Source of the DNA: Roseivivax sediminis
GTDB taxonomy: Bacteria; Pseudomonadota; Alphaproteobacteria; Rhodobacterales; Rhodobacteraceae
Direction of reading: 5' to 3'
Length of the DNA: 64,000 nucleotides
Assembly: GCF_900112685.1 (NCBI RefSeq)
Contig: NZ_FOMS01000011.1
Span: 1 to 64,000, forward strand
Shown here: positions 1 to 64,000 of the stretch, one piece after another
Layout: each line of letters begins with the position of its first letter
Numbering within the stretch: position 1 is the stretch's first letter
Made by a program: the position numbers and the translations under genes
The notes under the pieces: model-generated
Databases searched by the model: none
Told to the model about the DNA's origin: nothing
Seen by the model: only the letters and a program-made list of their open reading frames with translations

Positions 1-275
1 GCCAGGAACGAGGCGCTGCGCGCAACGAAATACCTCGGCCGCGCCATCTGACGAAAGTGGAGCGGGTACCACCGCCGAAGCCGCGCCGAGACGAAACCTC
101 TCGTGACATTGCTGCGCAATGCACTGCCGGTCAATGGATGCATTGCGTAAAGCTGCTGGGTCAGAGCCTGATGGCACGCGATTTCGATCGTCAGGTTGCA
201 GAACTCCAGGTCCGCGCCGCCGTACTCAACGGCTACACCGCGCTCGGCATACCTGTCACAGAGCCCATGGGATAA
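1..275 (+). pseudogene. IS5-like transposase remnant (3' end, decayed)
   Basis: The window opens inside a broken transposase reading frame. Frame 1 reads ARNEALRATKYLGRAI, meets a TGA at 49-51 where I would expect a Trp codon, then continues RKWSGYHRRSRAETK. The reading then shifts to frame 3 at about 138 (MHCVKLLGQSLMARDF and on) and stops at 275. This tail looks like the C-terminus of IS5-type DDE transposases found in Rhodobacterales; the family name is from memory. A TTTGCGCAACAAAGCC terminus at 314-329 fits an IS5-like end. The nonsense codon and the extra roughly 40 bases between 97 and 138 make an active product impossible. Confidence 0.7.
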
Positions 276-313
276 GTGCGTCTGGGGAAAGGGGAGGTCC
301 GCACTTCACGTTC

Positions 314-329
314 TTTGCGCAACAAAGCC
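314..329. repeat. Likely terminal inverted repeat (one end) of the IS5-like remnant
   Basis: The sequence TTTGCGCAACAAAGCC lies about 40 bases after the transposase remnant's stop. It is the reverse complement of GGCTTTGTTGCGCAAA, the kind of terminus carried by IS5-group elements. The other end of the element lies outside the window, so the pairing cannot be checked here. Confidence 0.5.
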
Positions 330-344
330 GCGCCGATGGTACAA

Positions 345-773
345 TCAAACCCGCCTGCCGACGTTCTTTGTTGATGGCCCTGACGTGCCCGCAGGCGCGT
401 CCCGCCGCTGGATCAGGGCCAGACCGAAGCTGTCACTGGCTTGCGTAAGCCTTCTCTTATTCGTGCCTGTCACGGTGCAGGCCCGAGCGAAGCCGGACGG
501 CCCGGATTCATAGACGACATGCTTGATCCGGCAGCGAAGGCCGGAAAGCTGCGCGGCAAGAGCATCTTCCCCTGCCGGACAGGTCCACGTCTCGACCGGA
601 CCATCCTGCGGATTAAAGAGCGCGACCGAGTAGGTCTTCTTGTGAACGTCAAGCGCGGCGACTCGGCTGCCGCGATGAAGCGTGTGATGCGCGATGCCCT
701 CTTGACCATGCTGAACCTCCCGAGGCTGAAGAACCCCAGCATCGCAGCCCGCAAGCGCAACGCCGTCCAGCAT
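345..773 (-). pseudogene. IS110-like transposase N-terminal fragment
   Basis: A minus-strand frame carries the start of an IS110-family DEDD transposase. RVAALDVHKKTYSVALF holds the first catalytic Asp, and VVYESGPSGFARA holds the Glu; this conserved part spans about 665-480. The similarity then ends abruptly and the rest, to the stop at 345, is unlike the family. A complete IS110 transposase is over 300 residues, so only roughly the first fifth is present. The upstream boundary is uncertain and the ATG at 773 is only one candidate start. It lies next to an unrelated IS remnant, which marks this as an old insertion site. Confidence 0.6.
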
Positions 774-904
774 AGTATTTTTGGCTCTGACCGTTGGGGC
801 TAGGCACTGCCCGTCCGGCACCTTTGGTGCGCAACAGGTGCACTTCGTCTGGCCCTGTTGGTACTGTGTTGCCGATCCCGGACGCGGGCGGGGCCGAAAC
901 GGCG

Positions 905-937
905 AAGGCCCCGGCGGAACCGCCGGGGCCTTGCTTT
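905..937 (-). terminator. Perfect 13-bp hairpin after the 30-residue membrane protein gene
   Basis: AAGGCCCCGGCGG (905-917) and its exact complement (920-932) are separated by two bases. The hairpin lies about 28 bases beyond the stop of the small minus-strand gene at 961-1053. The T-run is weak on either strand, so termination is inferred from stem strength and position. Confidence 0.5.
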
Positions 938-960
938 CGAGTACCTCGAACTGTCGGGAT

Positions 961-1053
961 TCAGCGCGGCTTGCGCGCATGGTCCCAGACGATCGCGCCG
1001 CCCGAGACGAGCGCGAAGCCGATGATGGCGACGGTGATGATTTCGACGAACAT
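961..1053 (-). CDS. 30-residue single-span membrane protein
   Basis: I do not recognise this gene. The minus strand encodes MFVEIITVAIIGFALVSGGA followed by IVWDHARKPR, giving 30 residues. Residues 2-23 form one hydrophobic helix and the tail is basic (HARKPR), so the C-terminus should face the cytoplasm. An AGGAAC Shine-Dalgarno sequence lies at proper spacing before the ATG, and a perfect 13-bp hairpin follows the stop. The start signal, hydrophobic helix, basic tail and hairpin together make a real gene likely despite its size. It lies between IS debris and the DUF892 gene. No function can be assigned. Confidence 0.55.
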   Translation of the reverse strand: MFVEIITVAIIGFALVSGGAIVWDHARKPR

Positions 1054-1250
1054 GGGCGGTGTTCCTGTAGTGCGGGTGGGCGTTGCGGTGACAGGGGGCA
1101 TATAGGGATCGAGTTGACGAAACCCGACTCTCAAAGCGTCTCTTCGATGTCCGAAAACGACCTCTGGGCCGATTTATTTCCGACAATTCGAGCGGCCTGG
1201 CCGGATCGGCCAAGCGCGCGCCGGCCCGAGGGTCGACGCGCGGGGGCAGC

Positions 1251-1733
1251 TTACGCCGCTTCCTTGTTGATCTCGGTCTTGCCGAGCTTCGACAGCTTCT
1301 GGTCGGCCGCGTATTCCTGTTGCAGGTTGCGGTTCAGCAGCTCCGCGATCTCGGGATGGCCGAGCTGCTTGGCCCAGGCGACGAGCGTGCCGTAGCGGGT
1401 GATCTCGTAATGCTCCACGGCCTGTGCGGCCGCGATCATGCCGGCGTCGCGCGTCTCTCCCGATTCCGCTTCGTCCATGATCTCGGAGCCTTCCTCGAGG
1501 ATGCCCTCGATCGCCTCGCAGGTGACGCCCTTGACCTTGAGCCCGAGGCTCTCGAACGCCTTCTTGAGGTTCTCGATCTGCTCTTCGGTCTCTTCCTGGT
1601 GCTCCTCGAAGGCAGCCCGCAGATCGTCGTCGGTCGCCTTGCGGGCCATCTTGGGCAGGGTCTTCAGGATCTGCTTCTCGGCATAGTAGATGTCGCGCAG
1701 GAAGTGTTCGAAAAGTCCGCTGAGGTCTTTCAT
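1251..1733 (-). CDS. Ferritin-like DUF892 (YciE/YciF family) protein
   Basis: The product is 160 residues, the usual length for this family of four-helix, ferritin-like stress proteins. It opens with MKDLSGLFEHFLRDIYYAEK, where the YYAEK segment is typical, and has E/H-rich helices such as EEHQEETEEQIENL and AVEHYEITRYG that could bind a di-metal centre. The ATG at 1733 is chosen because AAGGAGACTGAC precedes it directly; the open frame runs further upstream without a start signal. YciF-type proteins are stress-induced and cytoplasmic, but their reaction is unknown. It appears to be a single-gene unit ahead of the PQQ dehydrogenase genes. Confidence 0.85.
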   Translation of the reverse strand: MKDLSGLFEHFLRDIYYAEKQILKTLPKMARKATDDDLRAAFEEHQEETEEQIENLKKAFESLGLKVKGVTCEAIEGILEEGSEIMDEAESGETRDAGMIAAAQAVEHYEITRYGTLVAWAKQLGHPEIAELLNRNLQQEYAADQKLSKLGKTEINKEAA

Positions 1734-1909
1734 GTCAGTCTCCTTATCGCGTCCGGCGGGGCACCGTGCCGCCGCCATGCGAGCCGGAAACAGGTGGCGC
1801 GGTGCTTCGTTCCGGCGTCGGGAGACCGATTGAATTATAGCAATCGCCCCTGCATCGGCGGGAACATGCAGGGCGGCCCCGCGCGGCGTACGCGGAGCCG
1901 CCCGGATCG

Positions 1910-4111
1910 TCACTCCGGCAGGGCGTAGACGGCGATCTGGTCACCGACCTGCGGTTTGAGGATCGTGTTGCCGCCGCCGATGAAGGCGACGTATTGTCGG
2001 CCCTCGTGCTCGTAGACGGCCGGGTTGGACACTGACGGCGCCTCGACGGTGTCTTCCCACAGCTCCTCGCCGGTCTCGATGTCGAAGGCGCGCACCTTGG
2101 CGTCCATGGTCGAGCCGATGAACACCACACCGCCCGCCGTGACCGCCGGGCCGCCGATTGTGGGCGAGCCCATGCTCTCGGGCATGTAGAAGCCGAACTT
2201 CTGCGACGATCCCAGCGGCTCGCGCCAGTTGACGTCGCCGGTCTTCATGTCGATGGAGACAAGCTCGCCGTAGGGCGGCTTCCAGCAGGGCATGCCGAGC
2301 CAGTTCATCGCCACCTGCAGCGACATCCCGTAGGGTGCGCCGATCTGCGGGTAGTAGCCCGCCTCGTTGCCCGAACCGCCCTGGATCTCGTCGAATTCCT
2401 CGCGGGTATAGAGCTGGATGTACTGCGCGATGTGCGAGGTGTTGACGATCGCGGTCTGGCTCTCGGGATCGAACGCGACGCCGCCCCATTGCACACCGCC
2501 GGCGCTGTCGGGGAAGGTGTAGACGCCTTCACCCTCGGTCGTGGGCGGGGTGTACATGCCTTCGTACCAAAGGTCGTCGAAGAGGCGGGAGCACTGTCCG
2601 AAGCCGACAAGATCGGCGAGCCACCAGACATCCGCCTTCTCGGCCTGGTCGAGCAGGGGCGCGGGTTTGGTCGGGAAGGGCTGGGTCTCGGCGTATACCT
2701 CGCCCTCGACGGTACCGTCGCCGGTGGGCACTTCGCGTTCCTCGATGGGCCACACGTCCTCGCCGGTTTCGCGGTTCACCACGAAGAGGAACCCCATCTT
2801 TGTCGCCTGCATCAGCGCCGGGATCTCTTCGCCGTCGACGGTGATGTCCATGAGCGTGGGGGCGGAGTTGGTGTCGTAGTCCCAGATGTCGTGATGCACC
2901 CACTGGCGCGACCACTCGACCTCCCCGGTCTCCAGGTCGACGGCGGTGGTCGAGGTGGCGAGAGGGATCTCCTGCGTGCGGTTGCCGCCCCAGTAATTCG
3001 GGGAGGGGGAGGCCACCGGCAGGTAGACCATGCCCAGTTCCTCGTCGACGGACATCGCCGTCCAGACGTTCGCGGTGCCGGTCTCCTGGCGGATGTCTTC
3101 GGGGATCGTGTCGACCGCCCATTGAAGCTCCCCGGTTTGCGGATCGACGGAAAAGACCGATCCCGGCGGTGCCTCGGCGTATTTCCAGTCATTGCCGGCC
3201 CAGCCGATGATGACGTGGTTGCCCGCGACCGTCGGTGGTTGCAGCAGCGAGAACGGCCACTTGTTGTTGGTGTCGTTCCACTGGTTCACGTCAAGCGCGC
3301 CGTTGTCGCCGAAATCCGAGCAGAGTTCGCCGGTATCGGCATCCATCGCGAAGAGCCGCGCGTCCATCGTGCCGAGATAGATGATCTTCTGGCAGGTTTC
3401 GCCCTCGACCGGGTTTTCCGCTTCCCAGTATGACACGCCGCGGTTCTTGAGCGCCGGCTGGGTCAGCGCCTCGAGCCGGCTTTCGCTGTCGAAGCTCCAG
3501 ACTTCCTCGCCGGTGGCGGGGTCGAGCGCGAGGACGCGGTAGAAGGGCGTGCCGATGTAGAGCAAGCCGTTGGCGTAGACCGGCGTGGCCGACCAGACGG
3601 TCGTGGGCAGATCGCCCGATCCGTCCGATACGTCGCCGGTATGCACTTCCCAGACCTTTTCGAGATCGCCGACATTGTCGGGCGTGATCTGGTCAAGCGG
3701 GGAATATTTCTGCGCCGAGAGCTGCCCGTGGAAGCTGTTCCAGGTGGGTTCTTCGGGGACCAGCGGGACGGGCGTGCGCTGCGTGGCCTGTGCGCCCTGT
3801 CCGGTGGCCGAGCCGTCGCCGGTGGCCTCTGCGTCCTCGGTGCCGGCCCCGGTTTCCGCTTGCGGGGCCTCTTGGCCCTCGGTGTCCTCATCCGGGGCCG
3901 ATGGTTCTTCGGGGTTTTCGCCTTGCGTGCCGTCCTCCGACGTGGAGGTGTCGCCGGACTCTCCGGCGGTCGTGTCGCCTTCGGCGCCGTCGCCTTGTCC
4001 GGTGTACTGACCGGAGCCCTCGTCCGTGCCGGTGTCCTGCGCCAGCAGGGGCAGGGGGGCGGTGCTGATGGTCAGAGCGGCGGCGAGGGTGAGCGTGCCT
4101 GTACGGATCAT
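1910..4111 (-). CDS. PQQ-dependent dehydrogenase, periplasmic catalytic subunit (glucose/quinate type)
   Basis: A 733-residue exported quinoprotein. A signal peptide (MIRTGTLTLAAALTISTAPLPLLAQ) is followed by an acidic Gly/Ser/Thr/Glu-rich linker (about residues 26-115). An eight-bladed propeller domain begins at WNSFHGQLSAQKYSPLDQIT, resembling the membrane glucose dehydrogenase Gcd. Propeller-repeat W-motifs recur (ALDPATGEEVW, AFDIETGEELW), and HHDIWDYDTNSAPTLMD and QATKMGFLFVVNRETGEDVW supply Asp and Lys residues expected around PQQ. Substrate is probably a sugar or polyol. The ATG overlaps the stop of the upstream membrane gene (ATGA), so the two are translationally coupled. Unlike Gcd of E. 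coli, the membrane domain is not fused. No PQQ synthesis genes are in the window. Confidence 0.85.
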   Translation of the reverse strand: MIRTGTLTLAAALTISTAPLPLLAQDTGTDEGSGQYTGQGDGAEGDTTAGESGDTSTSEDGTQGENPEEPSAPDEDTEGQEAPQAETGAGTEDAEATGDGSATGQGAQATQRTPVPLVPEEPTWNSFHGQLSAQKYSPLDQITPDNVGDLEKVWEVHTGDVSDGSGDLPTTVWSATPVYANGLLYIGTPFYRVLALDPATGEEVWSFDSESRLEALTQPALKNRGVSYWEAENPVEGETCQKIIYLGTMDARLFAMDADTGELCSDFGDNGALDVNQWNDTNNKWPFSLLQPPTVAGNHVIIGWAGNDWKYAEAPPGSVFSVDPQTGELQWAVDTIPEDIRQETGTANVWTAMSVDEELGMVYLPVASPSPNYWGGNRTQEIPLATSTTAVDLETGEVEWSRQWVHHDIWDYDTNSAPTLMDITVDGEEIPALMQATKMGFLFVVNRETGEDVWPIEEREVPTGDGTVEGEVYAETQPFPTKPAPLLDQAEKADVWWLADLVGFGQCSRLFDDLWYEGMYTPPTTEGEGVYTFPDSAGGVQWGGVAFDPESQTAIVNTSHIAQYIQLYTREEFDEIQGGSGNEAGYYPQIGAPYGMSLQVAMNWLGMPCWKPPYGELVSIDMKTGDVNWREPLGSSQKFGFYMPESMGSPTIGGPAVTAGGVVFIGSTMDAKVRAFDIETGEELWEDTVEAPSVSNPAVYEHEGRQYVAFIGGGNTILKPQVGDQIAVYALPE

Positions 4112-4467
4112 GTCGCGGCTCCTTGTTCCTTGCGGACCGGGCCGATGCCGTCGAGGACGATGCCGACCAGCGCGACGATCATCGCCACGACGATCCACCA
4201 GCCATGCAGGAAAGCGGCGGCGATGGCGGTGCCGATGATGCCCAGGATGGTCAGCCAGCGCCAGACGGGGTGGCCCGTCGTGGCAATCAGGATTGCGCCG
4301 AGCGCAACGAGGAGCGCGGCCACCACGACGATCAGCGCGCCGATCGTGCCGGTCACGCCGGTCAGGGGCGTCAGGTAGAGGTAAAGGGCGAGGCCGGCGC
4401 CGGCGAGCGCGGCGAGGGCCGTCACCGTGGCCCCGAGGGGCGAGCGACGTTTTCGGGTATGGGCCAT
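4108..4467 (-). CDS. Four-helix membrane subunit of the split PQQ dehydrogenase
   Basis: A 119-residue integral membrane protein with about four hydrophobic segments (roughly residues 11-33, 37-60, 66-88 and 90-110) and charged ends (MAHTRKRRS, GPVRKEQGAAT). An AGAAGGAA ribosome site precedes the ATG at 4467. Its stop overlaps the start of the PQQ dehydrogenase gene. In Gcd-type enzymes the N-terminal membrane domain anchors the enzyme and passes electrons to ubiquinone. This gene occupies the place of that domain and has similar size and a similar Trp-rich last loop (FLHGWWIVV). I infer it is the detached anchor. Sequence similarity alone would not prove this. Confidence 0.65.
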   Translation of the reverse strand: MAHTRKRRSPLGATVTALAALAGAGLALYLYLTPLTGVTGTIGALIVVVAALLVALGAILIATTGHPVWRWLTILGIIGTAIAAAFLHGWWIVVAMIVALVGIVLDGIGPVRKEQGAAT

Positions 4468-4564
4468 TCGAAATTCCTTCTGTTCCCTATTCGGGAATGG
4501 TCGAAGGCCCGCGATGTTCCCGGAAAATGGCGGGTTCCCGCCGATTGCATGACTGTGATCGGTC

Positions 4565-5269
4565 TCAGACGACCTCTATCACGCCCTTGTCGACGGCCAG
4601 CACGTAGCCGCGCCGCGCGATCGTCTTGACGATCAGTTCCGACACGAGCTGGTTGCCGAGACCGTCGCGCAGGCGCTTCACGCGGGTCGCGCCGGAAGCT
4701 TCCTCGCAATCCGCCTCGGGCCGGCCGGTGATCATCGCCTCGATCTGCGCACCGGTCAGCATCTCGTCGTCGAGCCGCGCCTCGGCAAGGATCGCCAGCG
4801 TCTCCATCATCGCCTCGGTGAGCTTGAAACCCATCGTGTTGAGATAGACGGTATTCTCTTCCCGGCTGACGATGAGTGACGACACCTCGATGCCCGAGCG
4901 CTCGATCTCCGCCATGCGGCGGTTGAGCGTGACCAGCATCACCAGGAACACCAGCGCGGCGATCATCAGCGCGGTGGCGAAGACCAAAAGCACGAAGATC
5001 GCCATCCGGTAGGAGGCGAGCGTTTCGGAGAATGCGGTGCCCGACTGGGCGAGGATCTCAAGCAGCGTGACCTCGGCCGCGCCGGTGAGGGTGTCGTTCT
5101 CGACGAAGATCCGCTCCACCCGGTCGTTGAAGGCGCCCGCCTCCGGCAGGGTCAGGAGCAGCCACGCGCCCGCGCCGAGAAGCAGCAGGACGATGGCGGC
5201 GATCCCGCCGGTGACGATCAGGGAGCCCGAGCGGCGGGCCTCAGTAGCGAAGGAAGTTCTGGCCGGCAC
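4565..5269 (-). CDS. Membrane protein with C-terminal winged-helix (OmpR-like) domain
   Basis: A 234-residue protein of unusual layout. Two transmembrane helices (about residues 17-40 and 88-112) flank a roughly 45-residue probably periplasmic loop. After a short linker, a cytoplasmic C-terminal domain (about 145-234) ends ATRVKRLRDGLGNQLVSELI then VKTIARRGYVLAV, the pattern of the recognition helix and wing of response-regulator Trans_reg_C domains (compare the usual RGRGYRL). It may be a membrane-tethered DNA-binding regulator of the ToxR kind, though topology is inverted because here the DNA-binding part is C-terminal. The start is a GTG with GAGGAA upstream, inside the preceding gene (29-base overlap). 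No target is visible. Confidence 0.6.
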   Translation of the reverse strand: MPARTSFATEARRSGSLIVTGGIAAIVLLLLGAGAWLLLTLPEAGAFNDRVERIFVENDTLTGAAEVTLLEILAQSGTAFSETLASYRMAIFVLLVFATALMIAALVFLVMLVTLNRRMAEIERSGIEVSSLIVSREENTVYLNTMGFKLTEAMMETLAILAEARLDDEMLTGAQIEAMITGRPEADCEEASGATRVKRLRDGLGNQLVSELIVKTIARRGYVLAVDKGVIEVV

Positions 5270-5528
5270 TGTCGCGTCTTTCCTCGAGCCCGCTTTCGTC
5301 GAACACCGATACCACGTTGAGAAGCGTCCATCCCGCCTGCGCGAGGCGCGGCGCCAGTTCCTGCCGCGCCGCGGCCCGGCCGCATTCGCCGCCTATCTCG
5401 GCCACACCGTAATGCAGGCGCAAGGGGGACTCGCGCTTGGCCTTGTAGTCCGCGTAGCACGCGGCCCGTGCGGCGCCGGGGACCAGGATCGGCACGAGAA
5501 GCGCCAGGATGAGCAGGTATCGGATCAT
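5241..5528 (-). CDS. Small secreted protein, unknown function
   Basis: A 95-residue protein with a clear signal peptide (MIRYLLILALLVPILVPGAARA, cleavage likely before ACYADYK). The mature part has two Cys (positions about 24 and 49) that could pair, and ends VVSVFDESGLEERRDSAGQN. I recall similar short exported proteins upstream of rnhB in Rhodobacterales but know no function. The ATG at 5528 is the only start that keeps the signal peptide. Its 3' end overlaps the start of the membrane winged-helix gene, so the two are co-transcribed. It is divergent from rnhB. Confidence 0.7.
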   Translation of the reverse strand: MIRYLLILALLVPILVPGAARAACYADYKAKRESPLRLHYGVAEIGGECGRAAARQELAPRLAQAGWTLLNVVSVFDESGLEERRDSAGQNFLRY

Positions 5529-5675
5529 GACCCCTTGATGCGCAGCAGCGCGCTGAAAGGCAATGACCGGGTGGCGGCGCCGGGCGGTTATCGCATGACC
5601 GCGTCGTGGGTGGACTGGCCCCCGCCCCCCCGGTCGCGGTAGACCGTCGCACGGGACAACGGTGAAACGGACGGT

Positions 5676-6299
5676 ATGGACGACAGTCACGAACGGGCGT
5701 TGATCACGCGCGGGGCGCGCAGTGTCGCGGGTGTCGACGAGGTCGGGCGCGGGCCGCTTGCCGGCCCGGTGGTGGCGGCGGCGGTGCTCTACGATCCGGC
5801 GACGCTGCCCGAGGGGCTGCGCGACTCCAAGGTGTTGACGCCCAAGCGGCGCGAGGTCCTGGCCGAGGCGCTGCGCGGCGTCTGCGCCTTCGGGGTCGGC
5901 ATCGCCTCGGTCGAGGAGATCGACGAGGTGAACATCCTGCGTGCCTCGCACCTGGCGATGATGCGGGCGGTCGCGGCGCTGCCCGAGCCGCCGGGCCATC
6001 TGCTGATCGACGGGCGCGACGTGCCCCGCACCTGCACGCTTCCGGCCACCCCGCTGATCGGCGGCGACGGGCTGTCGGTGTCGGTCGCGGCGGCCAGCAT
6101 TCTGGCCAAAGTTGCGCGCGATGCGCTCATGCGGGATTTGGCGCAACACTTCCCAGGTTACGGCTGGGAGACAAACATGGGCTATCCGTCACAAAGCCAC
6201 AGATCGGCGCTCCGAAATCTGGGGGTGACCCCTCACCATAGGCGCAGCTTCCGGCCCGTGCGCAATATCTTGTATCAAGGCGATTTGCCAAGTTCCTGA
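5676..6299 (+). CDS. rnhB: Ribonuclease HII
   Basis: A 207-residue enzyme that cleaves the RNA strand of RNA-DNA hybrids and nicks at single ribonucleotides embedded in DNA. AGVDEVGRGPLAGPVVAAAV near residues 18-37 holds the catalytic Asp21-Glu22 pair. LLIDGRDVP holds a further metal-binding Asp, and AASILAKVARDALM is the conserved helix in which the last Asp is found. Length is normal for the family. The gene stands alone, with ccrM starting 92 bases downstream in the same direction. Confidence 0.95.
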   Translation: MDDSHERALITRGARSVAGVDEVGRGPLAGPVVAAAVLYDPATLPEGLRDSKVLTPKRREVLAEALRGVCAFGVGIASVEEIDEVNILRASHLAMMRAVAALPEPPGHLLIDGRDVPRTCTLPATPLIGGDGLSVSVAAASILAKVARDALMRDLAQHFPGYGWETNMGYPSQSHRSALRNLGVTPHHRRSFRPVRNILYQGDLPSS

Positions 6300-7501
<1,202 letters not shown>

Positions 7502-7566
7502 GCCCCGAGACTTCAGGACTTCATGGTTACCGCCAGCGCCCGCGGATCTCCGCAGGGCGCCACTGG

Positions 7567-7597
7567 CCCCGCCTGCCTGGCAGGCGGGGTCCTTTTC
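7567..7597 (+). terminator. Intrinsic terminator after ccrM
   Basis: CCCCGCCTGCC (7567-7577) and GGCAGGCGGGG (7579-7589) form a strong hairpin, followed by TCCTTTTCG. It lies 66 bases after the ccrM stop. Confidence 0.7.
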
Positions 7598-7630
7598 GTT
7601 CCCGGCCGTTGTGCAGGGTGGCTGGGGTTG

Positions 7631-7683
7631 GAGCGAGGGGCCAGCCCCTCGCGCTCCCCGGGATACTTATGGGCAGATGAAAA
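7631..7683. repeat. Dispersed hairpin repeat, copy A1
   Basis: The copy has a GCGAGGGGCCAGCCCCTCGC hairpin followed by GCTCCCCGGGATACTTATGG and GCAGATGAAAA. It is the hairpin plus core form of the repeat found at about nine other places in the window. It fills the gap between the ccrM terminator and the EamA permease gene. Confidence 0.8.
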
Positions 7684-7789
7684 CCAGGGGCCGGATCGGA
7701 AAGGGGGCGGTTTCCGGGGTGGCGATCGTCTTGACCCCGGGGCGCGGGCGCGGTCTTGTGCGCGCCACTGCGCCGGGCCGGGAGACATC

Positions 7790-8668
7790 ATGGACATTCG
7801 CGCCAGCCTCATGGGCTTCGCCTTCGCGGCGATGTGGTCGTCGGCCTTCACCTCGGCGCGGATCATCGTCACCGCCGCGCCGCCGCTGTCGGCGCTGGCG
7901 CTGCGTTTCCTCATATCCGGGCTGATCGCCGTGGCGCTGGCGCGCGCGCTTGGGCAGAGCTGGCAGCTGACGCGGCCACAATGGCGCGCGACGATCGTCT
8001 TCGGGATCTGCCAGAACGCCCTTTATCTCGGGCTCAATTTTGTCGCGATGCAGAGCGTCGAGGCATCGCTCGCGGCGATCATCGCGTCGACCATGCCGCT
8101 TATGGTCGCCTTCGCGGGCTGGGCGATCTTCGGAGAGCGGCTGCCCGTGATGGGCGTGCTCGGGCTGGTGGCCGGCGTGGCGGGGGTGAGCGTGATCATG
8201 GGCGCGCGGCTGTCCGGTGGCATGGACCCGGTGGGCGTGGCGCTCTGCGTCGTCGGTTCTGCCTCTCTCGCCGCGGCGACCCTGTCGCTCCGGCAGGCCA
8301 GTTCGGGTGGCAACATGCTCATGGTCGTGGGGCTGCAGATGCTGGTGGGGGCGGCCGTGCTCGCGGTGCCGGCGGGCTTCGAGACGCATGTGGTGGAGCC
8401 GTCCTGGGCGCTGTTCTGGGCCTTCCTTTACACCACGCTGGTGCCGGGGCTGGCGGCGACGCTGGTGTGGTTCTGGCTGGTGGACCGGATCGGCGCGGTA
8501 CGGGCCGCGACCTTCCACTTCCTCAACCCGTTCTTCGGTGTGGCGATCGCGGCGGTCCTGCTGGGCGAGGCGCTCGGCCCGCTCGATGCCATTGGCGTGG
8601 CGATCATCGCGGGGGGTATCCTCGCGGTGCAGCTTGCCCGGGCGCGGGTGCGCCGGGCCGCGGTCTGA
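7790..8668 (+). CDS. EamA/DMT-family permease
   Basis: A 292-residue inner-membrane protein with about ten hydrophobic segments arranged as two EamA repeats of five helices each, the normal build for drug/metabolite transporters. The second repeat ends LNPFFGVAIAAVLLGEALGP, a typical EamA C-terminal motif. The ATG at 7790 follows GGGAGAC; the open frame extends upstream through the dispersed repeat and is not coding there. The substrate cannot be deduced. It is followed by the minus-strand tRNA-Tyr gene. Confidence 0.85.
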   Translation: MDIRASLMGFAFAAMWSSAFTSARIIVTAAPPLSALALRFLISGLIAVALARALGQSWQLTRPQWRATIVFGICQNALYLGLNFVAMQSVEASLAAIIASTMPLMVAFAGWAIFGERLPVMGVLGLVAGVAGVSVIMGARLSGGMDPVGVALCVVGSASLAAATLSLRQASSGGNMLMVVGLQMLVGAAVLAVPAGFETHVVEPSWALFWAFLYTTLVPGLAATLVWFWLVDRIGAVRAATFHFLNPFFGVAIAAVLLGEALGPLDAIGVAIIAGGILAVQLARARVRRAAV

Positions 8669-8702
8669 ACGCGGAGCCATCTTGCGAAATCGGGGTGGAG
8701 AG

Positions 8703-8786
8703 TGGTGGGCGACCCTGGAATCGAACCAGGCGTGGGTCTCCCCGGCGGATTTACAGTCCGCTGCCGCACCTTGCAGCGCGTCGCCC
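8703..8786 (-). tRNA. tRNA-Tyr (anticodon GTA)
   Basis: The minus strand folds as a class II tRNA. The acceptor stem is GGGCGAC with GTCGCCC, then A73 and an encoded CCA. The anticodon stem GCGGA/TCCGC holds loop CTGTAAA (anticodon GTA at 8754-8752). A long variable arm has a GGG/CCC stem, and the T arm is CCTGG-TTCGATT-CCAGG. In this alignment position 8 is G and position 14 is C, instead of the near-universal U8 and A14. Confidence 0.93.
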
Positions 8787-8943
8787 ACGGCGGCGAAAAG
8801 GCAAGGCCCCGCGCCGACGTGACGGCGGACATACAAGCGGCCCCCGAGGGGGTCAACAGGAAATTCCCCGGCGCTGCGACCTGTCCGGCTTGTATCGCGG
8901 CGCGGGCGGTGCGAAGGCATCGAGAGGCCGCGCGGAGAGAGCG

Positions 8944-9723
8944 ATGAAGAAGCCCGACTGGGTGATCCGGAAGGAACAGGCGGCGCGCGCCGGCGCGCGC
9001 GAGACGCTGTGGCTGTTCGGGCTGCACGCGGTGCGGGACGCGCTTGCCAATCCGCGCCGGGAGCGGCTGCGCCTGATCGTGACGGAGAACGCGCGGGCGA
9101 AGCTTGCAGACGTCATCGGGGCGGCAGGGATGGAGCCGGAAATCAGCGATCCGCGCCGGTTTGCCGCGCCGCTCGATCCGGGGTCGGTGCATCAGGGGGC
9201 AGCGCTCGAGGTGCGTCCCCTCGACTGGGGATCGCTGGACGAGGTGGCGATCTCTGGCGAAGGCGCGGCGCCGGTTGTGGTTCTACTCGACCGGGTGAGC
9301 GATCCGCATAACGTCGGGGCGATCCTGCGCTCGGCGGAGGTGTTCGGGGCGCGCGCGGTGATCGGCACGCGGCACCATTCAGCGCCCGAGACCGGCGCGC
9401 TCGCCAAGACAGCGAGCGGCGCGCTGGAGCGCCAGCCCTACCTGCGCGAGCGCAACCTGTCGGACGCGATGACGCGGCTGAAGGACATGGGATTCGTGCT
9501 GCTCGGCCTCGACGGGGAGGCGGACACGACGCTCGAACAGGCGCTGTCGGATGCATCGGATCGGCCCGTGGGGCTCGTGCTCGGGGCGGAGGGGCCGGGT
9601 CTGCGGCCAAAGACGAAGGCGACCTGCGACCGGCTGGTGCGGATCGACTTTCCCGGCGCGTTCGGCTCGCTCAACGTGTCGAACGCCGCGGCGGTGGCGC
9701 TTTACGCCGCTTCGCGGCGCTGA
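8944..9723 (+). CDS. rlmB: 23S rRNA (guanosine-2'-O)-methyltransferase RlmB (SpoU/TrmH family)
   Basis: A 259-residue SpoU-family methyltransferase. An N-terminal substrate-binding domain (about 18-95, from LWLFGLHAVRDALANP) precedes the knotted catalytic domain. The three SPOUT motifs are visible: NVGAILRSAEVFGARAVIG, LVLGAEGPGLRP and SLNVSNAAAVALYAAS. The family methylates the ribose of a guanosine, G2251 of 23S rRNA in E. coli RlmB. Specificity is assigned from overall similarity; a tRNA target is the alternative. It converges with nusB six bases after its stop. Confidence 0.88.
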   Translation: MKKPDWVIRKEQAARAGARETLWLFGLHAVRDALANPRRERLRLIVTENARAKLADVIGAAGMEPEISDPRRFAAPLDPGSVHQGAALEVRPLDWGSLDEVAISGEGAAPVVVLLDRVSDPHNVGAILRSAEVFGARAVIGTRHHSAPETGALAKTASGALERQPYLRERNLSDAMTRLKDMGFVLLGLDGEADTTLEQALSDASDRPVGLVLGAEGPGLRPKTKATCDRLVRIDFPGAFGSLNVSNAAAVALYAASRR

Positions 9724-9729
9724 CGGCGC

Positions 9730-10218
9730 TCAGAACGCGTCGGGGCGCGCCTCCCGCGCCATGTGGTCGAGGACGGCGTTGACGAAGCGCGGCTCGCGCC
9801 CATCGGGGTAGAACGCTTTCGCGATCTCCACGTATTCCACGATGATGACCTTGGGCGGCGTCTTGGTGGCGACGAATTCCGCCCCGGCGGCGCGGAAGAG
9901 CGCGCGCAGCGTCGGGTCGATCCGGTCGATCGGCCACTTGGCCACCAGCGCCCGGTCCGTCATCTGGTCGACGCGCGCCTGCCAGTTCACCGCCTCGTCG
10001 ATGACCATGCGGAAATGGTCGATGTCGCCGTCGATCATCTCCTCGCCCTCTTCGAGCTCCAGCCCGAAGCGGTGCGCCAGGAATTCCTCGCGCACCTGAT
10101 CGGAGGAGAGCGACGAATGCTCCATCTGGAACAGCGCCTGCACCGCGTGCAGCCGCGCGGCGGAGCGGCGCAGCTTCTTCAGTTCGCGGGCGTCGGGCTG
10201 GGCGGGGTCTGCGGTCAT
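9730..10218 (-). CDS. nusB: Transcription antitermination factor NusB
   Basis: A 162-residue all-helical protein of the NusB family, which with NusE binds boxA RNA and supports antitermination in rRNA operons. RRSAARLHAVQALFQMEHSS is the conserved N-terminal helix and ALVAKWPIDRIDPTLRALFR the conserved middle segment. The ATG at 10218 overlaps the ribH stop (ATGA), so nusB is the last gene of a ribB-ribH-nusB operon, an arrangement common in alphaproteobacteria. Confidence 0.93.
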   Translation of the reverse strand: MTADPAQPDARELKKLRRSAARLHAVQALFQMEHSSLSSDQVREEFLAHRFGLELEEGEEMIDGDIDHFRMVIDEAVNWQARVDQMTDRALVAKWPIDRIDPTLRALFRAAGAEFVATKTPPKVIIVEYVEIAKAFYPDGREPRFVNAVLDHMAREARPDAF

Positions 10219-10766
10219 GTCGTCTGGGGGTCCTCGGGCTGGCCGGCGATGCGGTATTCCTCGCGCGCGGGCACGAAGCCGATGCCCTTGCGCGAAGCGC
10301 CCCACTTGCGCGAAAGCGCGAGCAGATGCAAGGCCGCCGCGGCTGCGCCGCCGCCCTTGTTCTGACCGTCCGGATCGGCCCGGACCTCGGCCTGGCCCAT
10401 GTTCTCCACCGTCAGGATGCCGTTGCCGATGCACAGGCCCTGCAGGCCGAGCAGAGTCAGCCCGCGGGAGCTGTCGTTGCACACGGTTTCGTAATGCGTG
10501 GTCTCGCCGCGGATCACGCATCCGAGCGCGACATAGGCGTCGAAATCGGACATCCGCCCGGCGATGCCGATGGCGCTCGGGATCTCCAGCGCGCCGGGGA
10601 CTTCGGCGGTGTCGTACCAGCCGCCCGACGCCTCGATCTCGGCCCGGGCGCCGGCGATCAGCGCATCGGCGATGGCGCGGTAGTAGGGCGCGACCACGAT
10701 CAGGACCTTGGGGCCCTCCTCGAAGGTGGGGCGGGGCAGCGTGTAATGTTCCGTGGCGGAGGCCAT
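10215..10766 (-). CDS. ribH: 6,7-dimethyl-8-ribityllumazine synthase
   Basis: A 183-residue lumazine synthase. It condenses 5-amino-6-ribitylaminouracil with 3,4-dihydroxy-2-butanone 4-phosphate in the penultimate step of riboflavin synthesis. Visible family motifs are VPGALEIPSAI, VALGCVIRGETTHYETVCND (with the catalytic His) and GILTVENMGQAEVRAD. The start overlaps the ribB stop by one base and its stop overlaps the nusB start, indicating coupled translation. An insert near KGGGAAAAALHLLAL matches alphaproteobacterial homologs. Confidence 0.95.
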   Translation of the reverse strand: MASATEHYTLPRPTFEEGPKVLIVVAPYYRAIADALIAGARAEIEASGGWYDTAEVPGALEIPSAIGIAGRMSDFDAYVALGCVIRGETTHYETVCNDSSRGLTLLGLQGLCIGNGILTVENMGQAEVRADPDGQNKGGGAAAAALHLLALSRKWGASRKGIGFVPAREEYRIAGQPEDPQTT

Positions 10767-11893
10767 CAGCCGAGCTCCGATATCTTGCGGGTGCCGACGA
10801 TCTCGAGCCCGTAGGCCTCGAGGCCCACGACCTTGGGGGTCGGCGAATTGGTGAGAAGGGTGAGCTTCGAGAGCCCCAGCGAGGACAGGATCTGCGCGCC
10901 GAGCCCGTATTGCCGAAGCGTCTTGGGACTGACGCTGTCCGGCACGTCGAGTTTCATCGCGGTGTCACGCAGAAGCACCACGACGCCGCGGCCCTCGGCC
11001 TCCACCGCGCGCATGCAATCGCGGAACTCGTCGGCGCGGCCCGCGGGGCCGGTGCCGACGACATCGAGCATCGGGTCCATGGCGTGCATCCGCACCAGTA
11101 CCGGATCGTCGCCCGACACGTCGCCCTTGGTCAGCACGATGTGTTCGTCCCCGTGGGTGGTGTCGGAATAGATCCGCATCCGCCACGTGCCGCCGAACTC
11201 GGAGGTGATCGTTTCTTCCTTCTGGACGCGGACGAGGTTGTCGTGCCGACGGCGGTAGCCGATGAGGTCCGAGATCGTGCCGATCTTGATGCCGTGTCGC
11301 TGCGCGAAGCCGATAAGCTCCGGCAGGCGGGCCATGGAACCGTCCTCGTTCATGATCTCGCAGATCACGCCGGCGGCGTTGAGACCGGCGAGCCGGGCGA
11401 TATCGACCGCGGCTTCGGTGTGGCCCGCGCGAACCAGAACGCCGCCGTCCTTGGCGCGCAGCGGGAAGACATGGCCGGGCGTGGCGATGTCCTGCGGTCC
11501 CTTGGAGCTGTCGATCGCCACCTGGATCGTGCGCGCGCGGTCGGCGGCGGAGATGCCGGTCGTCACGCCCTCGCGCGCCTCGATCGACACGGTGAACGCG
11601 GTCTCGTGGCGCGAGGAATTGTTCGACGACATGAGCGTCAGGCCAAGCTCTTCGATCCGGTCTGTTGTCATCGCAAGGCAGATCAGTCCGCGCCCGTGCG
11701 TGGCCATGAAGTTGATCACGTCGGGTGTGGCCCATTGGGCCGGGATCACGAGGTCGCCCTCGTTCTCGCGGTCCTCGTGGTCGACGAGGATCACCATGCG
11801 CCCGTTGCGCGCGTCCTCGAGGATGTCCTCCACGCCCGAGATGGCGTCGTGCCATTCGTTCTCGACCGGGCCGGGGTTCTCGTAATCGGTCAT
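10766..11893 (-). CDS. ribB: 3,4-dihydroxy-2-butanone 4-phosphate synthase with degenerate GTP cyclohydrolase II domain
   Basis: A 375-residue RibBA-type protein. The N-terminal RibB domain (about 15-215) is intact: GRMVILVDHEDRENEGDLVI gives the metal-binding Glu cluster, and TPGHVFPLRAKDGGVLVRAG and GHTEAAVDIARLAG follow. The C-terminal domain (about 220-375) has the fold signature of GTP cyclohydrolase II (THGDEHIVLTKGDV) but lacks the three zinc-binding Cys. Where active enzymes have GDVFGSLRCDCG this one has VVGTGPAGRADE, so only the RibB reaction is expected. The ATG at 11893 follows GGAAAGGATGCGCGC. It is the first gene of the ribB-ribH-nusB operon. Confidence 0.92.
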   Translation of the reverse strand: MTDYENPGPVENEWHDAISGVEDILEDARNGRMVILVDHEDRENEGDLVIPAQWATPDVINFMATHGRGLICLAMTTDRIEELGLTLMSSNNSSRHETAFTVSIEAREGVTTGISAADRARTIQVAIDSSKGPQDIATPGHVFPLRAKDGGVLVRAGHTEAAVDIARLAGLNAAGVICEIMNEDGSMARLPELIGFAQRHGIKIGTISDLIGYRRRHDNLVRVQKEETITSEFGGTWRMRIYSDTTHGDEHIVLTKGDVSGDDPVLVRMHAMDPMLDVVGTGPAGRADEFRDCMRAVEAEGRGVVVLLRDTAMKLDVPDSVSPKTLRQYGLGAQILSSLGLSKLTLLTNSPTPKVVGLEAYGLEIVGTRKISELG

Positions 11894-11958
11894 GCGCGCA
11901 TCCTTTCCGCCTGCGGGGGCGAAATAAGCCACGCGGGCGCCGATGACCAGAGCCGGGG

Positions 11959-12198
11959 TCAGCCTTCGGAAAACAGGCGGGCGGAGAGGTCGCGGTGCAG
12001 ATCGCCCCGGGGTGCGGCCGGTGGCAGGTCATGGGCGAGCCCGCCGAGCCAGCCGGCCCAGGCGCGCACCTCGCGTCGCAGGGCCGTATCGTGGACGAGC
12101 CGGAGGGCGACGCGTCGCTCCTCCTCCGGCGGCAGCAGGCGCAGCACGAATTCCGCGGCAAGCACCGTCGGATCTGGCTGGGCCGTGCTGTCCTGCAT
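11959..12198 (-). CDS. Short anti-sigma-factor-like protein (RskA/ChrR N-terminal type), possibly a remnant
   Basis: A 79-residue helical protein. TVLAAEFVLRLLPPEEERRVALRLVHDTALRREVRAWAG resembles the N-terminal zinc-binding-type region of RskA-like anti-sigma factors (the usual AAEYVLGLL...ERAA...EVAAWE pattern), but the transmembrane and periplasmic parts are missing and no sigma-factor gene is adjacent. It may be a degraded anti-sigma gene or a short soluble version. The ATG at 12198 is preferred to an upstream one at 12282 because similarity begins just after it. Confidence 0.4.
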   Translation of the reverse strand: MQDSTAQPDPTVLAAEFVLRLLPPEEERRVALRLVHDTALRREVRAWAGWLGGLAHDLPPAAPRGDLHRDLSARLFSEG

Positions 12199-12520
12199 GG
12201 GTGATGGCCTTCCACGTCGCCTCGGCCGGTCCGGGGCGCGCGCAAGGAATGCCTCGACCCGGCGTGACTGGATCGAATACACGCGATCGGGAGCGGCGGG
12301 GTTTCAACGAAGAAGGCGGCGGGACCACCGCAACCGTGAGGTTATCTCATTCCCGAGGACCTGTATATACAGGTGGGCGCCAGGTAACCAGACCACGGCC
12401 TGGACAGAGCCAGCTCCCTCGGAATTGCTTAAGGCCACCGGAATGCAACCGTTTCACGGGAAGGGCAGAACCCGCCTGCGAACACAGCTAAGCGCGGCGC
12501 GGAGGTCTGGCAAGGGGCGG
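12199..12520. other. Intergenic region with a perfect 14-bp palindrome
   Basis: These 322 bases hold no credible reading frame or RNA gene that I recognise. The one clear signal is CCTGTATATACAGG at 12360-12373, a perfect 14-bp palindrome suited to a dimeric regulator. It lies between two minus-strand units, upstream of the anti-sigma-like gene. Confidence 0.4.
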
Positions 12521-13273
12521 TCACTCGTCCGGCGTCACGAAATTGTAGCGCTCCAGTTCCTCTTGCATCAGGACGTAGATTTCGTCCGGCGGTGTGGCGA
12601 GCGCATGGGTCATCACCATCGGGTCGATCCCCATGTCCGACAGGTAGGCCATGACCTCGCCCTGGCCGCGCTGGATGTCCTCCACCGCGAAGCGGGCGGG
12701 CAGGAGGGAGTTCTCGCCGAAATAGTGCTGGTGGACGCCGACGGCGGCGTCGTCTGCGATCTCGCGCGGTGTGCCGCCGGCCAGGATGTAGGGGCAGGCG
12801 GAGAAACAAGATTCGCCTGCCAGCATCCGCGTGCCGATCCCCTCTTGGCGCAGGTGCCGACCGAGTTGCAGCGCATCCGTGACCGATCCGCCGGGGGAAT
12901 GCAGCACAAGCGTTTCGGGCGCCGGGCTGACCTCGCCGAGGCGGGTGGCGATGCGCTCCGCGTCACCTTCCGATATCCCGCCCTCGAGCCGGTAGGTGCC
13001 GCAGTCGATTCGCGTCAGGGTCAGCCGTTCCGGCAGGTCTTGGGTGGTCTGGCCGGGCCGGGTTCCGGGAGCGAGGCGGGCGGGGTCGTAGACGCGGCGC
13101 TGGTCTCCGGGTCGCACGGGTTCGGTCAGCGCCGGCGCGCTTGGCCCGAAGCCCGGCAGCCGCAGACCGCCGGGCCGCGCGCCGATATCGCCGAGGACCA
13201 GAAGCGCGCCGAGACCCATCTGCACCGCCAGAACGCTCTTGAGCGTACGCCCGATGTTGCGCGCATCGCTCAT
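12521..13273 (-). CDS. ClpP/crotonase-fold envelope protein (COG3904-like)
   Basis: A 250-residue protein with one N-terminal hydrophobic segment (about residues 10-30) that should place the rest in the periplasm. The C-terminal domain (about 84-250) has ClpP-like landmarks: LVLHSPGGSVTDALQLGRHL, the oxyanion-type HSPGGS; SCFSACPYILAGG with Ser158 at the nucleophile position; and VGVHQHYF with His181/183 near the catalytic His position. Proteolytic activity is possible but not shown. The start overlaps the stop of the upstream coiled-coil membrane protein (ATGA), so the two should be made together. Confidence 0.65.
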   Translation of the reverse strand: MSDARNIGRTLKSVLAVQMGLGALLVLGDIGARPGGLRLPGFGPSAPALTEPVRPGDQRRVYDPARLAPGTRPGQTTQDLPERLTLTRIDCGTYRLEGGISEGDAERIATRLGEVSPAPETLVLHSPGGSVTDALQLGRHLRQEGIGTRMLAGESCFSACPYILAGGTPREIADDAAVGVHQHYFGENSLLPARFAVEDIQRGQGEVMAYLSDMGIDPMVMTHALATPPDEIYVLMQEELERYNFVTPDE

Positions 13274-14622
13274 GGCCGACCGCCGGTGAACGGCTTGACC
13301 TCCGATACAGGGCGGGCCGGCGCATCCGGCTGCTCGGGCGAGGCGGGCGTCTCGGGCTGCGGCTCGGGCACGGGCGGCGCGACGGCGGGCCGGTCGAGCG
13401 CACCGGTTGCCGTCTCCATGTCGCGCACCGCCGAGAGCGCGGCGCGCAGCTCGGCCAGGGTCAGTGTGTCCTCCACCCCGGCGCCGTCGCGGCCAGACCG
13501 GATCGCGGCTTGCGTGACGGCCAGGATGAACACCAGCACCGCCGGCAGAAGGTCGATGGCGATGGCCCCCGCCCAGGACGGCACGAAGTTGCGGGCATAG
13601 AGGATCACCGCGTCGGCCGAGGAGATCGGCGTATAGGTCACTTCCTGCGCCGGGGCCATCTCCTGCACCGCCTGGGCCGCGCGTTCGAGCGTCTGCGCGC
13701 GCGAGGCGAGCACGTCGAGCACCGAGGAGATCGTCGCCTGCTGGCTGCCGCGACTGGCTTCGGTGGAGCCATCAAGCTCGGGCAGGACGACCGAGGCGGC
13801 GAGGTCCTGCGCCGCGCGCTCCACGAGCGTCGCGACCGAGAGTTGCCGGAGCCGGGTGATCAGGCCCTGAAGCTGCACCGCGGCCTCGGAGAACTCGACG
13901 GAGCGGGGCGCGATCGGCCCCTGTTCCACGGTCAGCGCGCGCATCCGCGACAGGATCGAATTGCCCTCCGCGAAGGTCTGGTCCACGAGCGGGGTCTGGC
14001 TGGCGATCTGGTCCTCGAGCGCGGCGAGTTCCTCGGATTTCTGCGTCAGCACACGGAAGACGGCGCCGCGGCCGGCGAGGCCCGAAAGGGTGCCCGCGGC
14101 CTCCTGTTCGGAGAGGTCCTGAAAACTTTGCCGGACGCGCGCCACGTCGCGTTCGAGCGCCTGGCCCGACAGCGCGACCTCGTGCGCGCGTTCGAGGCTG
14201 GTCTGGTAGTCCTGCACCGTCGTCGCGAGGTGCTGCTCGACCGCCGCCGACCCGGCGAGCGCGGCGGCGTTCAGCCAGGACGACATCGCCACGATGGCCA
14301 GCGAGCCGACGCCCATCGCCGCGAAAAGTCCCGCCCGCGCGCCGGAGGATCTGACTGCGGGGAAGAGGCGCAGCAGGTAGGACCAGAAGACGAAGATGCC
14401 GACCGACACGGCGGTCGAATAGGCGATGGCGGCGAAGACCGACATCGCGCCGTTGTCCTCCAGCAGGGAGGACACGCCGAGATAGGTGTAGATGCCCGAG
14501 GCGACGGCCAGCACCCCGAGCGCGGTGCCCGAGAAGGTGTCGAGCCAGCTCACATGACCTTCGAGCTCGCGCGCATAGCGCACGCCGCGCGCCTCGGCCT
14601 GGGTCAGACGCTCATCACTCAT
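13270..14622 (-). CDS. Membrane protein with long periplasmic coiled coil
   Basis: A 450-residue protein I cannot name. Three hydrophobic segments lie near the N-terminus (about 30-50, 60-85 and 95-120). A long Ala/Gln/Glu-rich helical region follows (about 125-350, for example ARVRQSFQDLSEQEAAGTLS), then another transmembrane segment (IDLLPAVLVFILAVTQAAIR), and a Pro-rich cytoplasmic tail (PPVPEPQPETPASPEQPDAP). The layout suggests a periplasmic coiled coil held between membrane anchors. It is translationally coupled to the ClpP-like gene, implying a joint envelope function. The ATG at 14622 starts a conserved-looking MSDERLTQAEARG; the upstream frame extension is weaker. Confidence 0.6.
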   Translation of the reverse strand: MSDERLTQAEARGVRYARELEGHVSWLDTFSGTALGVLAVASGIYTYLGVSSLLEDNGAMSVFAAIAYSTAVSVGIFVFWSYLLRLFPAVRSSGARAGLFAAMGVGSLAIVAMSSWLNAAALAGSAAVEQHLATTVQDYQTSLERAHEVALSGQALERDVARVRQSFQDLSEQEAAGTLSGLAGRGAVFRVLTQKSEELAALEDQIASQTPLVDQTFAEGNSILSRMRALTVEQGPIAPRSVEFSEAAVQLQGLITRLRQLSVATLVERAAQDLAASVVLPELDGSTEASRGSQQATISSVLDVLASRAQTLERAAQAVQEMAPAQEVTYTPISSADAVILYARNFVPSWAGAIAIDLLPAVLVFILAVTQAAIRSGRDGAGVEDTLTLAELRAALSAVRDMETATGALDRPAVAPPVPEPQPETPASPEQPDAPARPVSEVKPFTGGRP

Positions 14623-14708
14623 TGGCCCCCTCCGTCGGACATTCGTCCAAGGTAGGCGATGCGCGGCGAAGCGCAATCGGGGCCGCGCAAACGTGAGGGG
14701 TTGCCTGT

Positions 14709-14723
14709 GTTCTTATATTGTTC
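14709..14723 (+). promoter_or_regulatory. LexA (SOS) box upstream of mmcB
   Basis: GTTCTTATATTGTTC is a perfect GTTC-N7-GTTC direct repeat, the operator of alphaproteobacterial LexA. It ends 12 bases before the mmcB ATG. Confidence 0.85.
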
Positions 14724-14735
14724 TTAATTCGGGGC

Positions 14736-15203
14736 ATGGTAGCCGAATCCGACACCCTGATGATGCCCGGTCAGCTTCTGGCCCGCGGCACGGCGCGGCA
14801 CCTTGCCGGCGCACTCGGCTTTGCGGTGGTCGAGGAATTCGTGCCCGAGCGCGGCAAGCGCGTCGACGTCATGGCGCTCGGCCCCAAGGGCGAGATCTGG
14901 GTGGTGGAGTGCAAGTCGAGCCGGGCCGATTTCATGTCGGACGGCAAGTGGGAAGGCTATCTCGACTGGTGCGACCGCTATTTCTGGGCGGTGGACCAGG
15001 CGTTTCCGACCGAGCTTCTGCCCGAGGAGACCGGTCTGATCGTGGCCGACGCCTATGACGCGGAGATTCTCCGCATGGCGCCGGAGCATCGGCTGGCCGG
15101 CGCGCGGCGCAACGCGCTGATCCGCAAGTTCGCCTTCCACGCCGCCCGGCGGGCGCAGGCGGCGCGCGATCCGGATGCGGTCAGCGCCTGGACTTCGGTT
15201 TGA
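14736..15203 (+). CDS. mmcB: MmcB family DNA repair protein
   Basis: A 155-residue protein of the MmcB family (mitomycin C sensitivity, described in Caulobacter as a LexA-regulated repair gene). Landmarks are LARGTARHLAGALGFAVVEE, the nuclease-like RVDVMALGPKGEIWVVECKS and WEGYLDWCDRYFWAVD. The D...E-x-K arrangement resembles the PD-(D/E)xK nuclease fold. The ATG at 14736 is chosen over an upstream start that would overlap the SOS box. Its 3' end overlaps a small minus-strand gene by 23 bases. Confidence 0.88.
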   Translation: MVAESDTLMMPGQLLARGTARHLAGALGFAVVEEFVPERGKRVDVMALGPKGEIWVVECKSSRADFMSDGKWEGYLDWCDRYFWAVDQAFPTELLPEETGLIVADAYDAEILRMAPEHRLAGARRNALIRKFAFHAARRAQAARDPDAVSAWTSV

Positions 15204-15381
15204 TGCGGGCGGCGGCGTCGGCCGCGGCAGAGATTTCCTCGGCGATCTCGCGGGCCTCGTCGGGCGAGAAGTCCATCGGGATCTCGGCCCCGTCGCCGGA
15301 GATGTAGAGGCGCACCATGCCCTGGTCGGTGGGGCCGATCTGCAGGTTCGCCTCGATGTCGCGTTCGGTGTTGATACTCAT
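15181..15381 (-). CDS. DUF6324-type small protein
   Basis: A 66-residue acidic protein starting MSINTERDIEANLQIGPTDQ with GMVRLYISGDGAEIPMDFSP after it. The N-terminal half reads as a beta hairpin and the second half (DEAREIAEEISAAADAAARI) as an amphipathic helix with a basic end. I recall this as the DUF6324 family of Rhodobacterales; no function is known. It is convergent with mmcB, with a short tail-to-tail overlap. Confidence 0.65.
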   Translation of the reverse strand: MSINTERDIEANLQIGPTDQGMVRLYISGDGAEIPMDFSPDEAREIAEEISAAADAAARIKPKSRR

Positions 15382-15495
15382 GGCCCCGGCCTTTCGTGCA
15401 GCTCATCCGCCCTTGCGGGCGTCTTCGCCCGTCATCCGGCGGAGGTACGGCCGGGGGCGTTGAAAATCAAGAAGCGGCGTGGCTCTGTACCGTGC

Positions 15496-15975
15496 ATGAA
15501 TGTCGACCTTCGCCCCTTCACCCACGCCGATGCCGACTGGCTGGTCGCCGCGCACGCCGACCTTTACGCGGCCGAGGCGGGGTTCGATGCCGGTTTCGGC
15601 GCGCTCGTGGGCGAGGTCGTCGCGGCGTTCCTGCGCGATCACGACCCGGCCTGCGAACGTGGCTGGATCGCCTGGCAGAGCGATGCGCGGCTGGGCAGCA
15701 TATTCTGCGTGCGGGCCGCGCCGGAGGTCGCGCGGCTGCGGCTTTTCCTGCTGATGCCGGAGGCGCGGGGGCAGGGCGTCGGCCGCCGGATGCTGGAGAC
15801 CTGCATGGGCTTCACGCGCGATCGCGGCTACGCGCGGCTGATCCTGGACACGCACGAGAGCCACCGGGCGGCCTGCGCGCTCTACCGCCGGGCGGGATTC
15901 ACCTGCCTGTCCTCCCGGCCCGTCCGCAGCTTCGGGCAGAACCTCGTGCAGCAGCGGTTCGAGATCGCACTCTGA
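15496..15975 (+). CDS. GNAT-family N-acetyltransferase
   Basis: A 159-residue GCN5-type acetyltransferase. LRLFLLMPEARGQGVGRRML near residues 76-95 is the acetyl-CoA-binding motif A (core Q/RxxGxG/A), and LILDTHESHRAACALYRRAGF is motif B, as in MarR-associated or amino-acid acetyltransferases. The acceptor is unknown. The ATG at 15496 gives a standard-length protein; the longer frame upstream has no start signal. Confidence 0.82.
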   Translation: MNVDLRPFTHADADWLVAAHADLYAAEAGFDAGFGALVGEVVAAFLRDHDPACERGWIAWQSDARLGSIFCVRAAPEVARLRLFLLMPEARGQGVGRRMLETCMGFTRDRGYARLILDTHESHRAACALYRRAGFTCLSSRPVRSFGQNLVQQRFEIAL

Positions 15976-16029
15976 CGCCGCGAGCGGGGTTGCAACCGCC
16001 GCGCCGAGGCGCTATCTCGCGCACCCAGT

Positions 16030-16106
16030 GCCGCCTTAGCTCAGTAGGTTAGAGCGCTAGATTGTGGATCTAGAGGTCCCCCGTTCGAGCCGGGGAGGCG
16101 GTACCA
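16030..16106 (+). tRNA. tRNA-His (anticodon GTG)
   Basis: The 77-nt cloverleaf has acceptor GCCGCCT/AGGCGGT, D arm GCTC/GAGC, anticodon stem CTAGA/TCTAG with loop TTGTGGA (GTG at 16064-16066), T arm CCCCG/CGGGG, and an encoded CCA. G1 is opposite U72, the discriminator is A73 and the base before G1 is T, so no G-1 is encoded. This is the divergent histidine tRNA described for many alphaproteobacteria. Confidence 0.96.
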
Positions 16107-16191
16107 TCCCCCACACGCACACATTCGGGCGATATGGACATCGCGGGCGCACTGTGCTTGGACCCGCAGCGCAGCCGAGGAGCCCTGTGAG

Positions 16192-17529
16192 ATGACCACC
16201 ACCCGCTTCGCGCCGTCGCCCACCGGCCATATCCACGTGGGCAACCTGCGCACCGCGCTCTTCAACTTCCTGATCGCGAAGAAGGCTGGCGGGGAGTTCA
16301 TCCTGCGCATCGACGACACCGACCCCGAGCGGTCGAAGGAAGAATACGTCGACGGCATCAAGCGCGACCTCGAATGGCTGGGCCTGCATTGGGACCGGCT
16401 GGAGCGGCAGTCGCTCCGGCTCGACCGTTACGCCGCCGCCGCCGACGCGCTGCGCGACAAGGGCCGGTTCTACGAGGCGTTCGAGTCGCCGACGGAACTC
16501 GACCTCAAGCGCAAGAAGCAGCTCAACATGGGACGCCCGCCGGTCTACGACCGCGCGGCGCTGGCGCTGTCCGAGGGTGACAAGGCGGCGCTGCGGGCCG
16601 AACGCGGCGACGGGCACTGGCGCTTCAAGCTCGATCACGAACGCATCGTCTGGCAGGACGGCATCCTCGGCGAGATCTCCATCGACGCGGCCAGCGTGTC
16701 GGACCCGGTGCTGATCCGCGGCGACGGGCAGGTGCTCTATACGCTCGCCTCGGTGGTTGACGACACCGAGATGGGGGTGACGCACGTGGTGCGCGGCTCG
16801 GATCACGTCACCAACACCGCGACGCAGATCCAGATCATGGCGGCGCTGGGCCACGATCATCCGATTTTCGCGCACCATTCGCTGCTGACCGGGCCGCAGG
16901 GCGAGGGGCTGTCGAAGCGCCTGGGGTCGCTCGCTCTCAAGGATCTGCGCGCGGACGGGGTGGAGCCGGAGGCGCTCCTGTCGCTGATGGCGCGGCTCGG
17001 GTCGAGCCAGCCGGTGGAGCTGCGCGCCTCCCTCGACGAGATCGCCGAGGGGTTCGATCCGTCGCAGTTCGGCTCGGCGCCGACGAAGTTCGACGTGAAC
17101 GACCTCTATCCGTTGACCGCGCGCAAGCTGCACGCGCTGCCCTACGCGGCGGTGGCCGAGGACATCCGCGCGCTGGGCGTGCCGGACGACCGGGCGGAGC
17201 TGTTCTGGAGCGTCACGCGCGAGAACATCACCACGCGGCACGACCTGGCCGCCTGGTGGCGGATGTTCAGCGAAGGGGCGGAGCCGAAGATCGCCGACGA
17301 GGACCGGGAGTTCGTGACCGAGGCGATGGCGCTTCTGCCCGAGGCGCCGTGGACGCGCGACACCTGGGGCGAATGGACCGCGGCGGTAAAGGACAAGACC
17401 GGGCGCAAGGGCAAGGGGCTGTTCATGCCGCTGCGCCGCGCGGTCACGGGGCAGGACCGGGGGCCGGAGATGGCCGACGTGATGCCGCTGATGCAGCGAA
17501 TTCCGGCGCGGGATCTCGCCCGGGGCTAG
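16192..17529 (+). CDS. gltX: Glutamyl-tRNA synthetase
   Basis: A 445-residue class I aminoacyl-tRNA synthetase charging tRNA with glutamate. The signature region is RFAPSPTGHIHVGNLRTALF (residues 5-24, HVGN for HIGH), with the second ATP motif at GLSKRLGSLAL (for KMSKS) near residue 240. IDDTDPERSKEEY is the conserved glutamate/ATP-site segment. At 445 residues it is of the shorter GltX type that often coexists with a second paralog in alphaproteobacteria, so a second gltX elsewhere is likely. It begins 85 bases after tRNA-His. Confidence 0.94.
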   Translation: MTTTRFAPSPTGHIHVGNLRTALFNFLIAKKAGGEFILRIDDTDPERSKEEYVDGIKRDLEWLGLHWDRLERQSLRLDRYAAAADALRDKGRFYEAFESPTELDLKRKKQLNMGRPPVYDRAALALSEGDKAALRAERGDGHWRFKLDHERIVWQDGILGEISIDAASVSDPVLIRGDGQVLYTLASVVDDTEMGVTHVVRGSDHVTNTATQIQIMAALGHDHPIFAHHSLLTGPQGEGLSKRLGSLALKDLRADGVEPEALLSLMARLGSSQPVELRASLDEIAEGFDPSQFGSAPTKFDVNDLYPLTARKLHALPYAAVAEDIRALGVPDDRAELFWSVTRENITTRHDLAAWWRMFSEGAEPKIADEDREFVTEAMALLPEAPWTRDTWGEWTAAVKDKTGRKGKGLFMPLRRAVTGQDRGPEMADVMPLMQRIPARDLARG

Positions 17530-17580
17530 GTCATGTCGCGGGGCGGATGCAGCGCCTGCCAGTCTCGCGCACGAACCGTC

Positions 17581-18192
17581 TCATGGGCGGCGCGGAACCC
17601 TGCCGCGTGCGGCGAGCGCGGCGTCGACCCTGTCGCGCGTGTCCGGCGCCAGAGGCTGCGCCCTAGGATAGAGCGGCTCCGCCCGGTCGTCGAGAAAAGG
17701 CACCTCCCAGCCGTCCGTCGTCTCGAGAAAACGGTCGAGCCCGCTTTCCCCGAAGACGTCGAGATAGCCCTGCGCGACCACGTCGAGATAGCTCAGCAGC
17801 ACCGGCGCGGCGTCATGCGGCGCCATCGAGCGCGATTCGGGCACGGCATAGAGCGCAACCGCTCCCGGCCCGGGCGCAGAGTCGCGCGAAGCCCGGGTTG
17901 CCTGCGACACATCGTGCCGATCATAGAACGCCTCGCGCGTGTTGAGCGTATCCCACTCCTCCGGCGCAACCGCGGCGATCAGCCCGTCGATGACCCCTTC
18001 GGGATCTGGAATTGCGGTCAGAAAGGCCAGATCGCGGCCCGGCAATGCCCGCCAGGCTCTTCGCCAGCCCGATAATTTCGCGGGGTATATCGGATGATTG
18101 GAATGTGTCCGGCAATCGACGAGACTGCCATAGCCGAAAAAATAAGCGTATCCGGACAATGGTGACAGGTTACCTTTATGTGCTATACCCAT
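17581..18192 (-). CDS. Gamma-glutamylcyclotransferase-like protein
   Basis: A 203-residue protein. YFFGYGSLVDCRTH near residues 17-30 is the substrate-loop signature (YGSL) of the gamma-glutamylcyclotransferase fold, followed by the Arg-rich strand AKLSGWRRAWRALP. A candidate catalytic Glu lies in APEEWDTLNTREAFYDRHDV. The family makes 5-oxoproline from gamma-glutamyl compounds or has related uses; the substrate here is unknown. The only in-frame ATG near the start is at 18192 and its ribosome site is weak. It is divergent from the Rrf2 regulator 51 bases away, so one may affect the other. Confidence 0.65.
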   Translation of the reverse strand: MGIAHKGNLSPLSGYAYFFGYGSLVDCRTHSNHPIYPAKLSGWRRAWRALPGRDLAFLTAIPDPEGVIDGLIAAVAPEEWDTLNTREAFYDRHDVSQATRASRDSAPGPGAVALYAVPESRSMAPHDAAPVLLSYLDVVAQGYLDVFGESGLDRFLETTDGWEVPFLDDRAEPLYPRAQPLAPDTRDRVDAALAARGRVPRRP

Positions 18193-18243
18193 TCGGGTTC
18201 ATCACGGTGAGGGGGCCGTGGGGCGAGTTGTGAGGTCATCGGA

Positions 18244-18747
18244 ATGAGAATAACGAAACGCGCGAACATCGCGATGCGAGTGCTGATGTATTGCGCGTCC
18301 CATCCCGATCTTCGGATCACCAAGACGTCGATTGCCGAGGCATGCAATGCATCTGAGCATCATCTGGGCCAGATCGTCAATCAACTGGCGCAGATGGGAT
18401 ATCTGAAGACATGGCGGCGCCGCTACGGGGGCATCGCGCTTGGCCGGCCGGCCGACCAGATACAGCTTGGCGCTGTCTTCCGGGAATTCGAATCCGGGGT
18501 GCCGATCGCCGAGTGCTTCGCGATCGAGACCAACACATGCCCGCTCGTGGATGCCTGCCGTCTGCGCCCGGCGCTGGCCCTTGCCGGGCAGGCTTTCTAC
18601 CAGGTGCTCGACTCGGTCACGCTCGACGCGCTGATCCATGGCAACCACGGTCTGCGCACGCTCTTCGCGGCAACCGAGACCGGCGGCGCCACGCCCTCAC
18701 TCCGCAATCGGGGCGATAAGGGCGGCCGGCAGGTTGCCACCGGCTGA
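18244..18747 (+). CDS. Rrf2-family transcriptional regulator (NsrR-like)
   Basis: A 167-residue winged-helix regulator. The N-terminal Rrf2 domain reads MRITKRANIAMRVLMYCASH and then SIAEACNASEHHLGQIVNQL (recognition helix). Three Cys in ECFAIETNTCPLVDAC (spacing C-x7-C-x5-C, about residues 98-112) are placed to hold an iron-sulfur cluster, as in NsrR, the nitric oxide sensor. A redox or NO-sensing role is inferred. Its own target may be the divergent GGCT-like gene. It ends just before the glycine riboswitch but is probably not functionally linked to it. Confidence 0.8.
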   Translation: MRITKRANIAMRVLMYCASHPDLRITKTSIAEACNASEHHLGQIVNQLAQMGYLKTWRRRYGGIALGRPADQIQLGAVFREFESGVPIAECFAIETNTCPLVDACRLRPALALAGQAFYQVLDSVTLDALIHGNHGLRTLFAATETGGATPSLRNRGDKGGRQVATG

Positions 18748-18764
18748 GCGCTGCTCTAACGTCC

Positions 18765-18937
18765 GGCTCGACCGCGATGGGAGAACCGGCGCCCTTGCCG
18801 GTGCCGAAGGAGCAACCGCCCCGGAAACTCTCAGGCCAGACGGACCGTCGCGGCTGCACGACTCTGGAGAGAGGTGCGGGCATGGCCCCGCACCCGCCGA
18901 AGGGATAACGATCTCAGGCGGAAGGACAGAGGGGGCG
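18765..18937 (+). promoter_or_regulatory. Tandem glycine riboswitch (gcvT leader)
   Basis: Two successive glycine-aptamer patterns precede gcvT. The first is GATGGGAGAACCGGC then GCCGAAGGAGCAACCGCC and GGAAACTCTCAGGCCAGACG (about 18776-18850). The second is ACTCTGGAGAGAGGTGCGGG then CCGCCGAAGGGATAACG and CTCAGGCGGAAGGACAGAGG (about 18860-18935). The paired GCCGAAGG and CTCAGG elements are the core of this RNA class. Glycine binding is expected to turn on the gcvT-gcvH-gcvP operon. About 95 bases separate it from the gcvT ATG and hold the expression platform. Confidence 0.92.
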
Positions 18938-19032
18938 TTGGGACGGCGGGCGCATGGCGCGCGGGCCGTCCGGGAACGCCCTGCGGCGGCCTGCCGGGCC
19001 GTGCGCGGGCCAGGCGCGAGAGGACCGGGGAT

Positions 19033-20286
19033 ATGGCCGAGACCGGCGACGACCGATATGCACATCTGGAAACGCGCGACATCTGCGGCTGCGGTGTCCC
19101 GCACGGGCCCGGAGAGCATCACCACCACCCTCCGCAACAGCAGCAGGCCGCGGCGGAGGAGGAGGAGGGCGGGCTGAAGCGCACGCCCCTCCATGCGCTG
19201 CACGAGGAACTGGGCGCGAAGATGGTGGAATTCGCCGGCTACGAGATGCCGGTGCAGTATCCGATGGGCGTGAAGGACGAGCACCTGCACACCCGCGCGC
19301 GGGCCGGGCTGTTCGATGTCAGCCACATGGGCCAGGTGATCCTGCGCGCCCGCGCGGTCGATGTCGCCGCAAGGCTCGAGGCACTCGTTCCGGCGGATAT
19401 CGTGGGGCTGACGGAGGGGCGCCAGCGCTACGCCGTCCTGACCAACGACGAGGGCGGGATCGAGGACGACCTAATGGTCGCCAATCGCGGCGATCACCTT
19501 TTCCTCGTGGTCAACGCCGCCCGGAAAGAGGCCGACATCGCCCTTCTGCGCGCGGGGCTGGAGCCCGACGTGACCGTGAAGGTGCTGGAGAACCGCGCGC
19601 TTCTTGCGCTGCAGGGGCCGGCGGCGGAAGGTGTGCTCGCGGCGCTCGCGCCCGAAATCGCAGAGATGCGCTTCATGGACGTGGCGACCGTGGAATTAGA
19701 GGGGGCGGAGGCCTGGATCTCGCGCTCGGGCTATACCGGCGAGGACGGGTTCGAGATCTCGGTCCCCGCGGCGGCGGCCGAGGGGCTGGCGCGCAAGTTC
19801 CTGAGCTACGAGGACGTCGCGCCCATCGGTCTCGGCGCGCGGGACTCGCTGCGGCTCGAGGCGGGGCTCTGCCTTTACGGTCACGACATCGGCGAAGACA
19901 CCTCGCCGGTGGAGGCGGCGCTTTCCTGGTCGATCGGCAAGGCGCGCCGGTCGAGCGGCGCGCGCGCGGGCGGATTTCCCGGCGCCGGGCGGATCCTGAG
20001 GGAACTCGCCGAAGCCGGGCCGCGTATGCGTGTCGGTTTGAAGCCGCAGGAGCGGGCGCCGATGCGCGAGGGCGTGGAATTGTACGCCGCCGAGGATGGC
20101 GAGAGCCCGGTCGGCCGGGTCACCTCGGGCGGGTTCGGCCCGAGCGTTGGTGGCCCTGTCGCGATGGGGTACGTCCCGGCCGCGATGGCGGCGCCGGGCA
20201 CCGTCCTTTACGGCGAATTGCGAGGCAAGCGACGGCCGGTGGAGGTCGCGCGACTGCCCTTTGTCGCACCCGGGTTCAAACGCTGA
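19033..20286 (+). CDS. gcvT: Glycine cleavage system T protein, with an unusual N-terminal extension
   Basis: A 417-residue aminomethyltransferase that passes the methylene group from lipoyl-GcvH to tetrahydrofolate and releases ammonia. The normal protein begins at [20 protein letters not shown] (residue 48) and continues with [28 protein letters not shown] and [14 protein letters not shown]. Residues 1-47 are extra: a Cys/His patch ([18 protein letters not shown]), then QQQQ, AAA and EEEE runs made of trinucleotide repeats. The first ATG with a ribosome site (GAGGACCGGGG) is at 19033. A purine-rich GGAGGAGGAGGAGGG just before codon 48 could instead serve a non-AUG start (CTG at 19174). It is the first gene of the riboswitch operon. 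Confidence 0.9.
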
Positions 20287-20323
20287 AACCCCCGAACACA
20301 GGTCCAGCAGGAGACGACAGGAC

Positions 20324-20686
20324 ATGAAGTTTACCGAAGAACACGAATGGCTGAAGCCCGAGGACGACAACATTGTCACGGTGGGCATCACCGCCCACGC
20401 GGCCGAGCAGCTGGGGGACGTGGTGTTCATCGAACTGCCCGACGTCGGCACCACGGTGTCGAAGGATGACGAGGTGGTGGTGATCGAAAGCGTCAAGGCC
20501 GCCTCCGACATCCTCGCGCCGGTCGACGGCGAGATCGTCGAGGTCAACGACGCGATCGTCGAGGACCCGTCGAAGGTGAACGACGACCCCGAGGGCGACG
20601 CGTGGTTCTTCAAGGTGCAGATCGAGGATCTCTCTGCGCTCGACGATTACATGGACGAGGCGGCCTACAAGGAATTCATCGGCTAG
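20324..20686 (+). CDS. gcvH: Glycine cleavage system H protein
   Basis: A 120-residue lipoyl carrier that shuttles the aminomethyl group between GcvP, GcvT and GcvL. The lipoylated Lys is K58 in [40 protein letters not shown] is the typical start and [14 protein letters not shown] the typical end. The ATG at 20324 follows AGGAGACGACAGGAC, 37 bases after gcvT, within the same operon. Confidence 0.97.
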
Positions 20687-20955
20687 GCCGACGTGCTCCG
20701 CCGGGTCGCGGTGGGTGAAGCGCCCTCCCTGCAAGATGCGGCGGAGATGGGGCGCAGGACTCGACCGGCGCAGCGCGGGCCTGCCGTGACGGTGCCCGGC
20801 ACCTGCAGGGTGGAAAATCTGCCCACGACCGCCAGAGCGGCGCCACCGGCGCCGACCTGAACACACCCTGCCGCGGCGCGAGCGCGCGGCGGGGCAAGGA
20901 TCCGAAGCAACATGCCTGGCCTGGCCCCGCGCCGGTCCGGCAGGGAGAGGACGCG
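20687..20955 (+). other. gcvH-gcvP spacer
   Basis: These 269 bases are longer than expected inside an operon. I see no gene, strong terminator or dispersed repeat. A GGAGAGG ribosome site (20943-20949) serves gcvP. Short GC-rich inverted repeats are present but none stands out. Confidence 0.3.
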
Positions 20956-23805
<2,850 letters not shown>

Positions 23806-23817
23806 ATGAAGGCCGGA

Positions 23818-23871
23818 GGGAGCGGGGGCCAGCCCCCGCACCCCCGGGATATTTCCGGGCAGATGAAACCG
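23818..23871. repeat. Dispersed hairpin repeat, copy A2
   Basis: A GCGGGGGCCAGCCCCCGC hairpin is followed by ACCCCCGGGATATTTCCGGG and CAGATGAAACC. This is a full hairpin-plus-core copy, 12 bases after the gcvP stop, and may also act as its terminator. Confidence 0.85.
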
Positions 23872-24042
23872 TGGCCTGTTCGGGCGGACGGGCCACTGAA
23901 GGTGGGCGCGTGACTGCACCGAATGCGTCGCGGCCCCGATGCGCGCGTGCAGCGAAGATCGGCGCGGGCGGGCCGGGCGGCCACTGGCCCCGCAGCTGGC
24001 GATCCGCTAAGGACGGGGGCGGAACGATTGCGGCGGAGCGAC

Positions 24043-25752
24043 ATGGCACGGCATCTCATCACCTCGGCCATCCCGTACATCAACGGGATCAAGCACCTGG
24101 GCAACCTCGTGGGCTCTCAGCTGCCCGCGGATCTCTACGCCCGTTACTGCCGGGCGCGCGGGCATGAGGTGCTGTTCCTCTGCGCCACGGACGAGCACGG
24201 CACCCCGGCGGAGCTTGCCGCCGCGAAGGCCGGCCAGCCGGTGGCCGAGTACTGCGCCGAGATGCACGCGGTGCAGGCAAAGCTGGCCGAGGGCTTCCGC
24301 CTGTCCTTCGATCATTTCGGCCGCTCGTCCTCGCCGCAGAACCACCGTCTGACGCAGGCTTTCGCCAAGAGCCTCGACGAGGCCGGGCTGATCCGGGAGG
24401 TGAGCGAGACGCAGATGTATTCGCCGCAGGACGGCCGATTCCTGCCCGACCGCTACATCGAGGGGACGTGTCCCAATTGCGGCTTCGAGTCTGCGCGCGG
24501 CGATCAGTGCGACAATTGCACCAAGCAGCTCGACCCGGTGGACCTGATCGAGCCGCGCTCGACCATCTCGGGTGCCACGAACCTCGAGATGCGCGAGACC
24601 AAGCACCTGTTCCTGCGCCAGTCGGCGATGAAGGACGATCTCGAGGCCTGGATCGACACCAAGACTGACTGGCCGGTCCTGACCACCTCCATCGCCAAGA
24701 AATGGCTGAACGATGGCGACGGCCTGCAGGACCGCGGCATCACCCGCGATCTCGACTGGGGCGTGCCGGTGCAACGCGACGACGCGCCGTGGCCGGGCAT
24801 GGAGGGCAAGGTCTTCTACGTCTGGTTCGATGCGCCGATCGAATACATCGCCTGCGCGCAGGAATGGGAAGAGGCCGGCAAGGGCACCGATTGGGCACGC
24901 TGGTGGCGCACCGACAAGGGCGCTGACGACGTGCGCTACACCCAGTTCATGGGCAAGGACAACGTGCCCTTCCACACCCTGTCCTTCCCGGCGACGATCC
25001 TCGGCTCGGGCGAGCCGTGGAAGCTCGTCGATTACATCAAGTCGTTCAACTACCTCAATTACGAGGGCGGCCAGTTCTCGACCTCGCGCGGGCGCGGGGT
25101 GTTCATGGACCAGGCGCTGGAGATCCTGCCGCCGGACTACTGGCGCTGGTGGCTGCTGAGCCACGCGCCGGAATCGAACGACGCGGAGTTCACCTGGGAG
25201 AATTTCCAGACGTCGGTGAACAAGGACCTCGCCGATGTACTCGGCAATTTCGCGTCCCGCGTGACCAAGTTCTGCCGCTCCAAGTTCGGAGAGGAAGTGC
25301 CCGCCGGCGGCACGTTCGGCGACCGCGAACGGCAGCTTGTCGCGGACCTTTCGGCGAAGATAGCCGAGTACGAGGCCCAGATGGAGGCGATCGAGGTCCG
25401 CAAGGCCGCAGCCGCCCTGCGCGCGGCGTGGGTGCTGGGCAACGAGTACCTGCAGGAGGCTGCGCCCTGGTCCACCTTCAAGGAGGATCCGGAGACCGCG
25501 GCGATGCAGATCCGGCTCGGGCTGAACCTCATTCGCCTCTACGCGGTAATCTCCGCGCCGTTCATCCCGGACGCGTCGGCGCAGCTTCTGGGCGCGATGA
25601 AGGCCGAGGGGGCCGACTGGCCCTCCGACCTCGATTCTGATCTGCAGGCGCTGGTGCCGGGCCACATCTTCGCGGTGCCCGACGTCACCTTCCGCAAGAT
25701 CGGGGACGCCGAGCGCGAGGATTGGCAGGCCCGATTCTCGGGCCGTCGCTGA
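24043..25752 (+). CDS. metG: Methionyl-tRNA synthetase
   Basis: A 569-residue class I synthetase that charges both initiator and elongator tRNA-Met. The signature is [20 protein letters not shown] (residues 8-27, HLGN for HIGH), with KMSKS represented by [11 protein letters not shown] near residue 348. A four-Cys zinc knuckle ([18 protein letters not shown], about residues 143-160) identifies the zinc-bearing type. There is no C-terminal tRNA-binding EMAPII domain. The ATG at 24043 sits after CGGCGGAGCGAC. It is a single gene. Confidence 0.95.
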
Positions 25753-25831
25753 TCTCGCCGCGCTACTGGGTGCCCGGCCCGCGGCCTTCGGTTCCCGGAC
25801 GAAAGAGGGCACCCCCCGGGCGCCGCGCCCC

Positions 25832-25868
25832 TTCCTTCTTCTCGTTGCAAATACTCCTGCCGGAGGCG
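25832..25868. repeat. Dispersed repeat, copy A3 (core variant)
   Basis: TTCTTCTCGTTGCAAATACT followed by CCTGCCGGAGGCG is the variant core lacking the CAGATGAA end. The same first 20 bases recur at 55149. It lies in the convergent gap between metG and the SlyD-like gene. Confidence 0.75.
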
Positions 25869-26018
25869 CCGCCCGAGCCACTCGCACGCAATGCCGGCAT
25901 CGGCGCCCTCCGCGCCAAGAGAAAGGGCGCGCGCCGCTCTCCACGGCACACGCCCCGATAGTTTTCCCGTCGAGGAAGTGTCCTGCCCGGGCTGTTCGGC
26001 CGCTGCCGGGACAGGCGC

Positions 26019-26453
26019 TCAGGCGGCCTTGATCTCAACCAGCTCGATGTTGAAGTTCAGATCGTGCCCGGCGAGCGGGTGGTTGGCGTCCAGCATGACC
26101 TCGCTCTCGGTCACGTTGGAGACGACCACCGGCACGGTCTCGCCATTCGGGGTCTGCACCTGCAGCTGCGTGCCGAGGTCGAGCGGAATGTCATCCGGAA
26201 TCTCGGTGCGCGGCACGGCCTGCAGGGCCTCGGGGTTGCGCGCGCCGTAGGCTTCGTCGGCCGGCACTTCCACGGATTTCTTGTCGCCGACCGTCATGCC
26301 GGGAAGCGCCTTGTCCAGGCCGGGGATGATCTGGCCCGATCCGACGGTGAACTCAAGCGGGTCGCGTCCTTCGCTGGAATCGAAGGTGGACCCGTCGGTG
26401 AGGGTGCCGGTGTAATGAATGAGAACGGTATCGCCCGCTTTGACTTCGGTCAT
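26019..26453 (-). CDS. FKBP-type peptidyl-prolyl cis-trans isomerase (SlyD/FkpB-like)
   Basis: A 144-residue cytoplasmic prolyl isomerase and likely folding chaperone. The FKBP core (TVLIHYTGTLTDGSTFDSSE, GSGQIIPGLDKALPGMTVGD) is interrupted by a SlyD-type insert-in-flap domain (AYGARNPEALQAVPRTEIPD to ANHPLAGHDLNFNIELVEI). The His/Cys-rich metal-binding tail of E. coli SlyD is absent, so the metal-chaperone function is probably missing. The ATG at 26453 begins the conserved MTEVKAGDTV; the longer frame upstream is not protein-like. Confidence 0.88.
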   Translation of the reverse strand: MTEVKAGDTVLIHYTGTLTDGSTFDSSEGRDPLEFTVGSGQIIPGLDKALPGMTVGDKKSVEVPADEAYGARNPEALQAVPRTEIPDDIPLDLGTQLQVQTPNGETVPVVVSNVTESEVMLDANHPLAGHDLNFNIELVEIKAA

Positions 26454-26788
26454 GCGTTGTCCACTTCGTGGCTTGGCGTGGGTTTGGTCCGACGAGGCTG
26501 GCCTTTCTCTTCCGTCTTGCCAAGTCGCCCGCCGGGCGCCGTATGCGCTCCTTAGCATGGAATCGTAATGATCCTTGACGCCGATTGCAAAGGGGTCCGC
26601 CCGATTTGAAACGAGCGGATCGTCATGCGTGGCTGCATGACTTGACGTCAGGGAGAAACCGCGCCGACCTCTTCGCGTTTGTGTGGCAAACCTGCCATGT
26701 GTGCGGAGCCCCACACGGGACGTTGCTTTGATTCCCGGGGCCGCTTCCGCACTATACGCGTGTCATCTCAAGTCGAAAGAGTGCTGCC
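26454..26788. other. Divergent intergenic region, no gene seen
   Basis: These 335 bases separate the SlyD-like gene (minus) and the L,D-transpeptidase (plus), so both promoters should lie here. A CACTATACG near 26750 could be a -10 element for the plus gene. I see no RNA gene or repeat. Confidence 0.3.
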
Positions 26789-27355
26789 ATGATTTCCCGC
26801 CGCCATTTCATTGCCGCCGCCGCGGCAAGCACCGCATTGCCCGCCGCCGCCGAAGCCCAGTCCGGCGGCTTTCAGATTCAGCCGATTTACCGTCCGCAAC
26901 GCGTGCGCATCAAGCAGGACCTCGGGGCGCCGCAGATCCTGATTCTGCCGCGCGCGCATTTCCTGTATTATGTCGACCAACCTGGCTCGGCGCTGCGCTA
27001 CGGCGTGGGCGTGGGCCGTGCGGGCCTGGAATTTCAGGGTCAGGCGGTGATTCAGGTCAAGAAGGAATGGCCCACCTGGCGCCCGACCGACGAGATGATC
27101 GAGAGAGAGCCGGAGACTTACGGGCGTTTCAAGGGCAACGACTACGTTCAGCCGGGCGGGCCTGACAATCCGCTAGGCGCGCGTGCGCTCTATCTCTTCC
27201 AGAACGGCCGTGACACGTTCTACCGTATCCATGGCACGACGCAGCCGCAATCGATCGGACGGTCGGTGTCGAACGGCTGCATCCGGATGCTCAACGAGCA
27301 CGTCATCGATCTTTACAACCGCGTCGAGATCGGGACCCGAGTCACCGTACTCTGA
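26789..27355 (+). CDS. L,D-transpeptidase (YkuD domain), Tat-type signal
   Basis: A 188-residue exported enzyme that crosslinks peptidoglycan stem peptides or attaches proteins to them. The N-terminus MISRRHFIAAAAASTALPAA has the twin-Arg and hydrophobic core of a Tat signal. The YkuD active site is complete: HGTTQPQSIGRSVSNGCIRM, with catalytic Cys near residue 164 and His about 15 residues before. It matches the small single-domain ErfK/YbiS-like type of Rhodobacterales. It appears monocistronic. Confidence 0.9.
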   Translation: MISRRHFIAAAAASTALPAAAEAQSGGFQIQPIYRPQRVRIKQDLGAPQILILPRAHFLYYVDQPGSALRYGVGVGRAGLEFQGQAVIQVKKEWPTWRPTDEMIEREPETYGRFKGNDYVQPGGPDNPLGARALYLFQNGRDTFYRIHGTTQPQSIGRSVSNGCIRMLNEHVIDLYNRVEIGTRVTVL

Positions 27356-27516
27356 CAGGGGCTCCGGTCGGGCAGGGCGGGTGGCCAGCGTCCCGCCCTT
27401 GCCCGCGGTGTGCCTCAATTCCGCCACGCTGCTCTGGCGATACTTCCCCCACGATTACGGGACTTGGCGCAAACGACGCATGGCCCGTAGCCTGGACCCG
27501 GAGGAGGACGAGCGGC

Positions 27517-27717
27517 ATGATTGCAGCATCCCTGATCGTCGGCAGCATCGCGGGCGCGTGCGCCGCGCTCTGCGGGGTCTTGCTCACGGGGATGAGCGTG
27601 ACCGCCGCATTCGGTCTCTACCTCGCGACTCCGCTCGCGCTATCCCTGGTGGTGATCGTCGCGCAGATGATCCGTGCTGCGATCAGCGCGCTGCCCGGGT
27701 CGGCCGAGACCGCCTGA
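27517..27717 (+). CDS. Small two-helix membrane protein
   Basis: A 66-residue protein with two hydrophobic segments (about residues 3-24 and 28-53), MIAASLIVGSIAGACAALCG onward, and a short polar tail (RAAISALPGSAETA). A good ribosome site, GGAGGAGGACGAGCGGC, precedes the ATG, which supports expression. No function or family is recognised. Confidence 0.55.
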   Translation: MIAASLIVGSIAGACAALCGVLLTGMSVTAAFGLYLATPLALSLVVIVAQMIRAAISALPGSAETA

Positions 27718-28033
27718 CTGCCGCGCATCGCGGGTTCGCCCAGGTACGGGACGCGCGCGGCCGTCCGGAAGCAGCGCCCTGCCGGAAAGGCGCGCGTCAA
27801 CTCCCCGGGATCGTTGGTCTTTGACGTGAACTTTGGTCGTCCGGGCCAAGGGGCGGCCGGCGGCCCGAACGCATTCAGGACTTGTGCGAATCCGTGACCG
27901 GCCCCATAAAGCGGCCTGCAAAGTTATCTCTATCGACCTGTCCTCTTCGAAGGCTCAGTCCCTCGATCAAGCAATGACTGAGCCGACCTGCCGCAATCCC
28001 GCGGGCAGCCGAAGATCCGAGAGGAGCACGACG
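27718..28033 (+). promoter_or_regulatory. cspA leader region
   Basis: No gene is seen in these 316 bases before cspA. A hairpin can form from GGCTCAGT (27952-27959) and ACTGAGCC (27977-27984) with a 17-base loop, within the likely 5' untranslated region. AGAGGAGCACGACG is the ribosome site. Long structured leaders that melt or refold with temperature are typical for cold-shock genes; here this is inference. Confidence 0.4.
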
Positions 28034-28240
28034 ATGGCCACCGGCACCGTCAAATGGTTCAACGCCACCAAGGGCTACGGCTTCATCGCCCCCGATGGCG
28101 GTTCGAAGGACGTTTTCGTTCACATCAGCGCCGTGGAGCGCTCGGGCCTGACCGGCCTGCAGGACAACCAGAAGGTGTCCTTCGAGATTCAGTCCGGCCG
28201 TGACGGCCGCGAATCGGCGGTCGACCTGCAGCTCATGTGA
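28034..28240 (+). CDS. Cold-shock protein (CspA family)
   Basis: A 68-residue single cold-shock domain that binds single-stranded [26 protein letters not shown] holds RNP1 (KGYGFI), followed by RNP2 (DVFVHIS). Length and motifs are standard. A strong hairpin follows 55 bases after the stop. Whether it is cold-induced or growth-phase-controlled cannot be told from the sequence. Confidence 0.95.
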
Positions 28241-28294
28241 GCGCGCGGCGGGCCGCCGATCCGCCAGTTGCGATACGGTCAGTCGACCGTCGGG

Positions 28295-28329
28295 CCAAGG
28301 CGCGGCGCGCGCCTTGGCTGTTCTAATTT
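28295..28329 (+). terminator. Intrinsic terminator after cspA
   Basis: CCAAGGCGCG (28295-28304) and CGCGCCTTGG (28308-28317) form a 10-bp stem with a 3-base loop, followed by CTGTTCTAATTT. Confidence 0.6.
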
Positions 28330-28429
28330 CTCCCGAAATCCAGACCGCGAAGGTCTCCGGCGCCGGCAGCGGGCCGATCCTGTCGTGGATCGCCGAGAGC
28401 GCCCTTGATGAAGAGCCGCCCCGGCATCG

Positions 28430-29092
28430 TCAGTCGGCCGCGCCGAGCAGCGCCTCGACCTCGGGCCCGATGGCCTCCACGATCCGCGCCACGCCCCGCG
28501 CGTTCGGGTGGATGCCGTCTTGCTGCATGTAGTCCTGCATCGACGCGGGATCGTCGCCGTCGCGCAGCGGACCGAGGAAATCGGCGAATAGGCGCGCGTC
28601 GTACTCTTCCGCCAGATCGGGATAGATCGCTTCGAACTCCTGCTTGTAGCTGGCGCCGTAATTTCCCGGCGCGGTGAGCCCGGCAAGGAGCACGGGCAGA
28701 TCGCGCTCCGCCGCCGCCTCCAGGATGCCGGTCAGGTTCTCGCGGGTGACCCTGGGCTCGATCCCGCGCAGCAGGTCGTTGCCGCCGAGCGCGACAATCA
28801 TCGCGTCGGTGTCCTCGCTCAGCGACCACTCGACGCGCGACAGGCCACCGGCGGAGGTGTCGCCCGAGACGCCCGCGTTGATCACGTCCACGTCATGTCC
28901 GCGCCCGGTCAGCCAGGCCTCGAGCTGCGGGACGAAGCCGTCGGATTCCGGTAGGCCATAGCCCTGAGTGAGCGAATCGCCCATCGCGACCAGTTCCAGC
29001 GGCTCGGCCGCCGCGGCGGGCGCGAGGACGAGCAGCACCAGGGCCGCCTTGCTGCGCCGCAACAAGGCCCCATATCGCGTCAGGCGTTCCAT
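28430..29092 (-). CDS. Secreted SGNH-family esterase/lysophospholipase (TesA-like)
   Basis: A 220-residue exported hydrolase. A signal peptide (to about AAAAAE, residue 30) is followed by block I LVAMGDSLTQGYG with nucleophile Ser40, block III VALGGNDLLRG, and block V DGIHPNARG with the catalytic Asp-His. This is the TesA/arylesterase type that cleaves short acyl esters or lysophospholipids in the periplasm. The ATG at 29092 gives the signal peptide directly. It is divergent from a ybbA/ybbP-type ABC system 18 bases away, the conserved tesA-ybbA-ybbP neighbourhood of proteobacteria. Confidence 0.88.
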   Translation of the reverse strand: MERLTRYGALLRRSKAALVLLVLAPAAAAEPLELVAMGDSLTQGYGLPESDGFVPQLEAWLTGRGHDVDVINAGVSGDTSAGGLSRVEWSLSEDTDAMIVALGGNDLLRGIEPRVTRENLTGILEAAAERDLPVLLAGLTAPGNYGASYKQEFEAIYPDLAEEYDARLFADFLGPLRDGDDPASMQDYMQQDGIHPNARGVARIVEAIGPEVEALLGAAD

Positions 29093-29110
29093 CGAGGTGT
29101 TCTCTCCGTC

Positions 29111-29803
29111 ATGTCCGATTCCGTTCTCGCCCTGAAAGATGTGACCCTGCGGCTGATGGGCAATGCCGGCCCGGTCGAGATCCTTCACGGGATCACGATG
29201 GACGTGCGCCGGGGCGAGACGCTGGGCCTCGTCGGCCCTTCAGGGTCGGGCAAGTCGTCGCTCCTGATGATCATGGGCGGGCTCGAGCGGGCCACCGGCG
29301 GGACGGTCCATGCACTCGGGCAGGATCTGACGGCGATGGACGAGGACGGGCTTGCCCGGTTCCGCCGCGATCACATGGGCGTCGTCTTCCAGAGCTTCCA
29401 CCTGATCCCGACGATGACCGCGCTGGAGAACGTGGCGACGCCGCTGGAGCTTGCCGGCGACCCGGACGCCTTCGACAAGGCGCGGGCGGAGCTGGAGACG
29501 ATGGGCCTTGGCGAGCGGCTCGACCATTACCCGTCGCAGATGTCGGGCGGGGAACAGCAGCGCGTCGCGCTCGCTCGGGCTGCGGCGCCCCGGCCCGAGA
29601 TCCTCCTGGCGGACGAGCCGACCGGTAACCTCGATGGGCAGACCGGGCAGGCCATCGTCGACCTTCTCTTCGGCCTGCGCGACCGCCACGGGGCGACGCT
29701 GGTTCTCGTTACCCACGCCCCCGCGCTGGCCGAGCGCTGCGACCGCGTCTTGCGTCTGCGCGACGGCCGTGCCGAAACGGGCAACCTGCGGGCGGCGGAA
29801 TGA
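29111..29803 (+). CDS. ABC transporter ATP-binding protein (YbbA/LolD-like)
   Basis: A 230-residue ATPase. Walker A is GPSGSGKSS (residues 42-50), the signature is [14 protein letters not shown] and Walker B is [13 protein letters not shown], placing it in the MacB/LolD group that drives MacB- or FtsX-type permeases. With the downstream permease (start overlapping its stop, ATGA) it forms a two-gene unit like E. coli ybbA-ybbP. The cargo is unknown; export or extraction of a lipid-linked compound is plausible given the divergent esterase. Confidence 0.88.
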
Positions 29804-32316
29804 GCCTGAGGACGGCGGCGACCTTTGCGCGGCGGGAGCTTCGGGGCGGCCTGAAGGGCTTTCGCATCTTCCTTGCCTGCCTCGCACTCGGCGTGGCGGC
29901 GATCGCGGGCGTCGGCTCCGTGCGATCGGCCATCCAGGCGGGGCTGGAGGATCAGGGCGCGGTGCTACTGGGCGGCGATGCGCAGGCGGAGTTCACCTAT
30001 CGCTTCGCGACCGACGACGAACGCGCGTGGCTGGAGGAGATCGCGACCGAGGTGTCGGAGATCGCCGATTTCCGCTCCATGGCCGTGGTGCCGGGGGCGG
30101 AGGGCAGCGACCGCGCGCTGACACAGGTGAAGGCGGTCGACGACGCCTATCCCCTTCTCGGCGCGGTGGAGCTTGAACCCGCGATGTCGCTGGGCGAGGC
30201 GCTCGACGGGAATGGCGCGGTGATGGCGCCGATCCTCGCCGACCGGCTGGGGCTGGAGCCGGGCGATACGTTCCGGCTCGGCGACAAGGACTTCACGCTG
30301 TCGGCGCGGCTTCTGACGGAGCCGGACGACGCCAGCGGCGGCTTCTCTCTCGGTCCCCGGACGATCGTGCGCAGCGCGGCGCTGGAGGGCACCGGCCTTC
30401 TGTCGCCCGGCACGCTGTTCGAAACGCAATACCGGCTGACATTGCCCGAGGACGCCGACCTCGACGCGCTCGCGGCCGAGGCCGAGCGGCGCTACCGCGA
30501 CAGCGGCATCCGCTGGCGCGACGCCCGGAACGGCGCGCCGGGCACGGCTCAGTTCGTCGAACGGCTGGGCGCGTTCCTGGTGCTCGTGGGGCTCTCGGGC
30601 CTCGCGGTCGGCGGGATCGGCGTGTCCTCGGCCGTGCGCGCGTATCTCGCGCGCAAGACCTCCGTGATCGCGACGCTCCGGACGCTCGGCGCCAGCCGCG
30701 CGACGATTTTCCAGACCTATTTCCTGCAGGTCGGCGCGCTCGCGGCGCTCGGCATCGCCATCGGGCTGGTGCTGGGCGCGGCGCTGCCGATGGCCTTCGC
30801 GCCGCTCATCTCGGACGCGCTGCCGGTCCCGACGCTCTTCGGGCTGCATCCCCGCCCGCTGATCGAGGCGGCGATCTACGGCGTGCTGACCGCGCTTCTC
30901 TTCACGCTCTGGCCGCTGGCGCGGACGGAGGAGGTCCGCGCCGCGACCCTGTTCCGCGATGCATTGTCCTCGGCAAGGGCCTTGCCAGCGCCGCGCTACG
31001 TGGTCGCGACGGCGGTTCTGACCGCGCTTCTCGTCGGCATCGCGATGGCGTTCTCGGGCGCGGTGGAGCTGACGCTCTGGACTGCCGGGGGCATCATCGG
31101 ATCGCTCGCGATCCTCGTTGCCGCCGCCTTCGCCCTGCGCTGGCTGGCGCGGCGGGCGGCGCCGGGCGCGCGCGGCCGGCCGGCGCTGCGCTGGGCGCTG
31201 GGGGCCATCGGCGGGCCGCGTGACGAGGCCGCGTCGGTGGTGCTGTCGCTGGGCCTCGGCCTCGCCGTCCTGTCGGCCATCGGGCAGATCGACGGGAACC
31301 TGCGCGCCGCGATCAGCCGCGATCTGCCCGATGTCGCGCCGTCGTTCTTCTTCGTGGATATCCAGAAGGACCAGATGCCGCGCTTTCTCGAGATCGTGGA
31401 GGGCGATGCGGCGGTCGAGAAGGTCGAGTCCGCGCCGATGCTGCGCGGCATCATCACCGAGATCAACGGCACCTCCGCTCAGGAAGTCGCGGGCGATCAC
31501 TGGGTGATCCAGGGCGACCGCGGCGTGACCTATTCCGATCGACCCTCCGAGGAGACGCGGATCACCGAAGGCGAATGGTGGCCCGAGGACTACGACGGCC
31601 CGCCGCAGGTCAGCTTCGCCGCCGACGAGGCGGCGGAAATCGGGCTGTCGCTGGGCGACGAGATCACCATGAACATCCTCGGCCGCGACATCACCGCCGA
31701 GATCACCAGCTTCCGCGTCGTGGATTTCTCCACCGCCGGGATGGGCTTCGTGATGTCGATGAACCCGGCGGCGCTGGAGGGGGCGCCGCACACCTTCATC
31801 TCCACCGTCTACGCCGATGCGGAGGCCGAGGCGGGCGTGCTGCGCGCCGTCGCGGACGAGATGCCGAACGTCACGGCGGTCGGCGTCAGGGACGCCATCG
31901 ACCGGGTATCGCAGCTTCTGGCCGGCGTGTCCGAGGCGGTGCGCTGGGGCGCGGCGGCGACGCTGCTGACCGGGTTTCTCGTGCTGATCGGAGCGGCGGC
32001 TGCTGGCGAGCAGGCGCGCACCTACGAGGCGGCGGTGCTGAAGACGCTGGGCGCTTCGCGCGCTCGGATCCTGACGAGCTTCGCGCTTCGGGCCGCGCTT
32101 CTGGGCGCGGGGGCGGGCGTCGTGGCGATCGTCGCGGGGATCGGCGGCGGCTGGGCCGTGACCGCGTTCGTGATGGAGACGACCTTTGCGCCGATCTGGC
32201 CCTCGGCGCTGGGCATCGTGATCGGCGGCGTGGTGGCGACGCTGGTGGCGGGGCTCGCCTTCGCGTGGCGGCCGCTGGCGGCGCGGCCGGCGCAGGTGCT
32301 GCGGGCGCGCGAATAG
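29800..32316 (+). CDS. FtsX-like ABC permease (YbbP-like)
   Basis: An 838-residue membrane protein. An N-terminal helix (about 20-40) is followed by a large periplasmic domain (about 45-240), four helices of a first FtsX core (about 255-400), further helices (to about 480), a second periplasmic domain (about 500-690) and three terminal helices with a second FtsX core (LLTGFLVLIGAAAAGEQART then EAAVLKTLGASRARILTSFA). The pairs TLRTLGASRATIFQTYFLQV and KTLGASRARIL are the coupling segments for the ATPase. Length matches YbbP. Confidence 0.88.
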   Translation: MSLRTAATFARRELRGGLKGFRIFLACLALGVAAIAGVGSVRSAIQAGLEDQGAVLLGGDAQAEFTYRFATDDERAWLEEIATEVSEIADFRSMAVVPGAEGSDRALTQVKAVDDAYPLLGAVELEPAMSLGEALDGNGAVMAPILADRLGLEPGDTFRLGDKDFTLSARLLTEPDDASGGFSLGPRTIVRSAALEGTGLLSPGTLFETQYRLTLPEDADLDALAAEAERRYRDSGIRWRDARNGAPGTAQFVERLGAFLVLVGLSGLAVGGIGVSSAVRAYLARKTSVIATLRTLGASRATIFQTYFLQVGALAALGIAIGLVLGAALPMAFAPLISDALPVPTLFGLHPRPLIEAAIYGVLTALLFTLWPLARTEEVRAATLFRDALSSARALPAPRYVVATAVLTALLVGIAMAFSGAVELTLWTAGGIIGSLAILVAAAFALRWLARRAAPGARGRPALRWALGAIGGPRDEAASVVLSLGLGLAVLSAIGQIDGNLRAAISRDLPDVAPSFFFVDIQKDQMPRFLEIVEGDAAVEKVESAPMLRGIITEINGTSAQEVAGDHWVIQGDRGVTYSDRPSEETRITEGEWWPEDYDGPPQVSFAADEAAEIGLSLGDEITMNILGRDITAEITSFRVVDFSTAGMGFVMSMNPAALEGAPHTFISTVYADAEAEAGVLRAVADEMPNVTAVGVRDAIDRVSQLLAGVSEAVRWGAAATLLTGFLVLIGAAAAGEQARTYEAAVLKTLGASRARILTSFALRAALLGAGAGVVAIVAGIGGGWAVTAFVMETTFAPIWPSALGIVIGGVVATLVAGLAFAWRPLAARPAQVLRARE

Positions 32317-32330
32317 GCGGCCGCCGCAGG

Positions 32331-32356
32331 GGTGGGCAGATTGCCCACCCTAGGGG
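32331..32356. repeat. Dispersed repeat, copy B1
   Basis: GGTGGGCAGATTGCCCACC is an imperfect palindrome followed by CTAGGGG. The 24 bases 32333-32356 are identical to 53990-54013. It sits between the convergent ybbP-like gene and the DUF6476-type gene and could terminate both. Confidence 0.8.
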
Positions 32357-32357
32357 A

Positions 32358-32648
32358 TCAGGGCGTAACGGTGACGCGCTGGCGCAGATCCCCGGTCAGG
32401 CGGTCGTAGATCAGGATCTCGCCCCCGTCGGTCACGATCGCGTACCAGTCCGGCCCTTGGGTGAACGCCGTCGCCGTGGCGCCGTCGGGCAGCGCGATCT
32501 CGGACGGCAGTGTCGGCGGATCGGTCCGCAAGCGCATGACAAGGAGCGCCGTGATCGTTAGAACCCCGCCGATCATGACCACCGTCAGCACCGTGACGAG
32601 GGTCTTGAGCCAGCGCAATTCGGGGGCCGGATCGGGAGACTCGTCCAT
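32358..32648 (-). CDS. DUF6476-type small membrane protein
   Basis: A 96-residue protein with one transmembrane helix (about residues 17-41, VTVLTVVMIGGVLTITALLV) and a periplasmic C-terminal part predicted to be beta-rich (TATAFTQGPDWYAIVTDGGE). I recall this as DUF6476, next to rluD in Rhodobacterales; its function is unknown. Its ATG (complement of CAT at 32646-32648) shares two bases with the ATG of rluD on the other strand, so each ribosome site lies within the other gene. Confidence 0.7.
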   Translation of the reverse strand: MDESPDPAPELRWLKTLVTVLTVVMIGGVLTITALLVMRLRTDPPTLPSEIALPDGATATAFTQGPDWYAIVTDGGEILIYDRLTGDLRQRVTVTP

Positions 32649-33699
32649 GGCAGAGCGCGTCCTTCGCGTGGTGATCGGGGCGGCGCCGCCCCCGCGTCTT
32701 GATAAGGCGCTGGCGCGCGACGTGCCAGAGGCGGAGGCGCTGTCGCGCACCCGCCTTGCGCGGCTGATCGCGGAGGGGGCCGTAACGCGCGGTGGCGCGC
32801 CCGTGACCGACGCCAAGGCGGCGGCGGCCGAGGGCGACGCGTTCGAGATCCGCGTGCCCGAGGCGGCGGAGGTGGCGATCGCGCCCGAGGCCATCCCGCT
32901 CGACATCCGTTACGAGGATGCCGACCTCTGCGTGGTGATGAAACCCGCCGGAATGGTCGTGCACCCCGCGCCGGGCAATCCCTCGGGCACGCTGGTCAAC
33001 GCGCTTCTGGCGCATTTCGGCGCCGACCTGTCGGGTGTCGGCGGGGAGCGGCGGCCCGGCATCGTGCACCGGATCGACAAGGATACGAGCGGTCTTCTGG
33101 TGGTGGCGAAGTCCGACCGGGCGCATCACGGCCTGGCCGAGCAGTTCGCCGCGCACGACGTGGAGCGGCGCTACCTCGCGCTCTGTCACGGCGTGCCCGA
33201 GGTCGGCGATCCGCGGCTGCGCGGCACCCGCGGCGTGGACGTGGAGTCCGGCGGCGTGATCCGCATCGCCACCGGGATCGGCCGGCATCGCACCGACCGT
33301 CAGCGGCAGACGGTGCAGTTCGAGAGCGGGCGGCGCGCGGTGACGCGGGCGCGGGTGGTTGAAACCTTCGGGACGCCGCCGGCATTGGCTCTGGTGGAAT
33401 GTCGGTTGGAGACCGGGCGCACGCACCAGATCCGGGTCCACATGGCGCATGCCGGGCACGGGCTGGTCGGCGATGCGGTCTATGGCGGACGACGCGTGAA
33501 GGCACGGGCCTTGCGGCCGGAGGCGGCCGAGGCGGTCTCCTCGTTCCCGCGGCAGGCGCTGCACGCGGCGAGCCTTGGGTTCGTGCATCCGGGGACCGGC
33601 GAAATGCTGCGCTTCGAGGCGGATCTGCCGGCCGACATGGCCACTCTTATCACGATTTTGCGAACAGATGGACGCGAAACACACAGCACAGGTGCGTGA
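32647..33699 (+). CDS. rluD: Ribosomal large-subunit pseudouridine synthase RluD-like
   Basis: A 350-residue RluA-family enzyme. An N-terminal S4 RNA-binding domain (about 10-75, with LSRTRLARLIAEGAVTRGGA) precedes the catalytic domain. The catalytic Asp is in GIVHRIDKDTSGLLVVAK (about residue 143), and LETGRTHQIRVHMAHAGHGL is the second family motif. It most likely makes the pseudouridines of 23S rRNA helix 69; RluC specificity is an alternative. The start is head-to-head with the DUF6476-type gene. Confidence 0.9.
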   Translation: MAERVLRVVIGAAPPPRLDKALARDVPEAEALSRTRLARLIAEGAVTRGGAPVTDAKAAAAEGDAFEIRVPEAAEVAIAPEAIPLDIRYEDADLCVVMKPAGMVVHPAPGNPSGTLVNALLAHFGADLSGVGGERRPGIVHRIDKDTSGLLVVAKSDRAHHGLAEQFAAHDVERRYLALCHGVPEVGDPRLRGTRGVDVESGGVIRIATGIGRHRTDRQRQTVQFESGRRAVTRARVVETFGTPPALALVECRLETGRTHQIRVHMAHAGHGLVGDAVYGGRRVKARALRPEAAEAVSSFPRQALHAASLGFVHPGTGEMLRFEADLPADMATLITILRTDGRETHSTGA

Positions 33700-33772
33700 G
33701 TGCACGTAGAAATGGGATCAACTCCGACGGGTTCGGCGTTATGCCTTCGTTAAAGGAATCGAACGATCCTAG

Positions 33773-33801
33773 CTTGAAACCCCTCGGGCGGCTTCCCACC
33801 T
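33773..33801 (+). promoter_or_regulatory. Possible heat-shock (RpoH-type) promoter before rpoH
   Basis: CTTGAA (33773-33778) and CCCACCT (33795-33801) are 16 bases apart and resemble the -35 and -10 elements recognised by sigma-32 factors, about 47 bases before the rpoH start. The -10 match is imperfect. Confidence 0.35.
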
Positions 33802-33847
33802 CAGAGCGAAGGGGATGTTAAGCCCTTAAACATATGGAGGGACGGTC

Positions 33848-34744
33848 ATGAGCAACTACGGAAATCTGCCGGCACCGTCGCCGGAGGCGGGTCTCAGCCG
33901 CTATCTCCAGGAAATCCGCAAGTTCCCGCTCCTCGAGCCGGAAGAAGAATACATGCTGGCCAAGCGCTGGGTGGAGGATCAGGACGCGGAGTCCGCGCAC
34001 AGGCTCGTGACCTCGCACCTGCGCCTCGCCGCGAAGATCGCCATGGGGTATCGCGGATACGGCCTGCCGCAGGCGGAAGTTATCTCGGAGGCGAATGTCG
34101 GCCTGATGCAGGCGGTCAAGCGCTTCGATCCGGAGAAGGGCTTCCGCCTCGCAACTTACGCGATGTGGTGGATTCGCGCGTCAATCCAGGAATACATCCT
34201 GCGGTCATGGAGCCTCGTGAAGCTCGGCACCACGTCGGCGCAGAAGAAGCTGTTCTTCAACCTGCGCAAGGCCAAGAGCCGGATCGGCGCGCTGGAAGAC
34301 GGTGATCTGCGCCCCGAACACGTGCAGAAGATCGCCACCGATCTCGGCGTGACCGAGGACGAGGTGATCTCCATGAACCGGCGCCTGTCGGGTTCGGACG
34401 CTTCGCTCAATGCCCAGGTCGGGCAGGAAGGCGAAGGGACGATGCAATGGCAGGACTGGCTGGAAGACGAAGACGCCAACCAGGCCGAGGATTACGAGGC
34501 CAAGGATGAGCTTGAATCGCGCCGGGCGATGCTGGCCGAGGCGATGGATGTGCTCAACGACCGAGAAAAGGACATCCTGACCAAGCGCCGCCTCGCCGAC
34601 CAACCGATGACTCTGGAAGACCTGTCGGGCGAATATGACGTCAGTCGCGAACGTATCCGCCAGATCGAGGTGCGCGCCTTCGAGAAGTTGCAGAAGCGGA
34701 TGACGGAGCTTGCCCGCGAACAGGGCATGCTGACCAGCGCCTGA
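33848..34744 (+). CDS. rpoH: RNA polymerase sigma-32 factor RpoH
   Basis: A 298-residue group 3 sigma factor for heat-shock and protein-quality genes. Region 2 includes HLRLAAKIAMGYRGYGLPQA and FRLATYAMWWIRASIQEYIL, and the RpoH box region follows (SWSLVKLGTTSAQKKLFFNL). Region 4 ends with SGEYDVSRERIRQIEVRAFE. The QKKLFFNLR segment specifically marks RpoH. Rhodobacterales usually carry two rpoH genes; this one opens MSNYGNLPAPSPEAGLSRYL. A strong terminator follows, so it is monocistronic. Confidence 0.95.
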   Translation: MSNYGNLPAPSPEAGLSRYLQEIRKFPLLEPEEEYMLAKRWVEDQDAESAHRLVTSHLRLAAKIAMGYRGYGLPQAEVISEANVGLMQAVKRFDPEKGFRLATYAMWWIRASIQEYILRSWSLVKLGTTSAQKKLFFNLRKAKSRIGALEDGDLRPEHVQKIATDLGVTEDEVISMNRRLSGSDASLNAQVGQEGEGTMQWQDWLEDEDANQAEDYEAKDELESRRAMLAEAMDVLNDREKDILTKRRLADQPMTLEDLSGEYDVSRERIRQIEVRAFEKLQKRMTELAREQGMLTSA

Positions 34745-34771
34745 GGCGCCGAAGTATCCGACATGCGACAC

Positions 34772-34810
34772 GGGCGGTGGCGGGCCTGTTCCGCCGCCGC
34801 CCTTTGCTTT
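34772..34810 (+). terminator. Intrinsic terminator after rpoH
   Basis: GGGCGGTGGCGG (34772-34783) pairs with CCGCCGCCGCCC (34791-34802) across a 7-base loop, followed by TTTGCTTT. Confidence 0.75.
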
Positions 34811-34858
34811 CCGGGACATGCGCGCCACCTTGGGCGTGACATATCCGGAGGGCAGACC

Positions 34859-35827
34859 ATGACCGATCACATTCGCTGGGGCATCCTCGGTGCCGCGAAC
34901 TTCGCAAAGGCGCAGATGGGGCCGGCGATCCACGCCGCCCGCCGGGGCACGCTTTCGGCGCTGGCCACTTCGAGCGCCGAGAAGTCCGCCGGGTTCACGG
35001 CGTTCGCCCCGGGCCTGCGCGTTCACCAAGACTACGACGCGCTGCTGAACGATCCCGAGATCGACGCGATCTATATCCCGCTGCCGAACCACATGCATGT
35101 CGACTGGACGCTGCGCGCGCTCGATGCCGGCAAGCACGTCCTATGCGAGAAGCCGCTCGCGATGCAGGAAGGCGCCTTCGACGACGTCATCGCCGCGCGT
35201 GACCGCACCGGCAAGCTTGCGGCCGAGGCGTACATGATCGTTCACCATCCGCAGTGGCAAAAGGCGAAGGCGCTCTACGAGGACGGCGCGATCGGCAGCC
35301 TCGTCACGGTGAATGCGATGTTCGCCTTCCACAACGACGACCCCACGAACATCCGCAACAAGGCAGAGACGGGCGGCGGGTCGATCCCCGATATCGGCGT
35401 CTACATCTACGGCTCCACCCGCTTCGTCACCGGCGAGGAGCCTCAGGAGATCGTGATGACGGATATCGCACGCGACAACGGCGTCGACACGCGCGCTCAC
35501 GTCGCCGCGCGTTTCCCGTCCTTCCTGTTCACCGGCTACACTTCCACCCGCATGGCCCCGTATCAGCAGATCGTCTACCACGGCACGGAAGGCATCATGC
35601 GCCTGACCGCGCCGTTCAATCCGATGGTCTATGGCGAGGCGCAAATCGTCCTGCAGGACGCGGAACAGAGGGTCACCACGCTTCGTTTCCCCTCGGACAA
35701 CCACTACGTGCGGCAGGTGGAAGCCTTCAATGCCAGCGTTCTGGATGGCACGCCCTATCCATGCCCGCTGGAGTTCTCGCGCGGGACGCAGGCCATGATC
35801 GACATGGTGCTCGCCGCCGAAGGATGA
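34859..35827 (+). CDS. Gfo/Idh/MocA-family oxidoreductase
   Basis: A 322-residue NAD(P)-dependent dehydrogenase, probably acting on a sugar or cyclitol. The Rossmann start is IRWGILGAANFAKAQMGPAI (residues 5-24). The conserved EKPLA (VLCEKPLAMQEG, near residue 98) contributes the cofactor-site Lys, and the second domain has ETGGGSIPDIGVYIYGSTRF with the Asp-x3-Tyr active-site pattern. The ATG at 34859 follows GGAGGGCAGACC. The substrate is unknown and no pathway genes flank it. Confidence 0.85.
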   Translation: MTDHIRWGILGAANFAKAQMGPAIHAARRGTLSALATSSAEKSAGFTAFAPGLRVHQDYDALLNDPEIDAIYIPLPNHMHVDWTLRALDAGKHVLCEKPLAMQEGAFDDVIAARDRTGKLAAEAYMIVHHPQWQKAKALYEDGAIGSLVTVNAMFAFHNDDPTNIRNKAETGGGSIPDIGVYIYGSTRFVTGEEPQEIVMTDIARDNGVDTRAHVAARFPSFLFTGYTSTRMAPYQQIVYHGTEGIMRLTAPFNPMVYGEAQIVLQDAEQRVTTLRFPSDNHYVRQVEAFNASVLDGTPYPCPLEFSRGTQAMIDMVLAAEG

Positions 35828-35855
35828 CCCGCCGCAGCAAGCGCAGGAGGACGCC

Positions 35856-36158
35856 ATGACCGATCACAATGATCCCGAAGACAAGAGCGCCTATCAGCGC
35901 CGCGTCGAGGCCAAGCTCGACGAATGGCAGGCCGAGATCGACCGCCTGCGCGCCAAGGCGCGCGGCGAAGCGGCCGAGAAGCAGATCGAGTACGAGCGCG
36001 AGGCGAAGGATCTCGAGATCAAGAAACAGGAAATGCGCCAGCGCTACGACGAGCTCAAGCGCAATTCCGGCGAGGCGTGGCGCGACGTGCGGCAGGGCCT
36101 CGACAGTGCCTGGGACAGTGTCGAGGCGGCCTTCAAGAAGGCGCGGGCGCGGTTCTGA
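35856..36158 (+). CDS. Short coiled-coil protein
   Basis: A 100-residue, highly charged, almost wholly helical protein (about residues 10-98), for example KLDEWQAEIDRLRAKARGEA with heptad spacing. Its end (WDSVEAAFKKARARF) is a common ending of small coiled-coil stress proteins in proteobacteria. No signal peptide or membrane segment is present. The AGGAGGACGCC ribosome site is good. It follows the oxidoreductase by 28 bases, so the two may be co-transcribed. Confidence 0.65.
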   Translation: MTDHNDPEDKSAYQRRVEAKLDEWQAEIDRLRAKARGEAAEKQIEYEREAKDLEIKKQEMRQRYDELKRNSGEAWRDVRQGLDSAWDSVEAAFKKARARF

Positions 36159-36170
36159 GCCGCGCCGCGC

Positions 36171-37439
36171 TCAGTTGACGACGGACAGGCCGGTCTGTCC
36201 GTCGACGCTGTCGGAGTTCTGGTCGATGAAATCGAGAACGAGGGGCCGGATGTTGTTGCGCCAGCTCCGCCCGGCGAAGATGCCGTAATGTCCCGCACCG
36301 GGTTCAAGATGGCTCGCCTTTTTCTCGGGCGGCAGGCCGGTGAGCAGGTCCAGAGCGGCCACGCATTGTCCGGGGGCGGAGATATCGTCGTTCGCGCCCT
36401 CGACCGTCTTCACTGCGACTGTGGTGATCTTGCCGATATCGACCGGTTTGCCTTCGACGGTGAACGCGTTCTTGGCGATCTCGCGGTCCTTGAAGATCCG
36501 CTCCACCGTCGAAAGATAGAACTCGGCGGGCATGTCCATCACGGCGAGGTATTCGTCGTAGAACTTGTTGTGAGCGTCGTGATCCCCGGCCTCGCCGCGC
36601 GCGACGCGCATGATCTGCTCGGTGAACGCCTTGGAATGCCGGTCCATGTTCATCGACATGAAGGAGCTGAGCTGCAGCAGCCCCGGATACACCCGCCGGC
36701 CGACCCCGGCGTATTTGAAGCCGACCCGCTGGCACATCGTTTCCTCGAGCTGGCCCATGGTGACGCGGTGGCCGAAATCGGTCACGTCCGTGGGGGTCGC
36801 GTCAGGGTCGATCGGCCCGCCGATCAGGGTGAGCGACCGCGGCTGCGCGCTGGGATCCTCCTCGGCGAGATAGGCGGTCGCGGCGAGCGTCAGCGGCGCC
36901 GGTTGGCATACCGCCACGACATTGGTGTCGGGACCGAGATGGCGCATGAATTCCACGAGATAGAGGGTATAATCCTCCACGTCGAACTTGCCGGCGCTGA
37001 CCGGAATGTCCCTCGCATTATGCCAGTCGGTGACATAGACTTCGCAATTGGTGATGAGGGACTTGACGGTCGAGCGGAGGAGCGTCGCGTAATGGCCCGA
37101 CATCGGCGCCACGAGCAGGATCTTGCGTGGTTGCGGCGCGCGGCCGGCGACCTCGAAATGCAGAAGGTCGCCGAAAGGGCGTTCGACAACCGTGCGCACG
37201 TTCACGAGGTGGTCGCGCCCGTCGTCGCAGGTGATCGTGTCGATGCCCCAGTCGGGCTTGGCGACCATACGTTCGAAGCTGCGCTCCGTCACCTCGCCCC
37301 AGGCGGCCATCCACCGGATCATGGGGTTGGGAAGCATCGCCATGTGCGGATAAGAGGCAAGTGTACGCGCCGTCGCGCCGAGCCACTGATTCGTGTTCCG
37401 CACGGTCTCCATCATGTCGTAGGTCGCCATGTAGCGCAT
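36171..37439 (-). CDS. phaZ: Intracellular polyhydroxyalkanoate depolymerase
   Basis: A 422-residue PhaZ of the intracellular type that mobilises stored PHA granules. Family features include MRYMATYDMMETVRNTNQWL at the N-terminus, KILLVAPMSGHYATLLRSTV, VYVTDWHNARDIPVSAGKFD and VVAVCQPAPLTLAATAYLAE with the nucleophile Cys of the lipase-like box (VCQPA). The C-terminal EPGAGHYGIFAGRSWRNNI carries the catalytic His. An AAAAGGAGACGCAGATC ribosome site fixes the ATG at 37439. It is divergent from phaC, with 112 bases between. Confidence 0.94.
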   Translation of the reverse strand: MRYMATYDMMETVRNTNQWLGATARTLASYPHMAMLPNPMIRWMAAWGEVTERSFERMVAKPDWGIDTITCDDGRDHLVNVRTVVERPFGDLLHFEVAGRAPQPRKILLVAPMSGHYATLLRSTVKSLITNCEVYVTDWHNARDIPVSAGKFDVEDYTLYLVEFMRHLGPDTNVVAVCQPAPLTLAATAYLAEEDPSAQPRSLTLIGGPIDPDATPTDVTDFGHRVTMGQLEETMCQRVGFKYAGVGRRVYPGLLQLSSFMSMNMDRHSKAFTEQIMRVARGEAGDHDAHNKFYDEYLAVMDMPAEFYLSTVERIFKDREIAKNAFTVEGKPVDIGKITTVAVKTVEGANDDISAPGQCVAALDLLTGLPPEKKASHLEPGAGHYGIFAGRSWRNNIRPLVLDFIDQNSDSVDGQTGLSVVN

Positions 37440-37516
37440 GATCTGCGTCTCCTTTTGCCGGAATACAGACCGGCTCACTTGCCGTCGCACGCGCCTCGTG
37501 CACAGGGCGGCATATG

Positions 37517-37527
37517 CTGCACTGCGG
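37517..37527. promoter_or_regulatory. Possible PhaR site before phaC
   Basis: CTGCACTGCGG differs by one base from the CTGC-N3-GCAG PhaR operator pattern and lies 24 bases before the phaC ATG in the phaZ-phaC divergent promoter region. Confidence 0.35.
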
Positions 37528-37551
37528 AGAACCTAGGGGGGAATGTCAGCA

Positions 37552-39357
37552 ATGGCAACTGAGACCAATGCCGTACCGGAGCTCAACGTGGCACGGTTGA
37601 ATGAGAATTTGGCTAAGGTCGAGGAACTGTCGCAGCGTCTCATCAACGCCATGACGCAGAAAAAGACGGTGAATCCCGCGCTTTCCGGCCCCAGTCAGGA
37701 TCTCTATGCCAAGGCGGTTACCGCCTACTGGCAGGAATGGCTTCACAATCCGGCAAAGGTAATGGAGCATCAGATCGAATTCTGGGGCCAGTCGGTCACC
37801 CATTACCTGGAGGCCCAGCAGGCGCTGGCATCCGGCCGGCTTCGGGCGCCAGACGATCCCGGCCCTTCCGACAAGCGGTTCTCCAATCCTCTGTGGGACA
37901 CGCATCCCTATTTCAACTTCATAAAGCAGCAATACCTGATCAACAGCCGCGCAATCGAACAGGCGGTCGCCGACATCGAGGATATGGAGCCGACCGAGAA
38001 GCGGCGCCTGAAATACTTCGCACGGCAGATCGTCGACATGATGGCGCCCACCAATTTCCTCGCCACCAATCCCGAGGCACTGGAAAAGGCGGTGGAGACC
38101 GAGGGCGAGAGCCTCGTGCGCGGCATGGAAAACCTGATCGCCGATCTGGAGGCGAACGACGGCGAGCTTGTGGTGCGCCTCGCTGACGAGAGCGCGTTCG
38201 AGATCGGGGGGAACATCGCCACGGCGGACGGAGAGGTGATCTTCCGCAACCGCATGATGGAGGTGATCCAGTACAGCCCCACAACCGAGAAGGTGAAGGA
38301 GACGCCTATCGTCCTCTTCCCGCCCTGGATCAACAAGTTCTACATCCTCGACCTGAAGGAGAAGAACAGCTTCATCCGCTGGGTGGTCGATCAGGGCTAC
38401 ACGCTGTTCGTGGTCAGCTGGGTGAACCCGGACGAAAGCTACCGCGACGTGTCGCTCGACGATTACGTCGAAGAGGGATTCCTGACCGCCATCGAGACGG
38501 TGAAATCGGTCACCGGGCAGGACCGGATCAATGCCATCGGCTACTGTATCGCGGGCACGACGCTGTCGCTGACCCTGTCGCTGCTGAAGCAGCGCGGCGA
38601 CAAGTCGATCAAGTCGGCGACCTTCTTCACCGCGCTCACCGATTTTTCCGACCAGGGGGAGTTCACCCCCTTCCTGCAGGACGATTTCGTCGACGGGATC
38701 GAGGCGGAGGCAGAGCGCGAGGGCGTGCTGCGGTCATTCATCATGGCGCGCACTTTTTCCTTCCTGCGCTCCAACGACCTGATCTACGGCCCTGCGATCA
38801 AGTCCTATATGATGGGCGAGACGCCGCCGGCCTTCGACCTTCTCTACTGGAACGGGGACGGGGCGAACCTGCCGGCGCGCATGGTGGTGCAGTACCTGCG
38901 CGACCTATGCCAGAAGAACGCCTTCTGCGAGGACGGTATGGAAATTCTCGGCGAGCGGGTGCACGTCGAGGACGTGGACGTGCCGCTGTGCGCCATCGCC
39001 TGCGAGACCGATCACATCGCCGCCTGGAAGGACTGTTATCGCGGCATGTCGCTGACCGGGTCGCGCCAACGCACTTTCATCGTCTCGGAATCCGGGCACA
39101 TCGCCGGCATCGTCAATCCGCCGTCGAAGAAGAAGTACGGCCATTACATCAACGACGACCTTACCGGCACCGCCGATGAGTGGTTCGAGGGCGCGAGCTA
39201 CCACGAAGGCTCGTGGTGGCCCGTCTGGGAAAGCTGGATCGCCAAGCGTTCGGGCAAGTGGGTGGAGGCGCGCACGCCGGGGGATTCGCGGCATCCGCCC
39301 ATAGAGCCGGCACCGGGGTCCTACGTGAAAGTGAAGGCGCGTCAGTCCGAACAATAG
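37552..39357 (+). CDS. phaC: Class I polyhydroxyalkanoate synthase
   Basis: A 601-residue PHA synthase polymerising (R)-3-hydroxyacyl-CoA on the granule surface. The N-terminal domain (to about 200) is followed by the alpha/beta-hydrolase catalytic domain. The nucleophile Cys is near residue 332 in NAIGYCIAGTTLSLTLSLLK, the catalytic Asp is in CETDHIAAWKDCYRG, and the His is in FIVSESGHIAGIVNPPSKKK. The ATG at 37552 has a well-spaced AGGGGGGAA; an ATG three codons upstream (37543) sits too close to it. phaP1, phaP2 and phaR follow in order. Confidence 0.95.
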   Translation: MATETNAVPELNVARLNENLAKVEELSQRLINAMTQKKTVNPALSGPSQDLYAKAVTAYWQEWLHNPAKVMEHQIEFWGQSVTHYLEAQQALASGRLRAPDDPGPSDKRFSNPLWDTHPYFNFIKQQYLINSRAIEQAVADIEDMEPTEKRRLKYFARQIVDMMAPTNFLATNPEALEKAVETEGESLVRGMENLIADLEANDGELVVRLADESAFEIGGNIATADGEVIFRNRMMEVIQYSPTTEKVKETPIVLFPPWINKFYILDLKEKNSFIRWVVDQGYTLFVVSWVNPDESYRDVSLDDYVEEGFLTAIETVKSVTGQDRINAIGYCIAGTTLSLTLSLLKQRGDKSIKSATFFTALTDFSDQGEFTPFLQDDFVDGIEAEAEREGVLRSFIMARTFSFLRSNDLIYGPAIKSYMMGETPPAFDLLYWNGDGANLPARMVVQYLRDLCQKNAFCEDGMEILGERVHVEDVDVPLCAIACETDHIAAWKDCYRGMSLTGSRQRTFIVSESGHIAGIVNPPSKKKYGHYINDDLTGTADEWFEGASYHEGSWWPVWESWIAKRSGKWVEARTPGDSRHPPIEPAPGSYVKVKARQSEQ

Positions 39358-39372
39358 CTTAGTGGATTCTTG

Positions 39373-39383
39373 CTGCGGCGCAG
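39373..39383. promoter_or_regulatory. PhaR operator before phaP1
   Basis: CTGCGGCGCAG is an exact CTGC-N3-GCAG, the PhaR-binding pattern reported for Paracoccus. It sits in the phaC-phaP1 gap, with a near copy (CTGCGGTGCGG) at 39400-39410. Confidence 0.7.
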
Positions 39384-39485
39384 CGAAAATCCTTGAAATG
39401 CTGCGGTGCGGCGTCCATATTTCGAGCAGCAACGGAAGACCGGCGGGGGTGGCCCGCTGTCCGATGCAAGCGAGAGGGAATTGAG

Positions 39486-39941
39486 ATGGCTGCAAAGACC
39501 CAGGACTTCACGACCATGATGAAGGACATGATGGGCGCGTTCCCGGTGGACACCGCCGCGATGGAAGACGCGTTCAAGACCACCGCCACGCTGAACGAGA
39601 AGCTTTCGGGCGTCGCGCTCGAAGCGGCCGAAAAGTCGACCGAGATCTCGTCCAAGTGGACCAAGGACACGCTCACCAGGCTCAGCGAAATGTCCAAGGC
39701 GAAGTCGGAGCCCGCCGACTACGCGAAGGCGATGACCGAGTTTGCTTCGGCCCAGGCCGAGATGACGGCAGAGCACATGGCCGCCTTCGCCGAGGTCGCC
39801 AAGAAGGTCCAGATGGACACAGTGGAGCTTATGATGGCAGCCGGCAAGGACATGTCCGAGGATGCGTCCGCCGCCATGAAGAAGGCGACTCAGGACATGA
39901 CCGCGAACGCCAAGAAGGCGACCACCGCGGCCGCGAAGTAA
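39486..39941 (+). CDS. phaP: Phasin family protein 1
   Basis: A 151-residue helical, Ala/Lys/Glu-rich granule-coating protein. It starts MAAKTQDFTTMMKDMMGAFP and has the phasin_2-type middle (TLTRLSEMSKAKSEPADYAK then AEMTAEHMAAFAEVAKKVQM). The C-terminus is an Ala/Lys-rich tail (KKATQDMTANAKKATTAAAK), resembling granule- or DNA-associating phasin ends. It has its own PhaR operator and terminator. The next gene is a clear paralog (shared KTQDF start, LNEKL, ADYA and AEVAK/AEIAK segments). Confidence 0.9.
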   Translation: MAAKTQDFTTMMKDMMGAFPVDTAAMEDAFKTTATLNEKLSGVALEAAEKSTEISSKWTKDTLTRLSEMSKAKSEPADYAKAMTEFASAQAEMTAEHMAAFAEVAKKVQMDTVELMMAAGKDMSEDASAAMKKATQDMTANAKKATTAAAK

Positions 39942-39991
39942 TCGCGATCGGATACGCGCCGCTCTCCTCCCAAATCGCGGTGCGCATGTCT

Positions 39992-40018
39992 GGCGGGTTC
40001 TCCGGAGCCCGCCTTTTT
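39992..40018 (+). terminator. Intrinsic terminator after phaP1
   Basis: GGCGGGTTC (39992-40000) pairs with GAGCCCGCC (40005-40013) around a TCCG loop, with one G-U pair, directly followed by TTTTT. Confidence 0.85.
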
Positions 40019-40123
40019 CGTGTCCGGTCGTCCCCTGATCGCGCCTTCGCGCCCGCAGCATTTTTCTCCAAAAGCGTCGGGAGTGCAGGGTAAAAGCATG
40101 ATTTATTTGAGAAAAAATTTATG

Positions 40124-40134
40124 CTGCAGCGCAG
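40124..40134. promoter_or_regulatory. PhaR operator before phaP2
   Basis: CTGCAGCGCAG is an exact CTGC-N3-GCAG. The local context (TGCTGC.GCGCAGC.AAAAT..CTTGAAA) is shared with the phaP1 operator, so the promoter region was duplicated along with the gene. Confidence 0.7.
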
Positions 40135-40240
40135 CAAAAATGTCTTGAAACGACGCGCGACCCGGTCCATATCTTTGCCATGACGCGGGGGCACGAAAGA
40201 CGCTCCCAACGGAACTCAGGACCGACCAGGAGAGCCCACC

Positions 40241-40699
40241 ATGACCAAGCAAACCCAAGATTTCGAAGCCATGCTCCGCAATGCAATGGACGCCTTTCCC
40301 GTGAAGGGCGACGCGTTCGAAGCCGGCTTCAAGCGCAGCGCAGAGCTGAACGAGAAGCTCACGCAGATCGCAGTCGACGCCGCCGGCCGCAGCACCGAGC
40401 TGTCCTCCGAGTGGACCAAGGACACGCTGGCCCGGGTCACCGACCTGACGCGCGCCAAGCAGGATCCGGCTGATTACGCCCAGAGCTTCGCAGACTTCGG
40501 CGCCAAGCAGGCCGAAGCCACCATGGAGCGCATGACCGCCTTCGCGGAAATCGCCAAGGCGACGCAGATGGCCACCATCGAAGCGCTGATGGAAGCCGGC
40601 AAGTCCTCGACCGAGGCCGCTTCGAAGAATGCGACGGCCGCGGCCAAGAAGACCGCATCCACCGCGAAATCCGCGGCGTCCAACGCAAGCGCCAGCTAA
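40241..40699 (+). CDS. phaP2: Phasin family protein 2
   Basis: A 152-residue phasin paralog of the preceding gene. It begins MTKQTQDFEAMLRNAMDAFP, with SAELNEKLTQIAVDAAGRST and DPADYAQSFADFGAKQAEAT in the helical core, and ends in an Ala/Lys/Ser tail (AAAKKTASTAKSAASNASAS). It has a ribosome site (CAGGAGAGCCCACC), its own PhaR operator and a strong terminator, so it is an independent unit under PhaR control. Confidence 0.9.
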   Translation: MTKQTQDFEAMLRNAMDAFPVKGDAFEAGFKRSAELNEKLTQIAVDAAGRSTELSSEWTKDTLARVTDLTRAKQDPADYAQSFADFGAKQAEATMERMTAFAEIAKATQMATIEALMEAGKSSTEAASKNATAAAKKTASTAKSAASNASAS

Positions 40700-40741
40700 G
40701 GTAGCCGCGGCGACTGCCCCGCAGCGTTGAGAACTGCCTCC

Positions 40742-40771
40742 AAACCGCGCCCGCACCCGGGCGCGGTTTTT
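40742..40771 (+). terminator. Intrinsic terminator after phaP2
   Basis: AAACCGCGCCCG (40742-40753) and CGGGCGCGGTTT (40758-40769) form a perfect 12-bp stem with a 4-base loop, running into TTTTT. Confidence 0.92.
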
Positions 40772-40941
40772 CACATCCGGGCGCGCGACTCGGCGTCGTG
40801 GACGGCGGTCATGCCGCGGCTGCGAAATCCGCGACGAGGGAAAATCCGTTCCGCCACCGCAGGCTGCATCACAACGCTTGCCCCCGGCGCGGCCCTGCGC
40901 CTAGACTTTTCTGCACCTGCTCTGGTCCGGAGGAACCTGCC

Positions 40942-41490
40942 TTGCCCGACGCCGACAAGCCGCTGCTGATCAAGCGCTACGCCAGCCGTCGTCTCTACAA
41001 CACGGAGACGAGCGACTACGTCACGCTCGAGGATATCGCCGGCTTCATCCGCGACGGCCGCGAGGTGAAGATCGTCGACCTGAAGTCCGGGGACGACCTG
41101 ACCCGGCAATACCTGCTGCAGATCGTCGCCGAACACGAGAGCCGTGGCGAAAGCGTTCTGCCGATCAACGTGCTCACCGATCTCGTGCGCAGCTACACCA
41201 CTCAGGCGACGTCCATGGTCCCGCAATTTCTTGCCGCTTCGTTCGACGCCTTCCGCTCCAGCCAGGAAAAATGGGTGGAGAACATGAATCAGATGAACCC
41301 TATGACGAAGATGCCGGGGTTCGAGGCGGTTCAGGCGCAGCAAGAGGCCTTCCTGAAGGCGATGACCGGCAACACCCCGGGATGGCCGAGCGGGCCCGCC
41401 CCGGAAGGGGAGGAGAAAGAAGAGGATCTCGAATCCATCAAGAAACAGCTGGCAGAGCTGCAGGAAAAGCTGTCCAAGATGAACAAGTAA
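40942..41490 (+). CDS. phaR: PHA synthesis repressor PhaR
   Basis: A 182-residue regulator that binds phasin and PHA operators and is released by PHA granules. The N-terminal PHB_acc_N domain is complete (IKRYASRRLYNTETSDYVTL, EDIAGFIRDGREVKIVDLKS, DDLTRQYLLQIVAEHESRGE). The middle and C-terminal parts are helical and end in a Lys/Glu-rich coiled coil (SIKKQLAELQEKLSKMNK). The start is a TTG at 40942: GGAGG lies 8 bases upstream and the conserved domain begins four residues later, whereas no ATG fits. Confidence 0.93.
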   Translation: MPDADKPLLIKRYASRRLYNTETSDYVTLEDIAGFIRDGREVKIVDLKSGDDLTRQYLLQIVAEHESRGESVLPINVLTDLVRSYTTQATSMVPQFLAASFDAFRSSQEKWVENMNQMNPMTKMPGFEAVQAQQEAFLKAMTGNTPGWPSGPAPEGEEKEEDLESIKKQLAELQEKLSKMNK

Positions 41491-41532
41491 GGCCGGCGGC
41501 GGGGCCCTATCGGGCCGCCGCCCCGCCGCGCT

Positions 41533-42723
41533 TCAGGTGCCGTAGGCGCGCGCCGGCCGCATGACGTGCTCGGCCGCGGCGACCAGCACACCGGCCACCG
41601 CCTCGCACTCCGCCGGCGTCAGCCGGGCCGGCAGCCGCGTGTCGCAGGCGCGCTGCAGCATCGCCCGGGTCTTCGGAAGCTCCGGCAGATCCTCGATGAA
41701 GGTCCAGTTCCAGAACGCGCGCGCATTGTCCTCGCTCAGCCCGAAGACCTGCACCTTGACGCCCGCGGCCTCGGCGGCGGCGGCGAAGGCCCGCACGTCG
41801 TCGTCACTCATGCCGCTGAGGTTGAATTGCAGCGAATCCGGCGCCCGCTCCTCCGGCCCGAGCTTCTCGGGCACCGAGATCCAGGGCGAGGTGTTGAGCT
41901 GTGCCGCCACCAGGTCGTGGTTGCGCCGGCCCTTGGCGACACGCGTCTGGATCAGGGGGATCTGCGGCCGGATGATCGCCGCCGACAGGTTCGACAGCCG
42001 CGTGTTGTAGAGCGGCAGCCTGTTCTGCCAGCGGGCGAAGGACTGGTGCAGCACCGGATGCTTCTTCCAGTTGTGTTCGTAGGCGCCCGACATGATGACG
42101 GCGCGCGCCATGATGTCGGGATCGTCCGACACCAGCAGCCCGCCCTCGCCGGCATTGACCAGCTTGTAGGACTGGAAGCTGAAACAGCCGATCTTGCCGA
42201 TCGTGCCGATGTTGCGGCCGTGCCAGGTGGTCCCCAGCGAATGCGCCGCGTCCTCGACCACCGGCACGCCGCGCGCCTCGCTCAGCGCCATGATCCGGTC
42301 CATGTCCGAGGTATGCCCGCGCATGTGGCTGATCATCACCGCGTCGACATCCGGCAGCTTGGCCTCGAAATCCCGCATGTCGATCCGATAGTCGGTGCCG
42401 ACCTCGCACAGCACCGGGATGCACTCGGCGTGCAGGACCGAGGACGGCACCGCCGCGAAGGTGAAGGCCGGGATCAGCACCCTTGCGTCGCGCGGCAACC
42501 CCAGCGCCTTCAGCGACAGGAACAGCGCGGCCGAACAGCTCGACACCGCCAGCGCGTATTTCGCGCCCAGATGCGCCGCGAATTCCTCTTCGAGGACGGC
42601 GACCGGGCTCGCCTCGGGCGCGGTGTAGCGAAACAGGTCCCCCGACCGAAGCAGACGGTCGATCTCGTCACGCGCCTCCGCCGGGATCGGCTCCGCGTCG
42701 TGCATGTCGGGGATCTGGGTCAT
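41533..42723 (-). CDS. DegT/DnrJ/EryC1/StrS-family PLP aminotransferase
   Basis: A 396-residue fold-type I aminotransferase of the sugar-aminotransferase family. It has VSSCSAALFLSLKALGLPRD near residue 60, VPVVEDAAHSLGTTWHGRNI near residue 150, and the internal-aldimine Lys in CFSFQSYKLVNAGEGGLLVS near residue 185. Family members aminate keto-sugars or related ketones. No sugar nucleotide or polysaccharide genes flank it, so its substrate is open. It precedes (5' to 3' on the plus map) the amine cluster but is separated from it by a 102-base gap and may not belong to it. Confidence 0.82.
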   Translation of the reverse strand: MTQIPDMHDAEPIPAEARDEIDRLLRSGDLFRYTAPEASPVAVLEEEFAAHLGAKYALAVSSCSAALFLSLKALGLPRDARVLIPAFTFAAVPSSVLHAECIPVLCEVGTDYRIDMRDFEAKLPDVDAVMISHMRGHTSDMDRIMALSEARGVPVVEDAAHSLGTTWHGRNIGTIGKIGCFSFQSYKLVNAGEGGLLVSDDPDIMARAVIMSGAYEHNWKKHPVLHQSFARWQNRLPLYNTRLSNLSAAIIRPQIPLIQTRVAKGRRNHDLVAAQLNTSPWISVPEKLGPEERAPDSLQFNLSGMSDDDVRAFAAAAEAAGVKVQVFGLSEDNARAFWNWTFIEDLPELPKTRAMLQRACDTRLPARLTPAECEAVAGVLVAAAEHVMRPARAYGT

Positions 42724-42825
42724 GGTACCGTCCTTCGTCTACCCTTCAATTGTCATATGCCGGGAAGGCACTGTCCGCCAAGCGATATCGGGCGGGGCGC
42801 GCACGTGCCGCAGAGGGGCGTGGCG

Positions 42826-44130
42826 CTACAGCCCCAGCCGGTCGCGCAGCGCGTACCACGACATCGCGAGCGCCAGGAGCGGCGAGCGCAGGCCAGCGCC
42901 GCCGGGGAAGGTCCGCGCCGGCACCGCCGACAGCGTGTCGAAGCCTGAAGCCTCCCCGCGCACCGCATCCGCCATCAATTTGCCGGCATGGATCGCGGTG
43001 CCGAGCCCGTGACCCGAATAGCCCGAGGCCGACAGCACCCCCGGCGCCGGCCGCGCGAGATAGGGCATCCGGGTCATGGTGATCCCCAGCGTGCCCCCCC
43101 AGGCATAGTCGAGCCGCACGTCCCTCAGCGACGGGAACACCTTCAGCATCGGTTTCGACACGGTCGCCCGGATGTCGCGCGGAAAGCGGTAGCCGTAGCT
43201 CTCGCCGCCCCCGAACAGCAGCCGGCCATCGGCGCTGAGGCGGAAATAGTTCACCACGAAGCGCGCGTCGGCCACGGCGATGTCGCGCGTCAGCACCTCC
43301 GCCGTGCGCGCGCCCAGCGGCTCCGTCGCGACGATGAAGTTGTTGATCGGCATGACCCGGGCCGCGACCCCCGGCTCCAGCCCGCCGAGATAGCCGTTGG
43401 CGGCGAGGATCACCTGATCGGCGCGCACCGCGCCGCCATCCGTCTCCACCCGCGCCGTCGTGCCGGGCAGGACCTTCCGCACATGGCTGCCCTCGTGGAT
43501 CCGCACGCCCGCCCGCTCGGCCGCGCGCGCCAGCCCGAGTGCCAGCCGCAATGGGTGCAGGTGCCCCGCATCCATGTCGACGATCCCGCCGGCATAATCC
43601 GGCGAAGGACAGATCGCCCGCCAGCTCTCGCGCCCATGCGTCTCGATCGCGTGGTAATCGTAGCGCTCCGCCAGGTGCCGCGCATAGGCGTGCAGATCCG
43701 CGACGTCGCCGTCCGACGACGCGGTCCAGGCCACGCCGGGGCGCAGATCGCAGTCGATCCCGTGCAGCGCGATCAGGTCCTTGACCAGCCGCTTGGCATC
43801 CTCGGCCAGATCCCACAGCACCCGCGCCGGCGCCGTCCCGACCATCTTCTCCAGCTTCACCTGGTCCGCCCGCTGCCCCGACCCGAGTTGCCCGCCATTG
43901 CGCCCGGACGCGCCGAAGCCCACCCGTTGCGCCTCCAGTAGCACCACGTCGAGGCCCGCTTCCGCAAGGTGCAGCGCGGCCGAAAGCCCGGTATAGCCTG
44001 CCCCGACCACGCAGACATCCGCCCGCGTCTCGCCCGCGAGCGCCGGCAACCGTGCCAGCGGCTCCGCCGTCGCCGCGTACCAGCTCTCGGGATATTCCCC
44101 ATGACGATCATTGGCATAGAGCAGGTCCAT
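42826..44130 (-). CDS. FAD-dependent amine oxidoreductase (PuuB-like)
   Basis: A 434-residue DAO-type flavoenzyme. The N-terminal dinucleotide fold is ADVCVVGAGYTGLSAALHLA (about residues 36-55), followed by VGFGASGRNGGQLGSGQR, the typical GASGRNGGQ motif of gamma-glutamylputrescine oxidase and related enzymes. The C-terminal FAD contact is YSGHGLGTAIHAGKLMADAV. The expected reaction is oxidation of a gamma-glutamylated amine to an aldehyde with H2O2 or electron release. It is the last gene of the cluster. PuuB identity is by similarity and context. Confidence 0.78.
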   Translation of the reverse strand: MDLLYANDRHGEYPESWYAATAEPLARLPALAGETRADVCVVGAGYTGLSAALHLAEAGLDVVLLEAQRVGFGASGRNGGQLGSGQRADQVKLEKMVGTAPARVLWDLAEDAKRLVKDLIALHGIDCDLRPGVAWTASSDGDVADLHAYARHLAERYDYHAIETHGRESWRAICPSPDYAGGIVDMDAGHLHPLRLALGLARAAERAGVRIHEGSHVRKVLPGTTARVETDGGAVRADQVILAANGYLGGLEPGVAARVMPINNFIVATEPLGARTAEVLTRDIAVADARFVVNYFRLSADGRLLFGGGESYGYRFPRDIRATVSKPMLKVFPSLRDVRLDYAWGGTLGITMTRMPYLARPAPGVLSASGYSGHGLGTAIHAGKLMADAVRGEASGFDTLSAVPARTFPGGAGLRSPLLALAMSWYALRDRLGL

Positions 44131-44145
44131 GCGCCGCGCCCCTCT

Positions 44146-44206
44146 CTTCTTCTCGTCGAAAATACTCCGGGGAGCGCGAGGGGCCGGCCCCTCGCTCCCG
44201 CCCGGT
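44146..44206. repeat. Dispersed hairpin repeat, copy A4
   Basis: CTTCTTCTCGTCGAAAATAC is followed by TCCGGGGAGCGCGAGGGGCC and GGCCCCTCGCTCC. This is a core plus hairpin copy between the oxidoreductase and the first glutamine-synthetase-like gene, inside a probable operon. Confidence 0.8.
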
Positions 44207-44215
44207 GCCGCACGC

Positions 44216-45577
44216 TCAGACGTTGAGCAGCAGGTGCTCGCGCTCCCACGGGCTGATCACCTGCAGGAACTCCTCGTACTCCGCTCGCTTCACGATGGAA
44301 TAGACCCGGGCGAATTCCGGCCCGAGGATCTCGTGCAGCGCACTCGCCCCGTCGAAGAGGTCGAGCGCCTGGCCGAGTACGCGCGGGATGTCCCCCTCGC
44401 CCTCGTAGGCATCGCCCTTGAACTGCTTGGAGGGCCAGCGCTCCTCCATCAGCCCGAGGTAGCCGCAGGCGAGCGACGCGGCGATCCCCAGGTACGGGTT
44501 GCAGTCCATGCCGGCGAGCCGGTTCTCGATCCGGCGGCTCTCGGGTCCCGACAGCGGGATGCGGATGCCCGTCGTGCGGTTGTCGCGCGCCCATTCGAGA
44601 TTGATGGGCGCAGCGTGGTCGCGCACGTAGCGGCGGTAGGAATTGACGTAGGGCGCCAGCACCGCGATCGCCGAGGGCAGATGCGTCTGCATCCCGCCGA
44701 TAAAGTGGAAGAAGGCGTCCGTCTCCCCGCCCTGCGGCCCCGAGAAGATCGACTTGCCCGACTCCAGATCGTTCACCGAATGGTGGATGTGCATGGCCGA
44801 GCCGGGTTCCTCGGCGATCGGCTTGGCCATGAAGGTGGCGAAGCAGTCGTGCCGCAAAGCCGCCTCGCGGATCAGCCGCTTGAAGAAGAACACCTCGTCG
44901 GCGAGCCGCACCGGGTCGCCGTGGCGCAGGTTGATCTCGAGCTGGCCGGCGCCGCCCTCCTGGGTGATGCCGTCGATCTCGAAGCCTTGCGCTTCGGCGA
45001 AATCGTAGATGTCGTCGATCACCGGGCCGAACTCGTCCACGGCGGTCATCGAATAGGCCTGCCGCGCCGCCGCGGGGCGGCCCGAGCGGCCCATCATCGG
45101 CGCGATGTCCTTGGCCGGGTCGACGTTGCGGGCGACAAGATAGAATTCCATCTCCGGCGCCACGACCGGCTGCCAGCCCTGTTTCTTGAACAGGTCGACC
45201 ACCCGGCGCAGCACGTTTCGCGGCGCGCATTCCACCGGCCGGCCCTTGCGGTCGAAGGCATCGTGGATCACCTGCAGCGTCCAGTCGCCGGTCCAGGGCG
45301 CGGCCGAGGCGGTGGCCATGTCCGGGTAGAGGATCATGTCGCGCTCGATGAAGCCCTCGTCCTCGTCGGCGGCCTCTCCCCAGTCGCCGGTGATGGTCTG
45401 GTAGAAGATCGAATCCGGCAGGTGGAAATATTTCTGCCGGGCGAATTTCGATGCCGGCACCGCCTTGCCGCGGGCGATGCCCGGCAGGTCGGCGATGATG
45501 CACTCCACCTCGTCGAGCCGGCGGCCCTCGAGGTAGTCTTGCGCGGCCTGCGGCAGGGTTGCGATCCACTCGTTCAT
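44216..45577 (-). CDS. Glutamine-synthetase-family gamma-glutamyl-amine ligase (PuuA-like), copy 1
   Basis: A 453-residue GS-fold enzyme. Metal-site and ATP-site segments are VAPEMEFYLVARNVD, GGAGQLEINLRHGDPVRLAD, MAKPIAEEPGSAMHIHHSVN and RDNRTTGIRIPLSGPESRRI followed by ENRLAGMDCNPYL. It lacks the adenylylation-type Tyr region of housekeeping GlnA and most resembles PuuA, which couples glutamate to putrescine using ATP. The amine here is unknown. Its ATG overlaps the stop of the glutamine amidotransferase gene (ATGA), so the two are translationally coupled. Confidence 0.85.
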   Translation of the reverse strand: MNEWIATLPQAAQDYLEGRRLDEVECIIADLPGIARGKAVPASKFARQKYFHLPDSIFYQTITGDWGEAADEDEGFIERDMILYPDMATASAAPWTGDWTLQVIHDAFDRKGRPVECAPRNVLRRVVDLFKKQGWQPVVAPEMEFYLVARNVDPAKDIAPMMGRSGRPAAARQAYSMTAVDEFGPVIDDIYDFAEAQGFEIDGITQEGGAGQLEINLRHGDPVRLADEVFFFKRLIREAALRHDCFATFMAKPIAEEPGSAMHIHHSVNDLESGKSIFSGPQGGETDAFFHFIGGMQTHLPSAIAVLAPYVNSYRRYVRDHAAPINLEWARDNRTTGIRIPLSGPESRRIENRLAGMDCNPYLGIAASLACGYLGLMEERWPSKQFKGDAYEGEGDIPRVLGQALDLFDGASALHEILGPEFARVYSIVKRAEYEEFLQVISPWEREHLLLNV

Positions 45578-46257
45578 GTCAGCCGCCGTGTGCGAAAGAA
45601 GCGCTCGAACTGGTCGATGACCGACAAGCGGTCGCTGGGCGCGCCGAGCTTGGCGCGCGCGCCTTCGAGAAGCGCGTCGGGTACGATCCCCGGCCCGCGC
45701 TCGTCGATCAGCGCCTGGGTGAAGGCGTCGTCGAACTCCGGGTGGGCCTGCACCGTGTAGATGCTGTCGCCGTAGAGCAGCGCGGCATTCTCGCAGAACG
45801 GGTTCGTCGCGACGAGCTGCGCGCCCTCGGGCCGCGCGACGACCTGGTCCTGGTGCCAGGCGTTGATCGTCTTCGGCCCGTCGCCGAACTCGTAGGTATG
45901 CGCACCGACGGCCCAGCCACCGGGGTATTTCTCGACCGTGCCGCCGAGGGCCTGCGCGATGATCTGGTGGCCGAAGCACACCCCGACGAGCGGGCGGTCG
46001 CTGGCGTGGATGTCACGGATGAGTTCTTCGAGCGGCGGGATCCACGCGTGATCCTCGTAGGCGCCGTGCCGCGAGCCGGTGATGAGCCAGCCGTCGGCAG
46101 CCTCGGGGCCCGGAGGGAACTCGTTCTCGACCACGCTCCAGGCTTCGGTGTCGAAGCCGCGGGAGGTAAGCAGGGCGCCGAACATGTCCGAATATTGGCC
46201 CCACCGCGCGGAGAGGCTGTCGGGCACGAGCCCGGTCTGCAGGATTCCGATTTTCAT
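45574..46257 (-). CDS. Class I glutamine amidotransferase-like hydrolase
   Basis: A 227-residue single-domain class I amidotransferase. Nucleophile Cys94 lies in LVGVCFGHQIIAQALGG and the catalytic His in TVQAHPEFDDAFTQALI. In a gamma-glutamylation pathway such a protein can remove the gamma-glutamyl group at the end, as PuuD does, but its sequence type (GMP-synthase-like, VCFGHQ) differs from the Puu PuuD family, so this is context-based. It overlaps the downstream ligase by four bases. A 28-bp palindrome separates it from the second ligase gene. Confidence 0.75.
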   Translation of the reverse strand: MKIGILQTGLVPDSLSARWGQYSDMFGALLTSRGFDTEAWSVVENEFPPGPEAADGWLITGSRHGAYEDHAWIPPLEELIRDIHASDRPLVGVCFGHQIIAQALGGTVEKYPGGWAVGAHTYEFGDGPKTINAWHQDQVVARPEGAQLVATNPFCENAALLYGDSIYTVQAHPEFDDAFTQALIDERGPGIVPDALLEGARAKLGAPSDRLSVIDQFERFFRTRRLT

Positions 46258-46313
46258 GGATCACCGCGTTTGCGTTTCGCGCGTACCGTAGTCGTGTGCG
46301 GGCGCAGGGGCAA

Positions 46314-46368
46314 GCGGGGGCCTGACCGGTCAGGCCCCCGCACCCCAGGGCGGGCAATCTGCCCACCT
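46314..46368. repeat. 28-bp perfect palindrome plus repeat B core (hybrid copy)
   Basis: Bases 46314-46341 are a perfect inverted repeat (GCGGGGGCCTGACC and its complement). CACCCCAGGGCGGGCAATCT and GCCCACCT follow, matching the B-type core on the opposite strand. It joins an A-type hairpin to a B-type core. It lies between the second ligase stop and the amidotransferase gene's neighbourhood and may attenuate transcription. Confidence 0.75.
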
Positions 46369-46375
46369 CGCGCGC

Positions 46376-47728
46376 TCACACGGTGTCGAGGTAGATCGTC
46401 ACCTGCTCGGAGGGGCTCAGCTGGTTCATGTAGAACACCTCCTGCCGCTTGGTCAGAAGCAGGTTGCGGATCAGTTCCGCCGGCAGGATGCGCGGGATGA
46501 TCGGGCTCGCCTCGAAGGCGTCGATCGCCGATTCCCAATCCGACGGAATCTGCCGCAGCCCCTGCGCGTAGGCGTTGCCGGTGATCGGTTCGGGCGGCTC
46601 CGCCCCGCGCTCGATCCCGTCGAGCGCCGCCCCGAGGATCGCCGCGAGCAGCAGGTAGGGGTTCACGTCGCCCCCGGCCACGCGATGCTCGATCCGCCGC
46701 GCCTTGGGGTTGCCGGACGGCACCCGGATCGCGCTCGTGCGGTTCTCGTAGGCCCAGGAGACCCCGGTGGGCGCGTGCGCCTCCGGCACCAGCCGGTCGT
46801 AGGAGTTGAGATGCGGCGCAAAGATCAGGGTGGAGTCGAACATCGCCTCGAGGCATCCCGCCACCGCGCTGCGCAGGACATCCGTTCCCTTCGGCCCGCC
46901 GTCGTCGAAGATGTTGCGCCCGTCGCGGTCGAGGATAGAGAAATGCGTATGCAGGCCCGAGCCGGGATAATCCTCGTAGGGCTTGGCCATGAACGAGGCG
47001 GCAAAGCCGTGCCGCCGCGCCATTCCCTTCACCAGCATCTTGAAGAGCCAGGCGTCGTCGGCCGCGCGCAGCGCGTCGTCGCCGTGCATCAGGTTGATCT
47101 CGAACTGGCCCAGCCCCGCCTCGGAGATCGCGGTATCGGCGGGAATGTCCATCTCCTCGCAGGCGTCGTAGAGATCGGTGAAGAACACGTCGAACTGGTC
47201 GAGCGTGCGGATCGACATGGTCTCCGCCGCCTTGCGGCGCTTGCCCGAGCGCGGGCTGATCGGCACTTCGAGGTTGCGCCCCGAATCGTCGATCAGGAAG
47301 AATTCCAGCTCGCAGGCCACGACCGGCGTCAGCCCCTTGGCCCGGTAGCGCCCCAGCACCGCGCGCAGCGCATGGCGCGGATCGCCGTCGAAGGGGCGCC
47401 CGTCCTCGTGGAACATCCAGATCGGCAGCAGCGCCGAGGGCGCCTCCAGCCACGGCATCGGGATGAAGCCGCGCTCGGTGGGCCACAGGATCCCGTCGCG
47501 GTCGCCGCTCTCGAACAGAAGCGGGCTGTCGTCGATATCCTCGCCCCAAATGTCGAGGTTCAGCACCGACATCGGAAAGCGCGTGCCGTCCTCGATCACC
47601 TTATCGGCAAAGCGCGTCGGCACGCGCTTGCCGCGCGGCTGGGCGTTGAGATCCACCGCCGCCGCGCGGATCGTGCGGATCTGCGGGTTCTTCCGCAGGA
47701 AGGTCTTCATCTGGTCGGTGCGGGCCAT
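46376..47728 (-). CDS. Glutamine-synthetase-family gamma-glutamyl-amine ligase, copy 2
   Basis: A 450-residue GS-fold enzyme, clearly diverged from its neighbour. Key segments are VVACELEFFLIDDSGRNLEV, EAGLGQFEINLMHGDDALRA, MAKPYEDYPGSGLHTHFSIL and YENRTSAIRVPSGNPKARRI with EHRVAGGDVNPYLLLAAILG. It is in the PuuA-like, non-GlnA group. Two divergent ligases in one cluster may act on different amines or form one hetero-complex. The ATG at 47728 is favoured because similarity starts right after it; the frame extends upstream through the permease gene without meaning. Confidence 0.85.
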   Translation of the reverse strand: MARTDQMKTFLRKNPQIRTIRAAAVDLNAQPRGKRVPTRFADKVIEDGTRFPMSVLNLDIWGEDIDDSPLLFESGDRDGILWPTERGFIPMPWLEAPSALLPIWMFHEDGRPFDGDPRHALRAVLGRYRAKGLTPVVACELEFFLIDDSGRNLEVPISPRSGKRRKAAETMSIRTLDQFDVFFTDLYDACEEMDIPADTAISEAGLGQFEINLMHGDDALRAADDAWLFKMLVKGMARRHGFAASFMAKPYEDYPGSGLHTHFSILDRDGRNIFDDGGPKGTDVLRSAVAGCLEAMFDSTLIFAPHLNSYDRLVPEAHAPTGVSWAYENRTSAIRVPSGNPKARRIEHRVAGGDVNPYLLLAAILGAALDGIERGAEPPEPITGNAYAQGLRQIPSDWESAIDAFEASPIIPRILPAELIRNLLLTKRQEVFYMNQLSPSEQVTIYLDTV

Positions 47729-47742
47729 TTGGGTCCTTGTCG

Positions 47743-48549
47743 TTAGCGCGCGAGCGTCGGGCGAAGCCGAAGCCGCGCGCGTCCATCCTGCGGAAGATGC
47801 CGGTTCAGCCGCCGGTTCACCAGCCCGAAGAGCGAAATGATTACCAGAGTCAGCAGGATGAAGTAGGCCGCAAGGATCGGGTAGGGCACGAACGGGTTGA
47901 ACGTCTTGTCCGCGAAGTAGCTGGCGTAATAGAGCGCGTCGCCCTTCTGCTGGCGCGCCGGAAAGCCGGTGAAAAAGACCAGCGCGGTGGCGTGAAAGAG
48001 AAAGATCGCCTCGTTCGTGTAGGCCGGCCAGGCCAGCCGGAGCATCGTCGGCCAGGTGATCTTGCGGAACTTCGTGACGCCCGAGAAGCCGTAGGCATCC
48101 GCCGCCTCCAGATCGCCCTTCGGCACCGATTGCAGCGCGCCGTAGAAGATTTCCCCCGAATAGGCGGCGGTGTTGAAAAACAGCACGATCGTCGCGCCGA
48201 GCCAGGCGGAGGTGAACGGATCGAAGAACGGGTAGGCCGATTTCAGGCTGAGAAAGGCGAAATAGGCAAAGAAGAACTGGATGAAGAGCGGCGAGCCCCG
48301 GAAGAGGAAGATGAACCATTCCGACGGCTTGCGGATCAGCGGATGCGCCGACGCCTTGCCGAGCGCCACCGCGGTGGCCAGGAAGAACCCAGTCACAAGC
48401 GCCAGCGTGCCGAAATAGACGTTCCAGATCATGCCCGAGCCGATCAGCGTAACCTGCTGGCAGAGCGTGAACTCCGACCGCGGCAGTAGCCGCTCGCCAT
48501 AGCCGAGCGAGCGGAAGGCGTAATCGGCGACGGTCTCCCAGCAGCTCAT
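47743..48549 (-). CDS. ABC transporter permease, polar amino acid type
   Basis: A 268-residue inner-membrane permease with about five transmembrane segments. The EAA coupling loop is QSVPKGDLEAADAYGFSGVT then KFRKITWPTMLRLAWPAYTN. LFRGSPLFIQFFFAYFAFLS is the typical PAAT-family segment. It pairs with the other permease as a heterodimer and precedes the second ligase by 14 bases, implying co-transcription. Confidence 0.88.
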   Translation of the reverse strand: MSCWETVADYAFRSLGYGERLLPRSEFTLCQQVTLIGSGMIWNVYFGTLALVTGFFLATAVALGKASAHPLIRKPSEWFIFLFRGSPLFIQFFFAYFAFLSLKSAYPFFDPFTSAWLGATIVLFFNTAAYSGEIFYGALQSVPKGDLEAADAYGFSGVTKFRKITWPTMLRLAWPAYTNEAIFLFHATALVFFTGFPARQQKGDALYYASYFADKTFNPFVPYPILAAYFILLTLVIISLFGLVNRRLNRHLPQDGRARLRLRPTLAR

Positions 48550-48579
48550 GCGGTCCTCCCGCCGGAAGCGGTGCGATGT

Positions 48580-48612
48580 GAGTATTTGGAACGAGAAGAA
48601 GCAGGGGCGCGG
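48580..48612. repeat. Dispersed repeat, copy A5 (core only)
   Basis: GAGTATTTGGAACGAGAAGA and AGCAGGGGCG match the TTCTTCTCGTTxCAAATACTC core on the opposite strand. It lies between the two permease genes. Confidence 0.65.
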
Positions 48613-48640
48613 CGCGCAGGGGGTGGGGTGGGACGCATGG

Positions 48641-49525
48641 TCATGCCGCGGCCCTCTTGCGCTGGGCCTCGCCGGCGAGGGTGGCCTGCCCGCGGGTGAG
48701 GCGCGCGGTCACGCGGGCGAGCACGACCTCCGAGACGCGCGTGAAGGCGAGATAGAAGACCAGAAGCCCGAGGAAATACCACATCCGCCAGTCGCCGTGC
48801 GGGTAGGAGGTGAATTGCGGCGTCTTGGTCCCGCCAAGCTCGCGCGCCCAGTAGACGATGTCCTCGACGCCAAGCAGGAACAGCAGCGGCGTCGCCTTGA
48901 TCAGCACCATCCACAGGTTCGACAGGCCCGGCAGCGCGTAGACCCACATCTGCGGGACAACGATGCGGCGGAAGACCTGTGCCTCGGTCATGCCGTAGGC
49001 GTGCCCGGTCTCGATCTGCGCGCGCGGCACAGCCCGCATCGCGCCGTAAAGGACGTTGGCGGCGAAGGCGCCGAAGACGATGGCGAAGGTCAGCACCGCG
49101 AGCGCGAAGCCGTAGACTTCGTGGATCCACTGGTCGGCGGTCGACAGCGGCAGCTTGGCCTGCGGGCAGACGACGAAGTCGTTGCCCTGCCAGATCGGCT
49201 GGTCCCAGTGGCCGCAGCGGATCTGGTGGCGCGCCCATTCGAACGCCTGGTCGAGGGCGATCACGAAGAACAGGAAGAAGGCGATGTCGGGCACGCCGCG
49301 CACGATGGCGATGTAGCCCTTGCCGATCCACGCCAGCGGTGCGATGCGCGAGCGTGCCAGGCTCGCGCCGCCGAAGCCGAAGGCGAGGGCGGCGGGCGCG
49401 GTCACGGCGAGCAGCAGCAGAACGGTGCCGAAGGCGCCGTAGAACGCCATGTGCTTGCCCGTCGTCAGGTAGCAGGCGAGCCAGGCGAGGCCCTCGAGGC
49501 TGGCGGGATCGGTGCAGTCAGGCAT
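48641..49525 (-). CDS. ABC transporter permease, polar amino acid type
   Basis: A 294-residue permease partner. About five hydrophobic segments surround GYIAIVRGVPDIAFFLFFVI, a PAAT signature, and the EAA loop is RAVPRAQIETGHAYGMTEAQ followed by VFRRIVVPQMWVYALPGLSN. An extra periplasmic loop of about 60 residues (EWARHQIRCGHWDQPIWQGN) carries four possible Cys, longer than in most HisQ/HisM-type permeases. It is three bases downstream of the hydrolase gene, in the same operon. Confidence 0.88.
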   Translation of the reverse strand: MPDCTDPASLEGLAWLACYLTTGKHMAFYGAFGTVLLLLAVTAPAALAFGFGGASLARSRIAPLAWIGKGYIAIVRGVPDIAFFLFFVIALDQAFEWARHQIRCGHWDQPIWQGNDFVVCPQAKLPLSTADQWIHEVYGFALAVLTFAIVFGAFAANVLYGAMRAVPRAQIETGHAYGMTEAQVFRRIVVPQMWVYALPGLSNLWMVLIKATPLLFLLGVEDIVYWARELGGTKTPQFTSYPHGDWRMWYFLGLLVFYLAFTRVSEVVLARVTARLTRGQATLAGEAQRKRAAA

Positions 49526-49528
49526 CGC

Positions 49529-50341
49529 TCAGCCCTCCAGCCGGGACAGGATCGCCCGCGCCACGCGCGGCGGATCCTCCAGTTGCGGCAGGTGCCCCAG
49601 CCCGTCCATTTGGGTCAGCGGCACGCCGATCCGCTCGGCCAGCGCCGCGCCGCGCGCGAGCGGAATCCAAGGATCGTCGGCGCCCCAGAGGACCGAGGCG
49701 GGGCAGCGCAGGTCGCCGTAGCGATCCTCCATCTCGGCGGTGAAGCGCTCGTCCGCGAGCGCGAATTGCCGCCAGAAGGCGGTCTGACCGTCCGGTGTCA
49801 GCCACGGCGCGTCGAGGCCGTCGTAATCGTCGGGCGCGATGGGATGGGCGAGCGCGCTGTCGATATAGGCGCAGACCACCGCCTTGTGGATATGCGGCGG
49901 CAGCCCGGTGAACGCGTCCACATGGCGCTTGACGTGTTCGAAGAAGTCCGATCCCCAGGGCCGCATCGCGACCACGTTCATCAGCACGAGCGCTGTGTAG
50001 TCACGCCCGCGGAGAAGATGCGCGCGCAAGGTGACCGCGCCGCCGAAATCGTGCGCGACGACGCGCGGCGCATCGAGGCCCCAATGGTCCAGCATCTCGC
50101 AGAAGACCTCGCCCTGCACGTCGATCGATGGCGGCCGCGCCCCGTCCTTTTGCGATCGGCCGAAGCCGGGCATGTCATAGGCGTGGACGCGGAACCGCGC
50201 CTCCAGCGCCGGGGTGATGCGGTGCCAGCTGTAGGAGGACCACGGCCAGCCATGCGCCAGCACGAGCGGCGGGCCGTCACCCGCCACACGCGCCACGACA
50301 GTCCCGGCGCTCGTCTCGAAGGTCTGGTCAAGGCTCCACAT
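49529..50341 (-). CDS. Alpha/beta hydrolase with Asp nucleophile (dehalogenase/epoxide-hydrolase type)
   Basis: A 270-residue hydrolase. The oxyanion region is LVLAHGWPWSSYSWHRITPA and the nucleophile elbow is VVAHDFGGAVTLR (Asp98, about residues 95-107); an Asp rather than a Ser is the mark of haloalkane/haloacetate dehalogenases and epoxide hydrolases. ASVLWGADDPWIPLARG has an acid residue and GLGHLPQLEDPP the His. Its place between the binding protein and permease genes of one transporter suggests it processes the imported compound. Starts at 50341 or 50350 are both possible. Confidence 0.78.
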   Translation of the reverse strand: MWSLDQTFETSAGTVVARVAGDGPPLVLAHGWPWSSYSWHRITPALEARFRVHAYDMPGFGRSQKDGARPPSIDVQGEVFCEMLDHWGLDAPRVVAHDFGGAVTLRAHLLRGRDYTALVLMNVVAMRPWGSDFFEHVKRHVDAFTGLPPHIHKAVVCAYIDSALAHPIAPDDYDGLDAPWLTPDGQTAFWRQFALADERFTAEMEDRYGDLRCPASVLWGADDPWIPLARGAALAERIGVPLTQMDGLGHLPQLEDPPRVARAILSRLEG

Positions 50342-50389
50342 CGCGGGCATGCCGCGGGGCGGGCGATCCGCCCACACCCCCCCTGGCGC

Positions 50390-51115
50390 TCAATACTGGC
50401 CGATATCCTCTCCGAACCACTTCACGAGCATCTCGTTCAGCGTGCCGTCCTCCTTCATGGAGGTGATGGCGGCGTCGAAGGTTTCCTTCAGCTCGGTGTC
50501 GCTCTCGCGCAGGCCCATGCCGATCCCGTCGCCAAGCGGCACCGGCTCGCCCACGAAGACCAGCTCGCCGCCCGAGGCGTCGACGAGCGGCTTGAGGTAA
50601 TCGTAATCCGCGAAGACCGCGTCGGCCTCGCCGTTGCGGACCGCCGCCACCGTCTCCTCGGGCGTCGCGAACTCGATCAGCGCGGCGTCGCCCTCGGCCA
50701 CGTGCGCGGCCTGGATCGTCGCGGCCTGGCCGGCGACCACGCCGGTTTCCCAGTCGGCGTCCTCGGAGGTGGCGACATAGGCGCTCTCGGTCGGCGGGTA
50801 GTAATCCTGGGTGAAGTCGATGACCTCGTCGCGCTCGTCGGTGATCGACATGCCGGCCATGATCGTGTCGTAGTTCGACGACACCAGGTTGGGGATGATC
50901 GAATCCCAGTCGTTTGTGACCCATTCGCAGGTCAGTTCGGCCCGGGTGCACAGTTCGTTGCCGAGCTCGATCTCGAAACCGTCGACGTCGCCGGCATCGT
51001 TGATGAAGTTGTACGGAGGATAGGCGCCCTCCGTGCCCATGCGGATCACGTCCTGGGCGAGGGCGGCCGAGGCGGCAAGCGACAGCGCCGCGGCGGTGGT
51101 CAGAAGCGTTTTCAT
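50390..51115 (-). CDS. Periplasmic substrate-binding protein, polar amino acid family
   Basis: A 241-residue SBP_bac_3 protein. A signal peptide MKTLLTTAAALSLAASAALA is followed by IRMGTEGAYPPYNFINDAGD and VDGFEIELGNELCTRAELTC, the classic start of HisJ/ArgT-type proteins. WDSIIPNLVSSNYDTIMAGM and SITDERDEVIDFTQDYY contain ligand-side residues, and an Arg/Asp pair is expected to bind the alpha-amino and carboxyl groups. It therefore likely binds an amino-acid-like amine. The signal-peptide ATG at 51115 is clear. It is separated from the ATPase gene by 29 bases. Confidence 0.9.
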   Translation of the reverse strand: MKTLLTTAAALSLAASAALAQDVIRMGTEGAYPPYNFINDAGDVDGFEIELGNELCTRAELTCEWVTNDWDSIIPNLVSSNYDTIMAGMSITDERDEVIDFTQDYYPPTESAYVATSEDADWETGVVAGQAATIQAAHVAEGDAALIEFATPEETVAAVRNGEADAVFADYDYLKPLVDASGGELVFVGEPVPLGDGIGMGLRESDTELKETFDAAITSMKEDGTLNEMLVKWFGEDIGQY

Positions 51116-51144
51116 GAATGGTCTCCCTGGTATTTTGCGGGGGT

Positions 51145-51915
51145 CTACGCCCCGTGGGTGGAACTTAGAAAGCCGCGCAGCCGCTCGGAGCGAGGGGTTC
51201 CGAACAGGTCGTCCGGCGCGCCCTCTTCCTCGATCAGCCCGCGGTGCAGGAACACGACATGCGAGGACACGTCGCGCGCCATCTTCATGTCGTGGGTGAC
51301 GATGATCATCGTGCGGCCCTCGTCGGCGAGCGCCTTGATGACGCGGACCACCTCCTGCTCCAGCTCGGGGTCGAGTGCGGAGGTCGGCTCGTCGAAGAGG
51401 ATCGCCTCGGGCTCCATCGCCAGCGCGCGCGCGATCGCCGCGCGCTGCTGCTGGCCGCCCGAAAGGTGTGCGGGATAGGCCTCGCACTTGTCGCCGATGC
51501 CGACCTTGGCGAGGTAGTCGCGCGCCGCCGCCTCGGCCTCCGACCGGTCGCGGCCGAGCACGGTGACCGGCGCTTCCATCACGTTCTGCAGGATGGTCAT
51601 GTGGGACCACAGGTTGAACTGCTGGAAGACCATCGACAGGTTCGTGCGGATGCGGATGACCTGTTTCCGGTCGGCGGGGCGCCGGTCATGGCCCTCGCCG
51701 CGCCAGGTCACCGGCTCGCCCTTGAAGCGGATCTCGCCTTGCTGGCTGTCCTCCAGGAGATTGGCGCAGCGCAGCAGCGTCGACTTGCCCGATCCCGACG
51801 ACCCGATGAGCGAGACGACCTCGCCGGCGCGCGCGGTCAGGTCGATCCCCCTCAGCACCTCGAGCGAGCCATAGCTCTTGTGCAGGTCGCGGATGGCGAT
51901 GACGGGTTCGGTCAC
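51145..51915 (-). CDS. ABC transporter ATP-binding protein, polar amino acid type
   Basis: A 256-residue ATPase. Walker A is SLIGSSGSGKSTLLRCANLL, the Q-loop is MVFQQFNLWSHMTILQNVME, the signature is LSGGQQQRAAIARALAMEPE and Walker B is ILFDEPTSALDPELEQEVV, matching HisP/GlnQ. A GTG at 51915 (VTEPVIAIRDLHKSYGSLEV) is the most likely start. The only in-frame ATG lies 96 bases upstream, within unlikely sequence. It is the first gene of the cluster and drives the two permeases downstream. Confidence 0.88.
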   Translation of the reverse strand: MTEPVIAIRDLHKSYGSLEVLRGIDLTARAGEVVSLIGSSGSGKSTLLRCANLLEDSQQGEIRFKGEPVTWRGEGHDRRPADRKQVIRIRTNLSMVFQQFNLWSHMTILQNVMEAPVTVLGRDRSEAEAAARDYLAKVGIGDKCEAYPAHLSGGQQQRAAIARALAMEPEAILFDEPTSALDPELEQEVVRVIKALADEGRTMIIVTHDMKMARDVSSHVVFLHRGLIEEEGAPDDLFGTPRSERLRGFLSSTHGA

Positions 51916-52104
51916 GGGGGGCTGTCGCGCGCTCTCTTCCTGTCGGTCCGGGGGAGCATGGAGCGAAAGGGCCGGGCATTGCAACGTGCATTCCGGCCGG
52001 AATGCCGCCACGACATGCTCTCTGACGAAGCGTCAGCCCGTTTCCCGGGCACCACCCGTGCCGGCCCGTCGTCCCCGCCGCTCCCCCTCCTTGCCGCTCC
52101 GGGG

Positions 52105-52164
52105 CTTCATCTGCCCGAAAATATCCCGGGGGAGTCGCCGCCACTGGCGGCGACGGGGGCAGCG
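52105..52164. repeat. Dispersed hairpin repeat, copy A6
   Basis: TTCATCTGCCCGAAAATATC then CCGGGGG (52107-52133) is identical to the copy at 57572. A GTCGCCGCCACTGGCGGCGAC hairpin follows, and then GGGGGCAGCGCCCCC. It occupies the gap between the TerB-like gene and the ABC ATPase gene. Confidence 0.85.
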
Positions 52165-52198
52165 CCCCCTGACAGGCCCTCCGGCGCGGACGCCGTGG

Positions 52199-52639
52199 TC
52201 AGCCCCGCGCTTCCACCCTCTGACGCGCGAGGGCGCTGTCGCGGTCGGAGATGCCCAGGAGGTTCGACACCAGCCGCAGGAGCGAATCCTCCTCGGGGTC
52301 TCGAACCCCGTCTGCGAGCACCACGGACCACAGTGCCTCGATCACGCCCATGCGGTCCTCGTAGGCCACCGCGTCCTTGATCGCTCGGGTGAAGCGGACG
52401 GTGTCCGGCGCCTCGCTTTCCAGCGCCTCGGCCTCGCCGCGCAGCGCCGTGGCCTCCTCGGGCGGCAGTCCGTAGCGGGTGGCGGCGATACGGTCGATCC
52501 GCGCGCGTTCGTCGGAATCGTAGTCGCCGTCGGAGCGTGCGATGCGCACCAGCAGGGCGGTCAGGGCGAGCCGCGCGTCGTCGTCGGGCAATGTCGCGGG
52601 GGCGGGCGCCGTGAGGCGGTTGATAAGATCAGCGAACAT
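52199..52639 (-). CDS. TerB-family (tellurite-resistance-like) protein
   Basis: A 146-residue helical protein. LALTALLVRIARSDGDYDSD (about residues 24-43) and VIEALWSVVLADGVRDPEED (about 98-117) are the two related acidic motifs of the TerB domain, likely a metal-binding cage (DGDYDSDE, DGVRDPEED). Proteins of this kind are common in alphaproteobacteria outside tellurite operons, and their function is unknown. It is cytoplasmic. It lies 43 bases after another small helical protein gene and may be co-transcribed with it. Confidence 0.85.
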   Translation of the reverse strand: MFADLINRLTAPAPATLPDDDARLALTALLVRIARSDGDYDSDERARIDRIAATRYGLPPEEATALRGEAEALESEAPDTVRFTRAIKDAVAYEDRMGVIEALWSVVLADGVRDPEEDSLLRLVSNLLGISDRDSALARQRVEARG

Positions 52640-52681
52640 GAAGGGTCATATAGACCGCGTGCCCGGCGGCGCAAACCGCCC

Positions 52682-53095
52682 TCAGGCAATGTCGGCAGAG
52701 GCGAGCGCGCCGTCCGGCAGGCCGAAGGTGCGGGCGACCGACGCGGCGGCCCGCGGGCCGCGCCCGGCTGCGGCGACGTGCAGGAGGCAATGTGCAAAGG
52801 CCGCACGTTCCTCGGCCGGGACGTGCTGCGCCACCAGCCTCTGGTAATCGCAGCCCGGCGGCAGGCGCGCGGCCACGTCCTCGCAGATGCGCCGCATCTC
52901 CGCGGCCTCCCGGCGTGTCAGATCGTAGCGATGCGCGAGCACCGCGTCGATGCGCTCGGCCACCGGCAGGAGCTCGGCGAGCACGCCTTCTGAGGACAGG
53001 CGCACGGTCAGCGCGCCGAGCGCCACCGGCGTATCCGCCGGATCGAGCCAGGCGGCGTCCGGTCGCGAGGCCCAGAAGATCAGTCTCATGGACAT
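52682..53095 (-). CDS. Hypothetical helical protein, possibly TerB-like
   Basis: A 137-residue protein starting MSMRLIFWASRPDAAWLDPA. The middle (VAERIDAVLAHRYDLTRREA, CEDVAARLPPGCDYQRLVAQ and ERAAFAHCLLHVAAAGRG) is helical and follows the TerB-like order of acidic/His-bearing helices, but the DGDxD motif is missing, so the relation is weak. The ATG at 53095 follows GGAGGCGTCC. It lies between rlmJ and the TerB-like gene on the same strand. Confidence 0.5.
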   Translation of the reverse strand: MSMRLIFWASRPDAAWLDPADTPVALGALTVRLSSEGVLAELLPVAERIDAVLAHRYDLTRREAAEMRRICEDVAARLPPGCDYQRLVAQHVPAEERAAFAHCLLHVAAAGRGPRAAASVARTFGLPDGALASADIA

Positions 53096-53184
53096 GGACG
53101 CCTCCCTGCGCGCAGCCCGAAAGCGGCCGGACGGGACCGGCTGCCCGGCAGCGTGACGCGCGCGGGGCGTCTTGTCCAGCCTCC

Positions 53185-53967
53185 CTAGGTCGCTGCCGCC
53201 ATCGCTCGGCCGATTGCGGCGAGCGCGGTATCGAGCCCGTAGGGCGGGTTCACGACGAAGAGCCCCGAGCCGCGCATCCGGTGCCCCGGCCGCACCGGCG
53301 GGAAGCCGACCTCGTGGCGCAGCGCGCCGGGATGGTCGCGGACCAGCCGCTCCAGCATCGGTCGGTGCGGCGCCGCTTCGAGCACCGGGTACCACAGCAC
53401 CAGGATGCCGACGTTCCAGGCGCGCGCGAGCTTGGCGAAGAGCTTCGGGATGTCCTCGTAGTCCCGCTTCACCTCCCAGGACGGATCGCAGAGCAGCAGC
53501 CCGCGCCGCGGCGTCGGCGGACAGAGGCTGCGGGCGAGGTCCGTCCCGTCCTGTCGGTGGATCCGCACACGCGCATCGGCGCCGAGCGTCTCCGCCAGCG
53601 CCGCATGCTCGGCCGGGTGCAGTTCGGCCAGGTGCAACCGGTCCTCGGCGCGCAGCAGCGTCGCCGCCAGGAGCGGCGAGCCGGGATAGGCCGCGTCGCC
53701 ATGACGGGCCCGGATCGCCGCGAGCGCGGCGCGGTAAGGATGATCGGCGGCGAAGGCCGCCTCGGCCCGGCCGATCCCCGCCGCCGCCTCCCCGGTCTTC
53801 AGCGCCTCGGCGCCGGTCAGGTCGTATAGCCCGCGACCGGCATGGGTCTCCAGATAGCTCAGCGGCTTCGGCTTCCGCGTGAGGTAGGACAGCATCCACG
53901 CCAATGCGGCGTGCTTGTGCACGTCCGCCGGGTTACCGGCGTGGTAGGCGTGCTGGTAGGAGAGCAT
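53185..53967 (-). CDS. rlmJ: 23S rRNA (adenine-2030-N6)-methyltransferase
   Basis: A 260-residue methyltransferase. MLSYQHAYHAGNPADVHKHA and LSYLETHAGRGLYDL (S-adenosylmethionine site) are typical of RlmJ, and LLLCDPSWEVKRDYEDIP carries the DPP-like (here DPSW) catalytic motif. It methylates A2030 of 23S rRNA in E. coli. Length is close to the family norm of about 280. Confidence 0.92.
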   Translation of the reverse strand: MLSYQHAYHAGNPADVHKHAALAWMLSYLTRKPKPLSYLETHAGRGLYDLTGAEALKTGEAAAGIGRAEAAFAADHPYRAALAAIRARHGDAAYPGSPLLAATLLRAEDRLHLAELHPAEHAALAETLGADARVRIHRQDGTDLARSLCPPTPRRGLLLCDPSWEVKRDYEDIPKLFAKLARAWNVGILVLWYPVLEAAPHRPMLERLVRDHPGALRHEVGFPPVRPGHRMRGSGLFVVNPPYGLDTALAAIGRAMAAAT

Positions 53968-53988
53968 GGGCGGGCCTTCCTTGCGGGG

Positions 53989-54013
53989 ATGGGCAGATTG
54001 CCCACCCTAGGGG
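53989..54013. repeat. Dispersed repeat, copy B2
   Basis: TGGGCAGATTGCCCACCCTA followed by GGGG is identical over 24 bases to 32333-32356. It fills the gap between rlmJ and cutA. Confidence 0.8.
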
Positions 54014-54330
54014 CGGCCGGGCGCGGCCACACTCGTTTCGATCCAGCCGAGATAGCCCTCGGACCCCGCGTCGATCTCGTGCGCCCAGAGCGCCGGTTCG
54101 TCGTAGGAATGCGTCTCGAGGATCAGCGCGGCGAGCGCGTCGTAGCCTTCGCGCGTGGTCTTGAACAGCAGGCGCCATTCGGCATCCTCCTGCACGCCGT
54201 CCCATTCGTAGACCGACGAGATGGCGGTGATCTGCACGCAGGCGGCGCGTCTATCGGTCACCGCGCGGCGGGCGAGGGCGCGGGCGGCGTCCTCCGAGTC
54301 GATGGTGGTAAAGACGGCGAGGGCGGTCAT
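54007..54330 (-). CDS. cutA: CutA divalent-cation tolerance protein
   Basis: A 107-residue CutA1-family protein, a trimeric ferredoxin-like fold linked to copper tolerance. Landmarks are AVFTTIDSEDAARALARRAV, AACVQITAISSVYEWDGVQE and LLFKTTREGYDALAALILET with HSYDEPALWAHEID. The stop overlaps repeat B2. Its start overlaps the stop of the upstream DUF2306 gene (ATGA), so the two are coupled. Confidence 0.92.
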   Translation of the reverse strand: MTALAVFTTIDSEDAARALARRAVTDRRAACVQITAISSVYEWDGVQEDAEWRLLFKTTREGYDALAALILETHSYDEPALWAHEIDAGSEGYLGWIETSVAAPGRP

Positions 54331-54953
54331 CGGCGCTCCTGTCTGAGCCAGAGTTCGAGGGCGGCGAGGTAGGGCAGGTAGAACCCTGCGAAGTTGAAAA
54401 GGTCGAAGGGGCCGGTGAAGGCCGCGTTCGACCCCGCGCCCCCGGTCGCGGCATACCAGACCCAGTAGTGCAGGCGATAGAGGAAGGAGCCGAGCGCCAG
54501 CACCGTCAGCCTGAGCGCCCAGCGGCGATGCCGCGCCCGGTCCTTGTCGAGCGCATGATAGGCGGTGTTCGCTGCGGCCAGAAGCAGCAGCGCCCCGTAG
54601 AGCGCGAAGCCCGCCGACATCAGCGTCCCGCCGATCGTGCCTTTCAGCGCGATGTAGCCGAGGCCGCAGATCCCGGTGATCGTCGCGGCACCCAGCGTGA
54701 CGTAGCCGAGCACGCGGTGGGCGCGCGGACGGCGGATGCGGATACGCTCGATCAGTTGGAGCGGCGCGAGGCAGGTCGCGAGGGCGCCGGTGGCCATGTG
54801 GGTGAAGATCAATGCGTTGGGAAGCGGCGTGGTGAAGAACCGCGTGTCTTCCGACAGGTCGGCCGTCAGCCCGCGCAGGCCGAACCCCGCCGAATAGAGC
54901 ACGAAAGGCAGGGCAAGAAGGCCGAGGATCACGAGGGCGGCACGGCGGGGCAT
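54327..54953 (-). CDS. DUF2306-type membrane protein
   Basis: A 208-residue integral membrane protein with about six hydrophobic segments. ALIFTHMATGALATCLAPLQ contains an in-membrane His, RPRAHRVLGYVTLGAATITG the HR motif and DRARHRRWALRLTVLALGSF a further His cluster, the pattern of DUF2306/heme- or quinone-linked small membrane proteins. No reaction is known. It is translationally coupled with cutA; a link to metal handling is possible but unproven. Confidence 0.75.
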   Translation of the reverse strand: MPRRAALVILGLLALPFVLYSAGFGLRGLTADLSEDTRFFTTPLPNALIFTHMATGALATCLAPLQLIERIRIRRPRAHRVLGYVTLGAATITGICGLGYIALKGTIGGTLMSAGFALYGALLLLAAANTAYHALDKDRARHRRWALRLTVLALGSFLYRLHYWVWYAATGGAGSNAAFTGPFDLFNFAGFYLPYLAALELWLRQERR

Positions 54954-55078
54954 GGCCTCAAGGTGCGGCGGTGCGACCCGCCGGGCAAGCGTCCCGGTGC
55001 GCGACGCATGCGGAGTCGCAGGTCGCTTGCCCGGGCCGGCCTATCGGCGCCATGCCGTGCGCTTTGGCGGCGCCGGGC

Positions 55079-55130
55079 GGAGCGAGGGGCCGGCCCCTCG
55101 CGCTCCCCGGAGTATTTGAAGCCCAAAGAA
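55079..55130. repeat. Dispersed hairpin repeat, copy A7a
   Basis: GAGCGAGGGGCCGGCCCCTC is followed by GCGCTCCCCGGAGTATTTGA and AGCCCAAAGAAG. The hairpin plus core matches copies A1 and A4. Confidence 0.85.
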
Positions 55131-55144
55131 GCTGCACGCGCGCC

Positions 55145-55182
55145 TGTTTCTTCTCGTTGCAAATACTCCCGCCGGAGGCGTG
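55145..55182. repeat. Dispersed repeat, copy A7b
   Basis: GTTTCTTCTCGTTGCAAATA then CTCCCGCCGGAGGCG is the variant core shared with copy A3. It lies 14 bases after A7a and on the opposite strand, so the two form a head-to-head pair. Confidence 0.8.
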
Positions 55183-55399
55183 TTTCGATGCCGCCAGGTG
55201 AGGCGGCCGGACAGGGGCGGGCACGGGCCTTTTCGGACGTGACCGAGGCGATCCCGGGGGCTGCCTTCGGGTTGCCGGACAAGCTGGCGCAATCCGGCCG
55301 TGGCGCAAACGGCGCCGCCGACCCCGCCCATTCGGCTTGAACGCCGCGCCTCACCCCCCTAAGCCGTGATCGCGAGACCTCCGCCGAAGGGAATCCCCG

Positions 55400-56260
55400 A
55401 TGACCGAGAGCCTGCCCGCCCCGCTTTCCGCGCAGATCACGCGCGCGCAGAAGACGCAGGTGCTGAACCTCGTCCGCCGCGCCGCCCGGGCCGAGATCAT
55501 GCCGCGCTTCCGCAATCTCGGCGCCGCCGACATCGATCGGAAGTCCGGGCCGCAGGACCTCGTCACCGACGCCGACCGCGAGGCCGAGAAGATGATCGCC
55601 CGCGGGCTGCAGGCGCTCTGGCCCGATGCCGTCATCGTCGGGGAGGAGGACGCCAGCGCCCGCCCCGAGGTGGTGGACGGGCTGCCGGAGGCGGCGCTGG
55701 GTTTCACCATCGATCCGGTGGACGGAACCTGGAACTTCGCCAATGGCCTGCCGCTCTTCGGGGTGATGGTGGCGATGACGCGCTACGGCGTGCCGGTGTT
55801 CGGGCTGCTTTACGATCCGGTGATGGACGATTGTATCTGGGCCGAGACCGGCGAGGCGGCCGAGCTCGTCAAGGGGCGCCAGCGGCCGCGCCCCCTGCGC
55901 GCCTCTTCGGGCGGCACGCTGGAGGACCTGGTCGGGTTCGCCTCGCCCTACCTCTTGCCGCGCGACCGGCAGGACTCCTTCGTCGCGACCTTGCCGCGCC
56001 TGTCGCGCGCGGTGTCGATGCGGTGCGCCTGCCACGAATTCCGCACCTTCGCGCAGGGCGGTGCGGATTTTGTGCTCGCGACCAAGGTCACGCCGTGGGA
56101 CCACACGCCCGGGGCGCTCATCGCCGAACGGGCGGGCGGCTACGTGCGCATGCTCGACGGCTCTGACTACCGCGCCGGCACGACATCGGGCTATCTGCTG
56201 GCGGCGTCCGACAAGACGACGTGGCAGCGGCTGCGTGATCTCTGGGCGTTCCTGCTGTAG
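55400..56260 (+). CDS. hisN: Histidinol-phosphatase, inositol-monophosphatase family
   Basis: A 286-residue Mg-dependent phosphatase. Metal-site motifs are VIVGEEDASARPE (GEE), FTIDPVDGTWNFANGLPLFG (DPVDGT) and KVTPWDHTPGALIAERAGGY (WDHxPG). The LWPDAVIVGEED form and length match the HisN type that removes phosphate from histidinol phosphate in histidine synthesis. A general inositol phosphatase is the alternative. It is monocistronic, followed by the decayed clpS. Confidence 0.85.
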   Translation: MTESLPAPLSAQITRAQKTQVLNLVRRAARAEIMPRFRNLGAADIDRKSGPQDLVTDADREAEKMIARGLQALWPDAVIVGEEDASARPEVVDGLPEAALGFTIDPVDGTWNFANGLPLFGVMVAMTRYGVPVFGLLYDPVMDDCIWAETGEAAELVKGRQRPRPLRASSGGTLEDLVGFASPYLLPRDRQDSFVATLPRLSRAVSMRCACHEFRTFAQGGADFVLATKVTPWDHTPGALIAERAGGYVRMLDGSDYRAGTTSGYLLAASDKTTWQRLRDLWAFLL

Positions 56261-56332
56261 CGCTGAGGCGCGCCCGCCGTCGGGACTGGACCGGGCGCCG
56301 CGCCTCGGCGAGACTTGGCGCTGAGGTCTGCG

Positions 56333-56625
56333 ATGCCCCGGACCGTGACGGCGCCGACCTCGGAAGCCAAGACGCGACCGCAGCAACCGCCGCTCTACAA
56401 GGTGATCCTGCTGAACGACGATTTCACGCCGTGCGACTTCGTCGTGGCGGTGTTCCGGATGTCCGAAGGAGGAGGCGTTGGGGGTCATGCTCACCGCGCA
56501 TCGCCGCGGCGCCTGTGTCATCGCCGTCCTCACCCGGAAGGTGGCCGAGGAATAGGCCGGGCGCGCGAACGACAAAGAGCCGCGCGGCGGGCTATCCACT
56601 GGCGTTTACCATCGAGAAGGAGTGA
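56333..56625 (+). pseudogene. clpS: Decayed ATP-dependent protease adaptor ClpS
   Basis: The first 43 codons are a normal ClpS start ([20 protein letters not shown]). An extra G at about 56468 shifts the frame. Reading on in the second frame gives [20 protein letters not shown] then LTRKVAEE and a TAG at 56553, where ClpS usually has Lys or Gln. A second shift between about 56570 and 56597 is needed to reach [13 protein letters not shown] and the natural stop at 56623. Three independent lesions argue for a real pseudogene rather than a sequencing slip. ClpS normally hands N-degron substrates to ClpAP; another copy may exist elsewhere. Confidence 0.85.
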
Positions 56626-56871
56626 GCCGGGCGGGCCTCCCGGCAGAACATGCGCCCCGGCGTGAAAATGGCTGCGCGGCCTGAGGCGGTTTGACCCGGT
56701 CCGCATTGCCGAGGGCCGATCTGAGCCACGCCATGAGGCGCGTGCCGGTGGATCGCCGCCTGGGGGCAATACCGGTTCTCTCAGGGCGTGCCGGGGCGCC
56801 TGCACCTGCCGTTGATGCGGGGTCCTGCCTCGTCTGCGCTCCCGAAGCCTCCGGGCCGCCCGCCCGTCGCG
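56626..56871. other. Gap between clpS pseudogene and imuA
   Basis: There is no recognisable gene in these 246 bases. This is where imuB would begin if the usual imuA-imuB-dnaE2 order held; I find no imuB-like (Y-family polymerase) sequence on the minus strand. Confidence 0.4.
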
Positions 56872-57477
56872 CTACGCCATCGCCACCTCCGCCGGCCCCT
56901 CGATCGCGGACGGGCCGAGATGCCAGGTCCGGGGCGGCGCCATCCGCGCGCGCAGCCGCTCGAGCCGCCAGCGCCCGGCGCTGCCGATATGCGCGGGCTC
57001 CATTCGCAGCCGTGTCTCCACCCCTTGCGCGCCGCCCGCGCCCGGCGTCAGGATCAGCCCGAGGGGCCCGCCCCGCCCCGCCGCCGCCCCTGCCTCGGCG
57101 GCCAGGTGCAGCCGGCGCACCGGAGTCAGCGGCGGCGGCTCCGGCAGCTCGGCCACCACTGCCGAGGCCACGCCCGCGCGCAGGCTCTCCTCCATCGCCC
57201 AGAGCAGATCCTCCGGCCGTCGCGCAGCGATGAAAACCACGCCGCCGGGATCGCACCACTCGGCCATCCCCGGCGGGTGCAGCGGATCGCGCCCCCAGGC
57301 TGGCGCGATCCAGATCGCCGGGGCGCCCGCCGCCGCCAGGGCACGCAGCGCCAGCGTCCGCCGCGCCCGTCCGCAGATCTCGTGCACCCGACCCAGCGTC
57401 AGGGGCACTTCGTCCCAGAGGGTGAGGGCGGGCGGCGCCCCGTGCGGGACGCGGCGAAGAGGGGGGGCGAGGCTCAT
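56872..57477 (-). CDS. imuA: ImuA-like SOS mutagenesis protein
   Basis: A 201-residue protein of the ImuA type (SOS mutasome component distantly like RecA/SulA). LTLGRVHEICGRARRTLALR, IWIAPAWGRDPLHPPGMAEW, VVFIAARRPEDLLWAMEESL and LTPVRRLHLAAEAGAAAGRG are the family segments. A LexA box lies 17 bases before the start. The ATG at 57477 is chosen by its AGGA spacing; another at 57486 is too close to that site. Its usual partners imuB and dnaE2 are not adjacent, so it is either an orphan or they lie elsewhere. Confidence 0.75.
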   Translation of the reverse strand: MSLAPPLRRVPHGAPPALTLWDEVPLTLGRVHEICGRARRTLALRALAAAGAPAIWIAPAWGRDPLHPPGMAEWCDPGGVVFIAARRPEDLLWAMEESLRAGVASAVVAELPEPPPLTPVRRLHLAAEAGAAAGRGGPLGLILTPGAGGAQGVETRLRMEPAHIGSAGRWRLERLRARMAPPRTWHLGPSAIEGPAEVAMA

Positions 57478-57494
57478 GCAACTCATCCTAATAT

Positions 57495-57509
57495 GTTCGC
57501 TAAATGTTC
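57495..57509 (-). promoter_or_regulatory. LexA (SOS) box upstream of imuA
   Basis: GTTCGCTAAATGTTC on the plus strand is a perfect GTTC-N7-GTTC (GAAC-N7-GAAC read from imuA), 17 bases before the imuA ATG. Confidence 0.82.
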
Positions 57510-57570
57510 TCAACGTCGATCCGTCCCCGATCAACGGCGCTCCGCTGCCGTACAGCGCCTCGCCCACGGG

Positions 57571-57617
57571 TTTCATCTGCCCGAAAATATCCCGGGGGGT
57601 GTAGGGGGCAGCGCCCC
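57571..57617. repeat. Dispersed hairpin repeat, copy A8
   Basis: TTTCATCTGCCCGAAAATAT then CCCGGGGGG, identical to copy A6 over 27 bases, is followed by TGTAGGGGGCAGCGCCCCCA (hairpin). It lies in the imuA-modA divergent gap. Confidence 0.87.
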
Positions 57618-57712
57618 CACGCGACGGCAGCCGCCGGGCGCGGCGCCGGACCCCTTGCCCTCGCTCCGGCCAGGGACGACAGTGCCGCCGTTCCGTACCG
57701 AGAGCCTCGCCG

Positions 57713-58465
57713 ATGATCCGCGCCCTCCTTCTCGCCTGCCTTTTCGCCACGCCGCTCCGCGCCGCGGAGATCACCGTCTTCGCCGCCGCGAGCCTCGGCC
57801 CCGCGCTGGAGGAGGCGGCGGACGCCTGGGCCGAGCAGTCCGGCCACCGCGCCGTGGTCTCGCCCGCCGGGAGTTCCGCGCTCGCGCGGCAGATCGCGCA
57901 GGGCGCGCCGGCCGACGTGATCCTGTCGGCCAATCCCGACTGGATCGACTGGCTGGAGGACCGCGACCTGATCGATTCGGCGACGCGCCGGGTGCTCATG
58001 TCCAATCGGCTGGTGCTCATCGCCCGTGGCGCGGGCGACGACAGCGCCACACCGGTCACGGCCGACACGGACATCGCCGGCGATCTCGGCGACGGGCGAC
58101 TCGCCATGGCGCTGGTGCAGGCGGTGCCCGCGGGCATCTACGGGCGCCAGGCGCTCACCACGCTCGGCCAGTGGGAGGCGCTTGCCCCTCGCGTCGCGCA
58201 GGCCGACAATGTCCGTGCCGCGCTCGCGCTCGTGGCGCTGGGCGAGGCGCCGCTCGGCATCGTCTACGCCACCGATGCGGCGGGGGAGAAGCGGGTGCAC
58301 GTCGCCGGCATCTTCCCCGAGGGCAGCCACGATCCGATCCTCAATCCCGGTGCGGTCACCGCGAACGCCGCAGAACCCGAGGCCGCGCGCGCCTTCCTCG
58401 ACTGGCTGGGCGGCCCCGCGGGCCGGGCGATCCTCGACGCCCACGGCTTCGGCCCGGCCCGCTAG
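57713..58465 (+). CDS. modA: Molybdate ABC transporter, substrate-binding protein
   Basis: A 250-residue periplasmic protein. A signal peptide MIRALLLACLFATPLRAAE precedes ITVFAAASLGPALEEAADAW, the Ser-rich oxyanion-site start of ModA. SPAGSSALARQIAQGAPADV and NPDWIDWLEDRDLIDSATRR follow. It binds molybdate or tungstate and delivers it to ModB. modB begins three bases after its stop and modC overlaps modB, giving a compact modABC operon. Confidence 0.93.
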   Translation: MIRALLLACLFATPLRAAEITVFAAASLGPALEEAADAWAEQSGHRAVVSPAGSSALARQIAQGAPADVILSANPDWIDWLEDRDLIDSATRRVLMSNRLVLIARGAGDDSATPVTADTDIAGDLGDGRLAMALVQAVPAGIYGRQALTTLGQWEALAPRVAQADNVRAALALVALGEAPLGIVYATDAAGEKRVHVAGIFPEGSHDPILNPGAVTANAAEPEAARAFLDWLGGPAGRAILDAHGFGPAR

Positions 58466-58468
58466 GCG

Positions 58469-59161
58469 ATGGAGGCGCTCGGCCCCGAGACCTGGCAGGC
58501 CGTGGCGCTGAGCCTGCGCGTCGCGCTGGTGGCGACGCTTCTAAGCCTGCCCTTCGGCATCGGCATCGCATGGCTCCTGGCGCGGCGGGATTTTCCCGGC
58601 CGCGGCGTGCTGAACGGGCTCGTGCATCTGCCGCTGATCCTGCCACCGGTGGTCACCGGCTACCTTTTGCTGCTGCTCTTTGGCCGTCAGGGGCCGCTCG
58701 GCGGGCTGCTGCACGACCTCTTCGGGATCACGCTCGCCTTCCGCTGGACCGGCGCCGCGCTCGCCGCCGCGATCATGGCCTTCCCGCTCATGGTCCGCGC
58801 CATCCGCCTCGCCTTCGAGGCGGTGGACCCCCGGCTCGAGGCCGCCGCCGCCACGCTCGGCGCCTCCGCCCCGCGGGTCTTCGCCACGGTCACGCTGCCG
58901 CTCATCGCGCCGGGGATCGTCGCCGGCGCCATCCTCGCCTTCGCCAAGGCGATGGGCGAGTTCGGCGCCACCATCACCTTCGTGTCTAACATTCCGGGCG
59001 AGACGCAGACCATCCCGTCGGCGATCTACGCCTTTTTGCAGGTGCCGGGGGGCGAGGGCGCGGCGCTGACGCTGGTGGCGATCTCGGTTGCCATCGCGAT
59101 GGGCGCGCTCGTCGCCTCCGAATGGATCGGCGCGCGCATCGCACGGCGGATCCGCGGATGA
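58469..59161 (+). CDS. modB: Molybdate ABC transporter, permease
   Basis: A 230-residue inner-membrane permease with five predicted helices. The EAA coupling region is RLEAAAATLGASAPRVFATV then TLPLIAPGIVAGAILAFAKA. LVHLPLILPPVVTGYLLLLL and GEFGATITFVSNIPGETQTI are strongly ModB-like. Its stop overlaps the modC start (ATGA), so translation is coupled. Confidence 0.94.
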   Translation: MEALGPETWQAVALSLRVALVATLLSLPFGIGIAWLLARRDFPGRGVLNGLVHLPLILPPVVTGYLLLLLFGRQGPLGGLLHDLFGITLAFRWTGAALAAAIMAFPLMVRAIRLAFEAVDPRLEAAAATLGASAPRVFATVTLPLIAPGIVAGAILAFAKAMGEFGATITFVSNIPGETQTIPSAIYAFLQVPGGEGAALTLVAISVAIAMGALVASEWIGARIARRIRG

Positions 59162-60246
59162 GCCTCGCCGTCGCACTCCGCCACCGGCAGGGCGACTTCA
59201 CGCTCGACGTCGATTTCGCCGCGCCGGAGGGGGTCACTGTGCTCTACGGCCGCTCGGGTGCGGGCAAAAGCTCGGTGATCGGCGCCGTGGCGGGGCTCGT
59301 GCGGCCCGAGGCGGGGCGGATCGCGGTCGGCGCGCGCACGCTGTTCGACAGCGCCGCCGGCACCGACGTGCCGGTCCATCGCCGCCGCGCCGGCGTCGTC
59401 TTCCAGGAGCCGCGGCTCTTTCCGCACCTGACCGTGCGCGAGAACATGCTCTATGCGCGGCGCGTGACCGGGCGCCGGGGCGCCGGGGCTCTGGACGAGG
59501 TGACGCAGCTTCTGGGGATCGGCGCGCTACTGGACCGGCGCCCGCGCACGCTGTCGGGCGGGGAGGCGAGCCGCGTCGCCATCGGCCGCGCGCTCCTGTC
59601 GGAGCCGGAGATCCTGCTCATGGACGAGCCGCTGGCCGCCCTCGACGAAGCCCGGCGGGCCGAGATCCTGCCCTATCTCGAACGCCTGCGCGATCACGCG
59701 CGGATGCCGATCCTCTATGTCAGCCACAACCTCGGAGAGGTGGCGCGGCTGGCCACTCACCTTGTCGTGCTGGAAGGCGGCCGCGTGGTCCGCGCCGGCC
59801 CGCCCGAGACGCTGCTTGCGGACCCGTCGCTGGTGCATCTTCTCGGCCTGCGCGAAGCGGGATCGGTGATCGCCGCGCGCGTTGCCGCCCATGCCGGGGA
59901 CGGGGTGACGGAGCTTTCGATCTCTGGTGGGCCGCTCTACCTGCCGCGGATCGAGGCGGAGGTGGGCACGGCGCTGCGGGTGCGGATCCTGGCGCAGGAC
60001 GTGCTTCTGGCGACGAAGCGGCCCGAGGGCCTCTCGGCGCTCAACGTGCTGCCGGTGGAGGTTGTGTCGCTGCGCTACGGCGGCGGGCCGGGGGTGACGG
60101 CGCAGCTACGGGCCGGGGAGGATCTCCTGCTGGCGCGGATCACCCGGCGCAGCACCGACGCGCTCGGCCTGCGGGAGGGGATGCGCTGCTTCGCGGTCCT
60201 GAAGTCGCTGGCGGTGGCGCCCACGGATGTCGGCGGGCCGGGGTAA
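59158..60246 (+). CDS. modC: Molybdate ABC transporter, ATP-binding protein
   Basis: A 362-residue ATPase. Walker A is LYGRSGAGKSSVIGAVAGLV, the Q-loop is VFQEPRLFPHLTVRENMLYA, the signature is LSGGEASRVAIGRALLSEPE and Walker B is ILLMDEPLAALDEARRAEIL. The C-terminal 70 residues form a Mop/TOBE molybdate-binding domain (ALRVRILAQDVLLATKRPEG, LSALNVLPVEVVSLRYGG) that senses oxyanion in ModC. It completes modABC. No Mo-riboswitch or ModE site was noticed upstream. Confidence 0.94.
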   Translation: MSLAVALRHRQGDFTLDVDFAAPEGVTVLYGRSGAGKSSVIGAVAGLVRPEAGRIAVGARTLFDSAAGTDVPVHRRRAGVVFQEPRLFPHLTVRENMLYARRVTGRRGAGALDEVTQLLGIGALLDRRPRTLSGGEASRVAIGRALLSEPEILLMDEPLAALDEARRAEILPYLERLRDHARMPILYVSHNLGEVARLATHLVVLEGGRVVRAGPPETLLADPSLVHLLGLREAGSVIAARVAAHAGDGVTELSISGGPLYLPRIEAEVGTALRVRILAQDVLLATKRPEGLSALNVLPVEVVSLRYGGGPGVTAQLRAGEDLLLARITRRSTDALGLREGMRCFAVLKSLAVAPTDVGGPG

Positions 60247-60612
60247 GCGTCTCCACCGGCCGGAAGGTGACGGGGCAGCGCCGGCCCGTGGGGCGGCGCT
60301 AAAGACCTCGGAGGTCCGTGGTTTATTTCAGCCAAGCCCCTCTGCCATCCGAGCGTTACACAAGGATGACAAAGCGCCGACCCGCGGGGACGGGCCGGCG
60401 CTGGCCCGGCGCCTTCGGCTTGTTCCGGGCCGGTCAGCGCGGGGCTCGGCCCTGGTATGGGAAGCGGCCTCGGTGGCCGCCCAGCCTTATGCCCCCGAGA
60501 CGGATGGAACTGGGCCGGACCTCCATCTTCTGTCCGACCCGCACCACCCACCGCCTTGCACCCGCCGCTCGGTCCACTAGGAGTGTCCGCGCGACCCGCG
60601 AAGGAGCCCCCC
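60247..60612. other. modC to aldo/keto reductase gap
   Basis: There is no convincing gene, RNA or repeat in these 366 bases. Dense GC-rich inverted repeats (for example GGGCCGGCGCTGGCCCGGCGCC around 60393) are present but lack a T-run. AAGGAGCCCCCC before 60613 is the ribosome site of the next gene. Confidence 0.35.
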
Positions 60613-61656
60613 ATGCAGTATCGCCCGCTCGGCCGGACCGGCCTTTCCGTCTCCGAACTCTGCCTCGGCACGATGACCTATGGCAGCCAGACCGGGCCGG
60701 AGGATGCCCACGCCCAGATCGACCGGGCGCTGGAGGCCGGGATCAATTTCATGGACGCCGCCGAGATGTACCCGGTGAACCCCGTCGCGAAGGAAACCGT
60801 CGGCCGCACCGAGGAGATCGTCGGCGACTGGTTCGCCAAGACCGGCAAGCGCAGCGACTGGATCCTCGCGACCAAGATCACCGGCGAAGGCCAGATGGCC
60901 GTGCGCGACGGCGCGCCGATCACGCCCGAGACCCTGACCGAGGCGCTCGAGGGCTCGCTGCGGCGCCTGAAGACGGATGTCATCGACCTCTACCAGCTCC
61001 ACTGGCCGAACCGCGGCAGCTATGCCTTCCGGCAGATGTGGTCCTACACGCCCTGGCAGCAGGACCGCGAGGCCACGCGCCAGCACATGCAGGATGTGCT
61101 GGGCTGGATGCAGGAGCAGGTCGCCCGCGGCACGATCCGCTTCTTCGGCCTCTCCAACGAATCGGCCTGGGGCACGGCGGAATGGCTTCGCCTTGCGCGC
61201 ACGGGCGATCTGCCCGAGGTGCAGTCGGTGCAGAACGAGTATTCGCTGGCCTACCGCATGGCCGACACCGACCTTGCCGAACTCCTTGTGAACGAGGGCG
61301 TCGGCCTGCTGCCCTATTCGCCGCTCGCCGGCGGGCTTCTGACCGGCAAGTACCAGGGCGGCGCGGTGCCGGCGGGCTCCCGCATGTCGGTCAACGAAAC
61401 GCTCGGCGGGCGCATCAGCGACCGCGTCTTCCCGGCCGTCGCGGCCTATCTCGATGTCGCGCAGCGCTTCGGGATCGACCCGGTGCACATGGCGCTGGCG
61501 TGGTCGGCGCGGCGGCCCTTCGTGGCGTCCTCGATCCTCGGCGCGCGCACGCTGGATCAGCTCGACCACGCGCTCGGCGCCACCGACGTGAGCATTTCGG
61601 ACGAACTGGCCGCAGAGCTGGACGCGGTGCACAAGGCGCATCCGTTCCCGTTCTGA
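60613..61656 (+). CDS. Aldo/keto reductase
   Basis: A 347-residue NADP(H)-dependent (alpha/beta)8 barrel oxidoreductase. LGRTGLSVSELCLGTMTYGS is the typical start, INFMDAAEMYPVNP holds the catalytic Asp and Tyr (Asp, Tyr within DAAEMYP), and DVIDLYQLHWPNRG and VGLLPYSPLAGGLLTGKY follow. The sequence most resembles the Tas/YajO-like bacterial group that reduces aldehydes and ketones of unknown identity. A strong AAGGAGCCCCCC ribosome site precedes the ATG. Confidence 0.88.
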   Translation: MQYRPLGRTGLSVSELCLGTMTYGSQTGPEDAHAQIDRALEAGINFMDAAEMYPVNPVAKETVGRTEEIVGDWFAKTGKRSDWILATKITGEGQMAVRDGAPITPETLTEALEGSLRRLKTDVIDLYQLHWPNRGSYAFRQMWSYTPWQQDREATRQHMQDVLGWMQEQVARGTIRFFGLSNESAWGTAEWLRLARTGDLPEVQSVQNEYSLAYRMADTDLAELLVNEGVGLLPYSPLAGGLLTGKYQGGAVPAGSRMSVNETLGGRISDRVFPAVAAYLDVAQRFGIDPVHMALAWSARRPFVASSILGARTLDQLDHALGATDVSISDELAAELDAVHKAHPFPF

Positions 61657-61687
61657 AGCCCGCGCCCGTGCTCCGGGGATAGACGGC

Positions 61688-62581
61688 GTGGAACTCTGGA
61701 TCCTCTTCACGCTGATCGCGGCAAGCGTGCAGACCCTGCGCTTCGCGCTTCAGAAGGTGCTGAGCCTCGGCGGGCTGTCTCCGACCGGATCGACCTTCAC
61801 CCGCTTCGCCTTCGGCGCGCCGTTCGCGGCGCTGACGGCGGCGTTCTGGCTGTGGTCGACCGGCGCGCCGCTCCCCTCGCTTGGTCCCGGCTTCTGGGGC
61901 TTCGCGCTCGCCGGGGGCGCGGCCCAGGTGCTGGCGACGGTGTGCATGGTGGCGCTGTTCTCCGAACGTCATTTCGCCGTCGGCATCGCGCTGATGAAGA
62001 CGACGGTGCTGCAGACGGCGATCCTCGGGCTCCTGGTGCTGGGCGATCCCCTGTCGGCCGGCGGCTGGGCGGCAATGGCGATCGGGGTGGTCGGCGTGGT
62101 GATCCTGTCGCGTCCGCCCGAGGGCCGCGGCTGGCGGCTCAACCCGCGGGCGCTGGCGCTGGGGCTGGGCGCGGGGTTCCTGTTCGCGATCTCGGCGGTC
62201 GGCGTGCGCGGCGCGACGCTGGCCGTCGCCTCGGATGATCCCTTCCTGCGGGCGAGCGTGACGCTGGCGCTGATCACGCTTGGCCAGGCGCTGGGCATCG
62301 CCGCCTGGCTGCACCTGCGCGAGCCGGGGGAACTGGGGCGGATCTGGCGCGCGCGGCGCACCGGCGCGATGGTCGGGCTGACCTCCATGGCCGGCAGCGT
62401 GTGCTGGTTCACCGCCTACACGCTGGAGCGCGCGGCCTACGTGCAGGCGTTGGCGCAGGTGGAGGTGATCCTGTCGATCCTCGCCGGGGTGACGTTCTTC
62501 CGGGAACGCATCTCTCGCCGCGAGGCCGGCGGCATCGCGGTGCTCACCCTGTCGATCCTTATGATCGTGGCGCTTGCCTGA
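61688..62581 (+). CDS. EamA/DMT-family permease (second)
   Basis: A 297-residue membrane protein with about ten hydrophobic segments. The start is a GTG at 61688 (read MELWILFTLIAASVQTLRFA), with GGGGATAGACGGC before it. SERHFAVGIALMKTTVLQTA and VEVILSILAGVTFFRERISR are typical of the DMT repeats. Substrate unknown. It starts 32 bases after the aldo/keto reductase and may be co-transcribed with it. It shares only fold-level similarity with the other permease at 7790. Confidence 0.82.
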   Translation: MELWILFTLIAASVQTLRFALQKVLSLGGLSPTGSTFTRFAFGAPFAALTAAFWLWSTGAPLPSLGPGFWGFALAGGAAQVLATVCMVALFSERHFAVGIALMKTTVLQTAILGLLVLGDPLSAGGWAAMAIGVVGVVILSRPPEGRGWRLNPRALALGLGAGFLFAISAVGVRGATLAVASDDPFLRASVTLALITLGQALGIAAWLHLREPGELGRIWRARRTGAMVGLTSMAGSVCWFTAYTLERAAYVQALAQVEVILSILAGVTFFRERISRREAGGIAVLTLSILMIVALA

Positions 62582-62670
62582 ACGCGCGAGGCAGGGAACA
62601 ACGGACGCCGACAGGGGTTCGCCCCGGCGTCGTACATCGGTCCGGCGCATCCCGATCCGGCAAGGCTATC

Positions 62671-63624
62671 ATGCAAATCTTCACCTGTCCCGCCTGCGGC
62701 GGCGCCACCTACCTCCACAACCTCGCCTGCGGCTGCGGGCACGCCATCGAATTCGACCCCGATGCGCAGGCGATGCAATCGCTCGACGCCCCGTGCGGCA
62801 ACCGCGACGCCATCGGCTGCAACTGGCGGGCCGAAAGCGACGGGCTCTGCCGGTCCTGCGCGATGACGGAGGTCGTGCCGGACCTGCGCGAGGACACCAA
62901 CCGCCCGCTCTGGGCCGAGACCGAGGCCGCCAAGCGCTGGATGCTGGCGACGCTCGGCCGCTGGGGCTGGTTCACCGCCTCCGATCCCGGCGACCGGCCG
63001 GTGTTCCGGCTGCTGTCCGAGAAGACTGCCACCGGCGAGGCGGGCGTGGTCATGGGTCATGCGAACGGCGTCATCACCATCAACGTGAGCGAAGCGCGGA
63101 GCGCAGTTCTGGCGGAGCGGCAGGAGGAACTGGGCGAGCTCTACCGCACGATGCTGGGCCACATGCGGCACGAGACGGCGCACTTTCTGCAATTGCGCCT
63201 GCTGTCGAGCCCCGGCTTCCCGGAGGCGTTCCGCAAGCTTTTCGGCGACGAGCGCGCCGATTACGGCGCGGCGCTCAAGGCGCATTACGCCGATCCCAAA
63301 CCGGCGGGCGACGATCACGTCACCAGCTACGCCACCGCCCATCCTCACGAGGACTGGGCCGAGACGCTGGCGCACCTTCTGCATCTCGTCGACCTTCTCG
63401 ACAGTGCCGCGGCGGCCCGTCTGCAACTACCCGACGGCCCGCCGCGCGGCTACGACGCCTATGCCGAGACCGACACCGAAACGCTGCTGCACTTCGCCGT
63501 GGGGATGTCGATCGCCGTGAATCACGTGAACCGCGCGCTCGATCTGCCGGACCTCTACCCGTTCGTGATCCGCTCCGGCGTGCGCACGAAGTTGGCCTTC
63601 GCGCATCGCTGGCTGCACGGCTGA
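62671..63624 (+). CDS. Zinc-binding metallopeptidase-like protein (zinc-ribbon N-terminus)
   Basis: A 317-residue protein. The N-terminal 67 residues contain a Cys-rich zinc ribbon (MQIFTCPACGGATYLHNLAC, CGCGHAIEFD, then CGNRDAIGCNWRAESDGLCR and SCAM). The C-terminal domain has HETAH in MLGHMRHETAHFLQLRLLSS (near residue 170), a gluzincin-type HExxH motif, with a further Glu/Asp in EDWAETLAHLLHLVDLLDS. It fits a family annotated as putative zinc-binding peptidase of unknown substrate. It lacks a signal peptide, so it is cytoplasmic. Confidence 0.82.
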   Translation: MQIFTCPACGGATYLHNLACGCGHAIEFDPDAQAMQSLDAPCGNRDAIGCNWRAESDGLCRSCAMTEVVPDLREDTNRPLWAETEAAKRWMLATLGRWGWFTASDPGDRPVFRLLSEKTATGEAGVVMGHANGVITINVSEARSAVLAERQEELGELYRTMLGHMRHETAHFLQLRLLSSPGFPEAFRKLFGDERADYGAALKAHYADPKPAGDDHVTSYATAHPHEDWAETLAHLLHLVDLLDSAAAARLQLPDGPPRGYDAYAETDTETLLHFAVGMSIAVNHVNRALDLPDLYPFVIRSGVRTKLAFAHRWLHG

Positions 63625-63671
63625 CCGCGCGCCGTTGCACCGCGCCGCGCCGCGCGCTATCCGGCGCCGCC

Positions 63672-64000
63672 ATGACTGACAGGCATCATAGCGGTGCGCC
63701 CTGGCGCAATTTCTACGGCCGGCTCAAGGGCAAGGCCCTGCGGCCCGCGCAGGAGCGGTACCTCGACGAGGATCTGCCGCGCTTGCAGATCCCGGGCATC
63801 GGTTGGGACGAGAACCCGGACCGCGCGCGGCTCGATCTGGGCGGGGTGTTCGGCGACCGCCCCGTTGTGCTGGAGATCGGTTTCGGCGGCGGTGAGCACC
63901 TCGTCCACATGGCCGAAAGCCGCCCGGATGCCGGGTTCATCGGCTGCGAGCCCTATATCAACGGCGTCGCCATGCTACTGGGCAAGCTGCGCGAGAGCGG
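63672..64000 (+). CDS. trmB: tRNA (guanosine-46-N7)-methyltransferase, partial
   Basis: The gene runs off the window end. The visible 109 residues begin MTDRHHSGAPWRNFYGRLKG and contain the S-adenosylmethionine motif VVLEIGFGGGEHLVHMAESR and the GCEPYINGVAMLLGKL segment, the TrmB pattern. It makes m7G46 in tRNA. The C-terminal half with the catalytic Asp is outside the window. Confidence 0.92.
   Translation, partial: MTDRHHSGAPWRNFYGRLKGKALRPAQERYLDEDLPRLQIPGIGWDENPDRARLDLGGVFGDRPVVLEIGFGGGEHLVHMAESRPDAGFIGCEPYINGVAMLLGKLRES

What the first reader, a model, noticed from the sequence alone, without database searches (positions are those of the whole stretch)
7631..57617. Dispersed family of hairpin-plus-core intergenic repeats (A copies)
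Ten stretches share a modular unit: a core read as TTCATCTGCCCGAAAATATC + CCGGGGG (or a variant TTCTTCTCGTTGCAAATACTCC) next to a GC-rich hairpin such as GCGAGGGGCCAGCCCCTCGC. Copies are at about 7631, 23818, 25832, 44146, 48580, 52105, 55079, 55145 and 57571, with a hybrid at 46314. They occur in both orientations and only between genes. Two copies (52107 and 57572) are identical over 27 bases. The hairpins keep pairing while their bases differ, which suggests selection for structure. They could be REP-like elements, transcription terminators, sites for a nucleoid protein, or non-autonomous mobile units.
Basis: seen in the sequence. Interest (0 to 1): 0.7.

Follow-up and report, generated by a model that had tools for sequence, protein, structure and literature searches.

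The report
Hairpin gene-end repeats with species-specific tails
Short DNA hairpins followed by a tail word sit at gene ends in one large group of bacteria; the hairpin plan is shared, but species use different tail words, even at the same sites in close relatives, which suggests that something in the cell reads them.

Summary
The repeats are real: nine of the ten stretches belong to one family; the 46314 'hybrid' belongs to another. Each unit reads hairpin, C-run, GGRN, TATTT, two free bases, then a tail word. TATTT-N4-9-GADGAA has 121 matches in the genome against 1 for the reversed pattern. The family is Rhodobacterales-wide (115 of 118 matches in a capped scan, by name). Units lie at gene 3' ends (own genome: 29 sense, 28 convergent, 18 antisense, 3 divergent). 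Inner hairpin pairs hold while bases change. Tail words are much more alike within than between genomes and differ even within the genus. At 18 own sites where a congener also has the unit, orientation is the same, and at 16 the congener has another word. The free bases and the bases after the word are far less alike within genomes than the word, though somewhat more than between genomes; this favours a factor that reads the word, with copying a close rival. No Y1 (REP) transposase was found, no Rfam family matches, and the papers searched hold no description. Best reading: REP-like, terminator-like gene-end elements with a lineage-specific recognised tail.

The parts
7630..7681 (+). Copy E1, word A (TACTT anchor): hairpin GGAGCGAGGGGCCAGCCCCTCGCGCTCC, then CCGGGATACTT-AT-GGGCAGATGAA; 128 nt after the ccrM-like stop codon
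23822..23867 (+). Copy E2, word A, hairpin GCGGGGGCCAGCCCCCGC; 16 nt after the gcvP stop, before metG. No unit at this site in G263, the congener with the same gcvP-metG order
25836..25867 (-). Copy E3, word B, short form GCCTCCGGCAGGAG; between convergent metG and an FKBP-type isomerase gene; not found at this site in G261, G262, G268
44147..44198 (-). Copy E4, word B, hairpin GCGAGGGGCCGGCCCCTCGC; after a glutamine-synthetase-like gene. Unit at the same site, same orientation, in G261 (one change in the anchor), G262, G263 and G268, each with a word other than B
48576..48600 (+). Copy E5, word B, no hairpin; antisense between two ABC-permease genes. Word CCAAGAAGAAG at the same site in G261, G262, G268 (anchor TATTT decayed in the last two); the intergenic region is reduced to 5 bp in G263
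52106..52170 (-). Copy E6, word A, two hairpins; after a terB-like gene. Absent from the same intergenic region in G261, G262, G263, G268, where that region is 94 to 114 bp shorter
55079..55130 (+). Copy E7, word C (TATTTGAAGCCCAAAGAAG), hairpin GCGAGGGGCCGGCCCCTCGC; tail-to-tail with E8 in a divergent region
55148..55179 (-). Copy E8, word B, short form GCCTCCGGCGGGAG; tail-to-tail with E7
57572..57620 (-). Copy E9, word A, hairpin GTGGGGGCGCTGCCCCCTAC; upstream of a solute-binding-protein gene, in a divergent region by predicted genes; absent in G262 and G263
46317..46366 (.). Hairpin GCGGGGGCCTGACCGGTCAGGCCCCCGC plus one copy (46352) of a separate TGGGCARATTGCCCA palindrome family

Best explanation
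These are terminator-like gene-end elements (REP-like in placement) made of two functional parts. Part one is a GC-rich hairpin followed by C-run, GGRN and a short T-rich tract (TATTT): in the transcript of the upstream gene it most likely ends transcription, or leaves a hairpin-protected 3' end. Part two is a downstream box of about 20 bp (GGRN-TATTT-NN-R-word) that is recognised in sequence by a factor of the cell whose preference is specific to the lineage; own genome has at least three word classes, so probably more than one factor or specificity. Copies facing the other way at a 3' end would do the same for antisense transcription, or simply protect the 3' end. Shown: architecture, placement, covariation of the inner hairpin pairs, order-wide spread, word similarity within genomes, different words at orthologous sites. 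Inferred: termination or 3'-end protection, and the existence and nature of the factor.
For: Placement: at least one flanking gene 3' end in 75 of 78 intergenic copies of own genome, 118 of 122 copies in named loci with both neighbours called, 10 of 11 in G265, 13 of 13 in annotated plasmids (three of these are one site in three Leisingera species). Divergent regions are 51 of 224 intergenic regions of 40 bp or more in 400 kb of G265. Pairing kept with base changes. Words (22 genomes, 113 copies): identity at word positions 9-18 within genomes, median 0.85 (range 0.33-1.00), between 0.63; pooled 0.80 against at most 0.68 with shuffled genome labels. The free pair (positions 6-7) is only 0.42 and positions 20-27 only 0.39 within genomes. 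So the constant block has fairly sharp edges and a variable pair inside, as recognition sites have. Orthologous sites: of 25 own copies with a recovered orthologous region, 18 have the unit in at least one congener, none only in opposite orientation, and 16 of the 18 show a different word class; downstream flanks can stay put while the word changes (L022 against L272). The short form GCCTCCGGCGGGRNTATTT is mostly exact (exact/one change: own 31/4, G268 33/1, G261 17/3, G263 10/1, G262 6/2, G264 2/1).
Against: No factor was identified and no transcript-end data were available. The 2 bases before TATTT go with the word (GA with A in 41 of 41, AG with B in 37 of 39), and in G505 7 of 8 listed copies share even the free bases. 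Among codirectional gene pairs 77 copies are sense and 56 antisense (own 29:18, named 43:32, G265 3:2, annotated 2:4), which a one-way terminator does not predict. The T-tract is short: the consensus terminator scan of 44001-64000 reports none of the copies there. G261 and G268 sites used for orthology were mostly fetched around their own elements, so 18 of 25 is biased upward; the six window copies compared through synteny give 2 of 6.
Confidence: 0.42

Rival explanations
1. REP/BIME-like repeats kept alike by copying: short-tract ectopic gene conversion, or re-insertion at existing copies by an unknown enzyme, spreads the current word through a genome. No factor reads the word.
For: Modules are exchanged: the hairpin type differs at several orthologous sites (L010, L018, L058). 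Two bases before TATTT are linked to the word. The free pair and the downstream bases are somewhat more alike within genomes than shuffled labels allow. E6 looks like a gain of about 100 bp. G505 copies are nearly clonal.
Against: No Y1 transposase found in the genome. The free pair lies inside the constant block yet is far more variable than the word on one side and TATTT on the other. Downstream flanks at orthologous sites can stay put while the word changes (L022 against L272). No reversed orientation at orthologous sites.
Confidence: 0.33
2. Ordinary intrinsic terminators. The tail is only a preference of RNA polymerase for certain downstream DNA.
For: Hairpin directly upstream of a T-rich tract; 48 of 57 own copies with a gene 3' end on the hairpin side have TATTT 40-95 nt from it.
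Against: Species of one genus use different words. 18 of 78 own copies face the wrong way. Tract too short for the consensus rule.
Confidence: 0.13
3. Sites read by base pairing with a guide or small RNA that carries the complement of the word.
For: Words can be wholly unlike (G265 R-GTCCG[GT/AA]CGTGACAGG), which pairing allows more easily than one protein family.
Against: Searches for the word outside the units found 2 places in G265, neither with the exact word of the elements, and 18 in own genome (reversed-pattern control 7), of which 3 are variant units, 13 lie in predicted genes and 2 are other places (L356 at a gene start, L368). Both searches skip places with T at position -4, and word A was not searched this way.
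Confidence: 0.05
4. DNA-uptake-type sequences driven by biased import, with species dialects.
For: Dialects by species, hairpins at gene ends (as recalled for Neisseria).
Against: About a hundred copies, nearly all intergenic, few one-change variants of the short form.
Confidence: 0.04

Closest known systems
REP / BIME elements of enterobacteria (recalled) and Br-REP1/Br-REP2 of Bradyrhizobium (PMC5082802, passages read)
   Same: Short extragenic palindromes in tens to hundreds of copies, in 3' UTRs, with an example between convergent genes, fast turnover between related species
   Different: Constant TATTT-NN-R frame over an order with a separate genome-specific word; no Y1 transposase found in the genome; different words at orthologous sites. 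The Br-REP consensus sequences quoted in that paper are different
Intrinsic (Rho-independent) terminators
   Same: GC-rich hairpin followed by T-rich tract at gene 3' ends
   Different: Tract TATTTNN only; conserved downstream word; 18 of 78 own copies antisense
Protein-dependent terminator boxes (TTF-I/Sal box, Reb1; recalled, no call)
   Same: T-rich stretch near a box read by a DNA-binding protein, with differences between species
   Different: Here in bacteria, at about a hundred loci, with a hairpin; no protein known
DNA uptake sequences of Neisseriaceae (recalled, no call)
   Same: Species dialects, association with terminator hairpins
   Different: Copy number, intergenic restriction, structure

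Membership tests
REP elements with RAYT | short extragenic palindromes in tens to hundreds of copies | tested here: met
   121 pattern matches in the genome; 78 of 80 fetched copies intergenic
REP elements with RAYT | Y1-type transposase in the genome | tested here: not met
   PF01797: 0 matches at E 0.001 in own genome (completeness 99.96), 5 of 14 control genomes positive
REP elements with RAYT | GTAG-type tetranucleotide at the hairpin foot (recalled) | not tested
   no systematic search; the constant bases seen are GGRN-TATTT on the 3' side
Intrinsic terminators | stable hairpin kept by compensatory changes | tested here: met
   (two innermost outer pairs); not every copy: 48583 has no hairpin, 25836 and 55148 only the short form
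Intrinsic terminators | T-tract of at least 5 T in 8 after the stem | tested here: not met
   region 44001-64000 only: none of the copies there reported
Intrinsic terminators | sense orientation after genes | tested here: inconclusive
   codirectional pairs: 77 sense, 56 antisense
Intrinsic terminators | transcripts end there | not testable with these tools
   no 3'-end data at hand
Rfam families | match above gathering score | tested here: not met
   only a tRNA and a glycine riboswitch in the window
DNA uptake sequences | very high copy number, coding regions included (recalled) | tested here: not met

The most novel reading that the evidence does not exclude
Rhodobacterales have a gene-end marking system: a constant hairpin-TATTT frame carries a word of 10-16 bases read by a fast-evolving factor, and the sites of a genome follow when that factor changes, so that congeners keep sites but speak different dialects. 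It would be a bacterial counterpart of protein-read terminator boxes, or a nucleic-acid-guided one.
Probability: 0.33. Interest if true: 0.85.

Novelty: new variant of a known kind. Interest (0 to 1): 0.6.

Why it matters
If a factor reads these words, a whole order of bacteria has an undescribed layer at gene ends, with a ready-made natural experiment: the same sites with different words in closely related species. If instead the words spread by copying, it is an unusually clean case of concerted evolution of very short dispersed DNA. Either way about a hundred gene-end elements in a genome such as this one are invisible to a consensus terminator scan and to Rfam.

Tried and rejected
REP with Y1 transposase: rejected. 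Guide or small RNA with the same word: searched in G265 and, for word B, in own genome; nothing convincing. Extended closing stem: folds of single window copies suggested that the last C-run pairs with bases upstream of the hairpin, but over 208 elements real partners bind no better than partners swapped between elements (-12.64 against -12.88 kcal/mol, p 0.72; a first run with a faulty pattern kept 55 elements). 'Absent in half the genus': my first reading (G264 1, G265 1, G266 7, G267 0 matches) was wrong for G265, which has the same unit with another word; G264 and G267 were not examined this way. Phage origin: 1 hit that covers half the query in 50,697 phage records, 20 viral contigs of 2.9 million. 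Coding reading of the tail: considered and dropped, since the units are intergenic, mostly with hairpins in front. Literature: searches listed no paper whose title or opening describes this family; the library lacks most subscription papers. PMC8632094, PMC7866481, PMC5107571 and PMC5082802 were seen as passages only, the rest as search listings.

Rows dropped before counts: 80 copies, 2 inside predicted genes left out, word C copies not in its pattern, 93 words typed of the 100 places listed (121 in the genome), 7 left out by eye as other lengths or chance, 91 of 18 nt used, 341 copies, 221 parsed, 115 without the C-run-GGRN form, 5 without hairpin, 145 of 232 informative, 205 of 341, 128 copies outside genes, 122 with both neighbours, 4 more inside genes, 20 genomes, two with three rows (G293, G407) left out by oversight, put right (22 genomes, 113 of the rows listed), which moved the within-genome median from 0.91 to 0.85; annotated contexts 13, two records without annotation left out.
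Full report
Both cores are at the stated places and do not occur in shuffled windows. Read in one direction, the copies share one plan: a GC-rich hairpin, a run of C, GGRN, TATTT, two free bases, and a tail word. A third word, C, RGCCCAAAGAAG, is carried by the copy at 55079. Two copies have a short GCCTCCGGC form in place of the hairpin and one has none. The 'hybrid' at 46314 is not a member.

Genome and group. TATTTN{4,9}GADGAA has 121 matches in the 4.62 Mb genome and 1 with the reversed pattern. In 121 genomes of the order, counts often far exceed the control, though some genomes show little excess. In a sample of other families of the class, excess over the control is small or absent and the words listed share no common form (capped list).

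Placement. By it, 78 of 80 fetched own copies are intergenic: hairpin side / tail side 3'/5' 29, 3'/3' 28, 5'/3' 18, 5'/5' 3. Named loci, called with own genome's codon model: 43, 43, 32, 4. G265: 3, 5, 2, 1. Thirteen copies in annotated plasmids: sense 2, convergent 7 (three of them one TetR-speB site in three Leisingera species), antisense 4, divergent 0, by a gene table that is incomplete. In 400 kb of G265 taken without regard to the element, intergenic regions of at least 40 bp are 147 codirectional, 26 convergent, 51 divergent. So the units belong to gene 3' ends, with only a weak preference for the sense direction. Of 25 neighbouring pairs within 300 bp in the fetched loci, 23 stand tail to tail and 2 head to head; among short forms, one search also lists same-direction neighbours in G268 (three) and G263 (one).

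Hairpin. Beside the G-run/C-run core, the first two outer pairs stay complementary with different bases far above shuffled partners; pairs 3 and 4 do so weakly or not. A regularity remains unexplained: the last C-run has the same length as the G-run of the hairpin in 191 of 221 copies (shuffled mean 34%, maximum 43%; the named loci were picked by a pattern that asks for CCCCGG). Where the arm is not uniform, the last six bases match the mirror image of the 3' arm better than its copy in 140 of 145, never the reverse; 77 of these are perfect mirrors, in many of the others only the C-run bears on it, and many copies are related. A mirror repeat beside a purine-rich arm could allow a triplex; that is speculation. 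Pairing of the C-run with bases upstream of the hairpin was tested and not supported.

Tail words. In own genome the positions between anchor and end are nearly invariant apart from the two free bases and R. G268 uses R[CT]CAAGAAGAA and G261 RCCAAGAAGAA in the places listed. G265, which looked empty, has the same hairpins and GGAGGTATTT followed by R-GTCCG[GT/AA]CGTGACAGG. A hairpin-anchored pattern with a free tail matched 61 of 295 genomes of the family, one per genus, with one to three words typical of each genome (capped list). In the 22 genomes with three or more listed rows, word identity is 0.85 within genomes (median, range 0.33-1.00) and 0.63 between; pooled 0.80 against at most 0.68 with shuffled labels. 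The free pair is 0.42 against 0.27, and positions 20-27 are 0.39 against 0.37; both exceed shuffled labels when pooled (0.455 against at most 0.341; 0.436 against at most 0.403), in part through near-clonal genomes such as G505. At one annotated site in Leisingera, L. thetidis and Leisingera sp. M658 carry GACCAGAAAGAAG and L. caerulea GGAAAGATGAAAC.

Orthologous sites. Regions syntenic with the window and regions around G261 and G268 elements were compared. Of 25 own copies with a recovered orthologous region, 18 have the unit in at least one congener, none only in opposite orientation; 16 show another word class; the two that share the word are the L008/L009 pair against G262. The clearest case is 44147: the unit stands after the same gene in G261, G262, G263 and G268. 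At 48583 the word persists in G262 and G268 although the TATTT anchor has decayed. At 52106 own genome has gained the unit. Because G261 and G268 loci were mostly chosen around elements, 18 of 25 overstates persistence; the six window copies compared by synteny give 2 of 6. Orientation and word differences are not affected by that choice.

Mechanism. A constant block with a variable pair inside, few one-change variants of the short form, and word change with unmoved flanks point to selection by a reader. Linkage of the two bases before TATTT with the word, exchange of hairpin modules, the slight within-genome likeness of free pair and flanks, and near-clonal copies in G505 point to copying. 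Both may act. Termination is inferred from anatomy and place only; the consensus scan does not see these sites.

Known systems. No Rfam match, no Y1 transposase found. Br-REP elements of Bradyrhizobium are the nearest described relatives in kind (PMC5082802, passages). The 3'-end study of Rhodobacter sphaeroides reports no motif upstream of the ends it compared between pnp mutant and wild type (PMC7866481, passages). No description of this family appeared in the literature searches listed under Tried and rejected.

Noticed in passing
32334, 46352, 53991; L007, L008, L053, L068, L073: A second repeat family, GGGTGGGCARATTGCCCACCCT: 11 matches in own loci, 9 intergenic (6 convergent, 3 codirectional; 3-23 nt from the nearest gene end), 2 inside predicted genes; no match in about 270, 230 and 410 kb of G268, G261 and G265. 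It shares GGGCAGAT with word A.
   Followed up: partly
whole family: Length of the last C-run equals the hairpin G-run (191 of 221) and its sequence mirrors the 3' arm (140 of 145); unexplained.
   Followed up: partly
L068 3026 and 3838 (G000:C8:39825, 40637): Two same-way short-form copies with near-identical flanks 812 bp apart; only one of the two found in G261.
   Followed up: no
L008/L009 and L127/L132: Tail-to-tail pair with 213 bp spacing kept between own genome and G262, with the same word.
   Followed up: partly
about 56330-56560: Looks like a broken clpS fragment (read by eye in the sequence printed, not searched).
   Followed up: no
18768-18857 and 16030-16103: Glycine riboswitch a few kb upstream of gcvP, and a tRNA gene.
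   Followed up: no
L321, L330, L334, L337, L338: Several of the 20 viral-contig matches are contigs of about 14 kb with the unit near one end, perhaps gene-transfer-agent clusters (guess from size only).
   Followed up: no
L300, L305, L317: In G265 another hairpin module (GTCGCCATTGTCTCTCGGACCAATGGCGCGAC) precedes three copies; its loop holds CGGACC, complementary to GGTCCG of most tails there.
   Followed up: no
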